A stretch of 64,000 bases of DNA from Gemmatimonadota bacterium (GTDB taxonomy: Bacteria; Gemmatimonadota; Gemmatimonadetes; Longimicrobiales; Gaopeijiaceae): the NCBI GenBank assembly GCA_029262115.1, contig JAJCZZ010000082.1, forward strand, positions 124,001-188,000, in the 5' to 3' direction. Shown piece by piece: positions 1 to 64,000 of this stretch. Each line of letters begins with the position of its first letter. Position 1 is the first letter of the stretch. The translations under genes and the position numbers were made by a program. The notes under the pieces are model-generated. The model did not search any database. It saw only the letters and a list, made by a program, of their open reading frames with translations, and was not told where the DNA came from.

Positions 1-1
1 G

Positions 2-295
2 GCCAAGGGCGCCCTGGCCGACGGTGTCTTCGCTGTCCGCTACCGGGACGGGTGGACCACCGCGCGCTCGTTTGCGGAGGAGCATGCGCGCCACGGGGAC
101 CTGTCGTGGTCGGAGACGTACCAGAGACGGGTTCGGGGCGTCGACGCGGGCGACGCCCTGCGGGCGGCGCGGACGTATCTGCACCCGGAGCGCATGACGA
201 TCATCCTGGTCGGTCCGCTCGAGGAGATCCGTGCGGCTCCCGCCCTGGAGGGGGAGGGACCGCTGGAGCAGTATGGGAGGGTGATGGTGCGGTAG
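2..295 (+). CDS. M16-family zinc peptidase, C-terminal end (partial)
   Basis: Open at the left window edge; 97 residues remain before a TAG stop. The segment D-A-L-R-A-A-R-T-Y-L-H-P-E-R-M-T-I-I-L-V-G is typical of the C-terminal half of pitrilysin/insulinase-like (M16) peptidases and their inactive partner subunits. The zinc-binding HxxEH half lies outside the window, so it cannot be told whether the protein is catalytic. In this lineage such proteins are usually exported and act on periplasmic peptides (family knowledge). The next gene is in the same direction 85 bases on. The GTG-initiated frame that overlaps this one looks like a shadow. Confidence 0.7.
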   Translation, partial: AKGALADGVFAVRYRDGWTTARSFAEEHARHGDLSWSETYQRRVRGVDAGDALRAARTYLHPERMTIILVGPLEEIRAAPALEGEGPLEQYGRVMVR

Positions 296-380
296 GGGGG
301 GCTCGACCCCGACGGCCCGGTTCGTGCAACTCTTGAGAGGGTGGACGGATTTCCTCGCCTTCTCCTCAGACACCGTGCCT

Positions 381-2702
381 GTGAAGAACCGACGCCCTAG
401 CCGCCTTCCCACGTTCGCCACCCTCGCCCTGGTCGGCCTTCTGACCGCCTGTGGTGGCGCGCCCGACGCTTCGGAGTCGGTTCGACTGATGCCCGACGAG
501 GCTCGTCGCCTGCTGGAAACCGACCGCCCGTGGCGGGCCGCCCGGCTCATGCGAGAGTACCTCGACGAAGTTGATCGGCCCTCCGAAGCGGACCGACTCC
601 TCGCGGCGCGGGCGGAAGCGAGATACGGCGATTGGGAGCGCGTGTCCGAGCTTCTCGACGACGACGACGCCCTTCAGCGGTCGGACACGGCTGCCCATCT
701 GGTGGCGCGCGCTCGTGATGAGTTGGGCGACGACGCCGGCGCGATCGAGGCCTACGAGCACTTCCTCGAACGGGCCTCCGCGGCGGCGAACGAGGCCAGC
801 CAACTGGACGTGGGCGCCGCTCGGCTGCGGCTAGCCCTGGCACGCCTGCGTGTCGGCAATGCCGACCTGGCCGATCAGGAACTGGCTCAGTTGAAGAGGG
901 ACCTTTCAGGTGCCGACGATTGGCTCACGATCCTTCGGGCGGACGCGCTGGCACGAGCCGGCGACACGGCGGCGGTCCGCCTGTCTGTCGAGGAACAGGA
1001 GGATGGCATTCTGGGACTGCGGGCATGGAGGGCCCGCGTGGCGGCCGCACGGAATGCGGGTGACGCTCCCGGTGCGCGGGCCCTGGCGAACGAGGCACGC
1101 GACTGGGCTCGGACGGATGGCACGACGGCGGAGTTCTTCGTTGCGGCCGCTCGTGCGGCCCTCGACATGGGCGACACGCTCGACGCGCGTGCGGCGCTAC
1201 GTGCCGCGATCGATCGAGACCCCGCCGGTGCCCACGGCCGCGCCGCCGCCGCCTTGCTCGCGGAGGGTGAGATGGCGCCCGACGATCACCTCGCCATGGC
1301 CCGCGTCCTGGTCGAGCAAGGGCTCCAGGAGGATGCCCTACCCCACTTCGAGGCGTGGCTGGACGCCCGCCGAGGCGACGCCCGCGAGAGGCGGGGCGTC
1401 CGGATGGAGTATGCGAACGCGCTTCACTATGCCCAGCGCTTCGACGAGGTTGGTCCGGCCTTGGACCCGTTGGGGTCGAGTACGGAGGTGCAGTTCCTGA
1501 AGGCGCGGTCTCTCGCCACGGCGGACCGCGTCGATGAGGCCGTCGGGATCTACAAAGCCATCGCCGGCGAGCATTCGGGCTCACCGACGGCGCTGCGCGC
1601 GCTCTACCTGACCGGCGACACATACCACGACGCGGACGAGCGAGACGACGCCCGACAGTATTACGAAGAGGTCGTGCGTCGGTATCCTCGGAGCAATTTC
1701 GCCACATTGGCCTCGCTGCGGCTTGCCGGTATGTCGTTCCTGGAAGGCGACTTCGGGGCGGCACGGACGATCTGGGACAATTATCGTCGACGCTCGCCGC
1801 GCGGAGAGTACGCCGTCCAGGCCACGTACTGGTCGGGTCGCGCCCGGGAGGAACGAGGCGACTCGGTCGCGGCCGCGCGGGTCTTCCGGGACGTGCGCGA
1901 AATGGACCGGGAATCGTATTACGCGCTACGCGCGAGCGAACGGCTGGGAGAACCGTTCTGGCCCATCCCCATGGAAGAGAGTCCGCCGCCGGATGCGGCC
2001 GTTCGGGATCGGGTGGCTACCTGGATGGGGCCCGTGGCCATTCTGGTGCGAGCCGGCTTCCCGGACGAGGCCGCGGGACTGGTCCAGCAGATCGTCGATC
2101 GCGCGGGGCGTGACCGTGAGGTCCGCTACTCGCTCGGAGAGGCGTTGACAGCCCGCGGATATACACGTCGTGCGATCATCCTGGCCATCGGCCTTCGAGA
2201 CGACGGTCCGACCAACGAACGTCTGCTCCGGATCCGCTATCCCTTCCCCTACCGAACGCTCGTCACCGAGGAGGCGAAGGAGCGCGGCTTCGATCCCTTC
2301 GTTGCCGCGGCCCTCATCCGTCAGGAGTCGCTGTTCGAGGCTCGGATCACGTCGCACGTCGGTGCTCGAGGCTTGATGCAGTTGATGCCGGGCACCGGTC
2401 GTGAGGTTGCCGCTCTCGAAGGAATCGAGAACTGGGACGCGGAGACGCTGTACGAACCCGAGATGAACGTGCACCTGGGTACCCGCCTGCTTGCCGACCA
2501 TCTCGAGAGCTGGGACGGATCCCTCCCCTCCGTCTTCGGCGCGTACAATGCGGGCCCCCACCGCGTCGAGCGCTGGGTGCGGTACCCGGAGTTCGGACAG
2601 GACGAACTGTTCACGGAGCGCATCCCGTTTGCCGAGACCCGCGACTACGTGAAGATCCTGACGCGGAACCGCGCGCTGTATCAGGGACTCTGGGGGGAGT
2701 GA
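381..2702 (+). CDS. slt: Lipoprotein soluble lytic murein transglycosylase with TPR-like repeats
   Basis: Cleaves the beta-1,4 bond between MurNAc and GlcNAc in peptidoglycan, forming 1,6-anhydro ends, in the periplasm. I start it at a GTG because that gives a lipoprotein signal: basic VKNRRPSR, a hydrophobic stretch and lipobox LTAC (Cys near residue 24). A long alpha-helical TPR-like superhelix (about residues 30-610) precedes a C-terminal SLT domain (about 630-760). The SLT domain has the catalytic Glu in IRQES (E649), then GLMQLMPGT and the AYNAGPHRV signature. The order matches Slt70-like enzymes, with 773 residues. It probably sits at the outer membrane and trims or recycles the wall. 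A possible terminator hairpin begins at the stop codon. Confidence 0.9.
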   Translation: MKNRRPSRLPTFATLALVGLLTACGGAPDASESVRLMPDEARRLLETDRPWRAARLMREYLDEVDRPSEADRLLAARAEARYGDWERVSELLDDDDALQRSDTAAHLVARARDELGDDAGAIEAYEHFLERASAAANEASQLDVGAARLRLALARLRVGNADLADQELAQLKRDLSGADDWLTILRADALARAGDTAAVRLSVEEQEDGILGLRAWRARVAAARNAGDAPGARALANEARDWARTDGTTAEFFVAAARAALDMGDTLDARAALRAAIDRDPAGAHGRAAAALLAEGEMAPDDHLAMARVLVEQGLQEDALPHFEAWLDARRGDARERRGVRMEYANALHYAQRFDEVGPALDPLGSSTEVQFLKARSLATADRVDEAVGIYKAIAGEHSGSPTALRALYLTGDTYHDADERDDARQYYEEVVRRYPRSNFATLASLRLAGMSFLEGDFGAARTIWDNYRRRSPRGEYAVQATYWSGRAREERGDSVAAARVFRDVREMDRESYYALRASERLGEPFWPIPMEESPPPDAAVRDRVATWMGPVAILVRAGFPDEAAGLVQQIVDRAGRDREVRYSLGEALTARGYTRRAIILAIGLRDDGPTNERLLRIRYPFPYRTLVTEEAKERGFDPFVAAALIRQESLFEARITSHVGARGLMQLMPGTGREVAALEGIENWDAETLYEPEMNVHLGTRLLADHLESWDGSLPSVFGAYNAGPHRVERWVRYPEFGQDELFTERIPFAETRDYVKILTRNRALYQGLWGE

Positions 2703-2747
2703 GGAGTGGGGGGTGGCCTTGCGTAACACCCCTCCTCGATTATTTTT
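2701..2747 (+). terminator. Possible Rho-independent terminator after slt
   Basis: GAGGAG (2701-2706) and GGGTG (2711-2715) can pair with CACCC (2727-2731) and CTCCTC (2732-2737), leaving a 4-base one-sided bulge and an 11-base loop. A T-rich run (TTATTTTT) follows. The T-run overlaps the palindromic operator of the next operon. The bulge makes this moderate evidence only. Confidence 0.4.
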
Positions 2748-2763
2748 AGCCTAGCCTAAAAAT
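2742..2763 (+). promoter_or_regulatory. DtxR/MntR-like operator before the feo operon
   Basis: A 22-bp palindrome in which 10 of 11 base pairs are symmetric: left arm ATTTTTAGC, right arm GCCTAAAAAT around a CTAG-like centre. TTTAGxCTAGxCTAAA resembles the known DtxR-family iron box (TTAGGTTAGCCTAACCTAA type). It ends 18 bases before the ATG of a gene that itself encodes a DtxR-type regulator, so iron-dependent autorepression of the regulator-FeoA-FeoB operon is a strong inference. It is much more AT-rich than its surroundings, as expected for a promoter. Confidence 0.75.
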
Positions 2764-2781
2764 CATCGAATCGGGACATTC

Positions 2782-3825
2782 ATGTTGGATCCAGCCCTGG
2801 CCCTCGGCGCGTTCGCCCTACTCTCAGTTCTTTCTGTCTTCGCGTTCTGGCCGCGCACGGGCCTCGTTCCTCGCATCGTACGGCTCGCGCGCATCGACGA
2901 GCGCGTTCGTGTCGAGGACGCGCTCAAGCATGTGTACACGTGCGAGCGGAGGGGTCGCCCGTGCACGCTCGAGAGCCTCGCCGGTCGCCTCGAAATCTCC
3001 ACGGGGCGTGCCGCGGATCTGCTGTCACGCCTGACCGCCATGGGTCTCGTCCGTACGGACGGGCGGGACCCGGCGCTCACGGACGACGGCCGTCAATCGG
3101 CACTGCGGATCGTGCGGACACACCGGCTGTGGGAGCGGTACCTCGCGGATCGGACCGGCGTGCCCGCCGGCGAATGGCACGCGGAGGCGGAGCGGATGGA
3201 GCATACGCTTTCGCCCGAGGAGACGGAGGTCCTGGCGGCCCGCCTCGGCCATCCTCGCTTCGACCCCCACGGCGATCCGATTCCCACGTCGGGCGGGGAC
3301 CTCCCTCCCTTCCGCGACACCAGCCTCATGGACGTGGAGGCCGGCCGAGTAGTGGAGGTCACCCACCTGGAGGACGAGCCTGAGGAGCTCTACAAGCGTC
3401 TCGTGTCGCAGGGCCTCGCACCCGGCAGTCGGCTGGAAATCGTTGATCGGTCCGAGAGCGCGGTCCGCGTTCGGAACGGTGATGGTGAGTGGTCCTTCGA
3501 CCCTGTCGCCGCGCGCAACGTCACGGTTCGTGCGCTCGCGGTTGGCGAACAGGTGGAGGGCGAGGCCCGTACGCTCGACTCCGTGCCTCGGGGCCGGACC
3601 GTGCGCGTGGTCGGTCTCACCCCGGCGTGTCAGGGCACGCAGCGCCGCCGCCTGCTCGATCTCGGACTCGTGCGGGGCACCGAGATCACGCCGATGCTCG
3701 TCAGCGCCGCCGGAGATCCGGTTGCCTACGACATCCGCGGGGCCCTCATTGCCCTGCGTAGCGGCCAGGCCCGTTGGGTCGTCGTGGAGGAAGTCGTCTC
3801 CGACGCCGCTGAGGGGGCCGCCTGA
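2782..3825 (+). CDS. Membrane-anchored DtxR-family metalloregulator fused to two FeoA domains
   Basis: 347 residues. An N-terminal membrane segment (about 5-23, ending in FAFWPRTG) is followed by a DtxR-type winged helix (about 40-100; TLESLAGRLEIS, then LLSRLTAMGLV) and a dimerisation/metal domain (about 105-175; RTHRLWERYLADRTG, with H and E ligands such as EAERMEHTLS). Two SH3-like FeoA domains follow (about 187-255 and 262-340; the second has RRLLDLGLVRGTEI). DtxR proteins repress iron or manganese uptake when loaded with Fe(II) or Mn(II); FeoA domains assist FeoB. One polypeptide therefore appears to combine sensing, DNA binding and FeoA functions. Its TGA overlaps the ATG of feoB (TGATG), and a DtxR-like palindrome lies just upstream. 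A membrane-bound repressor must bind DNA at the membrane. Confidence 0.85.
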   Translation: MLDPALALGAFALLSVLSVFAFWPRTGLVPRIVRLARIDERVRVEDALKHVYTCERRGRPCTLESLAGRLEISTGRAADLLSRLTAMGLVRTDGRDPALTDDGRQSALRIVRTHRLWERYLADRTGVPAGEWHAEAERMEHTLSPEETEVLAARLGHPRFDPHGDPIPTSGGDLPPFRDTSLMDVEAGRVVEVTHLEDEPEELYKRLVSQGLAPGSRLEIVDRSESAVRVRNGDGEWSFDPVAARNVTVRALAVGEQVEGEARTLDSVPRGRTVRVVGLTPACQGTQRRRLLDLGLVRGTEITPMLVSAAGDPVAYDIRGALIALRSGQARWVVVEEVVSDAAEGAA

Positions 3826-6032
3826 TGGCGACTCTCGCACCTCCGGCACCCGGCTGCGGCGCGCACCGTGAGCGCAGCCTCGTCCGGCTCGGTCTGAACC
3901 CGGGCAAGTGGGACTACCTGGTGGCTTTGGCGGGGAATCCCAACGTCGGCAAGAGCACCGTCTTCAATGCGCTGACGGGCCTACGACAGCATACGGGTAA
4001 CTGGCCGGGCAAGACGGTCGTGCGCGCCGAGGGCGCTTTCGCCCACGAGGGCAAGCGGGTCAAGGTCGTCGACCTGCCCGGTACGTACTCGCTCCAGGCC
4101 GGGAGTGAGGACGAGGAGGTGGCCCGCGACTTCATTCTGTTCGGTCGTCCCGACGTGACGCTTGTCGTGGTCGACGCCACACGCCTGGAGCGGAACCTCA
4201 ACCTGGTCCTCCAGATCCTGGAGATCACCGACCGGGTCGTGGTCTTTCTGAACCTCGTGGACGAGGCCCGCCGTCACGGCATCAAGGTCGATAGCGCCCG
4301 CCTGGAAAAGGTCCTCGGCGTTCCGGTGGTCGAAGGCGTCGCCCGTGAGAGCATCGGCGTCGAGGAGGCACTCGATGCGGTCCACGCCGTGGCAACCGGG
4401 GCGAGGGCCACGACAGCCTATCGCCTGGAACGGCAGGTGCCCGAGGTCGAAGAGGCGCTGGTCGAGCTGTCCAAGACCGTATCCGACGTGTTTCCAGCGG
4501 TGCCGAACTCCCGCTGGGTGGCGCTGCGCCTGCTCAACGCGGACGAAGCCGTGGCGGAGGCGGTATCGTCGGGGGAACTCGGGGCTCTCGAAGGGGATGA
4601 CGATTTCGAGCCACCCCCGTTGATGGACCGGGAACGGGTCATGGAGGAGGCGCGTGCACTGCGATGGGAGCTTCCCCCCGACTTCCACGATGCGGTCATG
4701 GAGCGGACGTTCGCCGTGGCTCAGGAAATCGCGGACAAGGTGCAGGTACGCGGCCTGAAGAAGGTGGGCTTCGATCTCGACCGCACGCTCGATCGCCTCC
4801 TGACGAGCCGATGGCTCGGCTTTCCGCTCATGCTGGCCATCCTCGCGGCCGTCTTCTGGATCACGATCGAGGGCGCCAATGTGCCGTCTTCGATGCTGGC
4901 GACCCTGCTGATCGACACCTTCCACCCGATCCTCAAGGGCTGGGCCGCCGCGCTCTCGTTCCCGTGGTGGCTGGACGGATTCCTGATCGACGGAATCTAT
5001 CTGGCTACGGCCTGGGTCATCAGCGTGATGCTGCCACCCATGGCCATCTTCTTCCCGCTCTTCACCCTCCTGGAAGACTTCGGCTACCTGCCGCGCGTGG
5101 CGTTCAACCTCGATTCGATGTTCCAGAAGGCGGGCGCGCACGGGAAGCAGGCGCTGACGATGTGCATGGGCTTCGGCTGCAACGCGGCCGGCGTCGTGGC
5201 CACTCGGGTCATCGACAGTCCGCGGGAGCGGCTGATTGCCATCATCACCAACAACTTCTCGTTGTGTAACGGACGTTGGCCGACGCAGATCCTCATCGCG
5301 ACCATCTTCATCGGCGCGCTCGCGCCCGCACCCGTGGCGGGGCTTGTCTCGGCCGCGGCCGTAGTCTTCATCGCGCTGCTGGGGATCTTCTTCATGTTCC
5401 TGGTTTCGTGGGGGCTGTCGCGCACGGTCCTCCGCGGCGAGGCCACGAGCTTCAGTCTCGAGCTGCCGCCCTACCGCCCGCCCCGCTTCTGGCAGACGCT
5501 CTACACCTCGATCATCGATCGCACGCTGATCGTTCTGTGGCGGGCCGTCGTGTTCGCGGTCCCGGCCGGGGCCGCCATCTGGCTCCTGTCGAACATCACG
5601 GTGGGTGAGGCCAGTCTCGCCGTTCACATCGTCGACTTCCTCGATCCGGCCGGCCTGTTCATTGGTCTGAACGGCGTGATTCTGCTGGCGTACGTCGTGG
5701 CCATTCCCGCCAACGAGATCGTCATTCCCACCGTGCTCATGCTCACGGTCATGACCGCGGGGATCGCAGGCGGCGAGGGCGCCGGGGTGATGTTCGAGCT
5801 CGACAGCATCGATGCGACGGGAGAGCTCCTCCGTGCGGGTGGCTGGACGCTGCTCACGGCGGTGAACCTCATGCTGTTCAGCCTGCTCCATAACCCGTGC
5901 TCCACCACGATCTACACGATCTGGAAGGAGACGCGGTCGGCTAAATGGACATCCGTTGCGACCTTCCTGCCGGTGGCGATGGGCGTGGTGGTGTGTTTCC
6001 TCGTTGCACAGGTGTGGCGCCTGATGATGTGA
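3825..6032 (+). CDS. feoB: Ferrous iron transporter FeoB
   Basis: Imports Fe(II) across the cytoplasmic membrane. The N-terminal G domain has the P-loop GNPNVGKST (residues 37-45), switch residues, DLPGTYSL and an NLVDE G4-like motif. A helical GDI-like spacer follows. The membrane part carries Gate repeats with the conserved cysteine motifs MCMGFGCNA and SLCNGRWP, and IPANEIVIP. Length (735) fits the family. The start overlaps the stop of the DtxR-FeoA gene by one base, so the two are translationally coupled and FeoA functions are supplied in the fused upstream protein. No FeoC is seen. Expression is presumably governed by the palindrome before the operon. Confidence 0.95.
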   Translation: MATLAPPAPGCGAHRERSLVRLGLNPGKWDYLVALAGNPNVGKSTVFNALTGLRQHTGNWPGKTVVRAEGAFAHEGKRVKVVDLPGTYSLQAGSEDEEVARDFILFGRPDVTLVVVDATRLERNLNLVLQILEITDRVVVFLNLVDEARRHGIKVDSARLEKVLGVPVVEGVARESIGVEEALDAVHAVATGARATTAYRLERQVPEVEEALVELSKTVSDVFPAVPNSRWVALRLLNADEAVAEAVSSGELGALEGDDDFEPPPLMDRERVMEEARALRWELPPDFHDAVMERTFAVAQEIADKVQVRGLKKVGFDLDRTLDRLLTSRWLGFPLMLAILAAVFWITIEGANVPSSMLATLLIDTFHPILKGWAAALSFPWWLDGFLIDGIYLATAWVISVMLPPMAIFFPLFTLLEDFGYLPRVAFNLDSMFQKAGAHGKQALTMCMGFGCNAAGVVATRVIDSPRERLIAIITNNFSLCNGRWPTQILIATIFIGALAPAPVAGLVSAAAVVFIALLGIFFMFLVSWGLSRTVLRGEATSFSLELPPYRPPRFWQTLYTSIIDRTLIVLWRAVVFAVPAGAAIWLLSNITVGEASLAVHIVDFLDPAGLFIGLNGVILLAYVVAIPANEIVIPTVLMLTVMTAGIAGGEGAGVMFELDSIDATGELLRAGGWTLLTAVNLMLFSLLHNPCSTTIYTIWKETRSAKWTSVATFLPVAMGVVVCFLVAQVWRLMM

Positions 6033-6098
6033 AACATCGGCCGTTGGCGAGGGTTGCACCGGCCGCCGACGTTTGGCGCCCTGACCACTTCGCCTACG

Positions 6099-6265
6099 TA
6101 GTGTAGTGACTCGAAAGTGTCTCGGCCATTCGAGGGGACCACGCTTCGCGCGGTGCCCGCATCCGGCCCTAGGTCGTTGCTCCATCCTCGAAGTAGCGCT
6201 GCTATTACTCGTCGTCGCGCCTCGGTCCCTCTCGGTGGCTTGCGAACTTTCGAGTCACCACACTA
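6099..6265. repeat. 167-bp segment bounded by 20-bp inverted repeats
   Basis: The left arm begins TAGTGTAGTG at 6099 and runs through ACTCGAAAGT to 6118. The right arm, ACTTTCGAGT then CACCACACTA (6246-6265), is its reverse complement with one mismatch in 20. The 127 bases between the arms hold no convincing gene. No target-site duplication is visible. It fills most of the 249-bp gap between feoB and mscS. It may be a very small inverted-repeat element or a long-range hairpin in the mscS leader; the right arm ends 16 bases before the mscS start. Confidence 0.6.
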
Positions 6266-6281
6266 GAACGGAGCCCATCCG

Positions 6282-7106
6282 ATGTCCCTCGACTTCGAGA
6301 CCCTGACCGCCGTCGTGATCGAGCAGACCGTCGCCTGGCTTCCCAAAATCGGCGGGGCGGTTGCCGTCTTCCTCATCGGCTGGATCCTGGCCGGTGCACT
6401 GACCAGAGTCAGCAAGAAGGCCCTGAGGGGGTCACGGGTCGACGACAGCCTGATCCCGTTTCTCGGGAGCGTGATCCACATGGGTCTCGGGGCGATGGTC
6501 GTCATTGCCGCGATCAGCACTCTTGGAATCCCCGCGGCCTCGTTCGTCGCCGTCATCGGCGCGGCGGGGCTGGCCGTCGCGTTGGCCTTCCAGGGGACGT
6601 TCAGCAACTTCGCGGCCGGCGTGATGTTGCTGACCTTCCGTCCGTTCAAGCTCGGTGACTTCGTGGAGGTGGCCGGTCAGGCCGGGACGGTCAAAGAGAT
6701 CGGGATCTTCGCGACGGTCATGGCCACCCCCGACAACGTGCAGGTCAACGTGCCCAATTCGGGCATCTTCGGTGAGACCATCAAGAACTTCTCCGCCAAT
6801 GCGAACCGGCGCATTGATCTGGTCGTCGGAGTCGCGTACGACGACGATCTCGGTACCGCGGTAAGGACGTGCCAGGACGTTGTCGCCGCCGACCCCCGGG
6901 TGCTGTCCGATCCCCCTACCGTCGTGGCAGTCAGCGAGATGGCCGATTCATCGATGAATCTGGTCGTCCGCCCCTGGGTCGCGACACCGGACTACTGGCC
7001 CACTCGCTGGGACCTGACGCGGGCCTTGAAGGAGCAGCTCGAAGCGGCCGGATGCACGATCCCCTACCCGCAGCGGGACGTGCACCTGTTTCAGGAGCAG
7101 GGATGA
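6282..7106 (+). CDS. Small-conductance mechanosensitive channel MscS family
   Basis: 274 residues, the size of canonical MscS. Three membrane segments (about 20-40, 65-85 and 88-115) include the Gly/Ala-rich pore helix AAGLAVALAFQGTFSNFAAG. The beta domain follows with FRPFKLGDFVEV and VPNSGIFGETIKNF, then a mixed alpha/beta C-terminal domain. The family opens under membrane tension to release solutes during hypo-osmotic shock. It stands alone after feoB behind an inverted-repeat segment and converges with the first ADOP gene, whose stop is 19 bases beyond. Confidence 0.92.
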   Translation: MSLDFETLTAVVIEQTVAWLPKIGGAVAVFLIGWILAGALTRVSKKALRGSRVDDSLIPFLGSVIHMGLGAMVVIAAISTLGIPAASFVAVIGAAGLAVALAFQGTFSNFAAGVMLLTFRPFKLGDFVEVAGQAGTVKEIGIFATVMATPDNVQVNVPNSGIFGETIKNFSANANRRIDLVVGVAYDDDLGTAVRTCQDVVAADPRVLSDPPTVVAVSEMADSSMNLVVRPWVATPDYWPTRWDLTRALKEQLEAAGCTIPYPQRDVHLFQEQG

Positions 7107-7125
7107 CCGGACGAGCTCGGGGGTT

Positions 7126-9819
7126 TCAAGAGCCCCTGAGTACGCGGTTCGGCGCAATGCGGGCGGCTCGGCGGGCCGGCAAGTAACTCGCGAGGAAACC
7201 GATACCGAGGAAGACCAGGGTCACGGCGGCATAGGTGGCGGGGTCGCGGGGGTTCACCCCCGGCAGGAAGGAGCCCAGGGCAGGGGCGGCCAACGCGGAG
7301 ACCACGACTCCGACTCCCGTGCCGATCGCTACCAACCAGAGCCCCTTCCGAAGCACCACCTGCAGGAGGTCCCCACCCGTGCCTCCGAGCGCGAGTCGGA
7401 CGCCGAGTTCGTGGCTGTCGCGTGACACGGTGAACTGTACCAACCCGTAAAGTCCGACCGCCGCCAGGACGAGTGCGGCGATGCCCATTGTGCCTACCAG
7501 GATCGCGCCGATGCGCTGCGGAAAGAGTGAGTCGGTCAGGATCTGACGGGCGGTCATGGTTTCGGCGGACGGGTGCCCCGGCAGATTGGCCGCCACGATG
7601 TCGCGAATGGCGGCCTCGTGAGCGGCGGGGTCGGCGGCCGCGAATGTCACGAACGCTCTGGCGGGAGGCACCCCCGCCGTCGAGAGATAGACGAGTGGAT
7701 CAGGGGTGACGTCCTGCACGATGTAGCGCGCGTCCTCGGCCACGCCGACGACCCGGATGTCGTCCTCGCCGATTCGGAAGGACCGCCCGATTGCGTTCCC
7801 CTCGGGCCAGTAGCGCCGAACGAATGCGTGACTCACGACGGCGACCGGTGGCCCCTCCTGCTCGTCCGCGTCGGTGAAGTCTCGACCTTCCCGGAGGCGC
7901 AGCCCCGCCGTTCCGAGGTAGCCGCCGCCCACACGCCGAACGTCCACGGCCAGCCGATCCTGGCCGGGGGGCGGCTGGACGCCCGCGATGTCCATCGGCC
8001 TCGGCGTTCGGACCCACCCGAGCACGGGTGCGTCGGCCACGGCCACGGAGGCCACGCCACGCTCCGCGCGCACCCTCGTGACGATGTCACGGATCCGTGA
8101 CGCCCGATCGGCTTCATCGAGCTGGGGGTCGGGCCTGAGCGTGAAGGAAGCCACGCGGTCGGGGTCGAAGCCGGGCCGTGTGGTCGCCCCGTCGAGCAGC
8201 GTCCTGACAAAGAGGCCGGTAGCCACCACGAGCACGACCGATACGGAGACCTGTCCGACGACAAGGGCCGTTCGCAGCCGTGACGACGGGCCGGCCCCTC
8301 CCCCGCGCGTGCGGAGCGCTCCGGCGGGGTCCTTTTTCAGGAGATGAAACGCTGGGGCGGCGCCTGCCAGCACTGAAGCCGCCAGCGCTGCGGTTACCGT
8401 CATGGCCAGGACCCGACCGTCCAGCGGGAGGGCGAGTGCCAATCCGCCCGATACGGCGCTGAGAAGGGACTCGCCGAGATAGGTGTTGATCCGCACGGCC
8501 GCGATCACGCCGAGGGTCGCCCCGAGGGCAACGAGGAGTACCGCTTCCGTCACGAGTTGGCGAACGAGACGGGTGTTGCCCGCGCCCATGGCCAGTCGGA
8601 CGGCCATCTCTTGCTCCCTCGACATGGCCCGCACGAGCAGGACGCTGCCGACGTTCAGGCAGGCGATGAGCAGCACCATGCCCGCGACCGCGATCAGGAT
8701 GGCCGCGAAAGCCATGACTCCGGCATGAAGACTGTGATCCAGACCGGTCGTCGGTGTGATGCCGACGCCGTGGCCTTCGTTCTCGGCGTACGTCTGCTCC
8801 AGTCGACGGGCTACCGCGCCGAACTGCTCCCGCGCCTCGCCGACCGATGCACCTTGCGCGAGCCGACCGATCATCTCGAAGACCTTGCTGCCCCGATCGT
8901 TCGGGTCGAAGCCGGGGATGAATCGGTCTGCCGATGTCAGCGGCATCCAGAGGTCCGATGCGAAGCCGATGAAGTGACCCCTGAAGCCCTCCGGCCCCAC
9001 CCCGACCACGGTGGCCGGATCACCTCCGACCTGGATCGCGCGCCCGACGATTCCGGCGTCCTGGCCGAACGCGTCGGTCCACAACCTGTGGCTGAGCACG
9101 ACCAGCGGTTCGTCCCCGAAGCGGCCCTCCTGCGGGAAAGCCATTCGGCCGAGCGTCGCGCGCAGCCCGAGCAGCGGGAAGTACTCCGGCGAGACGAGTT
9201 GGGCGATGGCGGTGGGGCCTCCCTCCTCGGAGCCGAGGGTGGTCTGGAGGCCGGTGAACGCAGCAATTTCCTGGACCGCGTCGACGGATCCCTTGTAGTC
9301 GAGGAAGTCCTGGTAGGAGAAGCCGGAGAAGCTGTTGCCCCCGGCCACGTCGGCCCACACGTCGACGAGCGACTCGGGATCGTCGACCGGCAAGGGACGA
9401 AGCAGCAACTCGTTGACGGCGGAGAAGACGACCGTGTTCGCTCCGATTCCCAGTGCGAGGACGAAGATGGACGTGAGGGCCAGGACGGGATTCTTGCGAA
9501 GTGCCCGCGCCGAAAACCGGAGGTCGGTCAGGAAATCGGACGCGATCGACGGGTCGGGATCGAATCGGGATGCCGAGGCCGGCACCTTGGAGGCCGCCAG
9601 TAGCGGGGCGGCCATCTCCGGCTCGCCAAACCGGTCGAGGAGTTCTCGGGGTGATCGTCCGGCGGCAAGACCGTCGGAGAAGTGTGCCTCCAGATCCCGC
9701 CGGACCGCTCTGGCCGCACGACCCCGGACTCCTGCCTGCCGGATTACGTCGTCGACGGCCTGCCGCAACTCTTCGGGAAGGTCGCGGTCGCGTGGGTCGC
9801 CCTCAGGAATGTCGCTCAC
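7126..9819 (-). CDS. ADOP-type permease 1 (MacB/FtsX-like, no ATPase)
   Basis: 897 residues. The GTG start overlaps the TGA of the upstream PadR gene (GTGA). The first 80 residues are a charged cytoplasmic domain unlike MacB, containing a helical RRDLEAHFSDGLAAG segment. Then comes the first permease repeat, with ARALRKNP, TM1, LGIGANTVVFS, a large periplasmic domain and TM2-4, and then a second repeat with TM5-8. Both repeats keep the E-x-x-V-R-x-A-x-G cytoplasmic motif (EMAVRLAMGA, ELGVRLALGG). MacB-family permeases transmit ATP-driven motion to the periplasm, but no ATPase or membrane-fusion gene is near, so this is an orphan (ADOP) permease of unknown substrate. Co-transcribed with PadR 1. 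Confidence 0.85.
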   Translation of the reverse strand: MSDIPEGDPRDRDLPEELRQAVDDVIRQAGVRGRAARAVRRDLEAHFSDGLAAGRSPRELLDRFGEPEMAAPLLAASKVPASASRFDPDPSIASDFLTDLRFSARALRKNPVLALTSIFVLALGIGANTVVFSAVNELLLRPLPVDDPESLVDVWADVAGGNSFSGFSYQDFLDYKGSVDAVQEIAAFTGLQTTLGSEEGGPTAIAQLVSPEYFPLLGLRATLGRMAFPQEGRFGDEPLVVLSHRLWTDAFGQDAGIVGRAIQVGGDPATVVGVGPEGFRGHFIGFASDLWMPLTSADRFIPGFDPNDRGSKVFEMIGRLAQGASVGEAREQFGAVARRLEQTYAENEGHGVGITPTTGLDHSLHAGVMAFAAILIAVAGMVLLIACLNVGSVLLVRAMSREQEMAVRLAMGAGNTRLVRQLVTEAVLLVALGATLGVIAAVRINTYLGESLLSAVSGGLALALPLDGRVLAMTVTAALAASVLAGAAPAFHLLKKDPAGALRTRGGGAGPSSRLRTALVVGQVSVSVVLVVATGLFVRTLLDGATTRPGFDPDRVASFTLRPDPQLDEADRASRIRDIVTRVRAERGVASVAVADAPVLGWVRTPRPMDIAGVQPPPGQDRLAVDVRRVGGGYLGTAGLRLREGRDFTDADEQEGPPVAVVSHAFVRRYWPEGNAIGRSFRIGEDDIRVVGVAEDARYIVQDVTPDPLVYLSTAGVPPARAFVTFAAADPAAHEAAIRDIVAANLPGHPSAETMTARQILTDSLFPQRIGAILVGTMGIAALVLAAVGLYGLVQFTVSRDSHELGVRLALGGTGGDLLQVVLRKGLWLVAIGTGVGVVVSALAAPALGSFLPGVNPRDPATYAAVTLVFLGIGFLASYLPARRAARIAPNRVLRGS

Positions 9820-10166
9820 GACTCGAGGCCCAACTTCGCCATGGCCGCGACCAGCCCCGCCCACTCCTTTTCGTGGTCGGTGAGCCAACTACGTCCTGCC
9901 GTCGTCACTGCGTAATACTTCCGGGTGCGGCCTCCCGCCTCACGGGGCGCTCTCGCCTCGATCAGGCCTTTGGACTCCAGGTTGTAGAGGAGCGGGTAGA
10001 GGGAGGAGTGCCCCAAGGCGAGCACCCCCTCCGATTGATGGTCGAGGGCCTCGGCCAGTTCGTATCCGTACATCTCGCGTTGGGCAAGAAGCTTCAGGAT
10101 GGCCAAGGGGCCTGCTCCCCGCATCCACGCCTTCGTCACTCTCGGCACGACCGTCCCCCGGTTCAA
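9816..10166 (-). CDS. PadR-family regulator 1, paired with ADOP 1
   Basis: 116 residues, winged helix. Motifs GPLAILKLLAQREMYGYELA and SSLYPLLYNLESKGLIEA mark the PadR fold, followed by a short C-terminal dimerisation helix. The longest frame starts at TTG (10166); a GTG at 10139 (VTKAWMRG) is equally possible. PadR proteins are usually repressors released by small ligands and often regulate themselves and a neighbouring transporter. It overlaps the ADOP start by four bases, so the pair is coupled. A weak 26-bp palindrome lies directly upstream, also overlapping the stop of the SRPBCC gene on the same strand. Its LAILKLLAQ type differs from the other five PadR proteins here. Confidence 0.88.
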   Translation of the reverse strand: MNRGTVVPRVTKAWMRGAGPLAILKLLAQREMYGYELAEALDHQSEGVLALGHSSLYPLLYNLESKGLIEARAPREAGGRTRKYYAVTTAGRSWLTDHEKEWAGLVAAMAKLGLES

Positions 10167-10175
10167 TGGACATCA

Positions 10176-10201
10176 TGTGTTACCATATATTAGGTGTCAC
10201 A
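10176..10201 (-). promoter_or_regulatory. Putative operator of PadR 1
   Basis: AT-rich 26-bp imperfect palindrome (18 of 26 positions symmetric). Outer arms TGTG and CACA and inner ACC and GGT flank an ATATATTA-like core. It sits 9 bases upstream of the TTG start of PadR 1 and contains the stop codon of the SRPBCC gene. It is the only AT-rich stretch in this neighbourhood. Function is inferred from position and symmetry. Confidence 0.5.
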
Positions 10202-10736
10202 TAATATCGTTGCAATCGACCGCCCGTGCCAGGGCGGCCAACTCGGCCTCCGCCTGCCGCGCGAATGGACCAATGAGAAAGCGGGCCAGGATCACTCCTT
10301 TTCGACTGAACTCGCCCACCAGGCAGGAGACGCTGACGTGGCTACCGTCGTCATTCGGCGTGGCGCGCCACTCGAACCTCAGGCGGCCCGACCTGGCTGT
10401 GCCCTTGGTTCCGTCCACTTCGAAGACGAAGGCGGCCGGGTCCGAGGACGTCACGACCGTCACGTGCTCCGTCTCGGCGAGACCGAAGACGTCTCTCTCC
10501 TCCTGCCAGCCGTCACCAGGCGACGCCGCGCCGGGCGGAGCGCCTGATATGCTGAGCACGCCCGGACACCATTGCGGCCGTTCCATGGCCATGGCCAGAA
10601 AGGACAGGACGCCCTCGGGCGTGCACTTCACGCCGCGGGATACGGTGAACAGTTCCGCCATTTCGGTGCGGTTCTCCATGGCCCTTCCCAGCCTTTCGTC
10701 GTCGAGGTGCGTCCAAGCGCGGCGGAGCCAGGACAT
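10197..10736 (-). CDS. SRPBCC (polyketide cyclase/START-like) domain protein
   Basis: About 179 residues from the ATG at 10736 (MSWLRRAW); an earlier TTG (10760) and a later ATG (10676, MENRTEM) are possible. The segment VSRGVKCTPEGVLSFLAMAM, GDGWQEERDVFG and a run of beta strands ending in a long C-terminal helix match the helix-grip fold of SRPBCC proteins, which bind hydrophobic ligands. The exact ligand is unknown. It lies upstream of PadR 1 and ADOP 1 on the same strand, separated by a palindrome, so it could be read through into them. Supply of a lipid-like ligand to that module would be speculation. Confidence 0.65.
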   Translation of the reverse strand: MSWLRRAWTHLDDERLGRAMENRTEMAELFTVSRGVKCTPEGVLSFLAMAMERPQWCPGVLSISGAPPGAASPGDGWQEERDVFGLAETEHVTVVTSSDPAAFVFEVDGTKGTARSGRLRFEWRATPNDDGSHVSVSCLVGEFSRKGVILARFLIGPFARQAEAELAALARAVDCNDIM

Positions 10737-10953
10737 CCCCTTGATGCTCCCGGCGCCCAACGCGTCCAGAGTTACCCATTATCGTGGGCGGGCGAAACGG
10801 TCTCGCTCGCGGAAGGTGAAAGAAACGAACCGGTTTACTCAGGCCCTTCGGTATTCCTCAAGCGCCGACTGGCACATACATTGGACGGCTATGGGTCGCC
10901 ATTTCGGCTGGCCGGTCTTACCGAGTGTCCTTCCACGTCACGGAGATCTGTTG

Positions 10954-11598
10954 ATGCGTAATCGTCTCGTCCTCTGCACCCTGGCGGGCCTCGCCATCGG
11001 TCCTGCCGCCCTGAGCGCCCAGGGCTTCGCGATCGCTGGGCGGGTCGGCACGCTCGGGCTCGGTGCAGAGGCCGCCGTTGGTCTGTCGCCCAAGCTCGCG
11101 CTCCGAGGTGGGCTCGGCTTGATGCCCCTGGAGCCCACCGCGACGATCGACGACATCGAGTTCACGGTCGGTCTCCCCGAGACCTGGTTCAACATCGGGG
11201 CAGATCTGTTCCTGGGAAGCGGCTTCCGGATAGGCGGGGGCATGCTGTTCAAGCCTGATGATCCTACTCTGACCGGTGAGTTGTCGGGAACGGCCAGCAT
11301 CGAGATCGGTGACGAGGTCTACACGTCGGCGGAGGTGGCGCAGCTCAATGGTGTGCTCGATTCGAAGGATCAGGCCCCGTATGTGATTATGGGCTTCGGC
11401 CGGCATGCCGCACCGGGTGTCGGGCTGTTCCTCGACCTCGGAGTCGCCTTCCTCGGAGAGCCTGACGTGCAGCTATCCGCGACGGGGAATGTGGTCGGCT
11501 CTGCGGAGTTTCAGGCCGAGCTGGCGAAGCAGGAGCAGCGCACCGAGGACGACCTCGGCAGCTACCTGAAGCTTTGGCCCATCCTGAACTCGGCGTGA
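10954..11598 (+). CDS. Small secreted outer-membrane beta-barrel-like protein
   Basis: 214 residues. Starts at the ATG that gives a signal peptide (MRNRLVLCTLAGLAIGPAAL, then SAQ cleavage). The mature part is Gly-rich with alternating hydrophobic residues (GRVGTLGLGAEAAVGLSPKL, RGGLGLMPLEP, GSGFRIGGGMLFKPDDP), as in small outer-membrane barrels. It ends in charged QAELAKQEQRTEDDLGSYLK and then LWPILNSA, without a clear terminal aromatic. No specific family is recognised. It begins after a 217-bp gap that separates it from the divergent SRPBCC gene. Confidence 0.7.
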   Translation: MRNRLVLCTLAGLAIGPAALSAQGFAIAGRVGTLGLGAEAAVGLSPKLALRGGLGLMPLEPTATIDDIEFTVGLPETWFNIGADLFLGSGFRIGGGMLFKPDDPTLTGELSGTASIEIGDEVYTSAEVAQLNGVLDSKDQAPYVIMGFGRHAAPGVGLFLDLGVAFLGEPDVQLSATGNVVGSAEFQAELAKQEQRTEDDLGSYLKLWPILNSA

Positions 11599-11637
11599 AG
11601 ATCGGCTTCGGAGGCTGACCTCAGGCTCCGCTGTTCG

Positions 11638-12318
11638 ATGACTGAGCCCGCGCGTCACCGCTTCGTCGCGACGGATTCGTCCGGCGAGGTGTCCGGCCTC
11701 CTCTGGGTGCCGGATGACGCGCGGGCTCTGTACGTCTACGGCCATGGCGCGGGCGCGGGTATGACGCACCGTTTCATGGAGGACAGCGCGGCGCGGCTGC
11801 ACGCACGGGGCATCGGGACGTTCCGCTACCAGTTTCCGTACATGGAAGCGGGCCGCCGTGGGCCCAATCCCCGACCGATCCTGCTGAAGACCGTGCGCAG
11901 CGCCGTCGACAAGGCCACCGAGTTGGCGGAGGGCCTTCCGCTGCTTGCCGGGGGAAAATCCATGGGCGGGCGGATGACGTCGATGGCCGCTGCCAAGGAA
12001 GCGCTCGACGACGTCCGGGGCCTCGCCTTTTTCGGCTTCCCGCTCCATCCAGCAGGCAAGCCTTCGTCCGAGCGCGGCGACCACCTGAGTAAGGTGGGGC
12101 TACCCATGCTGTTTCTTCAGGGAACCCGCGACGCGCTTGCCGATCTCGATCTCCTCCGCCCGGTCCTCGCCGGTGTGACTCCGCCCCCCACGCTCCGTGT
12201 AATCGACGGGGCGGACCACGGCTTTCATGTGCTCAAACGTTCCGGGCGCACGGACGATGAGGCCCTGGAAGAAGCGTGCGACGCGTTCGCAGCGTGGACG
12301 GACGAGGTGATTTCCTGA
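11638..12318 (+). CDS. Alpha/beta hydrolase of the KANL3/Tex30-like type
   Basis: 226 residues, cytoplasmic. The YGHGAGAGMTHRFM segment is the usual oxyanion-side motif of this small hydrolase family. The nucleophile is the Ser in GGKSMGGR, the acid is Asp in GTRDALAD and the base is His in DGADHGFH, so the triad looks complete. The substrate is unknown; relatives are annotated as dienelactone-hydrolase-like or esterase-like. It follows the barrel-like gene by 39 bases in the same direction and may share its message. It converges with ADOP 2. Confidence 0.85.
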   Translation: MTEPARHRFVATDSSGEVSGLLWVPDDARALYVYGHGAGAGMTHRFMEDSAARLHARGIGTFRYQFPYMEAGRRGPNPRPILLKTVRSAVDKATELAEGLPLLAGGKSMGGRMTSMAAAKEALDDVRGLAFFGFPLHPAGKPSSERGDHLSKVGLPMLFLQGTRDALADLDLLRPVLAGVTPPPTLRVIDGADHGFHVLKRSGRTDDEALEEACDAFAAWTDEVIS

Positions 12319-12404
12319 GGCCGCCTCTTTCCCGACCCCGGCCGCCCGACGGCTCGGGACGGCCGAGGCCCACAGCCACGGCGTTCCGCGCGTGCCCTCT
12401 CCGC

Positions 12405-15065
12405 CTACTCGGCTGACAGCGCCCGGACCGGATCGACTCGTGAGGCCTTCCGCGCCGGGAGCCAGAGTCCGAGCAGGGAAACGACCGACAGCGCACCGAT
12501 GACCAGGGCGAACGTGGCCGGATCTGTCGGGCTCACGCCCACGAGAATGCTCGACAGGGCTCCGCCCATCGCGAACGCGGCCACCAGCCCGATGCCGAGT
12601 CCCAGCAGCGCTCGATAGGCTCCCTGCCGCACGACCATCCGAACGACGTCTCCTCCCTCCGCCCCCATGGCCAGCCGGACACCGATCTCGGCGGTGCGCT
12701 GCTGGGCCGAGTAGGCGGTCACTCCGTAGATGCCGACGGCTCCGAGAACCAGCGACATCAGTGCGAAGGTGCCCATCAGGTAGCCGATGACGGCGAAGCC
12801 GCCGACCCGCCGCTCGATCAACTCCGGCATCGTCTCGATCGAGTAGAGGGGAAGTTTGGGGTCCACTGACCAGACGGCCCGCTCCACACCCTCGATCACG
12901 TCCCGGGGCGGGCCTGCCGTGCGGATGACCAGGGAGCGCGTGCGTACGCCGCGCGCGTCGATATGGCCGTAGATCGACGGTTCAGGCGCGTCGTCGAGGC
13001 CGCGCTCCGTGATGTTGCGCAGGACGCCGACGATGGCGATGTCGGGGTCCCCGTCTTCCCCGACGATATACGCTCGTAGCGGGTCGGTCCCACTGGCAAT
13101 GTACTGTGACACGAACGCTTCGTTCACGACGGTGACCAGGCCACCCTCGACGGCATCCGCCGCCGTCAGCGCGCGTCCCGCGACGATCTCGGTGCGCAAA
13201 GCTTCGAAGTAGCCTGGCGTGACCCAGGTGCTCCGAACGCGCTGAGGGGCGCTGGGCTGCCCGTCGGGTCCGGCGACACGGACCGAATTCCCCCAGTTGG
13301 ATCCCATGAGGGGATGACTCTGGGTGGTGCCGACGGCCTCGACGCCCGACGACTGGAGGACGCGGTCCTCTACGGCGCTCCAGAACGCGGAGACCTCTTC
13401 TCCCGCGGCGTAGTCGCTGCTCGGCGGTGACACCCGCACCGTCAATACGTTTTCGGGTTCGAAGCCGAAGTCCTGACTACGCATTCCGGCCATGCTCTTC
13501 ATCAGCAGTCCACCGCCGATCAGCAGGACTACGGCCAGAGCCGTCTGGATCACCACCAGCGTGCTTCCGAACCGGCTGGCCCTTCGACCCCTGCCGCCGC
13601 GACCGCCGTCACGCAACTCGAGCATGGGGACGGAGGAGGACTGGAGGGCGGGCGCCAGGCCGAAGACGATGGCCGACACGGCTGTGATCCCGAGCGAATA
13701 GGCGATGACCGTCCCGTCCATGCCGAACTGGAACACGGGTGGGAGCGTGGACGGCAGGGCCGCCACGATGGCCCGGTAGCCCCACTGCGCGAGCAGGACT
13801 CCCAGTCCGCCGCCGAGGACCGCGAGGACCAGACTTTCCGTCAGCAACTGACGAAGGACCCGCGCACGCCCGGCACCCAGCGCCGCTCGCACGGCGAATT
13901 CCCGACTACGGGATCCAGCCCGAGCCAGGAGGAGGTTGGCCACGTTCACACATGCCATGAGCAGGATGAAGCTCACCGCGGTGAGCAGTACGAGGGAGGC
14001 CGCCCTGGCGACGTCTCCCAGGAAGTCCTCGTGGGCGGACACGACCCTGGTCGTCCAACCCGCGTTCGAGTCGGGGTACTCCTCCGCGAGTTGGCGAGCC
14101 ACGGCGGCCAGCTCCTCGCGAGCCTGCGAGAGCGTGGCTCCGTCGGCCAGGCGGGCGATCACGTTCGTGTTGTGATTGCTGCGATTGGCCGTGCTGGGGT
14201 GCGATCCCCAGGGCATGAAGAGGTCGGGCGCCTCGTCCAGAAAGAGGAAGTCGGGCGGCATGATGCCCACCACGGTCTTCTGGATGTTGTCCAGCACGAG
14301 TGTCGACCCCAGCACCTCCGGATCGCCACCGAAGCGGCGTTGCCAGAAGCCGTCGGTCAGAATCACGACCCCGTCGCGCCCCTCCCCCATTTCGTCCTCC
14401 GCAAAGTCGCGGCCCAGGACTGGTGCCTTGCCGAGGAGTCGGAGGATGTTGGGGGAGGTACGGATACCCGTAACCAACTCCGGAGCCCCGTCTCCGGTCA
14501 GATTGAAGTTGTCCTCGTTGAAGATCGCGAGGTCATCCAGGCTCCGCGCGCGTTCCCGCCAGTCCCACGCGTCCGCGGCGTTGACGTCCGTGTTCTCCCA
14601 CCCGAGCTCGTGGTTCTCTGACCAGACCACGAGGAGTTCTTCCGGGCTCTCGTAGGGGAGCGGCCTCATCAGAAAGCCGTTGACGACCGTGAATACCGAC
14701 GCGTTCGCGCCGATGCCCAGAGCCAGGGTCGCGACGGCCGTGATCGCGAAGATCGGCCGGCGCAGCAGCGAGCGAATTGCGTAGCGGATGTCCGACAGCA
14801 CCGTACCCATGATCTCCCATCCTCCCATTGTGGTCGTGTCGACACCCGCTCCTCGGAGCCTCAGCGCCGTACCTGTTCGGAGGGCATCCCATGTGGCGCC
14901 CATCCAGCGGGCGACCGTCCCCAGCCGCCCTCGTGTCCCCTGGTCCCACTCCAGGAGTGCGATGAAGGACTCTTCCATCTCGGCCGCGTACCGCTCTCGA
15001 TGCTCTCGCGGGTAGAGGCGTAGGAGCCGCCGGAACCAGCGACGCTCTACGTTCCGTAGAGTCAC
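12405..15065 (-). CDS. ADOP-type permease 2
   Basis: 886 residues from a GTG (V-T-L-R-N-V-E). The open frame continues upstream to 15209, but that would overlap the PadR gene by 80 bases. The N-terminal domain is of the RLYPREHRERYAAEMEESF class, about 90 residues, then TM1 with LGIGANASVFTVVNGFLMRP, a long periplasmic domain and seven more membrane segments. The paired cytoplasmic motifs EFAVRAALGAG and EIGVRLAMGAE and the ending ARKASRVDPVRALSAE are typical. No ATPase is nearby. Substrate and energy source are unknown; relatives of the MacB fold extrude or transduce across the envelope. It follows PadR 2 by 64 bases. Confidence 0.85.
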   Translation of the reverse strand: MTLRNVERRWFRRLLRLYPREHRERYAAEMEESFIALLEWDQGTRGRLGTVARWMGATWDALRTGTALRLRGAGVDTTTMGGWEIMGTVLSDIRYAIRSLLRRPIFAITAVATLALGIGANASVFTVVNGFLMRPLPYESPEELLVVWSENHELGWENTDVNAADAWDWRERARSLDDLAIFNEDNFNLTGDGAPELVTGIRTSPNILRLLGKAPVLGRDFAEDEMGEGRDGVVILTDGFWQRRFGGDPEVLGSTLVLDNIQKTVVGIMPPDFLFLDEAPDLFMPWGSHPSTANRSNHNTNVIARLADGATLSQAREELAAVARQLAEEYPDSNAGWTTRVVSAHEDFLGDVARAASLVLLTAVSFILLMACVNVANLLLARAGSRSREFAVRAALGAGRARVLRQLLTESLVLAVLGGGLGVLLAQWGYRAIVAALPSTLPPVFQFGMDGTVIAYSLGITAVSAIVFGLAPALQSSSVPMLELRDGGRGGRGRRASRFGSTLVVIQTALAVVLLIGGGLLMKSMAGMRSQDFGFEPENVLTVRVSPPSSDYAAGEEVSAFWSAVEDRVLQSSGVEAVGTTQSHPLMGSNWGNSVRVAGPDGQPSAPQRVRSTWVTPGYFEALRTEIVAGRALTAADAVEGGLVTVVNEAFVSQYIASGTDPLRAYIVGEDGDPDIAIVGVLRNITERGLDDAPEPSIYGHIDARGVRTRSLVIRTAGPPRDVIEGVERAVWSVDPKLPLYSIETMPELIERRVGGFAVIGYLMGTFALMSLVLGAVGIYGVTAYSAQQRTAEIGVRLAMGAEGGDVVRMVVRQGAYRALLGLGIGLVAAFAMGGALSSILVGVSPTDPATFALVIGALSVVSLLGLWLPARKASRVDPVRALSAE

Positions 15066-15129
15066 GAGCGTCGGACCCAGGCGTTGGCGGGTCCCCGAGC
15101 GGTGGCGCCTCGAACGGTGAGGGCCGACA

Positions 15130-15477
15130 TCACGCGTGCGTCCCGTCGGTCCCGACGCGCTTTTCTCGAGCGATCCGGACGAGCGCGGCCAGCCTCTCCA
15201 CCTCCTCATGGAGTACCAAGCGGCCTTCCGGCGTCAGCGCGTAGAACTTGCGCGTGCCCCCTTCGAGCGGAGCACCGTCAGGGGCTTCCACCTCGGAGAT
15301 CCACCCGGCGCGCGCGAGGTCCTTGAGCGACCCGTAGAGCTTTCCCGGCCAGAGGCGGAGCCCTCCGTCCGTCCGGTCCAGCACCTCCTCCATGATGGCT
15401 GTGCCGTGGAGCGTCTGGTCCGCCAGGCTCAACAAGATGTGGAACCAGTGGCCCTTCAATCGTCGGTTCGCTGCCAT
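15130..15477 (-). CDS. PadR-family regulator 2, paired with ADOP 2
   Basis: 115 residues; ATG preceded by GAGGG at good spacing. The helix HWFHILLSLADQTLHGTAIM, GGLRLWPGKLYGSLKDL and the wing TRKFYALTPEGRLVLHEEV identify a PadR winged helix of the 'FHILLSL' class, with a short C terminus. It precedes ADOP 2 on the same strand. A perfect 9-bp-arm palindrome lies 70 bases upstream in the region shared with the divergent Asp-box protein gene, so the regulator may control both directions. Expected role is repressor; the inducer is unknown. Confidence 0.9.
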   Translation of the reverse strand: MAANRRLKGHWFHILLSLADQTLHGTAIMEEVLDRTDGGLRLWPGKLYGSLKDLARAGWISEVEAPDGAPLEGGTRKFYALTPEGRLVLHEEVERLAALVRIAREKRVGTDGTHA

Positions 15478-15546
15478 GTATGCCCTCGTGTCTCTCTTCG
15501 AGTCGCTCTTGGGCCGGCCCGAGTGCCTGCCATTACTACGACCCTG

Positions 15547-15570
15547 TATCTATACGGAAATGTATAGATA
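15547..15570. promoter_or_regulatory. Palindromic operator between PadR 2 and the Asp-box gene
   Basis: Perfect inverted repeat TATCTATAC - 6 bases - GTATAGATA in otherwise GC-rich DNA. It lies upstream of padR 2 (minus) and 138 bases before the Asp-box gene (plus). The spacing and AT content fit a PadR-type operator overlapping a promoter. It shares no core sequence with the palindromes of the other five modules. Confidence 0.7.
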
Positions 15571-15707
15571 AGAGATTCAACGTCGTTCGGCCACCTGGGT
15601 GTCTGGATGGTTGACCCGTACGGTGCTCGACGAGCATTGTGATCGGTTCCGGGCCCCGCGGTCGCAGGCGTCGGAGGCCCGTTCGACCATCCCGAAGGAA
15701 CGCATCG

Positions 15708-18700
15708 ATGCGCAACAGACTCCCGTGGCTTCCCGTCCTTCTCTTCCTCGGCGTCGGCACCGGCACGGCCGCCCCCGCCTCGGTCGCCGCCCAGAGCGGT
15801 CCGACCGCGGATCTCTCCGAGGTATTTGGTGATCTCAGCTACCGGAACGTGGGGCCGTCGCGTGGTGGGCGGGTCACGGCCGTCGCGGGCCATCGATCGC
15901 ACCCCTACACCTTCTATATGGGGGCGACCGGGGGCGGCGTGTGGAAGACGGAAGACTATGGGACCACGTGGTTCCCGATCTCGGACGGGTTCTTCCAGAC
16001 CGGTTCGATCGGCTCGATCCGAGTGGCTCCTTCCAACCCCGACATCGTCTACGTCGGAACGGGCTCCGACGGCATCCGCAGCAACGTCATCCTGGGTAAG
16101 GGGATGTACCGCTCGGACGATGCCGGCCGTACGTGGCGGCTGACGGGAATGGAGAACGCCGGTCAGATCGGCGCAGTTGAGATCCACCCGACCAACGCCG
16201 ATGTGGCCTACGCGGCCGCGCTCGGGAATCCGTGGGCTCCGAGCGAGGAGCGCGGGATCTATCGGACACGGGACGGCGGACGCTCCTGGGACCAGGTGCT
16301 GTTCACCTCGGACTCGGTCGGCGGTATCGACGTCGAGATCCATCCGACGAATCCGAACGTGATCTACGCCGCGATGTGGCGGGTGGAGCGGAAGCCGTGG
16401 ACGATCATTTCCGGGATGGAGGCCGCAGGAGAGGAAGACGGCATCTGGAAGTCGACGGACGGCGGCGACAGTTGGCGGATCGTCACGCGCGGCCTCCCCT
16501 CTGGGCTCATCGGGAAGATCGATCTAGCCGTAACGCCCGACGACCCTGACCGCGTCTACGCCGTGGTCGAGACCACGGATCCGGACGAGGGCTTGTACCG
16601 GTCCGACGACAGCGGTGAGAGTTGGCGGCTGGTCAGCAACCAGCGCGGCATCATGAACCGTCCGTTCTACTACACGAACGTCGATGCGGACCCCTCGGAC
16701 GCGGACAAGGTCTTCATCAACAACGAGGGCTTCTACGTTTCGACCGACGCCGGAGCCTCGTTCGAGCGGCAGTCCACCCCACACGGAGACAATCACGACA
16801 TCTGGATCAACCCGGACGATCCGGACATCTGGGTGCAGTCGAACGACGGCGGCGCCAATGTGACGTTGGACGGCGGACGGACGTGGTCGACGCAGCACAA
16901 TCAGCCCACGGCCGAGCTGTACTCGCTGGACATCGACGACCGCCACCCCTACTGGCTGTATGCCGGCCAGCAGGACAACACGACCATCATGGTGCCGTCG
17001 AACCCGCCGGAGGATGGATCACCGGGCGGGCACACGGCCCTGTGGCGGGACGTCGGCGGCTGCGAGACCGGACCCGCGGTGCCGAAGCCGGGCGATCCCA
17101 CCATCGTCTACAGCAACTGCAAGGGCCGCTTCGGGCGGTACAGCCACCTGACCGGCCAGGAGAAGCAGTACTACGTCGGCTTCCAGAACCTCTACGGGGT
17201 CAACCCGGCCGAGTTGAATTACCGGTTCCAGCGGGTGGTTCCGATCGAGGTGTCTCCCCACGATCCCAACGTCGTGTATCACGGCTCCCAGTTCGTCCAC
17301 AAGACGACGGACGAGGGCGTAACGTGGGAGACGCTGAGCCCCGACCTGACCGCCTTCCGCCCCGAGCGCCAGATGGTTTCCGGGGGACCGATCACCCGCG
17401 ATATCACCGGTGAGGAGCACTACTCGGTGCTCTACGCGATCGAGGAATCGCCGGTGGAGCCCGGGGTCATCTGGACGGGAGCCAACGACGGACCGGTCCA
17501 CGTGACCCGAGACGGTGGACGGAGCTGGACGGACGTGACGCCGCCCGATATGCCGGCCGAAGGACGGGTGCAGACCATCGACCCATCACCCCATCAGGCG
17601 GGTAAGGCGTACTTCGCGGCCTACCGGACGCTGCTCGGCGACTTCCAGCCGCTGATCTACCGGACGGAAGATTATGGACAGACGTGGACGCGGCTGACCA
17701 CCGGCAGCAACGGCATTCCGGCCGACTATCCCACTCGGGTCGTTCGCGAAGATCCGGAACGGGAAGGCCTGCTCTACGCGGGTACAGAGTACGGGATGTT
17801 CGTCTCGTTCGACGACGGGGCGACTTGGCGGCCGTTCCAGTTCAACCTGCCGGTCACGCCGATCACGGACATCAAGGTGAAGGACGACGACCTGGTCATG
17901 TCGACCATGGGCCGGGCGTTCTGGATCATGGACGACCTCACGCCCGTGCGCGCCTGGACGGAGATGGTGGCCGCGGCGGATGTGCATCTGTTCCAGCCTG
18001 CCGATGCGATTCGTGAGCAGCGCGGCGGCTTCTTCGGCTTCGGCGGTGCCGCTCCGGATCAGCCGCAGTGGTCTCCCGCCGGGGTTACCCTCGACTACTA
18101 CCTTCCCTCGAACGCCAGTTCGGTTCAACTGGAGATTCGCGGATCGGATGGGGTCGTCCGTTCCTACTCGGCCGAGGGTCCCGGAACGCGGACGGAGCAG
18201 GCGCAGGAGATGCGCGCGCCGTTCCAGCGCCAGACGGGCGCCCCGACGCTCGACGCGAGCGAGGGCGTCCATCGCTTCGTGTGGGATCTCACGGTGCCTG
18301 GGCCCGGAGGGGCCGCCCGTGGTGGGCCCATGGTCGTTCCGGGCGTTTACGAAGCTCGGCTGACGGTCGACGGTGCGACGCGCTCCAGAAACTTCCAGGT
18401 CGTGATGGACCCGCGGGTGGCTGCCGATGGTGTGACGGTGGCTGACCTTCGAGAACAGTTCGAGCTCGCCATGCAGATCCAGCAAGCCATGGAGGACGCG
18501 ACCGGCACGATCGACCGCGTCGAACAAGCCATGGAGCGCGCCGCGGACGGTTCGGCGGTGGACCGCGACCTCGAGGAGATCCTGGACGCCCTCGTGACGG
18601 ATCGGGAGATCTCGAGCTATCCGCAGCCGATGCTGGCCGATCAGCTTCGCTACCTGTACGGCAACACCACCCGGGCGGATCAGAAGCCAGGGCGCGACAT

Positions 18701-18782
18701 GTACACACGGCTGGAGGATCTTCGGACGGAACTGCGCATGCATCAGGAGCGGTTGCAGCGGTTGCTGCGCACGATTACGTAG
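15708..18782 (+). CDS. Secreted Asp-box (BNR/VPS10-sortilin-like) beta-propeller protein
   Basis: 1024 residues, starting at an ATG with AAGGA upstream and a signal peptide (MRNRLPWLPVLLFLGVGTG, ending SVAAQ). The body contains about eleven Asp-box turns of the S/T-x-D-x-G-x-x-W type (KTEDYGTTW, RSDDAGRTW, RTRDGGRSW, KSTDGGDSW, RSDDSGESW, VTRDGGRSW, RTEDYGQTW and others). This indicates two or more seven- to ten-bladed propellers as in sialidase/VPS10 proteins. A C-terminal helical tail (about 900-1024) follows. Such proteins are abundant in Gemmatimonadota and Acidobacteria; they are often annotated as glycosyl hydrolases, but no catalytic residues can be assigned here. Probably periplasmic or surface-exposed, with unknown substrate. 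Confidence 0.85.
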   Translation: MRNRLPWLPVLLFLGVGTGTAAPASVAAQSGPTADLSEVFGDLSYRNVGPSRGGRVTAVAGHRSHPYTFYMGATGGGVWKTEDYGTTWFPISDGFFQTGSIGSIRVAPSNPDIVYVGTGSDGIRSNVILGKGMYRSDDAGRTWRLTGMENAGQIGAVEIHPTNADVAYAAALGNPWAPSEERGIYRTRDGGRSWDQVLFTSDSVGGIDVEIHPTNPNVIYAAMWRVERKPWTIISGMEAAGEEDGIWKSTDGGDSWRIVTRGLPSGLIGKIDLAVTPDDPDRVYAVVETTDPDEGLYRSDDSGESWRLVSNQRGIMNRPFYYTNVDADPSDADKVFINNEGFYVSTDAGASFERQSTPHGDNHDIWINPDDPDIWVQSNDGGANVTLDGGRTWSTQHNQPTAELYSLDIDDRHPYWLYAGQQDNTTIMVPSNPPEDGSPGGHTALWRDVGGCETGPAVPKPGDPTIVYSNCKGRFGRYSHLTGQEKQYYVGFQNLYGVNPAELNYRFQRVVPIEVSPHDPNVVYHGSQFVHKTTDEGVTWETLSPDLTAFRPERQMVSGGPITRDITGEEHYSVLYAIEESPVEPGVIWTGANDGPVHVTRDGGRSWTDVTPPDMPAEGRVQTIDPSPHQAGKAYFAAYRTLLGDFQPLIYRTEDYGQTWTRLTTGSNGIPADYPTRVVREDPEREGLLYAGTEYGMFVSFDDGATWRPFQFNLPVTPITDIKVKDDDLVMSTMGRAFWIMDDLTPVRAWTEMVAAADVHLFQPADAIREQRGGFFGFGGAAPDQPQWSPAGVTLDYYLPSNASSVQLEIRGSDGVVRSYSAEGPGTRTEQAQEMRAPFQRQTGAPTLDASEGVHRFVWDLTVPGPGGAARGGPMVVPGVYEARLTVDGATRSRNFQVVMDPRVAADGVTVADLREQFELAMQIQQAMEDATGTIDRVEQAMERAADGSAVDRDLEEILDALVTDREISSYPQPMLADQLRYLYGNTTRADQKPGRDMYTRLEDLRTELRMHQERLQRLLRTIT

Positions 18783-18819
18783 GTCGTAGCGAGGTCGGGG
18801 GTCCAAACGGGGAGGGGTG

Positions 18820-19338
18820 ATGCGTGATGTGCTGCTGGACCTGTACGCGCACATGCAATGGGCGGACGCCAGGGTCTGGGAGGCCGTTCTCGGTAACGAG
18901 ACGGCCTCCGACGACCGTGCGTTGAAGGATCTCCTGGTGCACTTGCACCTCACGCAGCAGGCGTTCCTCGACACGTGGAAAGGGTGCCCGTTCGAGATGC
19001 TGGACAGCGATGCTTTCGATTCCGCCCACGCCACCATGGTCTGGGCGCGCGACGGGTTGGCACGAGTCTGCGGATATCTCACGGAGCGGTCGCCCGCGGA
19101 GCTTGCCGAGCCGATGATTGTGCCCTGGGCGCACTACTTTGCGCCCGAGGGTCAGAAGGCCGGAGCTACCACGCTGGGGGAGACCATGCTCCAGGTCGCG
19201 CTGCACAGCGCCCACCACCGCGCCCAGGCGAACCGGCTTCTGCGTATCGCAGGCGCCGAGCCCCCTCTCGTCGACTACATCGGGTGGCTGTGGGCCGGCC
19301 GGCCCGACCCGCGATGGCGGGCGGCCGAGGGGTCGTAG
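18820..19338 (+). CDS. DinB/YfiT-like four-helix metalloprotein
   Basis: 172 residues. ATG chosen after GGAGG; a GTG three bases earlier is also in frame. The protein is helical, with HLHLTQQAFLDTW in the second helix and HSAHHRAQANRLLR near the C terminus, giving the three-His metal site of the DinB superfamily. It ends with YIGWLWAGRP. Members are thiol-dependent or metal-dependent transferases of mostly unknown function. It follows the Asp-box gene by 37 bases in the same direction. Confidence 0.85.
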   Translation: MRDVLLDLYAHMQWADARVWEAVLGNETASDDRALKDLLVHLHLTQQAFLDTWKGCPFEMLDSDAFDSAHATMVWARDGLARVCGYLTERSPAELAEPMIVPWAHYFAPEGQKAGATTLGETMLQVALHSAHHRAQANRLLRIAGAEPPLVDYIGWLWAGRPDPRWRAAEGS

Positions 19339-19391
19339 GGGAAGCGACTTCCAGTCCGGGATGGGGAAGGCGACCTCCAGCACGGGGCCTT

Positions 19392-19415
19392 GTATTGTAC
19401 TCAACGATACAATAC
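19392..19415 (+). promoter_or_regulatory. Palindromic operator of PadR 3
   Basis: Perfect inverted repeat GTATTGTA - 8 bases - TACAATAC, 60 bases before the PadR 3 ATG. An AT-rich patch in GC-rich DNA between the DinB stop and PadR 3. Its position and symmetry suggest autoregulation of the padR-ADOP 3 operon. Confidence 0.7.
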
Positions 19416-19475
19416 GATATGTGCATCGCGCATGCGGGCGGCACGTCACCCCGCCATCCCCCTACCGGACTCACA

Positions 19476-19811
19476 ATGGGCGACGCAGTCGAGCCTCTGT
19501 CCCGCCACAGATTCCACATTCTGGTGGCGCTGGCCGGTGAGGACCTCCACGGATCAGGAATCGTGCGAGACGTCCTCGGGCAAACGGAGGGGGTCCTGCG
19601 CCTCTGGCCGGCGACGCTGTACGGCACCCTGGATGAGATGGAGTCCTCGGGTCATATCCGTGAGTTGAAAGGCGCGGACAGGCCTGCGGGTGTGAGCGAG
19701 CGGCGGAGGTACTACCGGATCACGCGAGAGGGGCGGCGGGTCCTCTCCACGGAGGCCCAGAGGCTCGCGGCTATGGCCGGTGTGGCTGAGCAGCGACTCC
19801 GAGGAGTGTGA
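19476..19811 (+). CDS. PadR-family regulator 3, paired with ADOP 3
   Basis: 111 residues from ATG 19476; the open frame extends upstream through the DinB gene, but only the C-terminal part is coding. Motifs HRFHILVALAGEDLHGSGIV, EGVLRLWPATLYGTLDEM and the wing RRRYYRITREGRRVLSTEA place it in the same class as PadR 2. The next start, a GTG, lies four bases after its TGA, so regulator and permease are one transcription unit. A 24-bp palindrome precedes the gene. The ligand is unknown. Confidence 0.9.
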   Translation: MGDAVEPLSRHRFHILVALAGEDLHGSGIVRDVLGQTEGVLRLWPATLYGTLDEMESSGHIRELKGADRPAGVSERRRYYRITREGRRVLSTEAQRLAAMAGVAEQRLRGV

Positions 19812-19815
19812 CGAC

Positions 19816-22470
19816 GTGAGGACTCCCTGGATTTGGCGCGCGGCGCTGCGGCTCCTGCCGCCCGAATTCCGAGCGCGCCACGAAGACGACATCGGGCGGG
19901 TGATCGAGTGGCACCTCGAAGGGAAGGGCGCGATTGGTCGCCCGGCGGTGTGGGCCCGGGCGGTCGCGGACACGGTGGTGGCTGCGGTCCGCATGCGGCG
20001 GGCGGCGCGGAGACTGGACAGGGCGGAGGGGATGACGATGGATCGTGTGTTCCAGGACGTGGGATTCGCCGTCCGGGCGCTGCAACGCCGGCCCGGTTTC
20101 ACGGTGCTCGCGGTACTTACCCTCGCAGTCGGTATCGGCGCGAACACCGCCATCTTTTCCGTGGTGAACGGTGTGCTCCTCCGGCCTCTGCCGTACCTGG
20201 CGGCTGACCGGATCGGAATTCTGTGGCACGAGTTCGGCGACGGTGCCCAGAAGCTGCCCGCGGTCCATCCGCTCGACGTCCGGGACTACCGGGACCGGAG
20301 CGAACTGTTCGAGACGTTCACCATGGCGACCGGTCGGGAGATGATTCTCGGAGAGTCCACCGATCCCGAGGTGGTGGACGTCGGACTCGTCGAGGCCGGT
20401 TTCTTCGAGTTCTTCGGGACGGCCGCCGAGCACGGGCGGACGTTCACGCCCGAGGAGGACGTCGCCGGCGCCGTACCAGCGGCCGTACTCAGCCATCGAC
20501 TGTGGGTCCGGAGGTTTGGCGCCGATCCGGCGGTGGTCGGGTCGGCCGTGCCTCTGGCGGGCGGGACCATAGATGTCGTGGGCGTCCTCCCCGAGGACTT
20601 CCGTCTTCGACTGCCCAGCGAGGCATTTCTCCTTCGGGATGCAGAGCTCTGGCTGTCCCTTCGACTCGACCCCGCCCGTACTCCGCCGCGTAACTTCACC
20701 GGCTTTACCGGATTCGGACGCCTCGAGGAAGGGGTGACGTTTGCCCAGGCCCAGAGCGAGGTCGAGTCGCTGGCCGCCCGTCTCAAAGAGGAGCATCCGG
20801 AGCACGCTGCTTCCAAGCTGGTCGCCCGCATCGAGCCCCTTCAGGCGGACATTGTGAAGGGCGCCGATCGGACCATCCTGCTGCTGTTCGGGGCCGTGGG
20901 CTTCGTCCTGCTAATCGCCTGTGCCAACGTCGCGAATCTGGTGATGGTGCGGGGGCAGAGCCGGTCTGCCGAGCTGGCCCTTCGGAGCGCGCTGGGGGCC
21001 GGGAAGGCAGGCCTTGCACGACTGGTCCTCGTGGAGAGCGCCCTGCTTGCCACGGCCGGGTCAGTCCTGGGCCTCCTGCTCGCGTGGGGTGGAATCGAGG
21101 TGCTCACGACCCTGGGACAGGGTAGCGTGCCCTTGCTGGATGCGGTCCGCCTCGACGGCCCCGTACTCGCGTTCGCGGCGGGTGCCGGGGCGCTGGCGGC
21201 AGCCCTGTTCGGACTGGTTCCGGCGCTCAGCGCCGCCGGCCGGGATCCGGCCGCTGAACTTCACGGGGCGGGCCGCGGAGGCGAGAGCCGGAGGCGTCAG
21301 CGGGTGAGAAATGCGCTCATCGTGGTCGAGGTTGCGGCCAGTCTGGTTCTGATGGTGGGCACCGGGCTCATGATCCGCACGGTCATGGCGCTGGGCGAGG
21401 TCGATCCGGGCTTCGCCATGGAGGGGGCGATGACCTTCCGCACGAACCTCCCGATCGGTTCGTTCCCGGACGGTGAGTCGCGGCGGGTGGCCCAACAGGA
21501 ACTGATCGAGGGACTGGAGGCGCTCCCTGGAGTCCGACGGGCGGCGGTGGTCAGCCAGTTACCGCTGACCGGCTCCGGTCCGCTACAGCCCTACGCGTAC
21601 GACGAGGAGACTGCCACAAATTGGGAGAGCGTGACCGCCGACCAGCGGTGGATTTCGCCGGGCTTCTTCGACGCCATCGGCGCCCGCCTCGTGGAGGGGC
21701 GAACCTTCACCGGACAGGGGGAGGTGGACGGCGGGACCATCGTGATCGACGACCGGCTGGCACAGAGGGCGTTCCCGGGGCGAAGCGCGGTCGGAGAGCG
21801 CCTGCAGGTGAATCCCAACGATGCACCCGAGGAGGTCCGGTATGCGTCGGTCGTCGGCGTCGTCGAGCACCTCCGGCTGCACGATCTCAGCCAGCCCCAT
21901 CTGACCCAGATCTGGTTCGCCCAGACGGCGGGTATCCGATTCAGCATGGTGGTCCGCACCGACGGTGACCCGGAGGCTCTGGCGCCCGAGATCCGGACTC
22001 TGATGGGCCGGCTGGCTCCGGGCGCTCCCGTGGAAGACATGCGTGGTCTCGACCAGTTGGCCTCCGCTTCGCTCGCTCCTGAGCGCCTCACGCTCGCCTT
22101 GATGACCGGCTTCGGCGTCGTGGCGCTCCTCCTCGCGTCCGTTGGCATCTACGGTGTGCTTTCGTTCGCGGTGTCACAGCGGACCCGGGAGATCGGCGTG
22201 CGGATGGCCCTTGGCCAGGCGCCTGAAGCAGCGCGCCGCAGGGTCCTGTCGCAGGGCGCGCGGCTCGTGGCGGTCGCGCTGGTGTTGGGGTTGGGTGCGG
22301 CGGTTTTCCTGAGTCGGACGGCCGCAGATTTACTGTATGGGGTGGAGCCGGTGGACCCGATCACGTACCTGATCACGAGCGCCGTGCTCGGTGGCGTCGC
22401 GATGCTCGCGTGTTGGGTGCCGGCCGTGCGGGCGACCCGGGTGGACCCGGTCACCGCGCTGAAGGGATGA
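19816..22470 (+). CDS. ADOP-type permease 3
   Basis: 884 residues from a GTG (VRTPWIWRAALRLLPPEFRA). The N-terminal LRLLPPEFRARHEDDIGRV domain belongs to the same class as ADOP 2 and 4. After a linker (MDRVFQDVGFAVRALQRRPG) come TM1 with VGIGANTAIFSVVNGVLLRP, the periplasmic MacB-like core domain and TM2-8. Cytoplasmic motifs ELALRSALGAG and EIGVRMALGQ are present, and the protein ends RATRVDPVTALKG. No ATPase partner. It is followed in the same direction after 67 bases by a small secreted NTF2-like protein that could be part of the same transcript. Confidence 0.85.
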   Translation: MRTPWIWRAALRLLPPEFRARHEDDIGRVIEWHLEGKGAIGRPAVWARAVADTVVAAVRMRRAARRLDRAEGMTMDRVFQDVGFAVRALQRRPGFTVLAVLTLAVGIGANTAIFSVVNGVLLRPLPYLAADRIGILWHEFGDGAQKLPAVHPLDVRDYRDRSELFETFTMATGREMILGESTDPEVVDVGLVEAGFFEFFGTAAEHGRTFTPEEDVAGAVPAAVLSHRLWVRRFGADPAVVGSAVPLAGGTIDVVGVLPEDFRLRLPSEAFLLRDAELWLSLRLDPARTPPRNFTGFTGFGRLEEGVTFAQAQSEVESLAARLKEEHPEHAASKLVARIEPLQADIVKGADRTILLLFGAVGFVLLIACANVANLVMVRGQSRSAELALRSALGAGKAGLARLVLVESALLATAGSVLGLLLAWGGIEVLTTLGQGSVPLLDAVRLDGPVLAFAAGAGALAAALFGLVPALSAAGRDPAAELHGAGRGGESRRRQRVRNALIVVEVAASLVLMVGTGLMIRTVMALGEVDPGFAMEGAMTFRTNLPIGSFPDGESRRVAQQELIEGLEALPGVRRAAVVSQLPLTGSGPLQPYAYDEETATNWESVTADQRWISPGFFDAIGARLVEGRTFTGQGEVDGGTIVIDDRLAQRAFPGRSAVGERLQVNPNDAPEEVRYASVVGVVEHLRLHDLSQPHLTQIWFAQTAGIRFSMVVRTDGDPEALAPEIRTLMGRLAPGAPVEDMRGLDQLASASLAPERLTLALMTGFGVVALLLASVGIYGVLSFAVSQRTREIGVRMALGQAPEAARRRVLSQGARLVAVALVLGLGAAVFLSRTAADLLYGVEPVDPITYLITSAVLGGVAMLACWVPAVRATRVDPVTALKG

Positions 22471-22537
22471 AGCGGAAAGCGCAGCGTATCGGTGATCATC
22501 AGTGGATTCACGACCAAAAAAATGAGGGAGAATTGCA

Positions 22538-23017
22538 ATGCGGATGAAGAGGGGTAGTGCGCGGGTGGCGAACATGGAAGCGGCGTTTGTCGCGGGCATG
22601 TTGCTCACTGCGGCGGTGGCTCCGACGGGGACGTGGGCCCAAGCCACTCCGGACGAGGCAGGAGTCCGGCGCGCCGCGCTGGACTACCTCGAGGGCTTCT
22701 ACGAAGGCGACGACTCCAAGCTGCGGCGCAGCGTCCACCCGACCGTGGACAAGTTCGGCTACTACCGCGCCGCGGCCGATGAGCCGTATCAGCGGGTCCC
22801 GATGTCCTTCGAAGCGATGTTCGAGTTCGCGGAGAACGTGCGCGCCGGTCGCGGCACGCCGCCGGCCGGAGCGCCCAAGGAGGTCATCCCTCTGGATATC
22901 CAGGACCAGACCGCCGTCGTGAAGATCATCGCCTGGTGGGGTCAGGACTACCTCCAGATGGCTCGGATCGACGGCCGCTGGATGATCGTCCACGTTCTGT
23001 GGCAGTCTCTGGAGTAG
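22538..23017 (+). CDS. Secreted NTF2-like (lumazine-binding-like) protein
   Basis: 159 residues with a good ribosome binding site (GAGGGAG, 7 bases before ATG) and a signal peptide ending near TWAQA. The mature part (EAGVRRAALDYLEGFYEGDD, KLRRSVHPTVDKFGYYR, QTAVVKIIAWWGQDYLQMAR, GRWMIVHVLW) matches the SnoaL/NTF2-like cone fold seen in Lumazine_bd_2-type proteins. Exported; function unknown. It lies between the convergent ADOP 3 and ADOP 4 genes, with only 15 bases to the ADOP 4 stop. Confidence 0.75.
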   Translation: MRMKRGSARVANMEAAFVAGMLLTAAVAPTGTWAQATPDEAGVRRAALDYLEGFYEGDDSKLRRSVHPTVDKFGYYRAAADEPYQRVPMSFEAMFEFAENVRAGRGTPPAGAPKEVIPLDIQDQTAVVKIIAWWGQDYLQMARIDGRWMIVHVLWQSLE

Positions 23018-23032
23018 CCGCCTGGCTCGTTT

Positions 23033-25690
23033 CTAGTCGTCTCGAAGCGCGGTTGCCGGTGCGATCCGGGAGGCGCGTCGGGCTGGCACGAGCGTCGCGA
23101 CCGCGACGACCGCCAACAGGAGTGCCGTGACCGAAAGGAGCGTCAAGGGGTCGTACGGGCGGATGCCATAAAGCAGCGACGAGAGCGCCCGGCCGGCGTA
23201 CCACGCTCCACCGAGGCCGACCACCACCCCGAGCACCGCGGGTGCAACTCCCTGCCGCATGACCATGCCCACCACGTTGCCTTCCCCCGCGCCCAGCGCC
23301 CGGCGGATGCCGATTTCGCGGGCCCGCTGGCTCACAGTATAGGCCACTACGCCGTAGAGACCGACCCCGGCCAGCAGAAGGGCAAGGCCGGAAAACACGG
23401 TCAGGAGGGTGAGGTAGAAACGTGTGTCGGCACTCGCGCGGGCGATGGCTTCGGCCAGCGACTCCATGCCGGTAGGCGCGATCTCCGGATCGAGCGACGC
23501 CAGGGCCCGCCGTGCGGCCGGGAGTGCGCTGGCACCTCCGTTTCCACGTCTGATCGTGAAGTACACCACGTTGCTCCCGAACTGAGCGTTCGGGAGGTAG
23601 ACAGCTGGAACTTCGGGTTGTGTGGACTCACGTCCGCGCACATCGGCCACCACTCCGACGACCGTCCACGTCGGTTGCTCGTCGAAGCCCCAACTCATGG
23701 GAAGGTCGAACCTCCGTCCGATCGGGTCCGTGTCCGACATGTGCGCGCGCACGGCGGCCTCGTTCAGCACTGCCACCGCCGGAACGTCGGCGCGATCGGA
23801 CGGGTTGAACCATCGCCCGGAGACGAGCTTCAGCCCGAGTGCGTCGAGATAACCGGGGCTGACTGGCCGCACACTTACGCCCGGTTGGTCGGGCTCGTCG
23901 ACGGGGGGCCGATCCGGGAACGACATACCGGTTCCGATGGAGCCACTGCTGAAGGGTACGCCGAAGCCGTGGCCGACAGCGGTGACCCCGGGGATGGCCG
24001 AAAGGCGGTCTTCCAGCTCGTCGAAGAACTGGAGCGCGCCCTCGGTGTCGTATCGACTCTCGGGCGCGGAGATCCGGAAGCGCTCGACCCCGTCCGGTCG
24101 GAAGCCAAGGTCGACCGAGCGCATCTCCTGAAGCGTGCGGAACATCAGCCCCGCACCGAGGAGGAGCGTTAACGACAGACTGACTTCTCCGGCCAGCAAA
24201 AGTCCACGGGACAGGCCGGCTCGGTGGTGGCCGGAGCCCCGCTCCGCCGAGCGCAGGGTGGTGGCCACCGACGTGCTCGCAGCGCGCCGAGCTGGCATGA
24301 CGCCGAACAGCACCGCGACGAAGACCGTCAGGGCCAGACCGAACGCGACGGATGTACCGTCGAGACCGATCTCGTCCGCCCGAGGAAGGTCGCTCGGTGC
24401 GAGTGCCGTGAGTGCCTCGACTCCGAGCGCCGCCAGAATGAGTCCCGCCGCGCCCGCGAAGCCCGCGAGCACGAGCGCCTCGGCAAAGAGCTGCCGGACA
24501 AGTCGCCCTCCGCTCGCGCCCAGCGCGGACCGCACAGCCAACTCCCCGGTCCGGCCAGCCGCCCGCACTGCCATCAGGTTGGCCACGTTGGCACACGCGA
24601 TGAGCAGAACCATCCCAACAGCGGCCATCAAGATGAACAGCGCGGTCTGTACGTCGGCCACGAGGTACTCGTGCATCGATTGGAGGTCTGTACCGTCATC
24701 TCGGTGGCTGTCCGGGAACTCCTCGGAGAGCGCCCGATCCACCCCCGCGAGGCGCTGCTCGACCGCCTCCGCCGTGGAGCCGGAAGGGAGGCGACCGACG
24801 GCCCGCATGATGTTGCACCCGTGACCGCAGTCGGACACGTCGTGGCGCCGGGGCACCCAGGCCTTCGTGTTGTCGGGGAAGCGGAAGCCTGGCGGGGCCA
24901 CCCCCACCACCTCCCAGGCCTCGCCGTTGAGTTCGATCAACTCTCCCACGGCGTCCGGGCGGGCGCCGAGCCGGCTCTGCCAGAAGTCGCGGGACACGAC
25001 GGCCACGCGTGGTCCGTCCGGGACATCATCGTCCTCCGTGAGGTCGCGCCCGAGGATCGGAGCGACGCCGAAGACGGACAGCAGCCCGTGTGTAACACGT
25101 GCGATCTCGATGACCTCGGGGTCACCAAGGCCGGTAAGTGTCGGCCGGGAGCCCGCGTACCCCGCCAGGTCGAAGCCCGGGGCTGCGCCGCGCCACGCCG
25201 CGATGTCCGGATGGTCGACCGTGTTGCTCCGACCTCCGCGCGCGATGTCCGTCTTCCACAGCACCACGACTCGCTCGGAGTCGGGATAGGGAAGCGGGGT
25301 CAGCAGGACGCCATGCACTACGCTGAACAGAGCCACCACGGCGCCGATGCCGAGCGCCAGCGTCCCGGCGGCCGCAGCCGTGAAGCCAGGTCGACGCACC
25401 AGGTTACGCGCACCGAGTCTCAAGTCCTGAAACCATCCACCCATCGACATTCTCTCCCCACCTCTTGGTGTCATCGTGATCGTGCGGGCCCATTCCTTCG
25501 GCACTTCGGTGGCCAGATCTCCCAGGACCTCCAACCAGATCCGCGTCCGGGCCGCAGCGCCCCGACCTTCCTCCTCCAGCCGGGTCGCGAGAAGCTCTGT
25601 CATGTCCGCACCGAACTCGCGCCGGAACGCGGGTGGGAAGGTGAGCAGGAGCAATCGGTAGAGACGAACTCCGCGTTTGGTATCGCGCAT
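23033..25690 (-). CDS. ADOP-type permease 4
   Basis: 885 residues. The ATG at 25690 (MRDTKRGVRLYRLLLLTFPP) begins four bases after the PadR 4 stop. The N-terminal LLTFPPAFRREFGADMTELL domain is of the same class as ADOP 2 and 3. Membrane and periplasmic layout is as in the others, with LGIGAVVALFSVVHGVLLTP after TM1, motifs ELAVRSALGAS and EIGIRRALGAG, and the C terminus ARRASRIAPATALRDD. No ATPase or adaptor is encoded nearby. Co-transcribed with PadR 4. Confidence 0.85.
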   Translation of the reverse strand: MRDTKRGVRLYRLLLLTFPPAFRREFGADMTELLATRLEEEGRGAAARTRIWLEVLGDLATEVPKEWARTITMTPRGGERMSMGGWFQDLRLGARNLVRRPGFTAAAAGTLALGIGAVVALFSVVHGVLLTPLPYPDSERVVVLWKTDIARGGRSNTVDHPDIAAWRGAAPGFDLAGYAGSRPTLTGLGDPEVIEIARVTHGLLSVFGVAPILGRDLTEDDDVPDGPRVAVVSRDFWQSRLGARPDAVGELIELNGEAWEVVGVAPPGFRFPDNTKAWVPRRHDVSDCGHGCNIMRAVGRLPSGSTAEAVEQRLAGVDRALSEEFPDSHRDDGTDLQSMHEYLVADVQTALFILMAAVGMVLLIACANVANLMAVRAAGRTGELAVRSALGASGGRLVRQLFAEALVLAGFAGAAGLILAALGVEALTALAPSDLPRADEIGLDGTSVAFGLALTVFVAVLFGVMPARRAASTSVATTLRSAERGSGHHRAGLSRGLLLAGEVSLSLTLLLGAGLMFRTLQEMRSVDLGFRPDGVERFRISAPESRYDTEGALQFFDELEDRLSAIPGVTAVGHGFGVPFSSGSIGTGMSFPDRPPVDEPDQPGVSVRPVSPGYLDALGLKLVSGRWFNPSDRADVPAVAVLNEAAVRAHMSDTDPIGRRFDLPMSWGFDEQPTWTVVGVVADVRGRESTQPEVPAVYLPNAQFGSNVVYFTIRRGNGGASALPAARRALASLDPEIAPTGMESLAEAIARASADTRFYLTLLTVFSGLALLLAGVGLYGVVAYTVSQRAREIGIRRALGAGEGNVVGMVMRQGVAPAVLGVVVGLGGAWYAGRALSSLLYGIRPYDPLTLLSVTALLLAVVAVATLVPARRASRIAPATALRDD

Positions 25691-25694
25691 CCGG

Positions 25695-26069
25695 TCAGCT
25701 ACCCAAGGCTTCTTCGACCTCGGCGAGCAAGCCGCGCAGACGTTCCCGCTCAGCACGCGCGACGGCCCTCCCGACCGGCGTCATCTCGAAGTAGCGGCGT
25801 CGCTCGCTGGCCCCCTCCACGGCTTCCCCTACCGCGCGCGACTCGGCAATCAGGCCCTGGTCACGTAGCGTGCGCATCCGGCGGTACAGGTTCGCCGGGA
25901 GAACGCGGCCGGCCCGCTCCGGATCTCGCTCGAGGACCTTGACGATCGCGTACCCGTGGAGGGGCTCGTCGCGCAGTGCGAGGAGGATACGCAGGCTTTC
26001 GGGGTGGAGCGGAAGAAAATCGACTGGAGACTCCGAGTTCGTTGGCATGGGTTGGAAATGTAGTGTCAT
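25695..26069 (-). CDS. PadR-family regulator 4, paired with ADOP 4
   Basis: 124 residues from ATG 26069; a second ATG at 26048 (MPTNSESP) is possible, and neither has a clear ribosome binding site. Motifs PESLRILLALRDEPLHGYAI and RVLPANLYRRMRTLRDQGLI, then wing RRRYFEMTPVGRAVARAE. The class is related to PadR 2 and 3. A perfect 10-bp-arm palindrome starts only seven bases upstream of the first ATG, so tight autorepression is likely (inference). Confidence 0.9.
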   Translation of the reverse strand: MTLHFQPMPTNSESPVDFLPLHPESLRILLALRDEPLHGYAIVKVLERDPERAGRVLPANLYRRMRTLRDQGLIAESRAVGEAVEGASERRRYFEMTPVGRAVARAERERLRGLLAEVEEALGS

Positions 26070-26075
26070 AATGAT

Positions 26076-26098
26076 ATTAGTATCACAATGATACTAAT
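26076..26098 (-). promoter_or_regulatory. Perfect palindromic operator of PadR 4
   Basis: ATTAGTATCA - CAA - TGATACTAAT: 10-bp arms without mismatch and a 3-bp centre. A related half site (TGTCATAATGATATTA region, 26065-26080) touches it on the gene side, giving a possible second, overlapping site. It is immediately upstream of padR 4 and is the most symmetric of the operators in this window. Confidence 0.75.
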
Positions 26099-26345
26099 GG
26101 GTGTGTTGAGCGGCAAGGGCGGGGAAGTCTCGGCGGTCGGCGTTGGACCTCACCTGGCGATCTGGTGACTTCCCGGCGATCCAGAGGCGAGCGGGGACGT
26201 CTCCCACCAACACGCCTCGGTGTCCCCTCCGAAGGACGGCGCTCAGTACACGCTCCGCAGTTTGCCAGGCAGGATGGGCCGGCACGCCGTGTGCCCTTCT
26301 GCATGCCCAGTCTCCCCAGGACCACATGATTCGCCGAGGTGCGAA

Positions 26346-26888
26346 ATGATCCGATCCGTGTCTGCCGCGTCGCTCGCGCTGCTCATTGTCTGTGTGCCCA
26401 CCTCTGTTCGTGCGCAGGGGCACGCCCTTCCCTCCACGGGCTCCTACGGCCTGTCCTTCAGTTTGCCCGAAGGCGGTGGTACTGGGCTCGGTCTCCGCAA
26501 GATGTTGTCCTCACGGACGAGCCTTGGCACGACCCTCATCTTCGGTGCGGGGTGGCAGGAACGAAGCGACTCGCTGGCGGGCGACCACTCGAATAGCTCG
26601 GTGAGTGTCGGTGTGCGCCCGGACCTCCGCCTGTACCGTCGGTCCGCCGGCCCGGTCGTGCCCTTCGTGGGACTGGACGCTGAGCTCACCTGCCAGAGTG
26701 CTTCAGACGATGCCTGGGCGCTGGGTGGCGGTGTCGGCGTCGGGGCCGAGTGGCTTCCCCTTCGCGGCATGAGCGTCTCGGGTTGGACGGGCGTGGCCAC
26801 CCGGTATCGACATTCGGATTCGGGCCGAGCCTCCGAGAACGCCTTCAACGTAGGGGTCTTCCGGTCGGAGCTTACGCTGAATCTGTAA
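26346..26888 (+). CDS. Small secreted outer-membrane barrel-like protein
   Basis: 180 residues from the ATG that gives a signal peptide (MIRSVSAASLALLIVCVPTS, VRAQ). The mature chain alternates hydrophobic and polar residues with many glycines (GSYGLSFSLPEGGGTGLGLR, TSLGTTLIFGAGWQ, SVSVGVRPDLRLYRR) and ends ELTLNL, as expected for an eight-stranded outer-membrane barrel. The specific family is not recognised. It stands divergent from padR 4 across a 276-bp region; the padR 4 palindrome lies about 250 bases upstream of its start. Confidence 0.7.
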   Translation: MIRSVSAASLALLIVCVPTSVRAQGHALPSTGSYGLSFSLPEGGGTGLGLRKMLSSRTSLGTTLIFGAGWQERSDSLAGDHSNSSVSVGVRPDLRLYRRSAGPVVPFVGLDAELTCQSASDDAWALGGGVGVGAEWLPLRGMSVSGWTGVATRYRHSDSGRASENAFNVGVFRSELTLNL

Positions 26889-26917
26889 TCCTGAGGCGTG
26901 CGTCGGGTTGCCCTCGG

Positions 26918-27622
26918 CTACAGCACGCCTCCCACCGCCCGTCCCACCAGCGCCGTCAGCGCCATGGCCACTGCGCCCCAGACCGTAACCCGGATAGCAC
27001 TTCGAACGACACTGGAGCCACCGGCCCTGGCGGCGACTCCTCCCAGGACGGTGAGCGAAATCAACGAGGTCGCCGTGACCGCCGTGCTGAGCGACGCAAT
27101 CGGCGATGCGAGTGCTGCCCCGAGAGGAAGCGCGGCGCCTCCGGCGAACGCGAATGCCGAGGCCACCGCGGCCTGGATGGGGCGAGCCAGATGCACCTCG
27201 GACAGCCCGAGTTCGTCGCGTGCGTGCGCGCCCAAGGCATCGTGAGCTGTAAGCTGCGCGGCCACTTCGACGGCAAGAGTCGGATCGAGGCCCCGCGTTT
27301 CATAGATCGCGGCCAGCTCCTCCAGCTCGAGGTCTGGGTTCCGTTTGAGCTCGCGAAGCTCCCGATCGAGATCGGCTTTTTCAGAGTCCGATTGGGAACT
27401 CACCGATACGTACTCGCCGGCGGCCATCGACATCGCCCCCGCAACGAGACCCGCGACCCCGGCAAGAAGGATCTGACTGCGGCCGGCCCCGGCCGCGGCG
27501 ACACCCACCACCAGACTCGACGTGGACACGATACCGTCGTTCGCCCCCAGGACGGTGGCGCGCAGCCAGCCGACTCGCTGACTGAAGTGAGGTTCATCGT
27601 GCCAGGAATGGGGAAGGGACAC
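26918..27622 (-). CDS. VIT1/CCC1-family Fe(II)/Mn(II) transporter
   Basis: 234 residues, starting at GTG. The first helix carries LRATVLGANDGIVSTSSLVVG and the second GLVAGAMSMAAGEYVSVSSQ, the two signature segments of the VIT family. A charged loop (DSEKADLDRELRELKRNP) and three further membrane helices follow. Yeast CCC1 and plant VIT1 move iron or manganese out of the cytosol, and bacterial members probably do so across the plasma membrane. It converges with the barrel-like gene, 29 bases apart. It may balance FeoB-driven import, but no iron-box palindrome was found before it. Confidence 0.9.
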   Translation of the reverse strand: MSLPHSWHDEPHFSQRVGWLRATVLGANDGIVSTSSLVVGVAAAGAGRSQILLAGVAGLVAGAMSMAAGEYVSVSSQSDSEKADLDRELRELKRNPDLELEELAAIYETRGLDPTLAVEVAAQLTAHDALGAHARDELGLSEVHLARPIQAAVASAFAFAGGAALPLGAALASPIASLSTAVTATSLISLTVLGGVAARAGGSSVVRSAIRVTVWGAVAMALTALVGRAVGGVL

Positions 27623-27879
27623 TGTTTCTCCACGTGTGAGTCTCCGACGAGGACCAGGTCGGGACCCGGGGTGTTGTGCTTCACGGTTGCCGGGTGGACG
27701 GAAAAGATCGCTTGGCTCGTGTAGTGCCGGCCATACCGCTCCCCCCTTGTTACACGAGCGCCGGGGCGCCCATCATTATTCTGCCCCCACCTGGCTGGAT
27801 GATAACCGTCACTCGCGCTCGCGTCGCACTCCTTGGGGCAGCGCCTATCATAGGAATGGCCGAACCTTGCCTACCGTAG

Positions 27880-28422
27880 ATGAAGCGAGTAACCGTCGTC
27901 GGTTACGACCCTGACTGGCCGCGGCTGTTCGAGGAACTTCGCGCGTCCGTTTGGCCCGCCGTCTTCGACTTCGCTCTCACCATCGAGCATGTCGGAAGTA
28001 CGGCCGTGCCCGGTCTGACCGCGAAACCGGTGATCGACATGGACGTCGTGGTACGGGACCAGGACGTGAGTCTGGGCATCGCTCGGCTGGGAAGACTCGG
28101 GTACGCCCACCGAGGTAACTTGGGCATCTCCGGTCGAGAGGCCTTCACCGCGCCCCCGGGTTCGCCACGGCATCACCTGTACCTGTGCCCCGAGTGCAGC
28201 CCGGCTCTGGCCAACCACCTCGCCGTCAGGGACCACCTCCGGCGAAATCCTGCCGCGGCCGTGGAATACGGGAACGTGAAGCGGCACCTCGCTCGGGAGT
28301 TTCCGGAGGACATGGCCGCCTACGTGGAGGCCAAGACCGAGTTTCTCATGGGGATTCTCCGAAGGGTGGGTCTATCGGAGGAGGCGTTGGCTGACATCCA
28401 GAAGATGAACAGGTCCAGGTAG
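27880..28422 (+). CDS. GrpB-family (UPF0157) nucleotidyltransferase-fold protein
   Basis: 180 residues. YDPDWPRLFEELR, the core EHVGSTAVPGLTAKPVIDMD and the C-terminal YGNVKRHLAREFPEDMAAYV, EAKTEF segment are diagnostic of GrpB/UPF0157 proteins. These have the minimal nucleotidyltransferase fold; some are fused to or annotated with dephospho-CoA kinase, and the true reaction is unknown. Divergent from the VIT gene across 257 bases in which I see no other feature. Convergent with the kinase-M23-aminotransferase fusion. Confidence 0.9.
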   Translation: MKRVTVVGYDPDWPRLFEELRASVWPAVFDFALTIEHVGSTAVPGLTAKPVIDMDVVVRDQDVSLGIARLGRLGYAHRGNLGISGREAFTAPPGSPRHHLYLCPECSPALANHLAVRDHLRRNPAAAVEYGNVKRHLAREFPEDMAAYVEAKTEFLMGILRRVGLSEEALADIQKMNRSR

Positions 28423-28496
28423 GATCGGCCGGCCGACGACGGGCCGCGTGAACAACGTGCGGGATCGGCCTGCTGCCTACCGTCGCGCCGGAACTC

Positions 28497-31400
28497 CTAC
28501 AGGCGTTCTTCCCATTCGCCCAGCACCTCGCCCATTTCCCTGACTAGCCGTTCACCGTCCGTAGCGTCGAACACCATCGGCGGCTTGAACTTGATGACGT
28601 TACCGTACGGCCCGTCCGTGCTGAGGAGGATGCCGCGCTCCTTCATGCGGCCCACCATGTAGGATGCGGCGGCCGCGTCGGAGCGGATCTCGCTCGGGTG
28701 TACCATCTCCTTCATGTGGCCCACCATGTAGGACGCGGCGGCCGCATCGGAGCGGATCTCGCTCGGGTGTACCATCTCCACGCCGAGGAACAGCCCCCGC
28801 CCGCGTACATCCCCGATGGTCGGGTACCGGTCGGCAAGGGCGCGCAGTTCATCCGTAACAGTGCCGCCCACCCGTAACGCGTGCTCCTGCAGTCCCTCCG
28901 CCTCCAGCACGTCGAGCACCGCCATTCCGACTTCGCCCGACACGGGGTTGCCGCCGAACGTGCTGAAGAACTCCATGCCGTTGTCGAAGCTGGCTGCGAT
29001 CTCCGGGGTGGTGATGACCGCGCCCATCGGGTGACCATTCCCGATCGGTTTGCCGAGCGTCACGATGTCGGGTACGACGCCCTGGGTCTCAAAGCCCCAC
29101 AGGTGGCTGCCGAGCCGGCCGAAGCCGATCTGCACTTCGTCGGAAATGCACACGCCTCCGAGGGCGCGCACGGCCCTGTACGCCGCGGACAGGAAGCCGA
29201 CGGGCGGGTCGACCTGGCCGCCACATGAGAGAATCGCCTCCGAGAGGAAAGCGGATAGTCCGTGGACCCCTTCGGACAGCTCCTCGGCCGCCTCCCGGAC
29301 GTGGCTCGCGTAGCGAGCGCCGAGGTCCGGGCCGCCACCGCGATACATCCCCCGGAACACATCGGGCATGGGGGCCGCTCGAACCCAGGGAGGCGCCCCG
29401 AGACCGCCAGCGCGTGAGTACTTGTAGTGACTGACGTCGATCAGAGCCTGAGTGTGGCCGTGGTACCCGCCTTCAAGGACTACGACGCCTCGACGACCGG
29501 TGTGCGCGCGTGCCAGACGAAGGGCCAACTCGTTCGCCTCGCTGCCCGAGTTCACCAGATAGCAGACGGACAGAGCGTCGGGAAAGAGGGCCGTGAGTCG
29601 CTCGGCATACGCCACGGTCGACTCATGGAGATACCGTGTGTTGGTGTTCAGCACCCTCGCTTGCCGCGTCAGCGCATCGACCACTCGCGGATGTTCGTGT
29701 CCCACGTGAGCCACGTTGTTCACGCAGTCCAGATACTCCCGACCGTACGTGTCGAACAGTCCGGCGCCCCGCCCCCGTACCACATGAATGGGGTTCGCGT
29801 AGGACAGGCTCAGGCTGGGCCCGAGATGGCGAGCACGTCTCACCCGCAGATCGGTGGTATCGGGCTCCCGCCAGCGGGCGTCGACGCCGAGCCCGGTGAG
29901 CACGGACGGATCCGGACAAAAGGAGGTCCAGACGGTGCGCTCGCGCGGGGCGGCGACGCCGGGAAACGTGCCCTCGTACTCCATCCGGTCGAGAAGGAGC
30001 TGCAGGTGAAGGTGGGGCGGCCAGTCGCCGTTCTCGGGGAATGGTCCCACTCGGGCGAAGTCGCCGCCAGCCGGAATGCGGTCGCCGATTACGATTTCGC
30101 GGAGGGCCGACCGCTCGAGGTGCCCGTACAGCGTCCAGATGGGGCCGACCGGTGTCTCGTGCTCGAGGATCACTGTCGGTCCGTAGTCCAACCGGTCCGC
30201 GTTGTCCCGGACGGAGACGACACGGCCGTCGAGCGGGGCGTGAATGGGCGTCCCCGGTGGGGCGAACAGGTCGAGGCCGATGTGGACCGTACGCCGCTCG
30301 GGCATCTCCGACGAACGCCCCGCGAACGCGTCCGTGAGGTAGAAGCCGCGCGGCTCGTCGTATCGGCCGACTCCGACGGACGCCCCCTCGCGCTCGATGG
30401 CCTCGAACGTCCGGCGCGTGAAGTCGTCCGTGTTGTCGGTGTCCCGGCCGTTCAGGAGCGGGCTCGCCACCGAGAGGTCGAGCACGGTCACGCCGCGGCC
30501 GGGTTCCACCATGGGACCGACCGCGCGGCCGGCGATCCACGCACGTACGTCTGCCGACCGCTCGCATGGCTCCAGGCCGCACGCGCGGCGGACCCATCCT
30601 GTAGCGACGGCCGCGGATACCTGGTCGAGGGCGGCGAGGGCCGCCCAAGCGGGCTCCTCGGACACCAGCAGGTAGGGGTCTGGGTCGGGGTTGTCCCGTC
30701 TTCGCCAGACGGCCATGCAGACGCTCGCTCCCAGACGGGCGCGCACGAGCGGCATCACGACCGACAGCTCTTTCGCGGACAGCGGGCGTGACACATGAAA
30801 GCCCGCCACGACGTCCGCTGCGACTACCATGGGGTCGGTCTGATCGAGCAATGCGTAGGCGATCGCGACCGCGAGTTCGTAGACGGCGGGCGCAGAATGG
30901 AGGTCACCGAAATCGAGCACGCCGGTGACGTGGGGCTCATCGGAGGCGTCGACGGAGGTGAGGACGTTGTGGTCGTTTACGTCGCCGTGGATGGTCTGTC
31001 GCGGCAGGTCGGCGCGGGTCCCGGCGGTGCCCTCAAAGGCGGCCAGAATGCCGGCTATCAGCGACCGCCGAGCATCGGGAAGGTCCTCCAGCACCCGCGT
31101 CATGACCGCGCCGGCGCGGTCGAGCGACCAGTCGAAGTCCGGCCGCTCCGGAGCTTCGCCCGGCACTTCGGCGAGCTCTCGGGTCATAGCACCTACCGTG
31201 CGACCCAGCTCCACCAGCAGTGCCGACCCCCGCCGCCGCGTCGCTGCCAGCGTCCGGCCAGGGAGCAGTCCCAGAACCCGAACACGGTCGGATCGACTCC
31301 CTCCGACATCGCCTCGTGCAATGAAGTGGCCGTCGCGCGTCGGCACCACGGGCGGCACGGGCACGACGCCCCGGTCCGCGAGCCATGCCATCGCCTCGAC

Positions 31401-31601
31401 CTCGAACGCGAGGACGTCGTTGGGCTCGTCCGGCGACGACACTTTCACCACAAAGCTCCCACGGTCCTCCGTGTCGAGCCGCGCATTCCGGTCACGCTCG
31501 CCCGGAAGCGGAGACCACACGCCGGCCAGGCCGAACGCTTCCGCCACGAAGCGCAGAAGCCGGGAGTGGTCGATATCGGGGCGCCGAGCGGGTCGATCCA
31601 T
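28497..31601 (-). CDS. Tri-domain protein: APH-type kinase, M23 peptidase, class III PLP aminotransferase/phospho-lyase
   Basis: 1034 residues from ATG 31601; the frame stays open upstream into ADOP 5. Domain 1 (about 10-310) is an aminoglycoside-phosphotransferase-like kinase with HGDVNDHNVL and LDFGDLHSAP. Domain 2 (about 435-560) is LytM/M23-like with HIGLDLF and HLHLQL metal motifs. Domain 3 (about 600-1034) is a class III PLP enzyme with SDEVQIGFGRLG and the PLP lysine in TLGKPIGNGHPMGA. Kinase and lyase domains resemble the vertebrate hydroxylysine kinase and ethanolamine-phosphate/phosphohydroxylysine phospho-lyases, known to be fused in some bacteria. Phosphorylation of an amino alcohol followed by elimination is therefore likely. 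It begins 16 bases after the ADOP 5 stop. A 23-residue segment (943-965) is tandemly duplicated. Confidence 0.85.
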   Translation of the reverse strand: MDRPARRPDIDHSRLLRFVAEAFGLAGVWSPLPGERDRNARLDTEDRGSFVVKVSSPDEPNDVLAFEVEAMAWLADRGVVPVPPVVPTRDGHFIARGDVGGSRSDRVRVLGLLPGRTLAATRRRGSALLVELGRTVGAMTRELAEVPGEAPERPDFDWSLDRAGAVMTRVLEDLPDARRSLIAGILAAFEGTAGTRADLPRQTIHGDVNDHNVLTSVDASDEPHVTGVLDFGDLHSAPAVYELAVAIAYALLDQTDPMVVAADVVAGFHVSRPLSAKELSVVMPLVRARLGASVCMAVWRRRDNPDPDPYLLVSEEPAWAALAALDQVSAAVATGWVRRACGLEPCERSADVRAWIAGRAVGPMVEPGRGVTVLDLSVASPLLNGRDTDNTDDFTRRTFEAIEREGASVGVGRYDEPRGFYLTDAFAGRSSEMPERRTVHIGLDLFAPPGTPIHAPLDGRVVSVRDNADRLDYGPTVILEHETPVGPIWTLYGHLERSALREIVIGDRIPAGGDFARVGPFPENGDWPPHLHLQLLLDRMEYEGTFPGVAAPRERTVWTSFCPDPSVLTGLGVDARWREPDTTDLRVRRARHLGPSLSLSYANPIHVVRGRGAGLFDTYGREYLDCVNNVAHVGHEHPRVVDALTRQARVLNTNTRYLHESTVAYAERLTALFPDALSVCYLVNSGSEANELALRLARAHTGRRGVVVLEGGYHGHTQALIDVSHYKYSRAGGLGAPPWVRAAPMPDVFRGMYRGGGPDLGARYASHVREAAEELSEGVHGLSAFLSEAILSCGGQVDPPVGFLSAAYRAVRALGGVCISDEVQIGFGRLGSHLWGFETQGVVPDIVTLGKPIGNGHPMGAVITTPEIAASFDNGMEFFSTFGGNPVSGEVGMAVLDVLEAEGLQEHALRVGGTVTDELRALADRYPTIGDVRGRGLFLGVEMVHPSEIRSDAAAASYMVGHMKEMVHPSEIRSDAAAASYMVGRMKERGILLSTDGPYGNVIKFKPPMVFDATDGERLVREMGEVLGEWEERL
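28638..28775 (-). repeat. In-frame 69-bp tandem duplication inside the PLP domain
   Basis: Copies 28638-28706 and 28707-28775 are abutting, equal in length and differ at only three positions. They encode two copies of a 23-residue unit beginning MVHPSEIRSDAAAAS and ending MKE (residues 943-965 and 966-988); the copies differ by one residue, H versus R, before MKE. The unit falls just after GRGLFLGVE and before RGILLSTDGPYGN, where class III enzymes normally have one copy. Confidence 0.93.
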
Positions 31602-31617
31602 GGCGCCGAAGATACCG

Positions 31618-34335
31618 CTACTCCGCCTGGAGTGCCTCCCTCGGATCCACCCGCGTGACACGCCATGCTGGAACGGAACCGGCCGCGAGGGCGACGACGA
31701 AGAGGGTGGCCGTGACGGCCGCGAAGACCGACGGGTCGCGTGGTGAGACGCCGTAGAGCAAGGGCTGCACGAATCGGCCGGCGGCGAGAGCGGCCAGCAC
31801 CCCGATGCCGAGGCCCAATGTGACCAGGCCGAGAGAGCGCCGCAGCACGGTCCCGACCAGTCGCGACGACTCCGCGCCCAGGGCGGAGCGGATCCCGAGT
31901 TCCGTACGCCGGAGGGCGATATCGAAGGCGAGTACGCTGTAGAGGCCGAGTCCGGCCACGACGAGGGCCAGCACGCCGAAGATGGAGAACATCGAGGCGC
32001 CGAGTTTCCACGACCGCATCTGTGGCTCGATGTTGTCCATGAGTGGCTGTACGATCGGGAACCGAATCGACGACGATGTCGCGGCGGCTTCTCGCCGTAT
32101 GTCATCGAGCGCCTCCGCGATGGGTCCGACCGTGCGAACCATCAAGGCCCCGGCCGGTCCCTTCGCCGCTGGATGGCTCCAGTTCACGAAATATTGGAGG
32201 TGAGGATCGTCCTCTCGCAGTTCCTGGCGCCGGAAGTTCTCCGTGACGCCGACGACAGTGGTGCAGGGTGGCTCCTCGTCCTCGTCGCCGAACAGGAGGC
32301 ATTGGCCCAACGCGGGACCGTCCGGCCAGATGGCGTCGGCCATGCTCTCCGTCAGGACGGCGACCGGGGGGGCGCGCTCGGACTGATCGGACGCTTCGAT
32401 GCCGCGACCGCGCAGGACATCAATGCTCATGGTCGCGAAATACTCTGGACTCACTTTATTGACGTAGGGGCCTCCCGCCGGGTGAGGCGGGAGGGAGTCG
32501 ACGCCCGGAATCCGGGGGCGCCCGATGCCGATACTCGACCAGAAGGGAATCGTGTAGCTCAGGGCCGCGTTCGAGACGCCGGGGAGGCGAGCCAGCCTCA
32601 CCCGTACGTCCTCATGGATCTGGTGCTGAGCATCGAGATCCAATTTGTCGGCGAAGTCCAGCCGCACTACGGCGACGTTCGTCGCGTCGAAGCCGAGATC
32701 CGTCGTTTCCGCCGCGCGCAGGCTCGTGACGAACAGACCCGCGCCAATGAGCAGAACGACCGAGAGCGCGGCCTGGGCCACGAGGAGGACGGTCCGCGTG
32801 CGGCTCGCACCCGTCGTGATGCTACGCCCGCCGGCGCGCAGTTCGTGCGCCACTTCACCCTTCGTGGCCTGGAGCGCGGGCAGGAAGCCCGCGAGAAGCG
32901 CGGTCATGACCGTCGCCACCGTCAGGAAAGCGGCAAGGCGACCCGTGATGCCATCGTCGATGAAGGCGACGTTCGGAAGAAGCACCGTATGCACCAGGCT
33001 TCCGCCCCACCGAGCGACGAGCAAGGCGCCGAGCGCTCCGAGACCGGCCAGGACGAGACTCTCCGTCAGCAACTGGCCGAGAAGTCGCCCTCGAGTCACG
33101 CCGAGAGCCATGCGGACAGCGAGCTCCCGGCGCCAGCGGGCCGCGCGCGCCAGCAGGAGGTTGGCCACGTTGAAGCACGCGATCATCAAGACGATGGCGG
33201 ACACCCCCGCCAACCAACGAGCGACCCGTGCCTCGTCGGAAGGATTCGGGCCTCGAGCCGCGATGATCGGTGCCGCGATGACCCGGGCGTTCTCGTCGTA
33301 TCGGTCCTGCTCGATCAACTCGGCCCGGCCCCCCCGGTGCGCGGCGGTGGCCATGTCCTCGGCTACTTCCGTGGTGGTGCCGTCCTCGATTCGCACGGCC
33401 GCACGAAGCCACCACCAGTTGCGATGGTCGATCCACCCGGTTCCGCCGGTGGCGGCTTCCTGTGCCGGCACGATGGGGAGCCAGAGGTCGACGGGCGTGA
33501 GCTCCGCCCCGGTAAAGCCGCGCGGTGCAACGCCGACCACCTGCGCCCGGATGCCGGCGATCTCTACGGTCAGGGCGGCCAGGTCGGCATCCGTGCCGAA
33601 CCGTCGCTCCCAGAACTCGTGGGAGAGCACTGCCGTGAGCGCAGCTCCGACCTGATCCTCCTCTTCGTTGAAGAAGCGGCCCGCGACCGGGACGACGCCG
33701 AGCAGGGGAAAGAGGGATGCCGACGCGCTGATGACCCTGACCCGCTCGGCGTCCGCGCCCGTGCCCATGGTGCGCTCGGACATGCTTGTGTACGCTGCGA
33801 CCGAACTGAAGCCGGGGACCGTGGTGAGGTCGGTGAAGTCAGGGTATGCCAGGGTGCGCGACGTATTCACACTGCGGTCGAAGCCACGTCGCTCGACGTA
33901 GATGTGACGCACCGCATCTGCGTCCTGCACGTACTGCGGTGGACTCAACAGCAATCGATCGATGACGCCGAACATGACGGCGTTCGCTCCGATGCCCAGC
34001 GACAGAATCAGGATGACCGCCGCCGCAAAGCCCGGAGCGCGTCGGAGCCCTCGGAAGGCGAATCGAATGTTCCTCACCATCACATCCACCATCTGCCCCT
34101 CCCCATGTCGTCTGGCCACCCCATCGATTGCCCTGAGGGCCCGCTGGTACGCCTCACGGTTTCCGAACCGTCGGTGCGCTTCCCGCCGCGCGTCCCCCTC
34201 TGTCATACCCAGCGTACGGAGTGCTTCCACCGTGCTCTCGATGTGAAAGCGAAGCTCTTCGTCGAGTTCTCTCGCGCCTTGCCCCGTCAGGGAAGCCAGT
34301 CGAAAGAACCGGCGGATGCCACGCGGTAGTCGCAT
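31618..34335 (-). CDS. ADOP-type permease 5
   Basis: 905 residues; the ATG is three bases after the PadR 5 stop. The N terminus (LTGQGARELDEELRFHIEST, EALRTLGMTEGDARREAHRR) belongs to a different class from ADOP 2-4: a DEELxFHIE helical domain. A linker (MVDVMVRNIRFAFRGLRRAP) leads to TM1, LGIGANAVMFGVIDRLLLSP, the periplasmic domain and TM2-8. Cytoplasmic motifs are ELAVRMALGVT and ELGIRSALGAE, and the end is TRVDPREALQAE. No ATPase is nearby. The kinase fusion gene lies 16 bases downstream and may be read on the same message. Confidence 0.85.
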   Translation of the reverse strand: MRLPRGIRRFFRLASLTGQGARELDEELRFHIESTVEALRTLGMTEGDARREAHRRFGNREAYQRALRAIDGVARRHGEGQMVDVMVRNIRFAFRGLRRAPGFAAAVILILSLGIGANAVMFGVIDRLLLSPPQYVQDADAVRHIYVERRGFDRSVNTSRTLAYPDFTDLTTVPGFSSVAAYTSMSERTMGTGADAERVRVISASASLFPLLGVVPVAGRFFNEEEDQVGAALTAVLSHEFWERRFGTDADLAALTVEIAGIRAQVVGVAPRGFTGAELTPVDLWLPIVPAQEAATGGTGWIDHRNWWWLRAAVRIEDGTTTEVAEDMATAAHRGGRAELIEQDRYDENARVIAAPIIAARGPNPSDEARVARWLAGVSAIVLMIACFNVANLLLARAARWRRELAVRMALGVTRGRLLGQLLTESLVLAGLGALGALLVARWGGSLVHTVLLPNVAFIDDGITGRLAAFLTVATVMTALLAGFLPALQATKGEVAHELRAGGRSITTGASRTRTVLLVAQAALSVVLLIGAGLFVTSLRAAETTDLGFDATNVAVVRLDFADKLDLDAQHQIHEDVRVRLARLPGVSNAALSYTIPFWSSIGIGRPRIPGVDSLPPHPAGGPYVNKVSPEYFATMSIDVLRGRGIEASDQSERAPPVAVLTESMADAIWPDGPALGQCLLFGDEDEEPPCTTVVGVTENFRRQELREDDPHLQYFVNWSHPAAKGPAGALMVRTVGPIAEALDDIRREAAATSSSIRFPIVQPLMDNIEPQMRSWKLGASMFSIFGVLALVVAGLGLYSVLAFDIALRRTELGIRSALGAESSRLVGTVLRRSLGLVTLGLGIGVLAALAAGRFVQPLLYGVSPRDPSVFAAVTATLFVVALAAGSVPAWRVTRVDPREALQAE

Positions 34336-34338
34336 CAG

Positions 34339-34674
34339 TCAACGCCCCGCAGCCAGGACCTTGGCCATGGCGCCCGAATACCGCGTCCACTCCGCGGCGG
34401 CTTCTGACAAGGCCTGCCGTCCGGCGTCGCTCAACGCGTAGTACTTGGCGCGTCTATTGTTCTCGGAAACACCCCACGTGGCGCTCAGCCAACCGCGCTT
34501 CGCCATGCGGTGGAGCGAGGTGTAGAGCGCGCCGTCCTCAATCTCCAGGCTGCCGTCGCTGGTGCGCCGGATCCATTCGGCCACCGCGTACCCGTGTCGC
34601 GGCTCGGCCGCAAGCGCCTTGAGCACCAGAACGTCCAACGTTCCCTGCAGCAGATTCATGTGCTTGGGAGACAT
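34339..34674 (-). CDS. PadR-family regulator 5, paired with ADOP 5
   Basis: 111 residues from ATG 34674 (MSPKHMNLLQGTLDVLVLKA); a longer frame to 34725 would cover an operator-like palindrome. It is of the LLQGTLDVLVLK class (with PadR 6), with RHGYAVAEWI, IEDGALYTSLHRMAKRGWL and wing RAKYYALSDAGRQAL. Members of this class commonly repress neighbouring transport genes. Two CCTGAA-type palindromes lie 10 and 78 bases upstream; the nearer overlaps the probable ribosome binding site. Confidence 0.9.
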   Translation of the reverse strand: MSPKHMNLLQGTLDVLVLKALAAEPRHGYAVAEWIRRTSDGSLEIEDGALYTSLHRMAKRGWLSATWGVSENNRRAKYYALSDAGRQALSEAAAEWTRYSGAMAKVLAAGR

Positions 34675-34683
34675 CTGGCCCAC

Positions 34684-34698
34684 CCTGAAATGTTGAGG
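34684..34698 (-). promoter_or_regulatory. Putative PadR 5 operator, proximal site
   Basis: CCTGAA - ATG - TTGAGG, a 15-bp palindrome with one mismatch, sited 10 bases before the PadR 5 ATG. It has the same design as the perfect site 68 bases further upstream. Confidence 0.55.
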
Positions 34699-34751
34699 GG
34701 AGCGTTGCCAGTGAAGCCCCGACATCCGTCAGATGCCGGGGCTCACGTTCC

Positions 34752-34766
34752 CCTGAAACGTTCAGG
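34752..34766 (-). promoter_or_regulatory. Putative PadR 5 operator, distal site
   Basis: CCTGAA - ACG - TTCAGG, perfect 6-bp arms with a 3-bp centre. It lies between the IHGV-repeat gene stop and padR 5, and its spacing from the proximal site (68 bp centre to centre) would allow cooperative binding. Distinct in sequence from the other PadR palindromes here. Confidence 0.6.
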
Positions 34767-34792
34767 CAAGCTACATCGCTACGGAATCGCTG

Positions 34793-36043
34793 TCAAGATT
34801 TCCGCCGTTTCCTGAGGATACGGTCGAACCCTTGGATCTTGATCTGGACGACGTCATCCGCCTCCATGTCTTCGAAGCCAGCCTCCTTCAATTCCCGAAT
34901 GAACTCGGCATCGATGTTGTGGATGCGGAACGCTTGAGCGTCGTCAAAGTCGCGCAGGTCGAATCCCTCGCGGGCCATCTCCTCCACAAAGGAGCGGGTG
35001 ACGCCGTGGATCTTCATGGACATGATGTCGTCGAAGTCCAGACGCTCGAAGCCGATGGCCTGTGCGTCGCGCACGAAATCCGCGTCGATTCCGTGGATCT
35101 TCATGGCCAGTACGTCGTCGAAGTCCAGGGTGCCCAGCCCGAGTTGGCTGGCTTCTCGTGCTTGCTCCGCCGACACGCCGTGGATTCGCATGGCCACGAA
35201 GTCATCGGCGTCGAGCGGTGTGCCGAGGTCGAGGGCACGTGCCTCCCGTACGAACTCGGGCGACACGCCGTGGATCCGGAAGGCCACGAAGTCGTCGGCG
35301 TCCAGTGGTTTCCCGAGGTCGAGGCTTCGCATCTCGCGGACGAATTCGGGCGACACGCCGTGGATCCTGAACGCGAGCGCGTCGTCCGGATCGCGCAGTG
35401 AGATGCCCGCGTCCCGGAGGGACTGGACCCAGGGGCGGCTCACCCCGTGGATCCTGAAGGCGAGCAGCTCGTCGAAGGCGAGATCACCGAAGTCCATGGC
35501 CCTGACTTCCTGGACGAACGGGGCGTCGATCCGGAAGATCGCGGACGCCAGCAGTTCGTCGAAGTCGAGTGCGAAGCCGAGGTCGCGCATGGAACGAGCG
35601 TGCGCGGGGCCGACATCGTGGACCGCGGACGCGAAGAGCTCGTCGTCGTCGATACCGGAGAATCCCGCCGCAGACATCGCGGAGCGAAACGAGTCGTTCG
35701 ACTCGAAGGTGAATTCGCCGTTTCCACGTCCGTCACGGACACGCCCCTCGAAATGGAGCGTTCCCGCGTCGCGCACCAACTCGAGTTCCACGACACCTTC
35801 GTTCGCCGCGGCGTTCCGAAGAACAGCGGTCACTCCGGCCGCGTTCAGATCGGAGTCGCGGTACCCGCGGCGGAGGTCGTCGTCCCACTGCTGAAGTCGG
35901 ATTCGGTCCGGACGGTCGCCTTCCCGGTCGAACCGGCCAGACCACGTCCCCTCGACCACGACCTGCGACACACCGGGAGTCGCTCCGCCGAAGGAGAACC
36001 CCACCACCGCCGCGCCGACACCCACCCATATGCTCCGTCTCAT
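34793..36043 (-). CDS. Secreted IHGV-repeat protein
   Basis: 416 residues. A signal peptide (MRRSIWVGVGAAVVGFSFGG, cleaved near GVSQ) precedes a beta-rich N-terminal domain (VVVEGTWSGRFDREGDRPDR, LHFEGRVRDGRGNGEFTFES). From about residue 130 to the end there are eight to ten degenerate repeats of 31-38 residues. Each has a core like FRIHGVSPEFVREMRSLDLG and an acidic LDADDFVAF linker. Proteins with such IHGV repeats occur in Acidobacteria and Gemmatimonadota, often beside M56/BlaR1-type sensors (recalled, not checked); no such sensor is here. Function is unknown; a periplasmic scaffold is a guess. It precedes padR 5 on the same strand and is divergent from padR 6. Confidence 0.8.
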   Translation of the reverse strand: MRRSIWVGVGAAVVGFSFGGATPGVSQVVVEGTWSGRFDREGDRPDRIRLQQWDDDLRRGYRDSDLNAAGVTAVLRNAAANEGVVELELVRDAGTLHFEGRVRDGRGNGEFTFESNDSFRSAMSAAGFSGIDDDELFASAVHDVGPAHARSMRDLGFALDFDELLASAIFRIDAPFVQEVRAMDFGDLAFDELLAFRIHGVSRPWVQSLRDAGISLRDPDDALAFRIHGVSPEFVREMRSLDLGKPLDADDFVAFRIHGVSPEFVREARALDLGTPLDADDFVAMRIHGVSAEQAREASQLGLGTLDFDDVLAMKIHGIDADFVRDAQAIGFERLDFDDIMSMKIHGVTRSFVEEMAREGFDLRDFDDAQAFRIHNIDAEFIRELKEAGFEDMEADDVVQIKIQGFDRILRKRRKS

Positions 36044-36176
36044 ATCGCCTCACCCATCGCGTCTATCCAAAGAAACTGCGGATCGATTGGTCGCTCCAAC
36101 CGACACCCCTTGGATGACCGCGACAGGGCGAATTGTTTGGACCGGGGGTCTTCCATCCGCCACATTCCAACCCGAA

Positions 36177-36210
36177 CATACCCCTTGTAGTCTTATGGGT
36201 ATGACCCTTA
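36177..36210 (+). promoter_or_regulatory. Putative PadR 6 operator region
   Basis: Three linked half sites. CATACCC (36177-36183) and GGGTATG (36197-36203) form perfect 7-bp arms with a 13-bp spacer. GGGT-ATG-ACCC (36197-36207) forms a tighter palindrome, extended to 36194-36210 with one mismatched pair. It lies 37 bases before the PadR 6 ATG and within the region shared with the divergent IHGV gene, so it could control both. Confidence 0.55.
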
Positions 36211-36246
36211 TGGTTAGCGTCCGAGCGAACCATGGAGGAGCGACAG

Positions 36247-36588
36247 ATGGCGAAGGAATCGTTGGAACTGCTGAAGGGCACGCTCGACGTGTTGATCCTG
36301 AAAACGCTCAGTCGAGGGGCGTTGCACGGCTACGGGGTGTCTCGCTGGCTTGAGGAGGCCACCGATGAGGCCTTCCAGGTCGACGAAGGAGCGCTGTATC
36401 CGGCGCTACGACGACTCGAGAAGAAGGGGATGGTGGAGGCGGAATGGGGCAGAACGGACACGGGACGCGAGGCCAAGTTCTACCGCCTGACCGCGGACGG
36501 GGAGGCCGAACTGGCCCGAAGTCTGAGCACGTGGAGTCGGTACGTCGAGGCCATGGGACGCGTGCTCGGGAGTCCGGCCACGGGATGA
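36247..36588 (+). CDS. PadR-family regulator 6, paired with ADOP 6
   Basis: 113 residues from ATG 36247, chosen because GGAGG lies about 9 bases upstream; an ATG at 36232 is also in frame. LELLKGTLDVLILKTLSRGA, HGYGVSRWLEEAT, VDEGALYPALRRLEKKGMVE and wing GREAKFYRLTADGEAELA show the same class as PadR 5. Its TGA overlaps the ATG of ADOP 6 (ATGA). Expected repressor of its own operon through the GGGT/ACCC half sites upstream. Confidence 0.92.
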   Translation: MAKESLELLKGTLDVLILKTLSRGALHGYGVSRWLEEATDEAFQVDEGALYPALRRLEKKGMVEAEWGRTDTGREAKFYRLTADGEAELARSLSTWSRYVEAMGRVLGSPATG

Positions 36589-39239
36589 AGCGCGAGGGGC
36601 GCACGCCCAGCGGGCGGGTGGTGGGCGGTGCGGCGGACGAAGACGTCGTCCGCGAACTCCGGTCGCACGTGACTCTTCGAGAGGACGCGTTGGTCGGGGC
36701 CGGCTGGGACCGGGCGGAGGCCCGGGCGGAGGCGGAGCGGAGCCTCGGAGACCTGGAGGCGGTGGCACGTGAATGCACGGAGATCGCAAAAAGTCATCAA
36801 CGGGCGGTGAGGAGGTCGAGGATGTTCGAGACGATGGGGCAGGATATCCGGTACGGTGTACGTTCACTCCTGGCGAGCCCAGGCTTCACGGTGGTTGCGC
36901 TGATAACCTTGGCATTGGGGATCGGAGCCAATACCGCCATCTTCTCCGTGGTCAACGGGGTCCTGCTGCGCCCGCTCCCGTACCCCGATCCGGACGAGCT
37001 CTACTGGATCGACGAGGTCGCCCAGAGTGGGCGCTCCATGACCGTCGCGTGGCCCAACTTCGAGGACTGGCAGCGAGAGTCCGACGGCTTCCGTGCGCTG
37101 ACCGCGTACAGCCCGCGGACGGCCACGATCCTGGGCGGGGCAGAGCCGGTCCAGGTGCCGTCCGCCAACGTGAGTGAGCAGTTCTGGCAGGTCTTCGGCG
37201 TGCAAGCGACTCAGGGGCGGCTCACCCTTCCCGAGGACCACGTTCCGGACGTCGCCCCCGTTGCCGTCGTGAGCGACTTCGTGGCGGAGGAGGTGCTGGG
37301 GGGTGGCTCCGCGATCGGGCGGAGTATCGACATCTCCGGGCGGGGCTACGAGATCGTGGGCGTGGTCGACCGCTCCTTCGACTTCCCCGCGGGCGCCCAG
37401 GTGTGGGTCACGGCCGAGACGGGCGACCCGGGGAGCCGCACCGCCCACAACTACAGGGTCGTCGGCCGCATCGGCCCGGGCTCCACCCCGCAGGCCGTCG
37501 AGCAGCAGCTCGACGCGTTCCAGGAACGCATTGCCGCAGGAGCGTCGGCGAGCGACCTGGCGTATCTCGCAACCGGGGTGAACGTCGTCCCGCTGCGGGA
37601 AGAACTGGTCGGGGACGCCCGCACGCCCCTGCTCATTCTCCTCGGTGCAGCCGGCTTCGTCCTGCTGGTTGCCTGCACCAATCTGGCGAGCACGCTCCTC
37701 GCTCGGGGCACGGTCCGGGCGCGCGAGCTTGCCGTCCGCTCCGCACTGGGTGGCACGAAGAGTCGACTCGTGCGCCAGCTTCTCACGGAGAGCCTCGTGT
37801 TGGCGACGGTGGGGGCGGCGGCCGGCGTTGCGCTGGCCGCACTGATTCTCCGTGTCCTACGCCGCCTGGGAGAGGGCGCGATTCCTCGCCTCGAGAACGT
37901 TTCGGTGGACGGGTGGGTGCTCCTCTTCGCGCTAGCGATCGCCGGGCTCACGGCGGTCGCGTTCGGGCTGCTTCCGGCACTCCGAGGCGCGGAAGGTGGC
38001 CAGGCTGATACACTGCGGGCGTCCGGCCGCGCAAACGCGGGACGGCGGGGCCGCACCTGGGACATCCTCGTTGTGGTCGAGGTGGCGTTGGCGCTGGTCC
38101 TCCTGGTCGGCTCGGGTTTGCTCATTCGTAGCTTCGCGACCCTCCTCAGCGAGGACGGCGGCTTCGATCCCTCAGACGTGGCCATGGCTACGGTGGCCCT
38201 GGGGACCACGCGGTACCCCGAGCTTGCCGACCACGTCCTATACTGGGACCGTCTCCTGGCTGAGGCTGAGCGCGTGCCTGGCGTGTCGTCGGTCGGTCTT
38301 CTGACCAACCTCCCCGTGACGTCAGTCCCGAACGGTCGGGTTGCGCTCAACGGGGACCCCAACGACTACGGCGACGCGCTCTACCTCGTGGCGAGCGAAG
38401 GCGCCTTCGGGGCGCTGGATATTCCGCTGATCCGGGGCCGGCTGTTCGACGAGCGAGACGGACCGGGGGCGCCGCATGCCGTGGTCGTCAGCGAGTCTTT
38501 CGCGAAGGAGTACTGGCCGGACGAGGATCCGATCGGGCGTCTGGTCAGCGGCGGCGGCATGGACAACTACTGGGAAGCGGATCCCGTGGTCTTCGGCACG
38601 GTCGTGGGGACGGTGGGCGAGGTCCGGTACAGTGAACTCGGCCGGCCGGGCGGCCCGACTGTCTACTGGAACTACCGCCAGCGCCCCTTCCGCACGCGCT
38701 TCGGTGCCACGCTCCTGGCCGAATCCGTGACCGGAGACCCTTCGCTCGTGGCGCAGCCGCTCCGCTCCATCGTTCGCCAGGCGGACGATCAGGTACCGGT
38801 CCAGATCCGATACATGAAGGACGTGGTCCTCGACTCCCTGGGTGACCGGACCTTCATGCTGTTCGTGCTCGGTGGCTTCGCGGCGCTGGCCCTGATCCTT
38901 GCGGCGGTGGGCATCTACGGCGTGGTCGCCTATTCGGTGGCGCAGCGGACCCGGGAAATGGGCGTCCGGCTGGCCCTCGGGGCGCAACCGGACTCCGTAC
39001 GCGGTCTCGTGCTGAAGGGCGCCCTCCGTCCCGTCGTGATCGGCCTGGTCCTCGGCGTGCTCGGCGGACGGCTGTTGTCCGGCGTCGTAGAGGGATTCCT
39101 CTACGAGGTCGAGCCTTCCGATCCGCTTACCTTCGTGGGTGTTTCCCTTCTGTTGCTCCTGGCGGCGCTCGTCGCGAGTTGGGTGCCGGCGTTCCGCGGT
39201 ACGCGGGTGGATCCGATCATCGCGATGCGCGCGGAGTAG
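36585..39239 (+). CDS. ADOP-type permease 6
   Basis: 884 residues from the ATG overlapping the PadR 6 stop. The N-terminal domain (DEDVVRELRSHVTLREDALV, WDRAEARAEAERSLGDLEAV) is of the ELRxH class shared with ADOP 5. Then MFETMGQDIRYGVRSLLASP, TM1, LGIGANTAIFSVVNGVLLRP, the periplasmic domain and TM2-8. Motifs ELAVRSALGGT and EMGVRLALGAQ; C terminus TRVDPIIAMRAE. No ATPase gene is adjacent. It converges with ettA, whose stop is 22 bases away. Confidence 0.87.
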   Translation: MKREGRTPSGRVVGGAADEDVVRELRSHVTLREDALVGAGWDRAEARAEAERSLGDLEAVARECTEIAKSHQRAVRRSRMFETMGQDIRYGVRSLLASPGFTVVALITLALGIGANTAIFSVVNGVLLRPLPYPDPDELYWIDEVAQSGRSMTVAWPNFEDWQRESDGFRALTAYSPRTATILGGAEPVQVPSANVSEQFWQVFGVQATQGRLTLPEDHVPDVAPVAVVSDFVAEEVLGGGSAIGRSIDISGRGYEIVGVVDRSFDFPAGAQVWVTAETGDPGSRTAHNYRVVGRIGPGSTPQAVEQQLDAFQERIAAGASASDLAYLATGVNVVPLREELVGDARTPLLILLGAAGFVLLVACTNLASTLLARGTVRARELAVRSALGGTKSRLVRQLLTESLVLATVGAAAGVALAALILRVLRRLGEGAIPRLENVSVDGWVLLFALAIAGLTAVAFGLLPALRGAEGGQADTLRASGRANAGRRGRTWDILVVVEVALALVLLVGSGLLIRSFATLLSEDGGFDPSDVAMATVALGTTRYPELADHVLYWDRLLAEAERVPGVSSVGLLTNLPVTSVPNGRVALNGDPNDYGDALYLVASEGAFGALDIPLIRGRLFDERDGPGAPHAVVVSESFAKEYWPDEDPIGRLVSGGGMDNYWEADPVVFGTVVGTVGEVRYSELGRPGGPTVYWNYRQRPFRTRFGATLLAESVTGDPSLVAQPLRSIVRQADDQVPVQIRYMKDVVLDSLGDRTFMLFVLGGFAALALILAAVGIYGVVAYSVAQRTREMGVRLALGAQPDSVRGLVLKGALRPVVIGLVLGVLGGRLLSGVVEGFLYEVEPSDPLTFVGVSLLLLLAALVASWVPAFRGTRVDPIIAMRAE

Positions 39240-39261
39240 CCGCGCGCCCGGTATTCCGTGC

Positions 39262-40944
<1,683 letters not shown>

Positions 40945-41188
40945 GAAGTCGGTCGGCTCGGCGTGAATCCTGCATATACTTCGAGAGTGAACAATCTACA
41001 CAGGGACGGACCGTTTCGGGGCCGATGAAGCACCGGCAGATCGACCGTAATCCCAAACACCCAATGAGCGAGTATCGAATTGATAGGCTTGCGGGCACCG
41101 CCGCACTCGTCGATCTTCGGAATTCCGTTCAAGGATGAATCAGTTCGGCGCGGCGCGCCGATCAGCGCGCTTCTCCCCAAAGGAACCG

Positions 41189-41620
41189 ATGGCCACGGAC
41201 GACGCTGAAGTGCCGGACGCCACGATCTTGGTGGTGGACGACGATGCGTCCGTGTTGCGGGTCGCCTCGAAGGTTTTGGCCCGGGCAGGCTACGACGTGT
41301 TGGAGGCCAATGGCGGCGCACAAGCGCTCGAGTTGGTCGAAGAACGAAAGGGAAAGCTCGACCTCCTCCTGACCGACGTCGTCATGCCCGGTATGAGCGG
41401 GCGCGAGCTCGGCCAGGAGTTGTCGTCGCGATACCCCGGCGTCCACGTTCTGTATATGTCCGCGTACACGGAAGATGAGGTGATTCTTCAGGGGGTACGC
41501 GTTGCGGAGGTGAACTTCATTGCCAAACCGTTCACCGTGCAGGGGCTACGAACCAAGGTGAAGGAGATCCTTGCGTCCGGCGCTCCCCTCCGGCCGGATC
41601 GAGCCGCGCGACCAGACTGA
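41189..41620 (+). CDS. Stand-alone response-regulator receiver protein
   Basis: 143 residues; ATG 41189 is preceded by AAAGGA. One receiver domain only: acidic pair in ILVVDDDASVLRV, phospho-acceptor Asp in LLLTDVVMPGMSG, conserved Ser/Thr in LYMSAYTEDE and Lys in FIAKPFTVQGL. The FIAKPF form is typical of receivers cut from hybrid histidine kinases. No output domain or kinase gene is nearby, so the partner is elsewhere. It is convergent with the DUF4175 gene, whose stop is 12 bases beyond. Confidence 0.9.
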   Translation: MATDDAEVPDATILVVDDDASVLRVASKVLARAGYDVLEANGGAQALELVEERKGKLDLLLTDVVMPGMSGRELGQELSSRYPGVHVLYMSAYTEDEVILQGVRVAEVNFIAKPFTVQGLRTKVKEILASGAPLRPDRAARPD

Positions 41621-41632
41621 CGTCGGGCGGAG

Positions 41633-44600
41633 TCAGTTACCTCCCCCCGGCCGTCCGGTTCGAGCCAGCGCCCGGTAGTACTCCTCGACCAGTGCCCGAT
41701 ACCCGCTGGGAACCTCGTCCGAACCCGTGAGCGTCGCCCGACGGTGGCGTTCGCCTTCGACCTCCCGCCGAAGACCGAACTCCAGCCGCTTCAGTTGCTC
41801 GATGATTTGCTCGTTCAGGTCGGCGACCGCCGCAGGATCGGCGTAAAGGCCGTCCCTGCTCAGACGGTCGATGGCGTCGAGGACGGACTGCAGCTCTTCA
41901 ACGGGCCGCCCGGCCTCACGCAACTGGTTGCGCAGATCGCGGATCTGACCGCCGCGCTGGCCGAACTCACGCGTGTATTGGCGGATCTCGTCGGGCGACA
42001 GACCACGGGGATTGCCGCGTGTGGCGCCCCCTGACGGCTGCCCACTCGGGTTCTGGGCGTCCGACGCCTGGTCCGTGGCGCCCCCTGGTTGGCCTCCTTG
42101 CTGTCCTTGTTGTCCCTGTTGCCCTTCCTGGCCGGGCTGTCCCTGGCGGCCGGCCGGAGGCTCGCTGGCTTGACCCCCCTCGGACTGACCCGGCCGACCC
42201 TGCTGATCCTGGCCGGCCTCTCCCTGCTGACCCTCGGGGCTCTGCTGCCCGGCGCGTCCCTGCTGGGCCGGATCGGACTGTTCGCGGAGCCTCCGGTCCA
42301 TCCCCTCCATGCCGCGGACGAGATCGCGAGCCTGCTCGAGCGCCTTCTCGAGCGGATCCGGTTCCGCTCGTCCGGCGGCCTGCCTGGCCCGCTCCAGGTG
42401 TTCGGTGAGCGCGCGAAGGTCGCCCTCGATCGAGATCTCGAGCGTGCTGGCCGTTTCGGCGTCGCGCTGCTGGATCGTGCCCCGTGAGTATTGGATCTTC
42501 TCTTTGAGCTTGGATTCGCGGATCTCATCTGCCGCGTCCGTCAGACCGTCGGCTGACTCGGGGTTGTCCTGCCGCGCATCCTGGCCCGCTCGGTCGAGTT
42601 GCTGCTCGAGACTCCGAACTTCCTCCGTCATCTGATTCTTCCGCTCGACCAGATCACGGAGCTGGTTGGCGCGTTCCTGCCCGCCGGCCGGGAGTTCCCG
42701 AACATCCCTCTGGATCTCGCGTTGCCTGCGCGTGAGGTCGTTCACTTGCTCGAGCGCGTCTTCAGCGTCACGCGCGGCGCGGTTCGCTTGATTCTGGGCG
42801 AGCCGTCGGCGCGCCTCTTCCAGACGCTGGAGCGCCCGCTGCGATTCGGCCGTTCCACTGCTTCCCGACTCCGCTGCTGCACGCCGCATGTTGTCCGCAG
42901 CCTGCTGGAGGTCGCGGGCGCTCTGGGCCAACTCCTCATTGTTCTGCTCACGGGCGAGCCGCTGCAGCTCGCGAGCCGCTTCTTCCACCTCCTCCGCGAG
43001 TTCTCGTTGGGACTGCCCGCCCCCCTGCGAAGCGCTCTGGCCGGACTGTTGGGCCCGCCTGCGCTGCCGCTCGGCCTCCTTTTGCTGCCGGCGGGCCAAC
43101 TCCTGTAGCCGCTCCATCATTTCATCGACCGTCTCATCGGCCGTCTGCTGCTGACCACGCTGTACGGTCTCGTACTGATTCTTCAGCTTGTCCAGTTCGA
43201 GCTCGAACAGGTCGGCAAGATCCTCGGCGGCCCCCGCCTGCTGCCCACTGCCACCGCCACCCTGTTGCTGCTGTTCGACCATGTAGCGCTCGAAGGTCTC
43301 CTCAGCCTGCTGCAGGTATCGGAGGGCTGACTGCTCAGCCAGCATCGCCTCCGGCAGAGCCTCCTCGTCGAGGGAGGAGCGGGCCGAATCCATGGCCGCG
43401 GTGGCCCGAGGCAAGATCTGTGAAACGTCCCGGAAGCCAGGATCGGTCTCCGTCAGGCCGCGGTTCTCCATGCGCTCGAGAAGCGTCCCTACCTGGTCAC
43501 GCAACCGACTCTGGGCGAGCGCCACGCTCACGACATTCTCGCTGAACTCGCTGGCTTCGTAGGTACTCCGCTGGCGATCCAGGTTGAATGTCGCGGCCAC
43601 GATCTGACGCTGGATTTCAGCGAGGCCCGACTCCTCGCCCTGTCCCTGTCCTTGCCCCTGTCCTCCCCCCTGCTGCTCGCCCGGACGGTATGCTCGCTCG
43701 AAGGGCCGGATGTTCAGGAAGTAGATGTCGGACGTCACCGTCCGCTCGCTGCGACGGCTCCGATTGTCCCGAACCATGGCGTAGTACGAGACGAGGTCGC
43801 CAGGATCGAGCGGATACTCCTCCAGGAAGAGTGTGTGGCCGGCCGACACCTCGGGGAGGGGCGCGCCGCCCTGCCGGAAGATCTCAACCGTGTCCGGCGC
43901 CCCGCCGTTGACCGTCACCACGAGCCGGACGTCTCCGATGCCGTAGTCGTCGTCGGCGTCCACCTCCAGATAGACCTCTTCGATGGGCGATGCCGAGTCG
44001 TCACGACCCGGCCGGCTGAACCGCACGGTGGGCTCCTGATCCTCCAGCAGGTCGATCGTGTACTCCGGTGAGGCGGACACGAGCACTCCATTGTCCCGCG
44101 CGAGGTCCACCGAGTAGAAACCCTCGGCCGTCACGGTGAACGTCCCGACCAGCGTGCCGTCCCCGGCCACGCTGAGATCGGCGCCGTCGGTCCCCTCGAT
44201 CGTGAGGCGCCCGCCCGGGGAGGGTATCGTCGGGGTGATCCTCACTTCGACGACCGTGCCCGGGAGCGCGGCCACATCCCCCCCGTTCTCCACCACCCGG
44301 GGCGGGAGGCCCGTATAGGACGGGAAGCGGTACGTGAGGTCGAGCCGGTCCACCGCGGGAAGGTCTGCCACGTCGATCACATACGTCGGCGACCGGATTC
44401 CGGTCGACTCGACGAAGTACTCGGTCCGGTCGGAGACGCTCAACAAGAGCGCCTCGAACCCGTCGTCGACCCCGGGCACCATGCTGAGCCGCTGGAACGT
44501 TCCGTCGGGGCCGGTGCGGGTGAACACCGAGGCGTCGATGGACTCGAAGCCACGGAGGGTGGCCGTCACGAGCTGATCGGTTCCACGCGCGATGGTCACG

Positions 44601-45202
44601 TCACCAGGGACCACGTCTACAGCGTACGGATTGACCGCCGCCGCCTCGGTTGTCGGCGAGAGCAGGGCGGAGACGCCCAGCCGGAAGTGCTGCGGAGCCA
44701 ACAACCCGACTGTCAGGGCCACCACGGCCACCACGGCGAGGGCCCCTGCCACCCGATACAGGCGGCCTTGCTCGACCCGTTTGCCAAACTCGACCATGCG
44801 GGCGCGCTCCATGGCCGACTCGATCAGGCCGCTGCGGAGCGAGGGCGAAGGGCTCGTGTCCGGTCCCGCTTCCAACGCCGTGATCACGGCGAGGTCCAGG
44901 GACGGCTCGTGCTCCTCCAGGTACAGGGCCACCTGCTCGTCGGAGAGCCGACGGGACAGAGGACGTACCAGGAAGAAGAGGACCGACGCGACGCCGGTGG
45001 TCCAGGTGATGACGCGCAGCCAGACGACCGCGTCCGGCGCGAACCGAAGCTTTTCCAGCAGCATGGACGAAAGGAAGAGCACGGCCAGTGTCACGCCCGC
45101 GGCCCACGCGAGGCCCCTGAGCGCCACGCGCAGACGCCAGCGCCGGCGAACGCCGCGCACCAGCTTCAGGATTCGACCGTCGTCGTGCTTGGTACCGTTC
45201 AT
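41633..45202 (-). CDS. DUF4175-family large membrane protein with Gln/Gly-rich coiled-coil region
   Basis: 1189 residues from ATG 45202 (MNGTKHDDGR). Three N-terminal membrane segments (about 24-46, 58-77, 151-170) precede a large periplasmic part with Ig-like strands (VVPGDVTIARGTDQLVTATL, YRFPSYTGLPP). A long region from about residue 560 is rich in Gln, Glu, Arg and Ala and predicted coiled coil, with low-complexity QGQGQGQG and GQQGQQGQQ runs. DUF4175 proteins accompany MoxR/vWA genes in several phyla; their function is unknown. It ends the minus-strand cluster, 273 bases after the BatA-like gene; that gap shows no feature. Confidence 0.75.
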   Translation of the reverse strand: MNGTKHDDGRILKLVRGVRRRWRLRVALRGLAWAAGVTLAVLFLSSMLLEKLRFAPDAVVWLRVITWTTGVASVLFFLVRPLSRRLSDEQVALYLEEHEPSLDLAVITALEAGPDTSPSPSLRSGLIESAMERARMVEFGKRVEQGRLYRVAGALAVVAVVALTVGLLAPQHFRLGVSALLSPTTEAAAVNPYAVDVVPGDVTIARGTDQLVTATLRGFESIDASVFTRTGPDGTFQRLSMVPGVDDGFEALLLSVSDRTEYFVESTGIRSPTYVIDVADLPAVDRLDLTYRFPSYTGLPPRVVENGGDVAALPGTVVEVRITPTIPSPGGRLTIEGTDGADLSVAGDGTLVGTFTVTAEGFYSVDLARDNGVLVSASPEYTIDLLEDQEPTVRFSRPGRDDSASPIEEVYLEVDADDDYGIGDVRLVVTVNGGAPDTVEIFRQGGAPLPEVSAGHTLFLEEYPLDPGDLVSYYAMVRDNRSRRSERTVTSDIYFLNIRPFERAYRPGEQQGGGQGQGQGQGEESGLAEIQRQIVAATFNLDRQRSTYEASEFSENVVSVALAQSRLRDQVGTLLERMENRGLTETDPGFRDVSQILPRATAAMDSARSSLDEEALPEAMLAEQSALRYLQQAEETFERYMVEQQQQGGGGSGQQAGAAEDLADLFELELDKLKNQYETVQRGQQQTADETVDEMMERLQELARRQQKEAERQRRRAQQSGQSASQGGGQSQRELAEEVEEAARELQRLAREQNNEELAQSARDLQQAADNMRRAAAESGSSGTAESQRALQRLEEARRRLAQNQANRAARDAEDALEQVNDLTRRQREIQRDVRELPAGGQERANQLRDLVERKNQMTEEVRSLEQQLDRAGQDARQDNPESADGLTDAADEIRESKLKEKIQYSRGTIQQRDAETASTLEISIEGDLRALTEHLERARQAAGRAEPDPLEKALEQARDLVRGMEGMDRRLREQSDPAQQGRAGQQSPEGQQGEAGQDQQGRPGQSEGGQASEPPAGRQGQPGQEGQQGQQGQQGGQPGGATDQASDAQNPSGQPSGGATRGNPRGLSPDEIRQYTREFGQRGGQIRDLRNQLREAGRPVEELQSVLDAIDRLSRDGLYADPAAVADLNEQIIEQLKRLEFGLRREVEGERHRRATLTGSDEVPSGYRALVEEYYRALARTGRPGGGN

Positions 45203-45475
45203 CGTCCCGTCTCCCTTGAACCCAACGCCTCCCCGCCCGGACCGCGTATCAGTCCGGATTCCACCCCACCGTCGCCGCTCCAACCTCTCGCGCCGGCACT
45301 CCGCTTATCGTCGCCGCTTCCACCTCTCGGCATCCACGTTCACCTCACGGTGGCCGCTCCGACCGCACCCACATCCGACCTCACCCACAAAGGACCGCTG
45401 GGCACCTCAGCCCGTTGGCCCCCACCTCACGTCACGCTGCACCGCGCGACGCTCACGCACCAGAAGATGGCCTCC

Positions 45476-47608
45476 TCAGGCGCCCACGCTTCCCGGCGCC
45501 CCACTGCCGCGACCGCGCGACACCCAGTTCGACAGGAGGGTCTCGCCGGCCAGGAGAAGGAACGCCGCCACCAGTAGATACCGCCACAGGGACTGTCTTC
45601 GTTCCTGATCCTCGCGTCGGAGCACGGTTCCATCCGTAAAGCCCGGCCCGCCCCCGTCCGTTCCGGGCACCCCCACGATCTGAGCTACAAGCTCGTCCGG
45701 TTCCATCGGCGTCAGATTCGATTCGGCCAGGTCGACGTTGACCGCGATGACGAACGGGCGGTCCGGATCGGAGCCCGGAGGGCGAACGGTGTAGAACCCG
45801 CGTTCGTCCAAAGGGAGATAGCGCGGTCCCATGTCGCCCGCGGGCAGTGGGAACGTCCCTCCCGACGGCGTCAAAGCAATCGCGTCCTCGCCCCCGGTGA
45901 GCCCAGCCGCTTCAGGCGAGATCAGGCCAGCGGTCTCGAGGGCACGGCTGTCGGCCAGATCGAGAACCTGTCCCGCTTCGAACCACTGAAGCTGGTCGGA
46001 CCGCCCGCTCGAGTACTCCGTAAGGCGATGCACGAAAGGGAGATACACGGGCTGAAGAGCCAGATCGTTCCAGTAGCTGTCCAACGTCGAGGTCCACACC
46101 ATCACGGATCCCCGCCCGAGCCTCCGCTCGACCAGCGCGACAGAGCCGTCATCGAAGCGCGCCAGCACGTCGGCCGAGTCGGTCGGAGTGAACGCCCGGG
46201 TCCGGAAGAAACGCGCGCCGGTGAAGTCGCCCGTACGGGGCCCTGAGAACGCCTCGAAAATGGGATGGGCATATTCGAGGAAGCCGAGGCGCCCGCCCCG
46301 TCCGTCCGTCCGATCGCCTGCCGCGCCGAGGGACCCGGGCAGTACATCGGCCGCGGACGCCGGCCATGAGGCGGACGGTCCGGCGAGAAGCAGAACGCCG
46401 CCGCCCCCTTCGACGAACGTCCGTAGCCGGTTGGCCGAAGCCCCATTGAGACGGGTATCGTTCAGGATGACGACCGACGTTCCGTCCAGGTCGGAGTCCC
46501 GGACGAGGTCCTGACGCCGGACGGACACGTCGAAGCGGCCCTCTTCCGAGATGCCCAGCGCGCGTTCCAGATACAGGCTCGCATCTCGCTCGGCACGGCC
46601 GCCCTGGATGATCAGGAGCCCGAGCGCGCTCCCCGGTGACAGGACGAAGTGGCGCGCATCGTCGGCCTCGAGACGGTCGGCCGGGAGTCGCACCGAGCCG
46701 GGCGTGTGGGGGCGAGACAGCGTAAACGGCTGGAAGACGACGGTCTGCACGCCGTCCGGCGCCACGGTGACCTCCCGGCTCTGGATCTCCTGGCCGTCGA
46801 GCACCAGCGTGACCGGCACCGTCACAGGCTCGGATCCGCCCTGGCGGACCACTCGTACCGAAGGCGTCACGCGATCGCGTCCACCAGCGGACTGCCGGTT
46901 CAACGACACGTCGGCGAGTTGAAGGTTGTCCGGGAGGGCGGTCGCCATGTTCAACGGTGTCACAACGGTGCCGGTGGGCAGCCGAACGCCCTCGTCACCA
47001 CTCCAACCGGTTCGTTGGAAATCGCTGATCAGGAGGACCTCGCCCCCCGGCAGTTCGGACTCCTCCAGAATGGTCTGGGCCACCTTGAGCGCGGGCCCGA
47101 AGCGCGTGGTGCCCGAGCCGACCCGCGCCGTGTCGAGCGCGCCACGGAGGCGGAGGCGGTCGGACGTCGACCGCGCCACGACGCGAGCGCCCTGGCCGAA
47201 GAGCACCAGCGAGGCCCGGTCCAGCGGCCCGAGACCGTCGAAGGCCACCCGGGCCGCGTCGAGTCCCCGCTCGAACTGATCGCCCACCCCCATCGAGTAG
47301 GACCGATCGAGGAGCACGACCACCTCCCGCGGGCCGCGCGACGACGCCAACGCACTGTCCGAGTCGTCCACGAACGGGCGAGCGAACGCCAGTGCGAGCA
47401 GGCCGAGCGCCAGGGCTCTCAGGGCCAGCAGGAACCAGTGCTGTACACGACGCCGACGCTGTTCCTGGAAGGGGATCTTCCGCAGGAACATCAGCGACGG
47501 GAACGCGACCACGTTCTTGCGTTGGCGCCGGGTCAGGTGGACCACGATGGGTACCACGATCCCCGCGATGCCCAGGAGGAACAGCGGGACCAGAAAGGAC
47601 AGACTCAT
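45476..47608 (-). CDS. BatA-like membrane protein with vWA domain
   Basis: 710 residues. The N-terminal BatA segment (LSFLVPLFLLGIAGIVVPIV, HLTRRQRKNVVAFPSLMFLR) has two membrane helices and is followed by a vWA domain with MIDAS motif LLDRSYSMG and LISDFQRTG. A long periplasmic region (about 230-680) includes a glutamine-amidotransferase-like fold (LLIIQGGRAERD, LRTFVEGGGGVLLLAGPS). A C-terminal membrane helix (LWRYLLVAAFLLLAGETLLS) closes it. vWA/MIDAS proteins bind divalent metal and partner with MoxR ATPases. Its ATG overlaps the stop of DUF58 (ATGA). Confidence 0.88.
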   Translation of the reverse strand: MSLSFLVPLFLLGIAGIVVPIVVHLTRRQRKNVVAFPSLMFLRKIPFQEQRRRRVQHWFLLALRALALGLLALAFARPFVDDSDSALASSRGPREVVVLLDRSYSMGVGDQFERGLDAARVAFDGLGPLDRASLVLFGQGARVVARSTSDRLRLRGALDTARVGSGTTRFGPALKVAQTILEESELPGGEVLLISDFQRTGWSGDEGVRLPTGTVVTPLNMATALPDNLQLADVSLNRQSAGGRDRVTPSVRVVRQGGSEPVTVPVTLVLDGQEIQSREVTVAPDGVQTVVFQPFTLSRPHTPGSVRLPADRLEADDARHFVLSPGSALGLLIIQGGRAERDASLYLERALGISEEGRFDVSVRRQDLVRDSDLDGTSVVILNDTRLNGASANRLRTFVEGGGGVLLLAGPSASWPASAADVLPGSLGAAGDRTDGRGGRLGFLEYAHPIFEAFSGPRTGDFTGARFFRTRAFTPTDSADVLARFDDGSVALVERRLGRGSVMVWTSTLDSYWNDLALQPVYLPFVHRLTEYSSGRSDQLQWFEAGQVLDLADSRALETAGLISPEAAGLTGGEDAIALTPSGGTFPLPAGDMGPRYLPLDERGFYTVRPPGSDPDRPFVIAVNVDLAESNLTPMEPDELVAQIVGVPGTDGGGPGFTDGTVLRREDQERRQSLWRYLLVAAFLLLAGETLLSNWVSRGRGSGAPGSVGA

Positions 47609-48528
47609 CGCTTACGCGCCAGTCGCTCGCGCACCGTCAGATACTGAAAGAGCGCCAGGTCGAGGGGCTTGGACGTATCCAGAAGTGTGTAGTCGATCCG
47701 CTGCGCCGTGAATCGCTCGCGCAGCTCCGCCGTATGCTCGCCGACCATGCGCGTATAATCAGCTCGCAGCTTGCCCGGAATGACTGGAATCTGCTCGCCG
47801 GTTTCCAGGTCCTCGAAGCCGGACGCGTCCTCGAAGGGAAACTCGAGCTCGGTCGGGTCGAGGACGTGGAACACCATTACGTCGTGACCTCGAGCGCGCA
47901 GAAGGCCCACGGCCGAGAGTACGGCGTCCGGGCCCTCGTAGAAGTCGGAGATGAGAACCAGAATGCCTTTCCGTCCCAGGTGCTCCGTGATCTGCAGGAG
48001 CGGAGCGGTCAAAGAACCCGGCCGACCGGCCTCCGCGCGAGCAATGAGGTGGAGTACCGTATCGAAGTGCTTCATCGACGGCGGTACGTACTCGACGATT
48101 TCGTGGTCGAAGGTCACCAAGCCAACCCGGTCGCGCTGCCGGTTCGAAAAGAACGCGAGGCACGCCGCAAGATAGCGCGCGTAGTCGAGCTTCGTGACCT
48201 CGTGGCTGCCGTAGCTCATGGATCGGGACACATCCAGGAGCACCGCGAAGTTCGAATTGGTCTCGGCCTCGAACAGCTTGATGTAGTGCCGATCCGTACG
48301 GGCGAAGAGCCGCCAGTCCATGCGTCGGATGTCGTCGCCCGGCATGTAGGGGCGGTGCTCCGCGAAGTCGAGGCTGAATCCGAGGTAGGGAGACCGATGC
48401 AACCCGTTCAGGAACCCGTCCACGACCGTGCGAGCAAGGAGTTCGAGGTTGTCGATCCGCGCCAGGACCGAGGGGTCGAGAAATTGCGCTCCGGACGCGG
48501 TCGACCGGGCTCGCGAATAGGAAGGCAA
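47605..48528 (-). CDS. DUF58 vWA-like protein
   Basis: 307 residues; TTG start with AGGGA upstream. DUF58 core: FAEHRPYMPGDDIRRMDWRL, ARTDRHYIKLFEAETN, MIDAS-type LLDVSRSMSYGS, then GILVLISDFYEGPDAVLSAV. DUF58 proteins are constant partners of MoxR AAA ATPases, probably as adaptors. It lies nine bases after the MoxR stop and overlaps the next gene, forming MoxR-DUF58-BatA. Confidence 0.92.
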   Translation of the reverse strand: MPSYSRARSTASGAQFLDPSVLARIDNLELLARTVVDGFLNGLHRSPYLGFSLDFAEHRPYMPGDDIRRMDWRLFARTDRHYIKLFEAETNSNFAVLLDVSRSMSYGSHEVTKLDYARYLAACLAFFSNRQRDRVGLVTFDHEIVEYVPPSMKHFDTVLHLIARAEAGRPGSLTAPLLQITEHLGRKGILVLISDFYEGPDAVLSAVGLLRARGHDVMVFHVLDPTELEFPFEDASGFEDLETGEQIPVIPGKLRADYTRMVGEHTAELRERFTAQRIDYTLLDTSKPLDLALFQYLTVRERLARKR

Positions 48529-48537
48529 GAGTCGTCC

Positions 48538-49575
48538 CTACATCCCGGATGAAGGGACCGGGACTTCCCCCAGGAGGAGATCGACGATCTCGCCGGAGGT
48601 CCGTCCCTCGGACTCGGCATGGAAGTTGGTCAACACCCGGTGGCGGAGCACCGGATGGGCCAGCGCCCGGATGTCCTCGAACGACACGTGGTACCGCCCC
48701 GACGTGATCGCCTTCGCCTTGGCGCCCAGGACCAGATACTGCGCTGCCCGCACGGACGCGCCGTACGCGATCCACTTCTTGACGAAGTCGGGTGACGTTC
48801 CGTTGGGCGATGGGCGGCTGGCCCGCACCAACTGAACCGCATACTTGAGCACCGCCTCGGACACCGGAACGCGGCGCACCAGCTTCTGGAAGGCCACGAG
48901 GTCGGGTCCGGTGATCGCGTGTCCGAACTCTGGATCGAGATTGCCGGTGGTGGTCCGTACAACCTCCATCTCCTCGTCTTCCGAGAGGTGCTCGATGACG
49001 ATCTCGAACATGAACCGGTCGAGCTGTGCCTCGGGGAGTGGGTACGTCCCCTCCAACTCGATCGGGTTCTGCGTCGCGAACACGTAGAACGGCTCCTCGA
49101 GGGTGTATGTGCGGCCCTGGACGGTCACCCGGTGCTCCTGCATCGCCTCGAGAAGCGCCGCCTGCGTCTTCGGCGGCGTCCGGTTGATCTCGTCGGCCAG
49201 GACGATGTTGCTGAACACCGGACCGGGCGCGAAGACCATCTCGCGGCGCCCGGTCTCCGCGTCCTCCTGGATGATGTCGGTACCCGTGATGTCCGACGGC
49301 ATCAGGTCCGGCGTGAACTGGATGCGTGAGAACCGGAGGTCAAGTACCTGGGCCACCGTATGGATCAGGAGCGTTTTGGCCAGGCCCGGCACGCCCATCA
49401 AGAGAGAGTTGCCGCCGACGAAGAGTGTCAGGAGCACCTGCTCGATGACCTCCTCCTGACCCACGATGAGCTTTCGCAACTCGGAGATCACCTGCAGACG
49501 CCCCGACTTCATCCGGTCGGCCAGCGCCACATCGTCCTCTCCCTCCAGATGAACTTCCCCGATCACATCAGACAA
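48538..49575 (-). CDS. MoxR-family AAA+ ATPase
   Basis: 345 residues. A TTG start is chosen because GGAG lies about 8 bases upstream. Walker A is GVPGLAKT, Walker B VLADEINRTPP, sensor 1 FATQNPIELEGTYPLPEAQL, and the C-terminal lid domain runs from about 225. MoxR ATPases act as chaperones with vWA proteins to mature or remodel other proteins at the envelope. In conserved clusters of this kind the upstream gene is usually close; here 2.7 kb of lower-GC island DNA separates it from the DUF4159 gene, so it probably now depends on a promoter in or near the island. Confidence 0.95.
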   Translation of the reverse strand: MSDVIGEVHLEGEDDVALADRMKSGRLQVISELRKLIVGQEEVIEQVLLTLFVGGNSLLMGVPGLAKTLLIHTVAQVLDLRFSRIQFTPDLMPSDITGTDIIQEDAETGRREMVFAPGPVFSNIVLADEINRTPPKTQAALLEAMQEHRVTVQGRTYTLEEPFYVFATQNPIELEGTYPLPEAQLDRFMFEIVIEHLSEDEEMEVVRTTTGNLDPEFGHAITGPDLVAFQKLVRRVPVSEAVLKYAVQLVRASRPSPNGTSPDFVKKWIAYGASVRAAQYLVLGAKAKAITSGRYHVSFEDIRALAHPVLRHRVLTNFHAESEGRTSGEIVDLLLGEVPVPSSGM

Positions 49576-49640
49576 AGCATTTCTCCGTAAGTGCGAAGCA
49601 AATTCTCGATGTACGACCGCCCGCGGAACGCGGGCACTTC

Positions 49641-49790
49641 TGGACGATCCCTACACGTTGGACGCGATTGGCGGCGAAGCCGTCGAGCAGCGGATGTTGT
49701 GAACGTTTCAAGGGTGCCGGGACGGCTCGCTTGAGAGCCGTGCCCGTCGCAGTGGCGACGCGAACGAAGCGGTAACTGTTTGTTGAACGG
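49641..49790 (-). repeat. Cassette-like repeat B after the PIN module
   Basis: Two parts. 49641-49705 is a third, diverged copy of the direct-repeat unit found at 51.94-52.17 kb (shared core GGCGGCGAAGCC). It runs into an imperfect hairpin (49706-49790) with stem CGGGACGGCTC and GAGCCGTGCCCG. The hairpin ends in GTTGAAC (49782-49788), which fits the integron core-site pattern GTTRRRY. The region 49576-49858 holds nothing else recognised. It lies about 70 bases after the PIN stop, the place an attC site would occupy. Confidence 0.5.
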
Positions 49791-49858
49791 CGTTGCATCC
49801 ACCATGTAGTGCCCCCCTTCGACTTGACCATGCGACCAATTTGGTAGATGCCTCTGCC

Positions 49859-50323
49859 CTAAGCTGAGAAGCGCAGGTGGTTGTAGTTCTCCGCTGATCC
49901 GCCCCGCCGAGTAACTTCGAGGTAAAGGGCCACATCGGTGGTCAGCAGGGTCACACCTTCCGCAGCTAGCGTTGCAAGGGCCGCGTCGGTGAGGCCGAGT
50001 CGGACAAACGAGCTGTCATTGAGCGCCGCATGCGTGTCCACATCTTGTTCGTCGAGGCGATCCACTGCCAAGATGCGTAAGGCTGCGAAGACCTTCTCAC
50101 GGGTCTCGCCGTAGAGCGCCCCTGCGAGGTTGCTGACCTCTACGAGCACATGAATCGTCGTGACGAGTTCCCGACTCCGACCGATGATCTCTAAGACTAG
50201 GTCGTAGTCGTGCACGGTGAACATCTGAGTGCGCTTGTAGCGTCCGATCAGGGCCCGATTCGTTGTCCCTACAACGAGCAGGAGAAGCAGGTTCGCGTCC
50301 AAGCAGAGCGAGACGGATTCAGG
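49859..50323 (-). CDS. PIN-domain protein (putative RNase)
   Basis: 154 residues from ATG 50323, which overlaps the upstream stop by five bases. The acidic residues expected for a PIN ribonuclease are present: Asp in SLCLDANLLLLLV, Glu in LVEVSNLAG, Asp in GLTDAALATLA and Asp in LLTTDVALYLEV. PIN proteins cut single-stranded RNA with Mg(II) or Mn(II), and many are toxins of toxin-antitoxin pairs. The coupled upstream gene is not a classical antitoxin but a PepSY-like small protein that I recall from other PIN neighbourhoods. Base composition is visibly less GC-rich than the flanking operon, indicating transfer. Confidence 0.8.
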   Translation of the reverse strand, partial: PESVSLCLDANLLLLLVVGTTNRALIGRYKRTQMFTVHDYDLVLEIIGRSRELVTTIHVLVEVSNLAGALYGETREKVFAALRILAVDRLDEQDVDTHAALNDSSFVRLGLTDAALATLAAEGVTLLTTDVALYLEVTRRGGSAENYNHLRFSA

Positions 50324-50603
50324 CATGCTCAACGCCGAACTCACGAATCTTCATCGAGAGCACCTCACCTGTCTCCCGCTCGACACTGAAGACCTTGAAG
50401 GTGCGCTTCCCCGCACCGGGTCCGAGAGAGACAAGGAAGGCGTTTTGCCGATCGGGATCGACCCAGCTTAGGGTGACAAGCCAGAGCCTTCCATCGTCGG
50501 ATAGCTCTATCTCCTCGAGAAGTGGGTCCTTTACACGACCGTCCGGATAGGCTTCCGCGGCAAAGGTCGTCGCCGAAATCACAGCCGACTCAATATCAGT
50601 CAT
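50319..50603 (-). CDS. Small protein coupled to PIN (PepSY-like, possible antitoxin)
   Basis: 94 residues from ATG 50603, chosen for a GGAG about 8 bases upstream (MTDIESAVISATTFAAEAYP). The fold pattern is helix then strands: LLEEIELSDDGRLWLVTLSW, then KRTFKVFSVERETGEVLSMK. This resembles a single PepSY-like unit: a helix and two-strand hairpin with conserved G-E-V-L. It has no DNA-binding motif. Its stop overlaps the PIN start, so the two are made together. Function is unknown; neutralising the PIN protein is the obvious guess. Confidence 0.7.
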   Translation of the reverse strand: MTDIESAVISATTFAAEAYPDGRVKDPLLEEIELSDDGRLWLVTLSWVDPDRQNAFLVSLGPGAGKRTFKVFSVERETGEVLSMKIREFGVEHA

Positions 50604-50694
50604 CTTTCGCTCCAGCCCACCATTCAGGAAGAGAGACACCCACTACGAATCTTCATCTCGACACGCCTCATTCGCGACTATTACTTCACGCTCC

Positions 50695-51008
50695 CTAGAA
50701 GGCTGTTGAAGAAGTACAACGGGCCGCGTTACTCGCGCCGAGGGTGTCAGCTTCAAGGCGGGGTGACGAAAGCGATGCCATAGCATCGGTGAGGCGCCCC
50801 AACGCAGAAGATGGCCTCTCGCCGCAGTAACCCGGGGCACCGTCACCGAAGGTGATGGTCGCGCAGGGGGGTTGCGGACTCATACGTCGTCTCTCCTCCT
50901 CACCGTAGCTATGGCTACGATTCGTCGTTGTTCCTGGTCTGAGCACTCGCAAGACCCGGGTACCCCCTGGGTGGCGCGGCCCACTGTACTTTTTCAACAG
51001 CCTTCTAG
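50695..51008. mobile_element. 314-bp MITE-like element with 38-bp inverted repeats
   Basis: The left end (50695-50732) begins CTAGAAGGCTGTTGAA; the right end (50971-51008) is its inverted repeat with 33 of 38 matches, all five mismatches being transitions. Both ends carry CTAG, a possible 4-bp target duplication or part of the repeat. The 238-bp interior encodes no recognisable transposase, so the element must be mobilised in trans. It sits between the PIN module and the secreted unknown gene of the island. Confidence 0.75.
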
Positions 51009-51849
51009 CCAATGCCTCGTAACGTTTAAGGTGGCCGATGCGGCTCGCGACGCGAGCCGGGTTCAGCGGAGCGACCAACGGGAGCGAAGCCGGCCACCGT
51101 GTGTTTAGCTGAAGTGACTTGCGTGGCGGCGAGGCAGTATGCCGGAAATCCTCCGAAAGACCGCCCAGGGAGGTACGTTGAGAGTCAAGGCCACCGCATT
51201 CTCGACTCACCGTCCCCTCGAAGATGACCCTATCAGAAACGATGCCGCCTGACGAACCGACTTCGGCAAGTCGCGTCACCAGAACGACGGAGCACGGCGT
51301 GGCGGTCCGGGCGATGGGAGCCATCTCAAGCACGAACTCTCGACCGGTGTCACTCCTCAGAAGAAGAAGGCGGGCGACTCGGAGGTCACCACGGGCGGGG
51401 CTTCCTTTCGCCAGGTTCCCAGGAAGTGCCGCCCCGCCGAACTCGGCCGGGATCTGGCCCTCGGCGCCGTACTCTTCGCGAGTGTACTCGGTCGGTCGCA
51501 TCTCGCCATCAAGCTTCACCGTGTAGACGGCGTGAAAAGACGCAAGACGAACCTCGTTGTCCCCGCAGAGGAGCCCATGCACCTGGAAGTTCGGGAGCTC
51601 CAGTGCGAACGGCTCCCCGAGGATCTGACCCGCCCGCAGCGGCACAATGTACAGCCGGTGCGACTCTGGCGAAGGGGCGGCCAGGCCAAACTGATACGCC
51701 AGGTACTCTGAGCCAATGCAGTAGTAGCCATCGCTGTCTGCATGAACTGCCATCGGACTGATCACGTTACCGAATAGTGTGACTCCAAGGACGAGGGCCA
51801 ATCGAGATGCGGACGACAACCGGCACCCCCTGTAGAACCAGCGCCTCAT
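50695..51849 (-). CDS. Secreted protein of unknown function, C terminus extended by repeat and MITE
   Basis: 384 residues as an open frame from ATG 51849. A signal peptide (to about AVHA, residue 37) is followed by DSDGYYCIGSEYLAYQFGLA, SHRLYIVPLRAGQILGEPFA, ELPNFQVHGLLCGDNEVRLA and a Cys-containing C-terminal region to about residue 240. I recall similar secreted proteins but no assigned family. From about 245 the frame runs through a palindromic repeat (to about 279) and from about 281 through the MITE-like element, ending at the TAG inside its terminal CTAG. The last 140 residues are thus probably not ancestral. Composition is lower in GC than its neighbours. Confidence 0.55.
   Translation of the reverse strand: MRRWFYRGCRLSSASRLALVLGVTLFGNVISPMAVHADSDGYYCIGSEYLAYQFGLAAPSPESHRLYIVPLRAGQILGEPFALELPNFQVHGLLCGDNEVRLASFHAVYTVKLDGEMRPTEYTREEYGAEGQIPAEFGGAALPGNLAKGSPARGDLRVARLLLLRSDTGREFVLEMAPIARTATPCSVVLVTRLAEVGSSGGIVSDRVIFEGTVSRECGGLDSQRTSLGGLSEDFRHTASPPRKSLQLNTRWPASLPLVAPLNPARVASRIGHLKRYEALARRLLKKYSGPRHPGGTRVLRVLRPGTTTNRSHSYGEEERRRMSPQPPCATITFGDGAPGYCGERPSSALGRLTDAMASLSSPRLEADTLGASNAARCTSSTAF
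51013..51115 (-). repeat. Cassette-like palindromic repeat A (attC-like)
   Basis: Outer arms GGTGGCCG and CGGCCACC enclose an inner hairpin CGGCTCGC - GAC - GCGAGCCG and an asymmetric segment. The ends are TAACGTTTAAG on one side and GTTTAGCTG on the other. It shares ACGTTT, CGGCTCGC, GAGCCG and GCGAA-GAAGC blocks, in the same order, with repeat B. Both lie just downstream of a gene on the minus strand. Core sites fit the integron consensus only partly (GTTTAGC against GTTRRRY, 6 of 7). Confidence 0.45.
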
Positions 51850-51940
51850 TGCCACGATACGTGTGGCAGTCACCCGGCTCTCCCATCCCATAAGAAATTG
51901 CAAGTCATTCCAGCTAACTCCTGTTTTCCGAACACAGATC

Positions 51941-52172
51941 GTCGACCGGGCAGCTGATCGAACGCCCCGCAAGAACTGATGGACGATCCGACCATGGTCG
52001 AAGCGACTGGCGGCGAAGCCCGCCGAGCACCAGATGCTGTGAACGCTCCTGCCTCCCGACCGTTGAACGTCGACCGACCTGCTGAGCGAACGCCCCGCAA
52101 GAACTGACGGACCAGCCGACCATGTTGGACGCGACTGGCGGCGAAGCCGCCGAGCACGAAGACGCGTGAACG
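51941..52172. repeat. Two direct repeats of about 104 bp with a 128-bp period
   Basis: Copies 51941-52045 and 52069-52172 share GTCGACCG, CGAACGCCCCGCAAGAACTG, CCGACCATG, GCGACTGGCGGCGAAGCC and GTGAACG, in the same orientation. A partial copy lies at 49641. GTTGAAC (52062-52068) separates the two. Copy 1 contains the 12-bp palindrome CGACCATGGTCG. The repeats lie between the secreted unknown gene and the DUF4159 gene and mark the upstream edge of the island. No protein is recognised in either strand. Confidence 0.75.
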
Positions 52173-52332
52173 TCGACCCGGTCCGGCCCACCGACATGAC
52201 TCGCGCCGTGAGATTTGTCGCGTCCCAAGGCGGACAAGGGGAGTCGAGGGAGACGTAGCCCAGCTACGTCGCACCGAGCGAGTCCGTAGTCCAACGCCGG
52301 GAGGCGGCAAATATCCAAGCGAGTCAAGCGAG
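52173..52332. other. Gap before DUF4159 gene with an 8-bp-arm palindrome
   Basis: Downstream of the DUF4159 stop. GACGTAGC - CCA - GCTACGTC (52252-52270) is a perfect hairpin that could end transcription of the upstream half of the cluster, although no T-run follows on the minus strand. Together with the repeats above it makes a 480-bp stretch (51850-52332) with no gene. Confidence 0.5.
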
Positions 52333-53181
52333 TCAGTGGGTTAGGGAGTATATGATGTAATTGACACCCAGCTTATACGCGTCGTTGGAAAGGTCGATCG
52401 GGTAGTAGCCGCGATCACTGAACTCCCAGTACTCCGCGATGTCGTTGTTGAAGTTGGCGATCATCATGAGCCGCTTGGTGGGGTCGTTGTCTTCGAAGAT
52501 GCCGTAGTAGAGCGGGGGCAAGCCGCGGTACGTCGCCGTGACGAAGCGTTCCGGGTGCTCGATCCGAAAGAACGAGTCGAAGATTTCGTGGCTGCCGTCG
52601 AGCTGAACCAGGTTCGAGCCCGGCAGGACGCGCCGCATCTGGAATTCGAAGTTCCTCCACTCGCCGCGCTGGTCCCGGAAGTCGTCGATGATCAGAAACC
52701 CACCCTTGTTGAGGTAGTCTCCGAGCGCCTCGACCTCTTCGTCGGTCGGATTCCAGAACCCGACCTCCACGATGTAGGCGATCGGAAACTTGAAGAGTTC
52801 CGGATCGTCCACCGCGAGGATGTTGGACGCGTCGACGCGAGGGCCGACGAGCGTCGTTTCATCGAGAATGCGCAGGAAATTCCGTTCGGCGCGCGGATAG
52901 TCATGAGCCCAGGGCGGCTCCCGTCGACCTCCGAAGCCGCCGAACCCCCCTCCGCCGCCGCCCCCTGAGCTGAATCGGAGTCGCACGAACTGGAAGAGCC
53001 CGTCGTACCCAGGGTTGTTGCTCTCGACGCTGGGCGCCTCCCGGCGAAAGCGCAGTTGCGCATCGGACGGCGCCGCCGAAATGGCAAAGCCAGCCACGAC
53101 CGCACAGCCGAGCGCGAGACCGCGACATCGTGGCGTCACGAGAGGTACTCGGAGCCATGCGCCGCCTGCGGGCCGGTTCAT
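52333..53181 (-). CDS. DUF4159 protein, second copy
   Basis: 282 residues. A basic start and hydrophobic segment (LALGCAVVAGFAISAAPSDA, then Q) indicate export. A Gly-rich linker (SSGGGGGGGFGGFGGRREPP) precedes the DUF4159 domain (about 95-282): WAHDYPRAERNFLRILDETT, FPIAYIVEVGFWNPTDEEV, LGDYLNKGGFLIIDDFRDQ, ending LSNDAYKLGVNYIIYSLTH. The fold resembles class I glutamine amidotransferases without a clear nucleophile. DUF4159 proteins accompany MoxR/vWA clusters; their role is unknown. Its ATG overlaps the stop of the TPR-peptidase gene. A paralogue starts the same cluster at 60 kb. Confidence 0.85.
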   Translation of the reverse strand: MNRPAGGAWLRVPLVTPRCRGLALGCAVVAGFAISAAPSDAQLRFRREAPSVESNNPGYDGLFQFVRLRFSSGGGGGGGFGGFGGRREPPWAHDYPRAERNFLRILDETTLVGPRVDASNILAVDDPELFKFPIAYIVEVGFWNPTDEEVEALGDYLNKGGFLIIDDFRDQRGEWRNFEFQMRRVLPGSNLVQLDGSHEIFDSFFRIEHPERFVTATYRGLPPLYYGIFEDNDPTKRLMMIANFNNDIAEYWEFSDRGYYPIDLSNDAYKLGVNYIIYSLTH

Positions 53182-55850
53182 GGGGCTTCCGGTTCGAAAT
53201 ACGCATCCACATCGGTGCCCGCACGCAGGTCCAGAAGGAGCTCGAGGGCCGCCTCATAGTTCGGCGCGACCTCGAGGGCCTGCAGGACGGTGGATCGGGC
53301 TGCGGCGATGTCTCCCGCCGCGAAGTGCGTCCGGGCCAACTGGTAGAGCGCTTCTGCCCGGTCGGCGGGGCCGAGCGCCACCACGGCGGCGCGTGAGCGC
53401 ACCGCGCCCGGCAGATCCCCGAGAGACTCCTGGATGTCAGCCAAGCGCCGGTGGACGTCCAGGTCGTACGGGTAGATCTGCATGGCCCGCTCAAGCGCCC
53501 ACGAAGCTCGCTCTGTTCGGCCGAGCACCTCGGCCAGCGTCGCCTCCTCCAGCAGGGCGCCGTAGTTCGTCTCGTTGAGGCTGTTCAAGCGGGCCAGGGC
53601 CGCCGCGGCCCGTACGGTATCGCCCTGGGCAGCGTGCAATCGCGAGAGGTACCAGTACGGGCTATCCGGGCCACCGTAGTTCGGGAAGGTCCGGAGGACC
53701 TGATCGAGATGGGGGCGTGCGTCGTCGTACCGATCCTCCCGAACGAGGAGGGCACCCAGGCGGAGGCGGGCCACCAGATCACCAGGGTGGGACCGGACGT
53801 GCTCCTCCATGGCGGCGAGCCCGGCCTGGGCGGGTGGCGCTTCGGCAATCTGCGTGACGCCGCGCAGCGGCCCGGCGAAGCGGTCGCGGATCCACTCGTC
53901 GAACTCCTCGTCGAAGTCGTCCAGCGGCGTCCCGACGACCTCGTCGAACAGCTGCTCCGTGGTCTTGCCCGCGCGGTACCCCGCGAGCATGTCACGCACG
54001 ACTCCGAATCCGTGGCGGCTCTCGAGAATCTCGAAGACCAGGGAGGCCTGGTAGTACGAGAAGATGACCTGCTGCGGATAGTCCGGCCGCATGAATCCGT
54101 CATTCAGCTCGCTGACCTTCTTCAGGCGTCCTTCCTGGAGCGCCATCAGAAACGGAAAGCCGGGTTGATGGCCCCAACCCTCGCGACCTCTCCGCTGTTC
54201 GTGCACGGCGAGACCCTCCGAGAACCATCGCGGGACGCGGTGGTCCGTCAGCCCCAGGTGGAAGGCGTGCGCGAGCTCGTGCCAGAGCGTGGACGCCCAG
54301 TTGTACTGACCGCGCTCCCGGGCCGCCGGCGAGTCCATTATCAGCACGCTGCCGAAGCTTACACCGAGGGCGCCCAAGCCGACTTCTCCCATGGTGCGAA
54401 CCGAGAAATCGGCGTGACTCGGGAACAGTTCGATACGGATGGGAAGCGGCGGCTCTGCCCCATACCTCGCCGCCAGGCTGTCGTACGCCTCCTCGGCCAC
54501 GTCGGAGAGGAAGGGCGTCAGCAGCTCGGCTTCGCTTCCGTGCACGAACAGCAGAAAGTGCTCCGTGCGGATCGTCTCGAACCGGTCGAAGGTGTCGAGC
54601 AGATCCAGGTTGTTCTTGAACCAAGGGTTGTACGGGTCGCCCGCGAACGCGCGATCCAGGCTCGCCCGCCCGTCGTCGATGCGGCCGGTGCGAAGCTGGT
54701 TCATCCCGAGAACGCCCCACGCCGTCCACGCCGCCGAATCGAGCGCCACGGCCGCGGCCGCGCGTTCGGCCGCCTGAGCGTAGCGACGGGTCTGTTCGGC
54801 CATACGCGCTACGGTGGCGTCGAGTTCGGCGTATCGGGGGTTGATCGCGAGGGCGCGCCGGCGTACCGCCGCGAACTGGTCCAGATCTCCGGCCAGGTAG
54901 TGGGCGGCGGCGAGCGCGGTCAGGGCCTCGAGCGAGGCAGGGTTGAGCTCCAGAGCCGCCTCGGCGCGACGCCGGGCGGCGTCGAGGCCCTCCGAGGTCA
55001 GGTCCAACTGCGCGAGGAACGCCTGCGCTTCCACGAAGTTCTCGTTCGTGGCCAACGCGCCTTCGGCGGCGGCTCGAGCTCCGGGCGATCCGTCGAATTC
55101 GAGCGCCCGAGCCTGGAGCAGGAGAGCGGTCGGATGGTTCGGCTCGAGGGTGAGCGCTCGCTCCAGCTCCGTTTTCGCCTGAGGGCTCTGGTACTTCTCG
55201 AGGAACAGTTCGGCCATCCAGACGGGTGGCTCCGCCCACTCCGGCGCGGCGGCGGCCGCTTCGTCGAAGGCACGGAGCGCATCCTGAAAAAGCGCCGGGT
55301 CACGGCGGCCCAGGTAGCGTACGGCCCGTCCCACCGCCACGAGTTCGTCGGCGCGGAGAGACCCACCCGCCCCGTTGTAGATGTCGATGAAGGCGTCGAA
55401 GGCCTCCATCGCTTCGTCGATCCGACCGGTGCGGAACAGCAACTCGGCCAGGTCGGCGCGGGTCGTCAGTGCGTACGGCCCGTTCGCGCGGACACCCACG
55501 ACGAACGCGGCCTCGGCCCCGCCGAGGTCACCGGCCGCTTGGAGCGCGCGGCCCAGGGAACCCGCAAGGGCGGGCCCTCCCTCGCGGGCGACTTCTGCGG
55601 CGTCTCCGTACGCGCCCGTCCGGAGGAGCGTCTCGACGAGGAGACGGCGTGCCTCCAACGCCTCAGCATCGCGTCGTATGACCCCGCGAAGCGTCGACTC
55701 GGCCGCGGCGTAGTCGCCCGAGCGGAGGGCGGCGCGACCCTCCGCCACGCTCTGAGCGGCTACCGAGGCCGACGGGACCGTCAGGACAGTAGCCGACAGC
55801 ACCACCAGGGCGGAGCGGAGGCGCACCGAACAGGCGAGTATGCCGCTCAC
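53178..55850 (-). CDS. Exported TPR protein with peptidase MA-like (gluzincin) domain
   Basis: 890 residues. Signal peptide (LVVLSATVLTVPSASVAAQ), TPR-like repeats at about 34-420, a zinc peptidase domain at about 440-680 and more TPR repeats at about 690-880. The zinc motif HELAHAFH and a downstream Glu in WFSEGLAVHEQ give the HExxH...E pattern of gluzincins (peptidase MA, PF13485 type), so it is probably active. Such proteins are thought to act on periplasmic proteins held by the TPR arms. Start and stop overlap both neighbours (ATGA each). Confidence 0.85.
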   Translation of the reverse strand: MSGILACSVRLRSALVVLSATVLTVPSASVAAQSVAEGRAALRSGDYAAAESTLRGVIRRDAEALEARRLLVETLLRTGAYGDAAEVAREGGPALAGSLGRALQAAGDLGGAEAAFVVGVRANGPYALTTRADLAELLFRTGRIDEAMEAFDAFIDIYNGAGGSLRADELVAVGRAVRYLGRRDPALFQDALRAFDEAAAAAPEWAEPPVWMAELFLEKYQSPQAKTELERALTLEPNHPTALLLQARALEFDGSPGARAAAEGALATNENFVEAQAFLAQLDLTSEGLDAARRRAEAALELNPASLEALTALAAAHYLAGDLDQFAAVRRRALAINPRYAELDATVARMAEQTRRYAQAAERAAAAVALDSAAWTAWGVLGMNQLRTGRIDDGRASLDRAFAGDPYNPWFKNNLDLLDTFDRFETIRTEHFLLFVHGSEAELLTPFLSDVAEEAYDSLAARYGAEPPLPIRIELFPSHADFSVRTMGEVGLGALGVSFGSVLIMDSPAARERGQYNWASTLWHELAHAFHLGLTDHRVPRWFSEGLAVHEQRRGREGWGHQPGFPFLMALQEGRLKKVSELNDGFMRPDYPQQVIFSYYQASLVFEILESRHGFGVVRDMLAGYRAGKTTEQLFDEVVGTPLDDFDEEFDEWIRDRFAGPLRGVTQIAEAPPAQAGLAAMEEHVRSHPGDLVARLRLGALLVREDRYDDARPHLDQVLRTFPNYGGPDSPYWYLSRLHAAQGDTVRAAAALARLNSLNETNYGALLEEATLAEVLGRTERASWALERAMQIYPYDLDVHRRLADIQESLGDLPGAVRSRAAVVALGPADRAEALYQLARTHFAAGDIAAARSTVLQALEVAPNYEAALELLLDLRAGTDVDAYFEPEAP

Positions 55851-56872
55851 CCGGACACCTCCCGGGCACGAATCTCACGTGCCTTGAGGGCGAGCTCGAC
55901 CAGGAGGGTCTCCAGGCTCTCCTCGTAGGTGGCGTCGCTCATCTCCGAACGAGCGGCCCGCAACTCATTGAGGCGTGACTGGATCTCGGAGCGCTCCTGG
56001 TAGAGCCGGCTGAGTTCGGGGTCGTCGGTGGACGGAACCGCGGTGGTGGCCGATGCCCCGGCTCCCGAACCGAAGTGAAACGTGGCCGCGCGCGGCCCGT
56101 CGTCGCCGTCGCGGATGGGCTGGCGGCTCCCTTCGCCGTCTCCGTTGTCGTCCAGGACAGCGTGCTCCGTCAGCAGTTCGTTCTCCTCGTCGTAGAAGCG
56201 GGCCACCTCGAGGTTGGAGTACTCGAACGCCTCGAGAAGCGACACCCGGCGGTCCTTGTCCAGATCGGCACCATCGGTCGTCACCGCCTCCACGAAGAAG
56301 CGTGGGAACTCGGTCGCGTTGCGCTCCAGGGCCGAGGCTGTCGAGGCGATGACGATCCGGTTGGGCCCAGCGAGGTCCGCGACGAATCCGCCACTCGCGC
56401 TTCCCGTGTGCACCACGGCGACCGACTGGGTGGGAAACGCAGACAGTGCCTCTGCCAGGTCGCCAGGCGTCAGGTCGGGACCTGGAAGGTTGAGACGCGC
56501 TACCCGCTCCTGCACGGTTCCGTGCCCGATCAGCACGACCAGCACGCGGTCGTCCGCTTCGGCCCGTCCGGCCACGTCCGACAGCGCGGCCAGGACGTTC
56601 TCACGGGTCGACCGTGCGACACCATGGCCGTCGGGAGAGGGTCGCTCGATCAGGACCGCGACGTTCGCGACCGGCGTGCCGTGGCGCCCCACGAGCGCCG
56701 CGCCGAGATCGACGGCCCAGCTCCGGAACGACGTGCGGTACGGCTCGGCGCCACCCAGGCCCGCCACGATCACGGCGTGGGTCTGCTGTGCGGCCACGGG
56801 TGCACCGCCTGCCATCGCCATGACCAGCGCGGGAAAAACAGAACGGGCGACACGGTTCACAACTTGCCTCAC
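55847..56872 (-). CDS. Exported caspase-fold (C13/C14-like) pseudoenzyme
   Basis: 341 residues from a GTG that overlaps the upstream TGA (GTGA). A signal-like N terminus (VFPALVMAMAGGAPVAAQ) leads to a caspase/legumain-like core: HAVIVAGLGG, DRVLVVLIGHG with the His at 117, and VAVVHTGSASGGFV. There the position of the catalytic Cys (as in DACHSGG) is Ser 158. A C-terminal coiled coil follows (LYQERSEIQSRLNELRAARS). Without Cys it is probably a structural or binding subunit, unless Ser acts as nucleophile. It sits between the vWA and TPR-peptidase genes, overlapping both. Family assignment rests on these motifs only. Confidence 0.65.
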   Translation of the reverse strand: MRQVVNRVARSVFPALVMAMAGGAPVAAQQTHAVIVAGLGGAEPYRTSFRSWAVDLGAALVGRHGTPVANVAVLIERPSPDGHGVARSTRENVLAALSDVAGRAEADDRVLVVLIGHGTVQERVARLNLPGPDLTPGDLAEALSAFPTQSVAVVHTGSASGGFVADLAGPNRIVIASTASALERNATEFPRFFVEAVTTDGADLDKDRRVSLLEAFEYSNLEVARFYDEENELLTEHAVLDDNGDGEGSRQPIRDGDDGPRAATFHFGSGAGASATTAVPSTDDPELSRLYQERSEIQSRLNELRAARSEMSDATYEESLETLLVELALKAREIRAREVSG

Positions 56873-59154
56873 ACCAACCCCCGCACGCGCCGGTACGCCC
56901 ATTCGGCGCCCATGGCCAGAAACATCAAGATGAACAGCGCGGGCATGTCCCACAGATCCCGGTCTTCGACGAGCGTCACGCCCGCACCCGTAACCGATAT
57001 GTCGTCCGGTAGCGTTCCCACCGTGGCCGGCGTGTAGTACTGGCCGCCGGTTTCCTCGGCGATCCTCTGAAGGAGGCGACTCCGGCGTCCGGCCCCGAAG
57101 TACTCGTCGTCGGAGCGTGCCGTGTGGAGCGCCAGCGCATCGGTGCCCACCGTGAGACCGTCTCGCGCGGCGGATACTTCCACCTCGTAGTCGCCCGTTT
57201 CGGTGGGAACGAAGTCCGCCGTGTACTCGCCGTCGCGCTCCACGGTCCAGTCGAGCGATATCTCCTGGATGGCGCCCGTCGGCGACGTGATCCTGGCTGT
57301 GACCTGCGCGTCGTTGACCTGGATGTATGTGGAGTCGACGATTTCCGCTGTGAGACGGACGGGCTCACCCGGCTCCACCTGCTCGCGCTCCACCGACGCG
57401 ACGACGGGCTCGGGGACGCCGTCCACCATCCAGCGGAGGAGCTGGCGCCAGAACGTCTCGTGGCTCTGGTCCTCGAGCGGGATGTCCGCGTGCATCTGCC
57501 AGATCCAGGTATCCTGCGCCGTCAGGGCCAGAACCTTGCCACGTCCGTACCGCTGGTGGGCGAGCAGCACCTGCGGACGATCCAGACTCTCCGCGTGCCC
57601 CTCGATCAGCGTGGTGGCACCCGGCTTCACTTCGGTGATGCGGTTGACCGACGTCACGGGCGGCAGGGTGCGCCACAGCGAGTCGGTCTCCTCGGCATCT
57701 CCGCCCAACTGAATGGCTGCGTTTGCGAGTCCCGCCGGGGTCAATCCGGGGCGAAGTTCGGCGAGAAAACGATCGGCTGCGGCCGGTGGAGGGCCCAGCC
57801 GGACGGGCAGGATCTCCTCGACTGGGGTTCCCGCCCAGCCGCCCTCGGAGAACGCCTGCCGTCCCCCGACCATCATGAAGCCACCGCCCCGTTCGGATAC
57901 GAAGTCGGCAATCATCTGAAGCTGATCGTGCGTGAAGAAGCTCGCTTCGGCGCTCCCGACGATGAGGCCGCGGTACCGGTAGAGCTCTTCCCGAGTCCGG
58001 GGGAAGCCCCCCGCCAACTCGTCGCCGTCGTCCACGTTGAGACGCAAGAACTTGCTGGGCGCGGTGCGCTGAAGCACGACGACCTGGAGGTTGTCGTCGT
58101 CCTGGATGGCCCTCCGCAGGAACTTGACCTCGTGTCGAGGCTCGCCTTCGAAGTACAGGATCTTTTCGCGCTCACCGCGCACCTCGACCCACACGTCCCG
58201 GCGGTTGTTCTGCGTCACCCTCTCGCCGTCCTGCGTCGGGATGCGAAAACGCACCCGGCGAGATCCGACGCGGTCGAGTTGGAAGTGGACACGGGTGACG
58301 ACGGGTTCTCCCGCGCGCCCGAGCGTGACTTCCTCCTCGGCCAGGATGCCGGTGTCGTCCTCGACGATTACGGGCACGGTCGTCTGTCGGAATCCGGTCT
58401 GGGTCACGACGACGTCGACGACCATCGACGAGCCTTCGAGAACCGCTCGCGGCATTTCGACCCGGCCCAATTCGATATCGGGCGACACCGCCTCCTCGCC
58501 CAGCCCGACGGTGAACACCGGTACGCCCGCCGCCTGCAGGGGGACGAGGGCCTCGGTCACCGGCCGTCCGCGGGTGTCCGCGCCGTCCGTCAACATGACC
58601 AGGCCGGACAGGGGCACGCCGGACAGCTCCTCGCGGGCCACGTCGAGGGCGGCGGGCAGATCCGTGCTCGTTCCGTCGAACGTCAGCTCGCCCGGCCCCT
58701 CGATGCGCCGTGCCCGGGACGAGAAGCTGAAGAAGCGCAGGCTGAACCGCTCCGCCATCGCCTCGAGCAACTCGCTCTCGCCGGGAGTGAACGTGGCGCG
58801 GATAAAGTCGCTACGAGCCGCGCCGGACGCATCGGGAAGCTGCATCGACCGTGAGTCGTCGACCAGGATGCCGACGAAGTTCTGCTGCGGGACGACGGTC
58901 GAAATCTGAAGGGTCGGTTGGAGCAGGGAGAAGAGTAGAACGCCGAGCAGCGCCACCCGTAGCGTGGCCATGACGGTGCGATCCATCGGACTGGCCTTGC
59001 CGCGCGCCAGCGAATACGACGCGACGGCCACTGCGCTCGCTGCGACCGCGGCGAGGAGCCACCACCGCACCACGGCGGGGGCCGCGAATACGAAATCACC
59101 CTGCTCGTAGACGAGCCGGCGGTACTTGAAGAGAAACTCGAAGAGATCGGGCAT
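56869..59154 (-). CDS. vWA/glutamine amidotransferase-like membrane protein
   Basis: 761 residues from ATG 59154, which overlaps the DUF4159 stop by one base. Two N-terminal membrane helices (VVRWWLLAAVAASAVAVAS, TLRVALLGVLLFSLLQPTL) precede a vWA domain with MIDAS LVDDSRSMQ and VMLTDGADT. Then come an adhesion-like beta region, a class I amidotransferase-like domain (LYRYRGLIVGSAEASFFTHD, ERGGGFMMVGGRQAFSEGGW), an Ig-like domain and a C-terminal membrane helix. Likely a large periplasmic partner of the MoxR system. No catalytic Cys was found in the amidotransferase-like part. Confidence 0.88.
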   Translation of the reverse strand: MPDLFEFLFKYRRLVYEQGDFVFAAPAVVRWWLLAAVAASAVAVASYSLARGKASPMDRTVMATLRVALLGVLLFSLLQPTLQISTVVPQQNFVGILVDDSRSMQLPDASGAARSDFIRATFTPGESELLEAMAERFSLRFFSFSSRARRIEGPGELTFDGTSTDLPAALDVAREELSGVPLSGLVMLTDGADTRGRPVTEALVPLQAAGVPVFTVGLGEEAVSPDIELGRVEMPRAVLEGSSMVVDVVVTQTGFRQTTVPVIVEDDTGILAEEEVTLGRAGEPVVTRVHFQLDRVGSRRVRFRIPTQDGERVTQNNRRDVWVEVRGEREKILYFEGEPRHEVKFLRRAIQDDDNLQVVVLQRTAPSKFLRLNVDDGDELAGGFPRTREELYRYRGLIVGSAEASFFTHDQLQMIADFVSERGGGFMMVGGRQAFSEGGWAGTPVEEILPVRLGPPPAAADRFLAELRPGLTPAGLANAAIQLGGDAEETDSLWRTLPPVTSVNRITEVKPGATTLIEGHAESLDRPQVLLAHQRYGRGKVLALTAQDTWIWQMHADIPLEDQSHETFWRQLLRWMVDGVPEPVVASVEREQVEPGEPVRLTAEIVDSTYIQVNDAQVTARITSPTGAIQEISLDWTVERDGEYTADFVPTETGDYEVEVSAARDGLTVGTDALALHTARSDDEYFGAGRRSRLLQRIAEETGGQYYTPATVGTLPDDISVTGAGVTLVEDRDLWDMPALFILMFLAMGAEWAYRRVRGLV

Positions 59155-60041
59155 CAGTGGCTCATGCCGTAGACGATCATGTTCGCGCCGATCTCGAAGG
59201 CGTACGTCGAGTACTCGAGCGGGTAGTAGGGGCTCTCCGCCCACTCCCACGCATCGCCGAGGTCGGTGTTGAAGTTGATGACGACCATCAGGTTGCCGTC
59301 GTCATCGAAGATGCCTCGGACATGAGGAACCTGGGCGTCCGGGCGCTCCCACGTGGGGATGCCGCCGACGCCACGACCCTGCGCCGGCACCTGCTTGATC
59401 TCGTCGATGTCGTAGTAGGCGGAGAACAGCGGATGATCGAGAGGGAGCTCCACGATCGGTCGGCCCGGTAGCACCCGTCGGATGTTGTACTCGAACTGCG
59501 CCCATTCACGTCCGCCCCAGAAATCGTCCACGAGTAGCATTCCGCCGGCGTTGAGGAAGCCACGCAAGCCGGTGACTTCCTCATCCGTCAGATCCATCCG
59601 TCCAACCTCGACCGCGTAGATCAGTGGAAATCGGCGGAGGTTCGGGTCGGAAAGACTGATCGCGTTCTCGAAGTCATATGCGTCGATGCGGACCAGCCGT
59701 TTCAGAACGACCAGAAACTGCCGGTCGCCCTTGGGGAAGTCCGTGGCCCACGACCCGCGGCCGCCCCCACCCCACCACCCGCGGCGCCCGTAGCCTGAAT
59801 AGATTGCGCGGGTCCAGTAGAACGCGTGGCGCCCGCCCGGCGGTTCATCCGACGGGGGCAGTCGCAGTTGGACATCGTCTGCATCCTGACGGCTGAGGCG
59901 GCCACGCGCGCTCGGCGGAGCTTGTTGGATCAGCAGGCCGGTATCGACCGGCTCCCGGGCGTGCTGCTCGCTACCGCATGCGCCGGATGCGGCGGCAATC
60001 AGGACCGCGTAGAGCGGTCTGGCTCGGGAGAAAATCCCCAT
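59154..60041 (-). CDS. DUF4159 lipoprotein, first copy
   Basis: 295 residues from ATG 60041, which yields a lipoprotein signal (MGIFSRARPLYAVLIAAASG, then AC). An upstream-open frame to 60428 is probably non-coding. A Gly/Trp-rich linker (YGRRGWWGGGGRGSWATDFP) precedes DUF4159: KGDRQFLVVLKRLVRIDAYD, FPLIYAVEVGRMDLTDEEV, RGFLNAGGMLLVDDFWGG, ending EIGANMIVYGMSH. It is about 35 to 40 percent similar by eye to the second copy at 52.3-53.2 kb. First gene of the cluster, anchored in the outer or inner membrane. Confidence 0.85.
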   Translation of the reverse strand: MGIFSRARPLYAVLIAAASGACGSEQHAREPVDTGLLIQQAPPSARGRLSRQDADDVQLRLPPSDEPPGGRHAFYWTRAIYSGYGRRGWWGGGGRGSWATDFPKGDRQFLVVLKRLVRIDAYDFENAISLSDPNLRRFPLIYAVEVGRMDLTDEEVTGLRGFLNAGGMLLVDDFWGGREWAQFEYNIRRVLPGRPIVELPLDHPLFSAYYDIDEIKQVPAQGRGVGGIPTWERPDAQVPHVRGIFDDDGNLMVVINFNTDLGDAWEWAESPYYPLEYSTYAFEIGANMIVYGMSH

Positions 60042-60394
60042 GTTCGAGCTGGTGAGAGAAGTTGCGAAGCGCCAGATCCGGGGCTTCGATCCTACGTCGT
60101 CCCTGATCGAAGGTTCCTGGCGGAGACGTTCCCGTACGGAACCCATGCCGGTGGTGGCGAGTCGGACCTCACGCTGCGCGAGGACCCGAAGTGCCGGGTG
60201 CAGAGCGTGGACACGCGAGCACCCGCACGCGCTGTTCGCAACCGACCCAGCGTCTACATTCAGGTTGTCGCACCCGATCCCCCTCGAACACGATCCCGAG
60301 CCGCTCCAGCCCGCCCGCGAACCTGATCCAGCGCAGATACGTAGGGCCGGGTGCGGCGGCCGAGTGGCCGAACGCTCCCACTGACAGCAAGCCA
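60042..60394. other. Divergent intergenic region of 353 bases
   Basis: Between the vWA cluster (minus) and the small conserved gene (plus). Open frames here lack recognisable protein features. It must contain the promoters of both, but no convincing -35/-10 pair or palindrome was seen in this GC-rich stretch. Confidence 0.6.
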
Positions 60395-60763
60395 ATGAAA
60401 CGAAAGCGACCGATGATCCTCGCTTCAACTCGCGTGACCTTCAGGGACTTCCTGATCTTCCAGGCCAAGCTCATGCTGGATGGCCTTCGTGACGTGGTTG
60501 TGTTCAACCTGTCCATCGGCGCCATGGTCCTCGACGTGCTCGCAGGTCGCGGCCGTCGTCCTCGGCTGTTCTACTCGGTCGTGCGGCTGAGCGAGCGCTG
60601 GGAATTGTGGCTCAACATGCACAGCGTGGTTGAAGAACTCGAGTCCTCGGATACGGACGACGGGCTCTTTGGGGCGAGCGAGGCCGGCTCGGACACGTTG
60701 CTGGGCCAGATCGAGCAGGCGGTGCGGGGCGGCGACCGTGAGGAACGGGGCCGGCGGGGGTGA
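60395..60763 (+). CDS. Small conserved protein of unknown function
   Basis: 122 residues from ATG 60395 (a second ATG at 60413 is possible). TFRDFLIFQAKLMLDGLRDV, VVFNLSIGAMVLDVLAGRGR, RPRLFYSVVRLSERWELWLN and the acidic C terminus (ESSDTDDGLFGASEAGSD) look like a genuine soluble or membrane-peripheral helical protein rather than a shadow. No family is recognised. Divergent from the vWA cluster; it ends two bases before the stop of the convergent DUF389 gene. Confidence 0.6.
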   Translation: MKRKRPMILASTRVTFRDFLIFQAKLMLDGLRDVVVFNLSIGAMVLDVLAGRGRRPRLFYSVVRLSERWELWLNMHSVVEELESSDTDDGLFGASEAGSDTLLGQIEQAVRGGDREERGRRG

Positions 60764-60765
60764 AC

Positions 60766-61794
60766 CTAGTCGGCGAACGGACCGAACCCCTGGTCCCGTG
60801 CCACCCATAGCGCGACGAGGAACATCAGGAGCAGGACGGTCCACGTAAGCGCGGCCACGCGCACCGACTTCTTCGCGTTTTCCTTGTCCGACCACCCCGC
60901 CGGGCGCACGCCACGGACGAGGAAGGTGGCCACGCCCGCCAGGTTCACGGAAATCACGTTGAATCCGAACAACAGAAACGCCCCGGCGGCGAGAGCCCCG
61001 TTCCCGGAGCCCATGAGCAGCCCGAAGATCACCAGAGGTGGGAGGAGGGCCACCGCCACCATGACCCCGATGACCGCCTGAGGAAATCCGCTGGTGAACG
61101 CCAGCGTCCCGGCGACCCCGGCCGCCATGGCGAGCACGAGGTCGGAGTTCCCCGGTCTGGTCCGATCGGCAATCGCTGCGACGGTCGGGTCCACGTCCAC
61201 GAAGAAGCCGGTGCCCATGCTGACGGCCAGGGCCACGCTGCCGGCTGCCAGAAGGGTCACGAGTGCGCGCTTGGCGAGGTCCAGATCGGCCAGGGCAGCG
61301 GATAGCGCGAGCGCCACGTTGGGCCCGAGAAGCGGCGCGATTACCATGGCTCCAATAATCACGGCGACATCGTCCCGGAGCAGCCCGACCGAGGCCACGA
61401 TGGTGGACGCGGCGACCATCACCAGATACACCCAGGTCAGTTGGGACGACTCCAAGGCATCGACCTTGAGTTCGTCCCGGCTCACGCGTGACCTCGACCC
61501 GTCCGTGTCCGAGGGCGCGTCCCCCTTCTCGTCGTCTTCGTCGTCCCCGAGGTGAGGGAGGGTGGCTTCGACAGGCAACAACGTCACCCGGAAGCCGTCT
61601 TCTTCGGCGAAGCAGTCGGTGAAGCGATCGACCAGAGGCTCGACCTCGTCCGCCTCCATGACCAACTCGAGGAGCTCCGAGCCTTCAGGGTGATCGAGAG
61701 GCCATCGCCCCACGGGGGCCACCCCGTCGAGCAGCCGATCCGTGTCGTCCTGGCACTTCGGCGGCAGGACGATCTGTACGAGGCGAAGGGGCAT
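60766..61794 (-). CDS. DUF389/TIGR00341-family membrane protein
   Basis: 342 residues from ATG 61794 ([20 protein letters not shown]). The N-terminal cytoplasmic domain (about 1-95) ends in an acidic linker ([20 protein letters not shown]). Then come about eight membrane helices with [20 protein letters not shown] and [20 protein letters not shown], the two conserved segments of the family. Function is unknown; the fold suggests transport. Its promoter would lie in the 163-base gap shared with icd. Confidence 0.85.
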
Positions 61795-61957
61795 GGGGCG
61801 TCGACGAGAGGTGGCGGAGGGCCGAGACCGGCCCAGAAAGGTCGCCGGATCGGACGGGTTCGGGAACAGGGCTCCGTGGCGGTCGCTCGGACGCGTGCAC
61901 ATCACTCACACGCTCCCTACTTTATCGGGCCCTCCGACCTACAAACCGGCCATCTCC

Positions 61958-64000
61958 ATGAAAAAGTCACCGCCCATTTTCTACACGTGGACGGACGAAG
62001 CTCCCGCGCTCGCCACTCACGCGTTTCTCCCCGTGGTCCGAGCGTTCGCGTGGGCCACCGGGGTACCGGTCGAAACGAGAGACATATCCCTTGCGCACCG
62101 CGTGCTCGCCGCCTTCCCCGATGTGCTCTGCAAGGAGCAGGAGGTCGAGGACCAGCTGGCCGACCTGGGCCGGAAGGTGGACACGCCGGAAGCGAACATC
62201 ATCAAGCTCCCGAACATCAGCGCATCGATTCCCCAGCTCAAAGCGTGTATCGATGAGCTCCGGGCGACCGGATATTCGTTACCGGACTATCCGGACGAAC
62301 CGATGAGCGATGAAGACCGGGCGGTGAAGGCCCGCTATGACAGGGTCAAGGGCAGCGCGGTCAATCCCGTTCTGAGACAGGGCAACTCGGACCGGCGCGC
62401 ACCTCGCTCCGTGAAGGAGTTCGCCCAGAAGCATCCGCCGCCGATGCACCCCTGGCCCGAGGACTCCCGGACGCATGTCTCCACGATGACGGCAGATGAT
62501 TTCCGTCACAACGAGGAGTCGATGACGCTCGAAACGGCAACGAACGCGCGAATCGAACACGTTGCCTCGGATGGCTCGGTAACGTGCCTCATGGAGTCGC
62601 TGCCCCTCGAGAAGGGTGAGGTGCTCGACGTCACCCACATGAGTCGGCGCGCCCTACTTGCGTTCCTCGGGAAGCAGGTGCACGACGCGAAGGACAAAGA
62701 CGTGCTGTTTTCCGTGCATCTGAAGGCGACGATGATGAAGGTGTCGGACCCCATCATCTTCGGTCACGCGGTCCGGGTCTTCTTCGCCGATGTCTTCGCG
62801 AAGCACGCCGACACCTTGACCGAGATCGGGTTCGACGCAAACAACGGGTTGGCGGACCTGCACTCCAAGCTCGCGGAGCTTCCCGAGTCCGACCGCACCG
62901 CCATCGAGGCGGATATCCAGGCTGCATACGACTCCGGCCCAGGGCTCGCGATGGTCGACTCGGGGCGCGGCATCACCAACCTCCACGTTCCGAGCGATGT
63001 GATCATCGACGCTTCCATGCCTCCGATGATTCGTGACTCGGGGCGCATGTGGAACGCGGACGGTGTGCTCCAGGACACGAAGGCTGTCATCCCCGACTCG
63101 AGCTACGCCTCAATTTATGCTGCGGTCGTAGCCGACTGCAAGGAACACGGACAGTTCGATCCGGCGACCATGGGCTCCGTGGCCAATGTTGGCCTGATGG
63201 CGATGAAGGCGGAGGAGTATGGGTCGCACGACAAGACGTTCGAAGTGGCAGCCGCCGGGACCGTTCGGGTCGTAGACTCCGGCGGTGACGTGCTCCTGGA
63301 GCAAGCGGTGGAGGAGGGCGATATCTGGCGGGCCTGTCAGACCAAGGACGCGGCCGTGCGCGACTGGGTGAAGCTGGCCGTTTCGCGGGCGCGCGCAAGC
63401 GGTAGTCCGGCCGTGTTCTGGCTCGATGAGAAGCGCGCTCATGACGCTGAGTTGTTGAAGAAGGTCGAGTCGGACCTCACGGATCACGACACGGCCGGGT
63501 TGGGCGTGGAGTCGATGGCGCCCGAGGACGCGATGCGCTTCACACTCGACCGCGTGCGCGCTGGAGAGGATACGATCTCCGTGACGGGCAACGTCCTCCG
63601 TGACTACCTGACCGATCTCTTCCCGATCCTCGAGATAGGCACCAGCGCGCGCATGCTGTCCATCGTGCCGCTCCTCGAAGGGGGAGGACTGTTCGAGACG
63701 GGGGCGGGCGGCTCGGCGCCCAAGCATGTCCAGCAATTCCTCCAGGAGGGACACCTCCGCTGGGATTCGCTCGGCGAGTACATGGCCCTGGCGGCTTCAC
63801 TCCAACAGCTGGGCGAGACGTTCGACAACAAAGGTGCCCTCGTGCTCAGCGCTGCGCTCGACGTGGCGGTTGCCCGCTACCTCGACAATTCCCGGGGGCC
63901 TTCACGGAAGGTCAACGAGTTGGACAACCGTGGGAGCACCTTCTACCTCACGATGTACTGGGCACGGGCGTTGGCCGAGCAGGATGACAATGCCGAACTC
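61958..64000 (+). CDS. icd: Monomeric NADP-dependent isocitrate dehydrogenase (3' end cut)
   Basis: 681 residues are present; monomeric IDH is about 740, so some 60 residues lie beyond the window. From ATG ([20 protein letters not shown]) the sequence matches the family throughout: [52 protein letters not shown] and [20 protein letters not shown]. It also has [34 protein letters not shown] and [19 protein letters not shown]. The enzyme oxidises isocitrate to 2-oxoglutarate and CO2 with NADP in the TCA cycle. It lies alone, divergent from the DUF389 gene. Confidence 0.93.

Follow-up and report, generated by a model that had tools for sequence, protein, structure and literature searches.

A genome-scale set of PadR-ADOP modules with diverged predicted operators in a Gemmatimonadota bacterium

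PadR-type regulators, ADOP permeases and the systems closest to them

In Acidobacteria, genes for PadR-type regulators of TIGR03433 (padR_acidobact) and for the duplicated permeases of the ADOP family (TIGR03434) occur side by side in extensive sets of paralogues, and the pairing of the PadR and ADOP families, the same two families as those described here, is already known. NCBIfam types TIGR03433 as a "paralog"; to our knowledge, operators form no part of the definition of either family. ADOPs are typically encoded without an adjacent gene for a cognate ABC ATPase. We found no account in the open-access literature of a PadR-ADOP bank such as the one reported below, or of its diverged operators.

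The small PadRs of subfamily 2, including LmrR of Lactococcus and bcPadR1 and bcPadR2 of Bacillus cereus, belong to the same size class as the regulators studied here. LmrR is described as repressing its own gene and the adjoining exporter genes (PMC5428041), and small PadRs as reading DNA with helix alpha3, which carries the motif EGTLYPxLxRLE, and with the wing (PMC3506622). The latter source suggests one common operator for the subfamily, consisting of ATGT/ACAT with a spacer of 8-10 nt. In our set, exact ATGT-N8..10-ACAT (exact forms only were counted) is present in 2 of 133 PadR upstream regions, and the P of the subfamily-2 LYP is among the most variable positions of alpha3.

Correlations between regulator residues and DNA sites have been drawn in other families, such as MerR, with Prot-DNA-Korr (PMC5045206), and operators have been predicted with Snowprint (PMC10858194). 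Both appear to follow the same logic as our analysis, linking regulators to sites across relatives, whereas most of the variety here lies within one genome. Orthogonal sets of TetR-type repressors for synthetic biology have been assembled from many genomes. They resemble the set described here, with its predicted operators, in that every repressor has an operator of its own although the repressors are related; the present set differs in being natural, in coming from a single genome and in standing before one type of gene.

PadR-ADOP modules in the window and in the genome

The window, i.e., the whole stretch of 64,000 nucleotides that was analysed, contains six modules (P1 to P6) in which a PadR gene is followed by an ADOP gene. 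All six ADOPs exceed the TIGR03434 cut-off of 622.3 bits, over about 800 of the 803 model positions, and each contains two MacB_PCD and two FtsX stretches. In contrast, although all six PadRs match TIGR03433 and pass the PF03551 gathering score, only two of them pass the TIGR03433 cut-off of 101.8 bits (P5 with 126.8 bits and P6 with 122.6 bits). P1 to P4 score 40.0-78.4 bits and are therefore referred to as PadR (PF03551) rather than as TIGR03433 members. P6 matches solved PadR structures, the best being 6abq, 6abt and 3f8b, the last of which is LmrR.

Each PadR was given a helix signature, consisting of the residues at profile columns 32, 33, 35 and 38. On the minus strand, PadR P1 (9816..10166; TIGR03433 78.4 bits; signature GHSP) is followed by an ADOP whose longest ORF spans 7126..9888 (minus strand; TIGR03434 722.8 bits), its true start probably lying near the PadR stop. 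PadR P2 (15130..15477, minus; WPKG) precedes an ADOP at 12405..15209 (longest ORF, minus; 867.7 bits), and PadR P3 (19476..19811, plus; WPTG) one at 19780..22470 (longest ORF, plus; 801.4 bits). PadR P4 (25695..26069, minus; LPNR) is paired with the ADOP at 23033..25756 (longest ORF, minus; 830.4 bits), and PadR P5 (34339..34725, minus; EDAT) with that at 31618..34335 (minus; 670.9 bits). In the sixth module, PadR P6 (36232..36588, plus; DEAP) is followed by an ADOP with a longest ORF of 36444..39239 (plus; 807.9 bits), whose likely start is the ATG at 36585, which overlaps the stop codon of the PadR gene. Among the neighbouring ORFs scanned, the sole ABC ATPase is encoded at 39262-40944 on the opposite strand, with two ABC_tran stretches and an ABC_tran_Xtn, as in ABC-F proteins.

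The six pairs reported in the first-pass annotation of this DNA are thus real, and the confirmed observation is much larger than reported there: they are a sample of 133 PadR genes in the source genome (5.45 Mb), 131 of which pass the PF03551 gathering score. An ADOP gene is the next one downstream on the same strand for 120 of the 133 (67 of the 199 ADOP candidates in the genome were scored), and at 73 of these 120 junctions a possible ADOP start codon touches the PadR stop codon. In a second genome, from another genus of the family, an ADOP is encoded directly downstream of 98 of 109 PadR genes.

Predicted operators: geometry, conservation and uniqueness

A palindrome had been noted beside each of the six PadR genes, and all six were recovered at the positions given or a few bases away. 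The predicted operator region of P1 spans 10173..10207; here the palindrome is present, with a better centre than first placed, at 10187-10207 (ATATTAGGTGTCACATAATAT). The predicted operator of P2 (15547..15570; TATCTATAC-N6-GTATAGATA) lies in a divergent intergenic region, across from a sortilin/BNR-repeat ORF at 15639-18782. The P3 palindrome (GTATTGTA-N8-TACAATAC) is at 19392..19415, and the predicted P4 operator, with perfect arms (ATTAGTATCA-N3-TGATACTAAT), at 26076..26098. P5 has two predicted copies, copy 1 at 34751..34767 (CCCTGAAACGTTCAGGC on the plus strand) and copy 2 at 34683..34699 (CCCTGAAATGTTGAGGG on the plus strand), and the real start of PadR P5 is probably downstream of copy 2. 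The predicted P6 operator at 36178..36202 reads ATACCC-N13-GGGTAT, with a second TTATGG just 3' of it.

When each 200-nt stretch was shuffled 20 times with its dinucleotides preserved, no shuffle reached the top palindrome of P1, P2, P3 or P4. With P5 and P6, the scan ranked a repeat other than the operator first, so that the case for these two operators is made from conservation. Genome-wide, 22 of 133 PadR upstream regions contain a palindrome with a score of 16 or more, versus 2 of 263 control stretches; the score weights matches and is not calibrated in bits. In 35 of the 133 regions a palindrome was reached by none of 20 shuffles, where about 6 would be expected by chance; in the remaining 98, at least one shuffle reached the top palindrome. 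The first-pass annotation held that the palindrome cores share no obvious motif. Their letters do mostly differ, but they share a geometry, and families such as ACAATGT, GATA/TATC and CCC..GGG half-sites recur among the PadR loci. Dyads with odd spacers are in excess beside PadR genes (335 seen versus 183 expected; z 9.7), and those with even spacers number 191 against an expected 184. Upstream of 84 other genes the corresponding counts are 165 versus 139 and 148 versus 143. Inverted repeats with their axis on a base pair are thus found at 1.8 times the expected frequency upstream of PadR and 1.2 times upstream of the other genes; in genome G098 and its relatives, even spacers are raised too.

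The expectation that each palindrome is conserved beside orthologues and different between paralogues held for P2 and P5, for P6 with respect to a half-site motif, and for P1 among the homologues only, its own copy being degenerate; it failed for P3. The motifs were picked by eye from the very homologues in which they were counted, so that Fisher values are descriptive, and the 131 related loci compared were selected for resembling the six PadRs of the window rather than sampled at random. Exact CATAnTATG is present in 4 of 5 P1 homologues of at least 60% identity, in 11 of 15 of at least 50%, and in 2 of 345 unrelated PadR loci. This exact form is absent from P1 itself, whose site is a degenerate relative of it, and the homologue type fits another locus of the set, L044, as well as it fits home (2 mismatches each). 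With at most one mismatch, TATAC-N6-GTATA was found for P2 in 4/6 homologues of at least 60% identity, 5/16 of at least 50% and 0/294 unrelated loci. The corresponding figures are 8/10, 11/43 and 0/277 for the P5 core type and 11/15, 11/44 and 1/274 for the P6 half-site CTTATGSGTA, both again with at most one mismatch; the best matches at the P6 locus itself do not include the full palindrome of the P6 homologues. PadR P4 has no homologue above 50% identity, and its core type occurs in 3 of 57 homologues of 40-50% identity and in none of 313 below 40%. The P3 palindrome is conserved in none of 12 homologues of at least 50% identity.

Across the whole 5.45 Mb genome, the P4 palindrome has no match away from home with as many as 3 mismatches allowed, and the P5 motif none with 1 mismatch allowed. 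Within the 133 PadR upstream regions, the best foreign matches carry 5/18 mismatches for P1 and P2, 4/16 for P3, 7/20 for P4, 3/15 for P5 (2/12 in the core) and 3/12 for P6. Operator similarity falls as the PadRs diverge: with the threshold for upstream similarity set at the 99th percentile, calculated from unrelated pairs only, 52 of 61 pairs with 75-85% PadR identity lay above it, and 134 of 2031 pairs with 50-55%. Between two genera, 36 of 68 reciprocal best pairs share an upstream segment. A contrast between orthologues, with operators kept, and paralogues of equal similarity, with operators changed, is not claimed here, as the signal looked strong with coding DNA included and was weak without it. 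At 60-70% identity the comparison gave a Fisher p of 0.14 and a rank-test p of 0.03, and at 60-90% a p of 0.010 with differing mean identities (0.65 versus 0.69); the random threshold in this comparison included some related pairs.

The recognition helix and the reading of the bank

Adjusted for the rest of the protein, similarity over the whole of helix alpha3 (columns 31-43) is a predictor of how similar the operators are, with z of 3.7-3.8 in the source genome alone, 3.3 in G098 alone, 4.6 for loci outside the window and 6.7 pooled; these values were matched or exceeded in 0-1 of 300 permutations, while alpha1/alpha2 as predictor gave z of at most 1.7. The effect is small (r about 0.04). 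Over 166 loci, alpha3 gave a z of 4.4 when the operator region was compared; the two control stretches gave -0.9 (455-590 nt upstream) and 0.0 (within the next gene). Helix or wing columns took 9, 1 and 2 of the top 12 places, respectively. The four helix residues agree throughout in 27 of 36 orthologue pairs that share an upstream segment versus 15 of 32 that do not (p 0.025); across the 68 independent orthologue pairs, the partial correlation controlling for the remainder of the protein was not significant (r 0.14, p 0.24). The link between alpha3 and operator is weak but reproducible, appearing in two genomes separately and giving no signal in control DNA.

At the sequence level, the pairing, the palindromes, the homologue conservation in four modules, the genome-wide uniqueness of two operators and the alpha3-operator statistics together favour, with a probability of roughly three in four, the reading that every PadR acts as repressor of the PadR-ADOP operon to which it belongs, through a predicted operator of its own. 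The PadR, a short winged-helix protein of about 110-130 residues, would bind as a dimer to the palindrome at its own promoter and repress padR together with the ADOP gene that follows, until some signal releases it from the operator. Paralogues would share a common geometry of about 20 bp, usually with the axis on a base pair, and differ in the letters, which would change together with the recognition helix. Growth to 133 PadRs, 120 of them before an ADOP, may in this way have given a bank of mostly separately addressed switches with little cross-talk. The first-pass idea of such a bank fits in that each module has one PadR and one ADOP and the operators mostly differ, and fits less well in that the operator type of the P3 homologues lies at another locus and that of the P1 homologues fits another locus as well as home.

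The operators may also be real and yet be bound by every PadR with the same helix, which would leave fewer and overlapping regulons. We consider this unlikely, while giving it more weight than any other alternative: the 133 PadRs have 99 distinct signatures, so that some are common to several PadRs, and the signature of P3 recurs in two other PadR genes of the genome and that of P5 in one. The foreign site closest to that of P3 is the one of a PadR whose helix, WPATLYG, is the same, and it is at this paralogue, not at P3, that the operator type of the P3 homologues is found exactly. Upstream similarity is also slightly higher in the 52 same-signature pairs (permutation p 0.0125, with columns chosen on overlapping data). 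Against such sharing, 80 of the 133 signatures are singletons, and the P4 and P5 sites have no match elsewhere in the genome within 3 and 1 mismatches, respectively.

That the palindromes are instead ordinary intergenic repeats, or terminator or attenuator hairpins, appears very improbable. The strongest inverted repeat of P5 is indeed a GC hairpin that separates the two copies of the operator (34716..34742, minus strand), folding at -27.9 kcal/mol versus -15.2 for shuffles and found in 4 of 5 homologues folded (folding covered the stretch between the copies, and the strict site pattern missed most second copies), and odd dyads are slightly in excess in other intergenic regions (1.18-fold, z 2.1). 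Yet the excess beside PadR is larger (1.83-fold), and the sequence conservation among homologues and the recognition-helix link with clean controls also speak against such repeats. It is no more probable that the palindromes are read by global or divergent-gene regulators, with PadR acting elsewhere. The position of the P2 operator opposite the sortilin/BNR-repeat ORF means that another regulator could use it, but a global one would give a single shared motif where the P4 and P5 sites are unique, and operator similarity tracks PadR identity.

Returning to repression of each operon through its own operator, a wider reading, which we advance more tentatively, is that a single genome contains a natural bank in which more than 100 pairs of repressor and operator, all on one fold, are largely insulated, and whose duplicates may escape cross-talk by a few helix changes (columns 30, 32, 33, 35, 38 and 41, the residue after Leu-Tyr being the strongest lead) and by the letters of a palindrome of fixed geometry, giving a readable PadR-DNA code. 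The six variable alpha3 positions were picked after earlier results; the whole-helix test is independent of that choice. A one-residue code is only a lead. Column 38 came top in pooled tests, third in the control-region subset, fifth without the source genome and 21st in the source genome alone; disjoint closest pairs were uninformative for it, with too few discordant cases, and single columns picked without the source genome failed to predict within it. The conserved Tyr37 of alpha3 ran in the opposite direction (z -3.1), and k-mer enrichments by residue class were nominal, and it is doubtful that they would withstand correction for k-mer number.

Studies of how duplicated transcription factors avoid each other's sites have usually been limited to few paralogues. 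In the present case, one genome has 120 repressor-permease pairs and a related genome 98 more, some with assignable operators, and a winged-helix recognition code and the rules of insulation therefore become directly testable. The bank offers a natural system in which to study how related repressors keep their switches apart, as well as a source of small repressor parts, and it questions the operator suggested as common to small PadRs (PMC3506622). First-look numbers of PadR candidates, 138 in the source genome and 114, 111, 94, 84, 80 and 80 in the genomes that follow, point to a patchy distribution.

Size and spread of the PadR-ADOP set

Both PadR and ADOP are established families that are known to occur as pairs. 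In the window, the pairing described in the first-pass annotation is borne out for all six PadR genes (referred to as P1 to P6 in window order), each of which lies immediately 5' of an ADOP permease gene. By profile match, all six ADOPs pass the cut-off of NCBIfam TIGR03434 (ADOP family duplicated permease), and they contain two MacB_PCD/FtsX units; all six PadRs exceed the cut-off of Pfam PF03551 (PadR) and match NCBIfam TIGR03433 (padR_acidobact), two of them above its cut-off. The window, with a G+C content of 66.6%, is on one of the contigs of a 5.45 Mb genome that is 95.66% complete.

These six modules are a sample of a larger set. Across the genome there are 133 PadR genes (E <= 0.001), of which 131 lie above the Pfam cut-off; when ADOPs are called with a profile derived from the six in the window, the next gene downstream on the same strand is an ADOP for 120 of the 133. 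At 73 of these 120 junctions a possible ADOP start is in contact with the PadR stop codon. The remaining 13 PadRs include eight without an ADOP in the fetched stretch and five with one elsewhere in it; at four of the 13 loci, a same-strand ADOP reading frame was seen upstream instead. Divergent pairs of PadR genes close together were also observed (L032, L033, L041, and L103; contigs C44, C48, C61, and C101), and one control region may be common to the two modules of such a pair.

A second genome, from another genus of the same family (G098), has 107 PF03551 matches, and ADOP is downstream of 98 of the 109 PadR domains in its fetched DNA, as it is at 113 of 131 further loci picked by similarity. 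Among the genomes listed from a search of 154 genomes of the order, first-look PadR candidates numbered from 0 to 138 per genome, with the maximum in the window's own genome and about ten in several related genera; PadR occurrence across the order is thus patchy. Within one family, some genera show about ten candidates and others more than a hundred, a jump that suggests rapid lineage-specific expansion. In the open-access literature (subscription papers and preprints being outside its scope), we found no account of the operators, bank size, or diversification. The parts are ordinary, the number is extraordinary, and the addresses, on sequence grounds, appear mostly separate.

Candidate operators and their conservation

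Palindromes were found where the first-pass annotation placed them, with P1 better centred at 10187-10207. Palindromes scoring at least 16 occur in 22 of the 133 PadR upstream regions vs. 2 of 263 control stretches, and in 35 of the 133 the top palindrome was unmatched by any of 20 shuffles; most regions have no outstanding palindrome by this measure. Inverted repeats with an odd spacer, which puts the axis on a base pair, are in excess beside PadR (335 seen vs. 183 expected), whereas those with an even spacer are not (191 vs. 184); in 84 control upstream regions of other genes the ratios were 1.18 (z 2.1) and 1.04 respectively. Odd spacers also outnumber even ones in G098 and at 129 relative loci, with even spacers likewise raised in both sets (289 vs. 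217 and 338 vs. 225 for five-base arms). The rule is not universal, as P2 and P3 have even spacers. The common small-PadR operator suggested in PMC3506622, ATGT/ACAT, differs from what is found here, where the exact motif occurs in 2 of 133 upstream regions; the heptamer ACAATGT occurs in 13 of 133 (1.8 expected).

Candidate operators follow the regulator, as upstream similarity climbs with PadR identity: at 50-55% PadR identity, non-coding upstream similarity exceeds the 99th percentile of unrelated pairs for 134 of 2031 pairs, and at 75-85% for 52 of 61. An upstream segment above that level is common to 36 of the 68 reciprocal best PadR pairs between the two genera; by eye, many such segments are palindromes with different letters, and others overlap coding DNA. 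Within the window's own genome, the nearest PadR paralogue is at a median identity of 52%, a level where upstream sharing is rare.

Conservation beside homologues holds for P2 (TATAC-N6-GTATA; 4/6 homologues at >=60% identity, 5/16 at >=50%, 0/294 elsewhere), P5 (CCTSAA-N3-TTSAGG; 8/10, 11/43, and 0/277), and the P6 half-site CTTATGSGTA (11/15, 11/44, and 1/274). It holds in part for P1, where the exact type CATAnTATG is present in 4/5 homologues at >=60% identity, 11/15 at >=50%, and 2/345 unrelated PadR loci, but the window copy is degenerate. It fails for P3, whose palindrome is kept by none of 12 homologues at >=50% identity, several of which bear TGATAnTATCA-like sites instead. No homologue above 50% identity was found for P4, and its core TATCA-N3-TGATA occurs in 3/57 homologues at 40-50% identity and 0/313 below 40%.

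The first-pass annotation further proposed six self-contained modules, each with a different palindrome. Genome-wide searches covered P4 and P5: the P4 palindrome (<=3 mismatches) occurs solely at home and the P5 motif (<=1 mismatch) at its two home sites, with backward controls of zero. Among the 133 PadR upstream regions, the closest foreign match has 5/18 mismatches for P1 and P2, 4/16 for P3, 7/20 for P4, 3/15 for the P5 motif (2/12 in its core), and 3/12 for P6. With homologue consensuses, locus L044 matches the P1 type equally to home (two mismatches each), the P3 type TGATAnTATCA is exact at L012 and absent at home, and home is not among the best matches of the full P6 palindrome. On these comparisons each window site is distinct, the case being weakest for P1, P3, the P5 core, and P6.

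Recognition helix and proposed regulation

LmrR, a small PadR, sits on the promoters of its own gene and of its exporter, departing upon drug binding (PMC4235314 and PMC5428041); Listeria PadRs are treated in PMC6624303. Based on the LmrR analogy, each PadR would most likely repress its own padR-ADOP operon from the palindrome at its promoter, bound there as a dimer.

As described in PMC3506622, small PadRs read DNA through alpha3 (motif EGTLYPxLxRLE) and the wing. Adjusted for the rest of the protein, similarity in alpha3 (profile columns 31-43) predicts operator similarity in the window's own genome alone (z 3.7 and 3.8 at two redundancy levels), in G098 alone (3.3), in all loci outside the window genome (4.6), and pooled (6.7), with a small effect size (r ~0.04). 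In the same test alpha1/alpha2 reached z 1.7 at most, and the wing and alpha4 were weak (z <=1.7 in single genomes). For 166 loci with flanking DNA, the alpha3 z was 4.4 for the operator region vs. -0.9 at 455-590 nt upstream and 0.0 within the next gene.

Of the single columns, number 38, which follows Leu-Tyr, gives the strongest signal in pooled tests; it is also very variable, with 14 residue types in the window's own genome. Among the 68 independent orthologue pairs, columns 32, 33, 35, and 38 are all identical in 27 of the 36 pairs that share an upstream segment vs. 15 of the 32 that do not (p 0.025). As the single-column result failed in hold-out and the partial correlation for the same 68 pairs was not significant (p 0.24), we limit the claim to the helix and do not claim a single-residue code at column 38.

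Features around individual sites

The P5 leader (34683-34767) contains a GC hairpin flanked by two candidate operator copies, which folds in five of six loci folded (its own and L227-L230, not L239). In four of five folded homologues, hairpins lie at the same place and differ in sequence; some are followed by a T-rich run, an arrangement resembling a terminator or attenuator. In the stretch 15547-15639, the P2 candidate operator separates padR from a divergently oriented sortilin/BNR-repeat ORF (15639-18782, + strand), which might be co-regulated. By eye, some P5/P6-like PadRs of relatives (L226-L255 and L273-L284) have CCCCT..AGGGG-type sites with changing inner triplets, which look like a graded operator series.

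Follow-up and report, generated by a model that had tools for sequence, protein, structure and literature searches.

Integron-type cassettes in a conserved operon of a Gemmatimonadota bacterium, and an I2-less recombinase as their probable mover

The window analysed here, a stretch of 64,000 nucleotides, is part of contig C82 in a 5.45-Mb assembly of a Gemmatimonadota bacterium. Within it a DUF4159 gene and a gene for a MoxR-type AAA ATPase, neighbours in a conserved operon, lie ~2.75 kb apart. A sequence-only reading of this DNA had described the region that separates the two genes (49576-52332) as a stretch of lower GC, a description borne out by the Pfam matches of the flanking genes and by GC values of ~0.57-0.64 in the island compared with 0.64-0.70 in its surroundings. 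The order proposed for the minus strand (secreted gene, repeat A, MITE, PIN module, repeat B) is likewise what is found: a secreted-protein ORF is followed by repeat A, a MITE, a small ORF with a PIN-like ORF, and repeat B. In minus-strand order the features are:

52333-53181, minus strand: DUF4159 gene, upstream operon neighbour (Pfam DUF4159, 1e-45)
About 52190-52332: palindromic element
51918-52172, minus strand: two copies of a 128-bp tandem repeat (D1, 52046-52172; D2, 51918-52045), unique to the locus in the genome
51918-51931, minus strand: left half of the target, TCGGAAAACAGGAG|TT, attI-like, rank 3 of 1231 GTT sites
51023-51917, minus strand: cassette 1, which opens TTAGCTGGAATGACTTGC; secreted-protein ORF from 51849; opening complementary to the R'' side of attC A
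51012-51114, minus strand: attC A (R'' 51103-51109; crossover G at 51023); model R1, 74.2 bits, E 1e-15
50695-51008, no strand assigned: MITE, 34-bp inverted ends beginning CTAGAAGGCTGTTGAA, 15 nt inside cassette 2
49704-51022, minus strand: cassette 2, a two-gene PIN module plus attC B, which the MITE entered later; its limits are the R' of A (51023) and that of B (49704)
50319-50639, minus strand: 106-aa ORF overlapping the PIN gene
49859-50344, minus strand: PIN-like protein, 161 aa (Pfam PIN, E 0.0059, below the cut-off)
49694-49792, minus strand: attC B, partly eroded (R'' 49782-49788; crossover G at 49704); model R1, 50.2 bits, E 7.5e-10
49629-49703, minus strand: right half of the target, TTCACAACATC..., a third, partial copy of the tandem repeat beyond the insert (E 4.6e-9)
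48538-49575, minus strand: MoxR-type AAA ATPase gene, downstream operon neighbour (Pfam AAA_3, 2e-61)

The named relatives are mostly Gemmatimonadota MAGs, with a few genomes labelled Acidobacteria. Of the 33 relatives that allowed both genes to be located on a single stretch, 32 have 21-222 bp between DUF4159 and MoxR and the remaining one has 600 bp; a second genome of the genus, the only other one searched, has 55 bp. Because the gap is short in relatives, the 2.75-kb stretch is an insertion, and the island is confirmed as a real insertion in a conserved operon; orthologous clusters that lack the insert provide the empty site for which the earlier reading had proposed a search. The cassettes take up only 49704-51917, the remainder of the island consisting of the tandem repeat (51918-52172, with its third copy at 49629-49703) and the palindromic element.

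To assess repeats A and B we used a covariance model, R1, built from ten attC sites of the same genome with A and B left out, the structure given to the model comprising an R''/R' stem, an inner stem and a terminal hairpin. A and B are the only matches of this model in the window, the next best having an E of 1.4. In the stems 12 cells are changed on both sides, a degree of covariation reached in none of 500 shuffles. The two repeats align column by column with 11 attC sites elsewhere in the genome, a site on the 7.7-kb contig C18 shares 74% identity with A, and the shared-end pattern occurs at 12 places in the genome, compared with none for a reversed control. Judged by these alignments and scores, A and B are attC sites, as had been surmised from blocks (ACGTTT, GAGCCG and GCGAA-GAAGC) that indeed recur in the same order in both. 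The further expectation, that copies would stand behind different genes, also holds: at E<0.01 model R1 finds ~28 sites of the A/B type genome-wide, some in rows at contig ends and others single within long contigs, and it has matches in 15 of the 78 genomes searched, the source genome counted in. The interpretation given to the motif GTTGAAC has to be abandoned. It had been taken as the end of B; the coding strand of the cassettes reads GTTCAAC, which is the R'' box that opens B and no closing R', and the actual R' position is occupied by GTTCACA, part of the target DNA. The GTTGAAC at 52 kb sits in the local 128-bp tandem repeat and not in an attC.

Both sites have the R'' (..AAC) and R' (GTT..) boxes and the imperfect hairpin by which cassettes are recognized, B in eroded form. 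Lying 1.2 kb apart in a window whose gene content includes no integrase, they qualify as a CALIN. Searched against Rfam at gathering scores, the window gave no match. Folded alone, neither A nor B produces a signal: attC A in place, separated from its own opening, has a z of 0.07 and folds no better than shuffles, attC B now folds poorly, and the hairpin of A shows only with the cassette closed into a circle. In that circular form, whose predicted junction is AAACG|TTAGCTGG, the attC of cassette 1 folds with a z of -4.17.

Cassette 1 starts at G|TTAGCTGGAATGACTTGC, the G being at 51918 on the minus strand, and its opening is complementary, with one gap, to GCAAGTCACTTCAGCTAAAC on the R'' side of attC A. 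The frame of its secreted-protein ORF is open, with no stop before attC A, and its family was not recognised. In other arrays the opening is complementary to the attC at 8 or more of 12 positions in 54% of neighbouring pairs, compared with 3.3% of control pairs. The opening of cassette 2 is complementary to its own attC at just 6 of 12 positions, and openings at the other single attC sites of the genome mostly give no clear match, flanks there being short and the control poor. The MITE, of which diverged copies occur on contigs C91 and C101, is a later arrival in cassette 2. Relatives of the PIN-like protein, 36-38% identical, are found in six genomes of the family, and in one locus (L225) a similar-looking small gene precedes the PIN relative; the 106-aa protein is probably an antitoxin-like partner of the PIN-like protein.

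When the flanks are joined at G|TT without the cassettes they read GGAAAACAGGAG|TTCACAACATCCGCTGCTCGACGGCTTCGCC and continue the upstream 128-bp tandem repeat, the second copy of which begins GGGAGGCAGGAGCGTTCACAGCATC. A search for this repeat elsewhere in the genome found none. The insertion is thus clean on both sides and the GTTCACA of B is target sequence; assembly error is an unlikely source of the island. A G|TT crossover outside an integron, with flanks that rejoin to an empty site, places the locus among insertions of the attG type. The target also resembles attI. Scored with an attI matrix built from six attI-like junctions at other loci, it ranks third among the 1231 GTT sites in the window, and a held-out seventh junction (G281, TCGGAAACAACGA|GTT) scores 15.3 with the same matrix. 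The sequence itself demonstrates both attC sites, the limits of each cassette, junctions that are clean and, in relatives, the unoccupied site; insertion of cassettes into the operon is close to certain.

The sequence-only reading had stated that no integrase is present. This is true of the window but not of the genome, which encodes a canonical IntI (C58) and two I2-less recombinases with a HARP-like domain at the N-terminus (C29 and C49). C58 is the one full-length canonical IntI, scoring 349 bits, above the curated cut-off. No attC of the A/B type was found near C58 or 12 other canonical IntI genes (13 loci, 3-18 kb each); an attC-like site behind C58 ends GTTAGGACGCC and is of another type. 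C29 and C49 are tyrosine recombinases whose match to the IntI profile skips positions 173-232. An A/B-type attC stands directly downstream of such an I2-less recombinase, on the same strand, at 7 loci in six genomes (C29 in the source genome, G001, G005, G030, G276 and, twice, G281). G005, a single-contig complete genome that has no canonical IntI at the threshold used, shows seven model matches in a row behind its I2-less recombinase. In other close relatives the contig stops within ~740 bp behind the recombinase, which is not specific to these enzymes, canonical IntI loci ending alike. Of the enzymes with a long stretch of sequence downstream, the two most divergent (G128 and G061) showed no attC.

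Attachment sites of these enzymes can also be proposed. The attI-like junctions lie 138-291 bp behind the recombinase gene, and the junction matches the R'' side of the first attC at 20 of 22 positions at C29 and G030 and 17 of 22 at G001 (0 of 200 shuffles in each case) and at 15 of 22 in G276 (2 of 200 shuffles), the match being weaker or absent at the remaining loci. The C49 junction continues into the R'' side of the first attC on contig C68, and C49 therefore most likely heads the array on that contig. The C29 and, most likely, the C49 recombinase head an attI and a cassette array; neither is a canonical IntI, as both lack the IntI-specific additional domain (I2). Across the genomes of the family the presence of the attC type associates weakly with either enzyme and tracks neither clearly, and some genomes (for example G029) have A/B-type attC sites with neither enzyme detected.

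Compared with canonical IntI, the I2-less proteins have ~40 residues fewer around the IntI-specific region and keep the catalytic residues. A tree made without the I2 region groups the 20 canonical IntI in a single clade (100/100), with the 24 I2-less proteins outside it. Among solved structures the closest is IntI4, to which the match falls in two segments on either side of the extra domain. Those Gemmatimonadota members whose N-termini are readable carry a domain with the motif slpGRRWDp..rvWxvP. Among the members scanned, the leading Pfam match of this domain is HARP (best 3.5e-5, 23.7 bits against a cut-off of 25), and when the PDB was searched with a profile, SMARCAL1's HARP domain came first (4o66, E 3.1e-4); one canonical IntI (G027) also carries a HARP-like domain. 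As HARP proteins act in the annealing and branch migration of DNA (PMC4035279), it is plausible that reading the folded attC has passed to the HARP-like domain.

We propose that two integron-type cassettes were inserted by site-specific recombination in the short DUF4159-MoxR gap, at an attI-like G|TT inside the local tandem repeat and in the direction of transcription, and that the cassette genes are transcribed together with the operon. The joined product is target-G|TT-cassette 1-attC A|cassette 2-attC B-G|TT-target. The recombinase would be one of the integron-like I2-less enzymes of the genome (C29, C49), since it is such enzymes, and not canonical IntI, that are immediately followed by this attC type, and since the target in the window resembles the attI sites of the I2-less enzymes; an integrase that lacks I2 and carries a HARP-like domain is in our judgement the probable mover. 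The earlier view of the locus allowed for two possibilities, attC sites clustered without an integrase and a cassette system of unknown kind. Locally the former is correct, and the latter is right in part, in that the likely integrase would not be called IntI by standard detection.

It might be argued instead that the canonical IntI C58 inserted ordinary cassettes in trans at a secondary attG site. The enzyme is present at full length and above the curated cut-off, insertion by IntI at minimal G|TT sites has been described (Loot et al. 2024, as cited in PMC11023631 and PMC12901181), and many attC sites are known substrates of IntI enzymes. However, no A/B-type attC occurs around C58 or at the 12 other loci with a canonical IntI, the site resembling an attC that follows C58 is of a different type, and the target resembles the attI of the I2-less enzymes, so that action of C58 appears unlikely. 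Descent from a former integron that has lost its integrase would account for two attC sites with no integrase locally and for an attI-like target, but the insert splits the tandem repeat cleanly, there is no trace of an integrase between DUF4159 and the cassettes and relatives have a short gap, which makes such a remnant very improbable. That A and B are unrelated hairpin repeats in a patchwork of MITE, repeats and stray genes is hardly credible: a MITE, tandem repeats and a palindromic element do occur, but the covariance scores, the complementarity of the cassette ends, the rejoined target and the copies behind other genes speak against it.

Homologues of the I2-less integrases are also found outside the Gemmatimonadota. 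Complete plasmids of Rufibacter tibetensis and Pontibacter kalidii encode proteins 43-47% identical, with an N-terminus ~220 residues longer, followed by rows of small genes on the same strand. The gaps in these rows contain attC-like sites of another type, in which the R'' box and the cassette's opening are reverse complements of one another (for example GTTGGCAAAA...CTTTTGCCAAC and GTTAGCGGT...ACCGCTAAC); an exact 9-mer chain test on the plasmids was too strict to decide. The N-terminal extension of the Bacteroidota enzymes gave no match to the HARP-like profile, and a suggestion that it holds two HARP-like repeats was withdrawn as the profile gave no support. Four proteobacterial homologues have no extension, three of them lie directly before an IS91 transposase gene, and no cassette rows were seen behind any of the four. 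We lean, by a little, towards the view that Gemmatimonadota and Bacteroidota plasmids harbour a second kind of integron, run by an I2-less tyrosine recombinase whose HARP-like N-terminal domain, in Gemmatimonadota, would read the folded attC. Such an integron may represent a state that preceded I2 or an independent invention.

According to published work, integron integrases alone possess the I2 domain and need it (PMC7790495, PMC4792948); the feature has been called unique and essential (PMC7790495, PMC9668308), and its deletion kills IntI1 (PMC7790495). It is thought to be the source of single-strand cassette recombination, direct proof of causality being absent (PMC7790495). A natural I2-less lineage that heads attC arrays would make this question directly testable, and is a candidate for the ancestral or parallel form that is missing. 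In the literature searched, which covered few subscription papers, no account was found of integrases without I2 at the head of attC arrays. Arrays of the second kind, if real, are counted today as integrase-less clusters, and I2-less integrases would account for some of the numerous attC clusters for which no integrase was reported, because common detection, such as that of IntegronFinder, requires the IntI-specific domain to be present (PMC9668308). In the window, cassettes have entered a conserved operon in a clean natural case, with both junctions legible.

Cassettes outside integrons and clusters without an integrase are already known (PMC9668308). Like cassettes at attG sites and CALINs, the insert consists of genes each with an attC, the attC sites are co-oriented, the crossover is at G|TT, and the whole lies outside an integron with no integrase nearby. 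Unlike them, it occupies a target that is attI-like and not arbitrary, and the likely enzyme is not a canonical IntI. The N-terminal domain of that enzyme has the HARP domain of SMARCAL1 (PF07443, 4o66) as its weak but leading match; it differs in not being part of a helicase, and its role is a presumed one. In the catalytic part the enzyme is 42-45% identical to the Xer-like recombinases paired with IS91 on proteobacterial plasmids, and neither has I2; in contrast with the I2-less integrases, the four Xer-like enzymes looked at have no N-terminal extension and showed no cassette array. The I2-less enzyme differs from IntI (TIGR02249; IntI4, 2a3v) in missing ~40 residues including I2, in scoring 225 bits against a curated cut-off of 265, in branching outside the IntI clade and in its HARP-like N-terminal domain. 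It is nevertheless, like IntI, a tyrosine recombinase with the R, K, HxxR, H and Y residues and a terminal RSPLD motif, and like IntI it heads an attI and a cassette array.

Among the relatives in which the DUF4159 and MoxR genes could be compared, a single genome (G047) has a longer gap between them, of 600 bp. This gap seems to hold, behind DUF4159, a different small gene, and the interval may therefore tolerate insertions. The island holds two repeat elements, one of them with related copies elsewhere in the source genome:

Window 52180-52332, strongly self-complementary palindromic element directly after the DUF4159 stop codon
Window 50695-51008, MITE with 34-bp inverted ends, flanked by CTAG
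Locus L021 (contig C91) 6494-6802, full-length but diverged copy of the MITE
Locus L022 (contig C101) 6342-6436, central fragment of the MITE

The palindromic element is probably REP-like and older than the cassettes, since a copy with 74% identity occupies the equivalent position in the related genome G007 (L048, 1083-1199).

In an excised circle of cassette 1, the secreted-protein frame would stop at a TAG within R' of the attC site (CGT TAG). At window position 51023, where cassette 1 is joined to cassette 2 (GTTACG), this stop is gone and the frame continues into the MITE.

At least 15 attC sites of the same type as those of the window are present in G029 (contigs C38, C71, C50 and C97), and neither a canonical IntI nor the I2-less recombinase was detected in this genome at the thresholds used in the search. 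In G027 (contig C178, L154) the HARP-like N-terminal domain is carried by a canonical IntI that contains the I2 region (53.6 bits, E = 1.8e-17), which suggests that the domain has been shared between the two kinds of integrase.

Whereas textbook attC sites display little sequence conservation, those aligned here (alignments A1 and A3) share a conserved stretch of ~30 nt within the left arm, which in several members looks able to fold into a hairpin of its own, forming a three-way junction.
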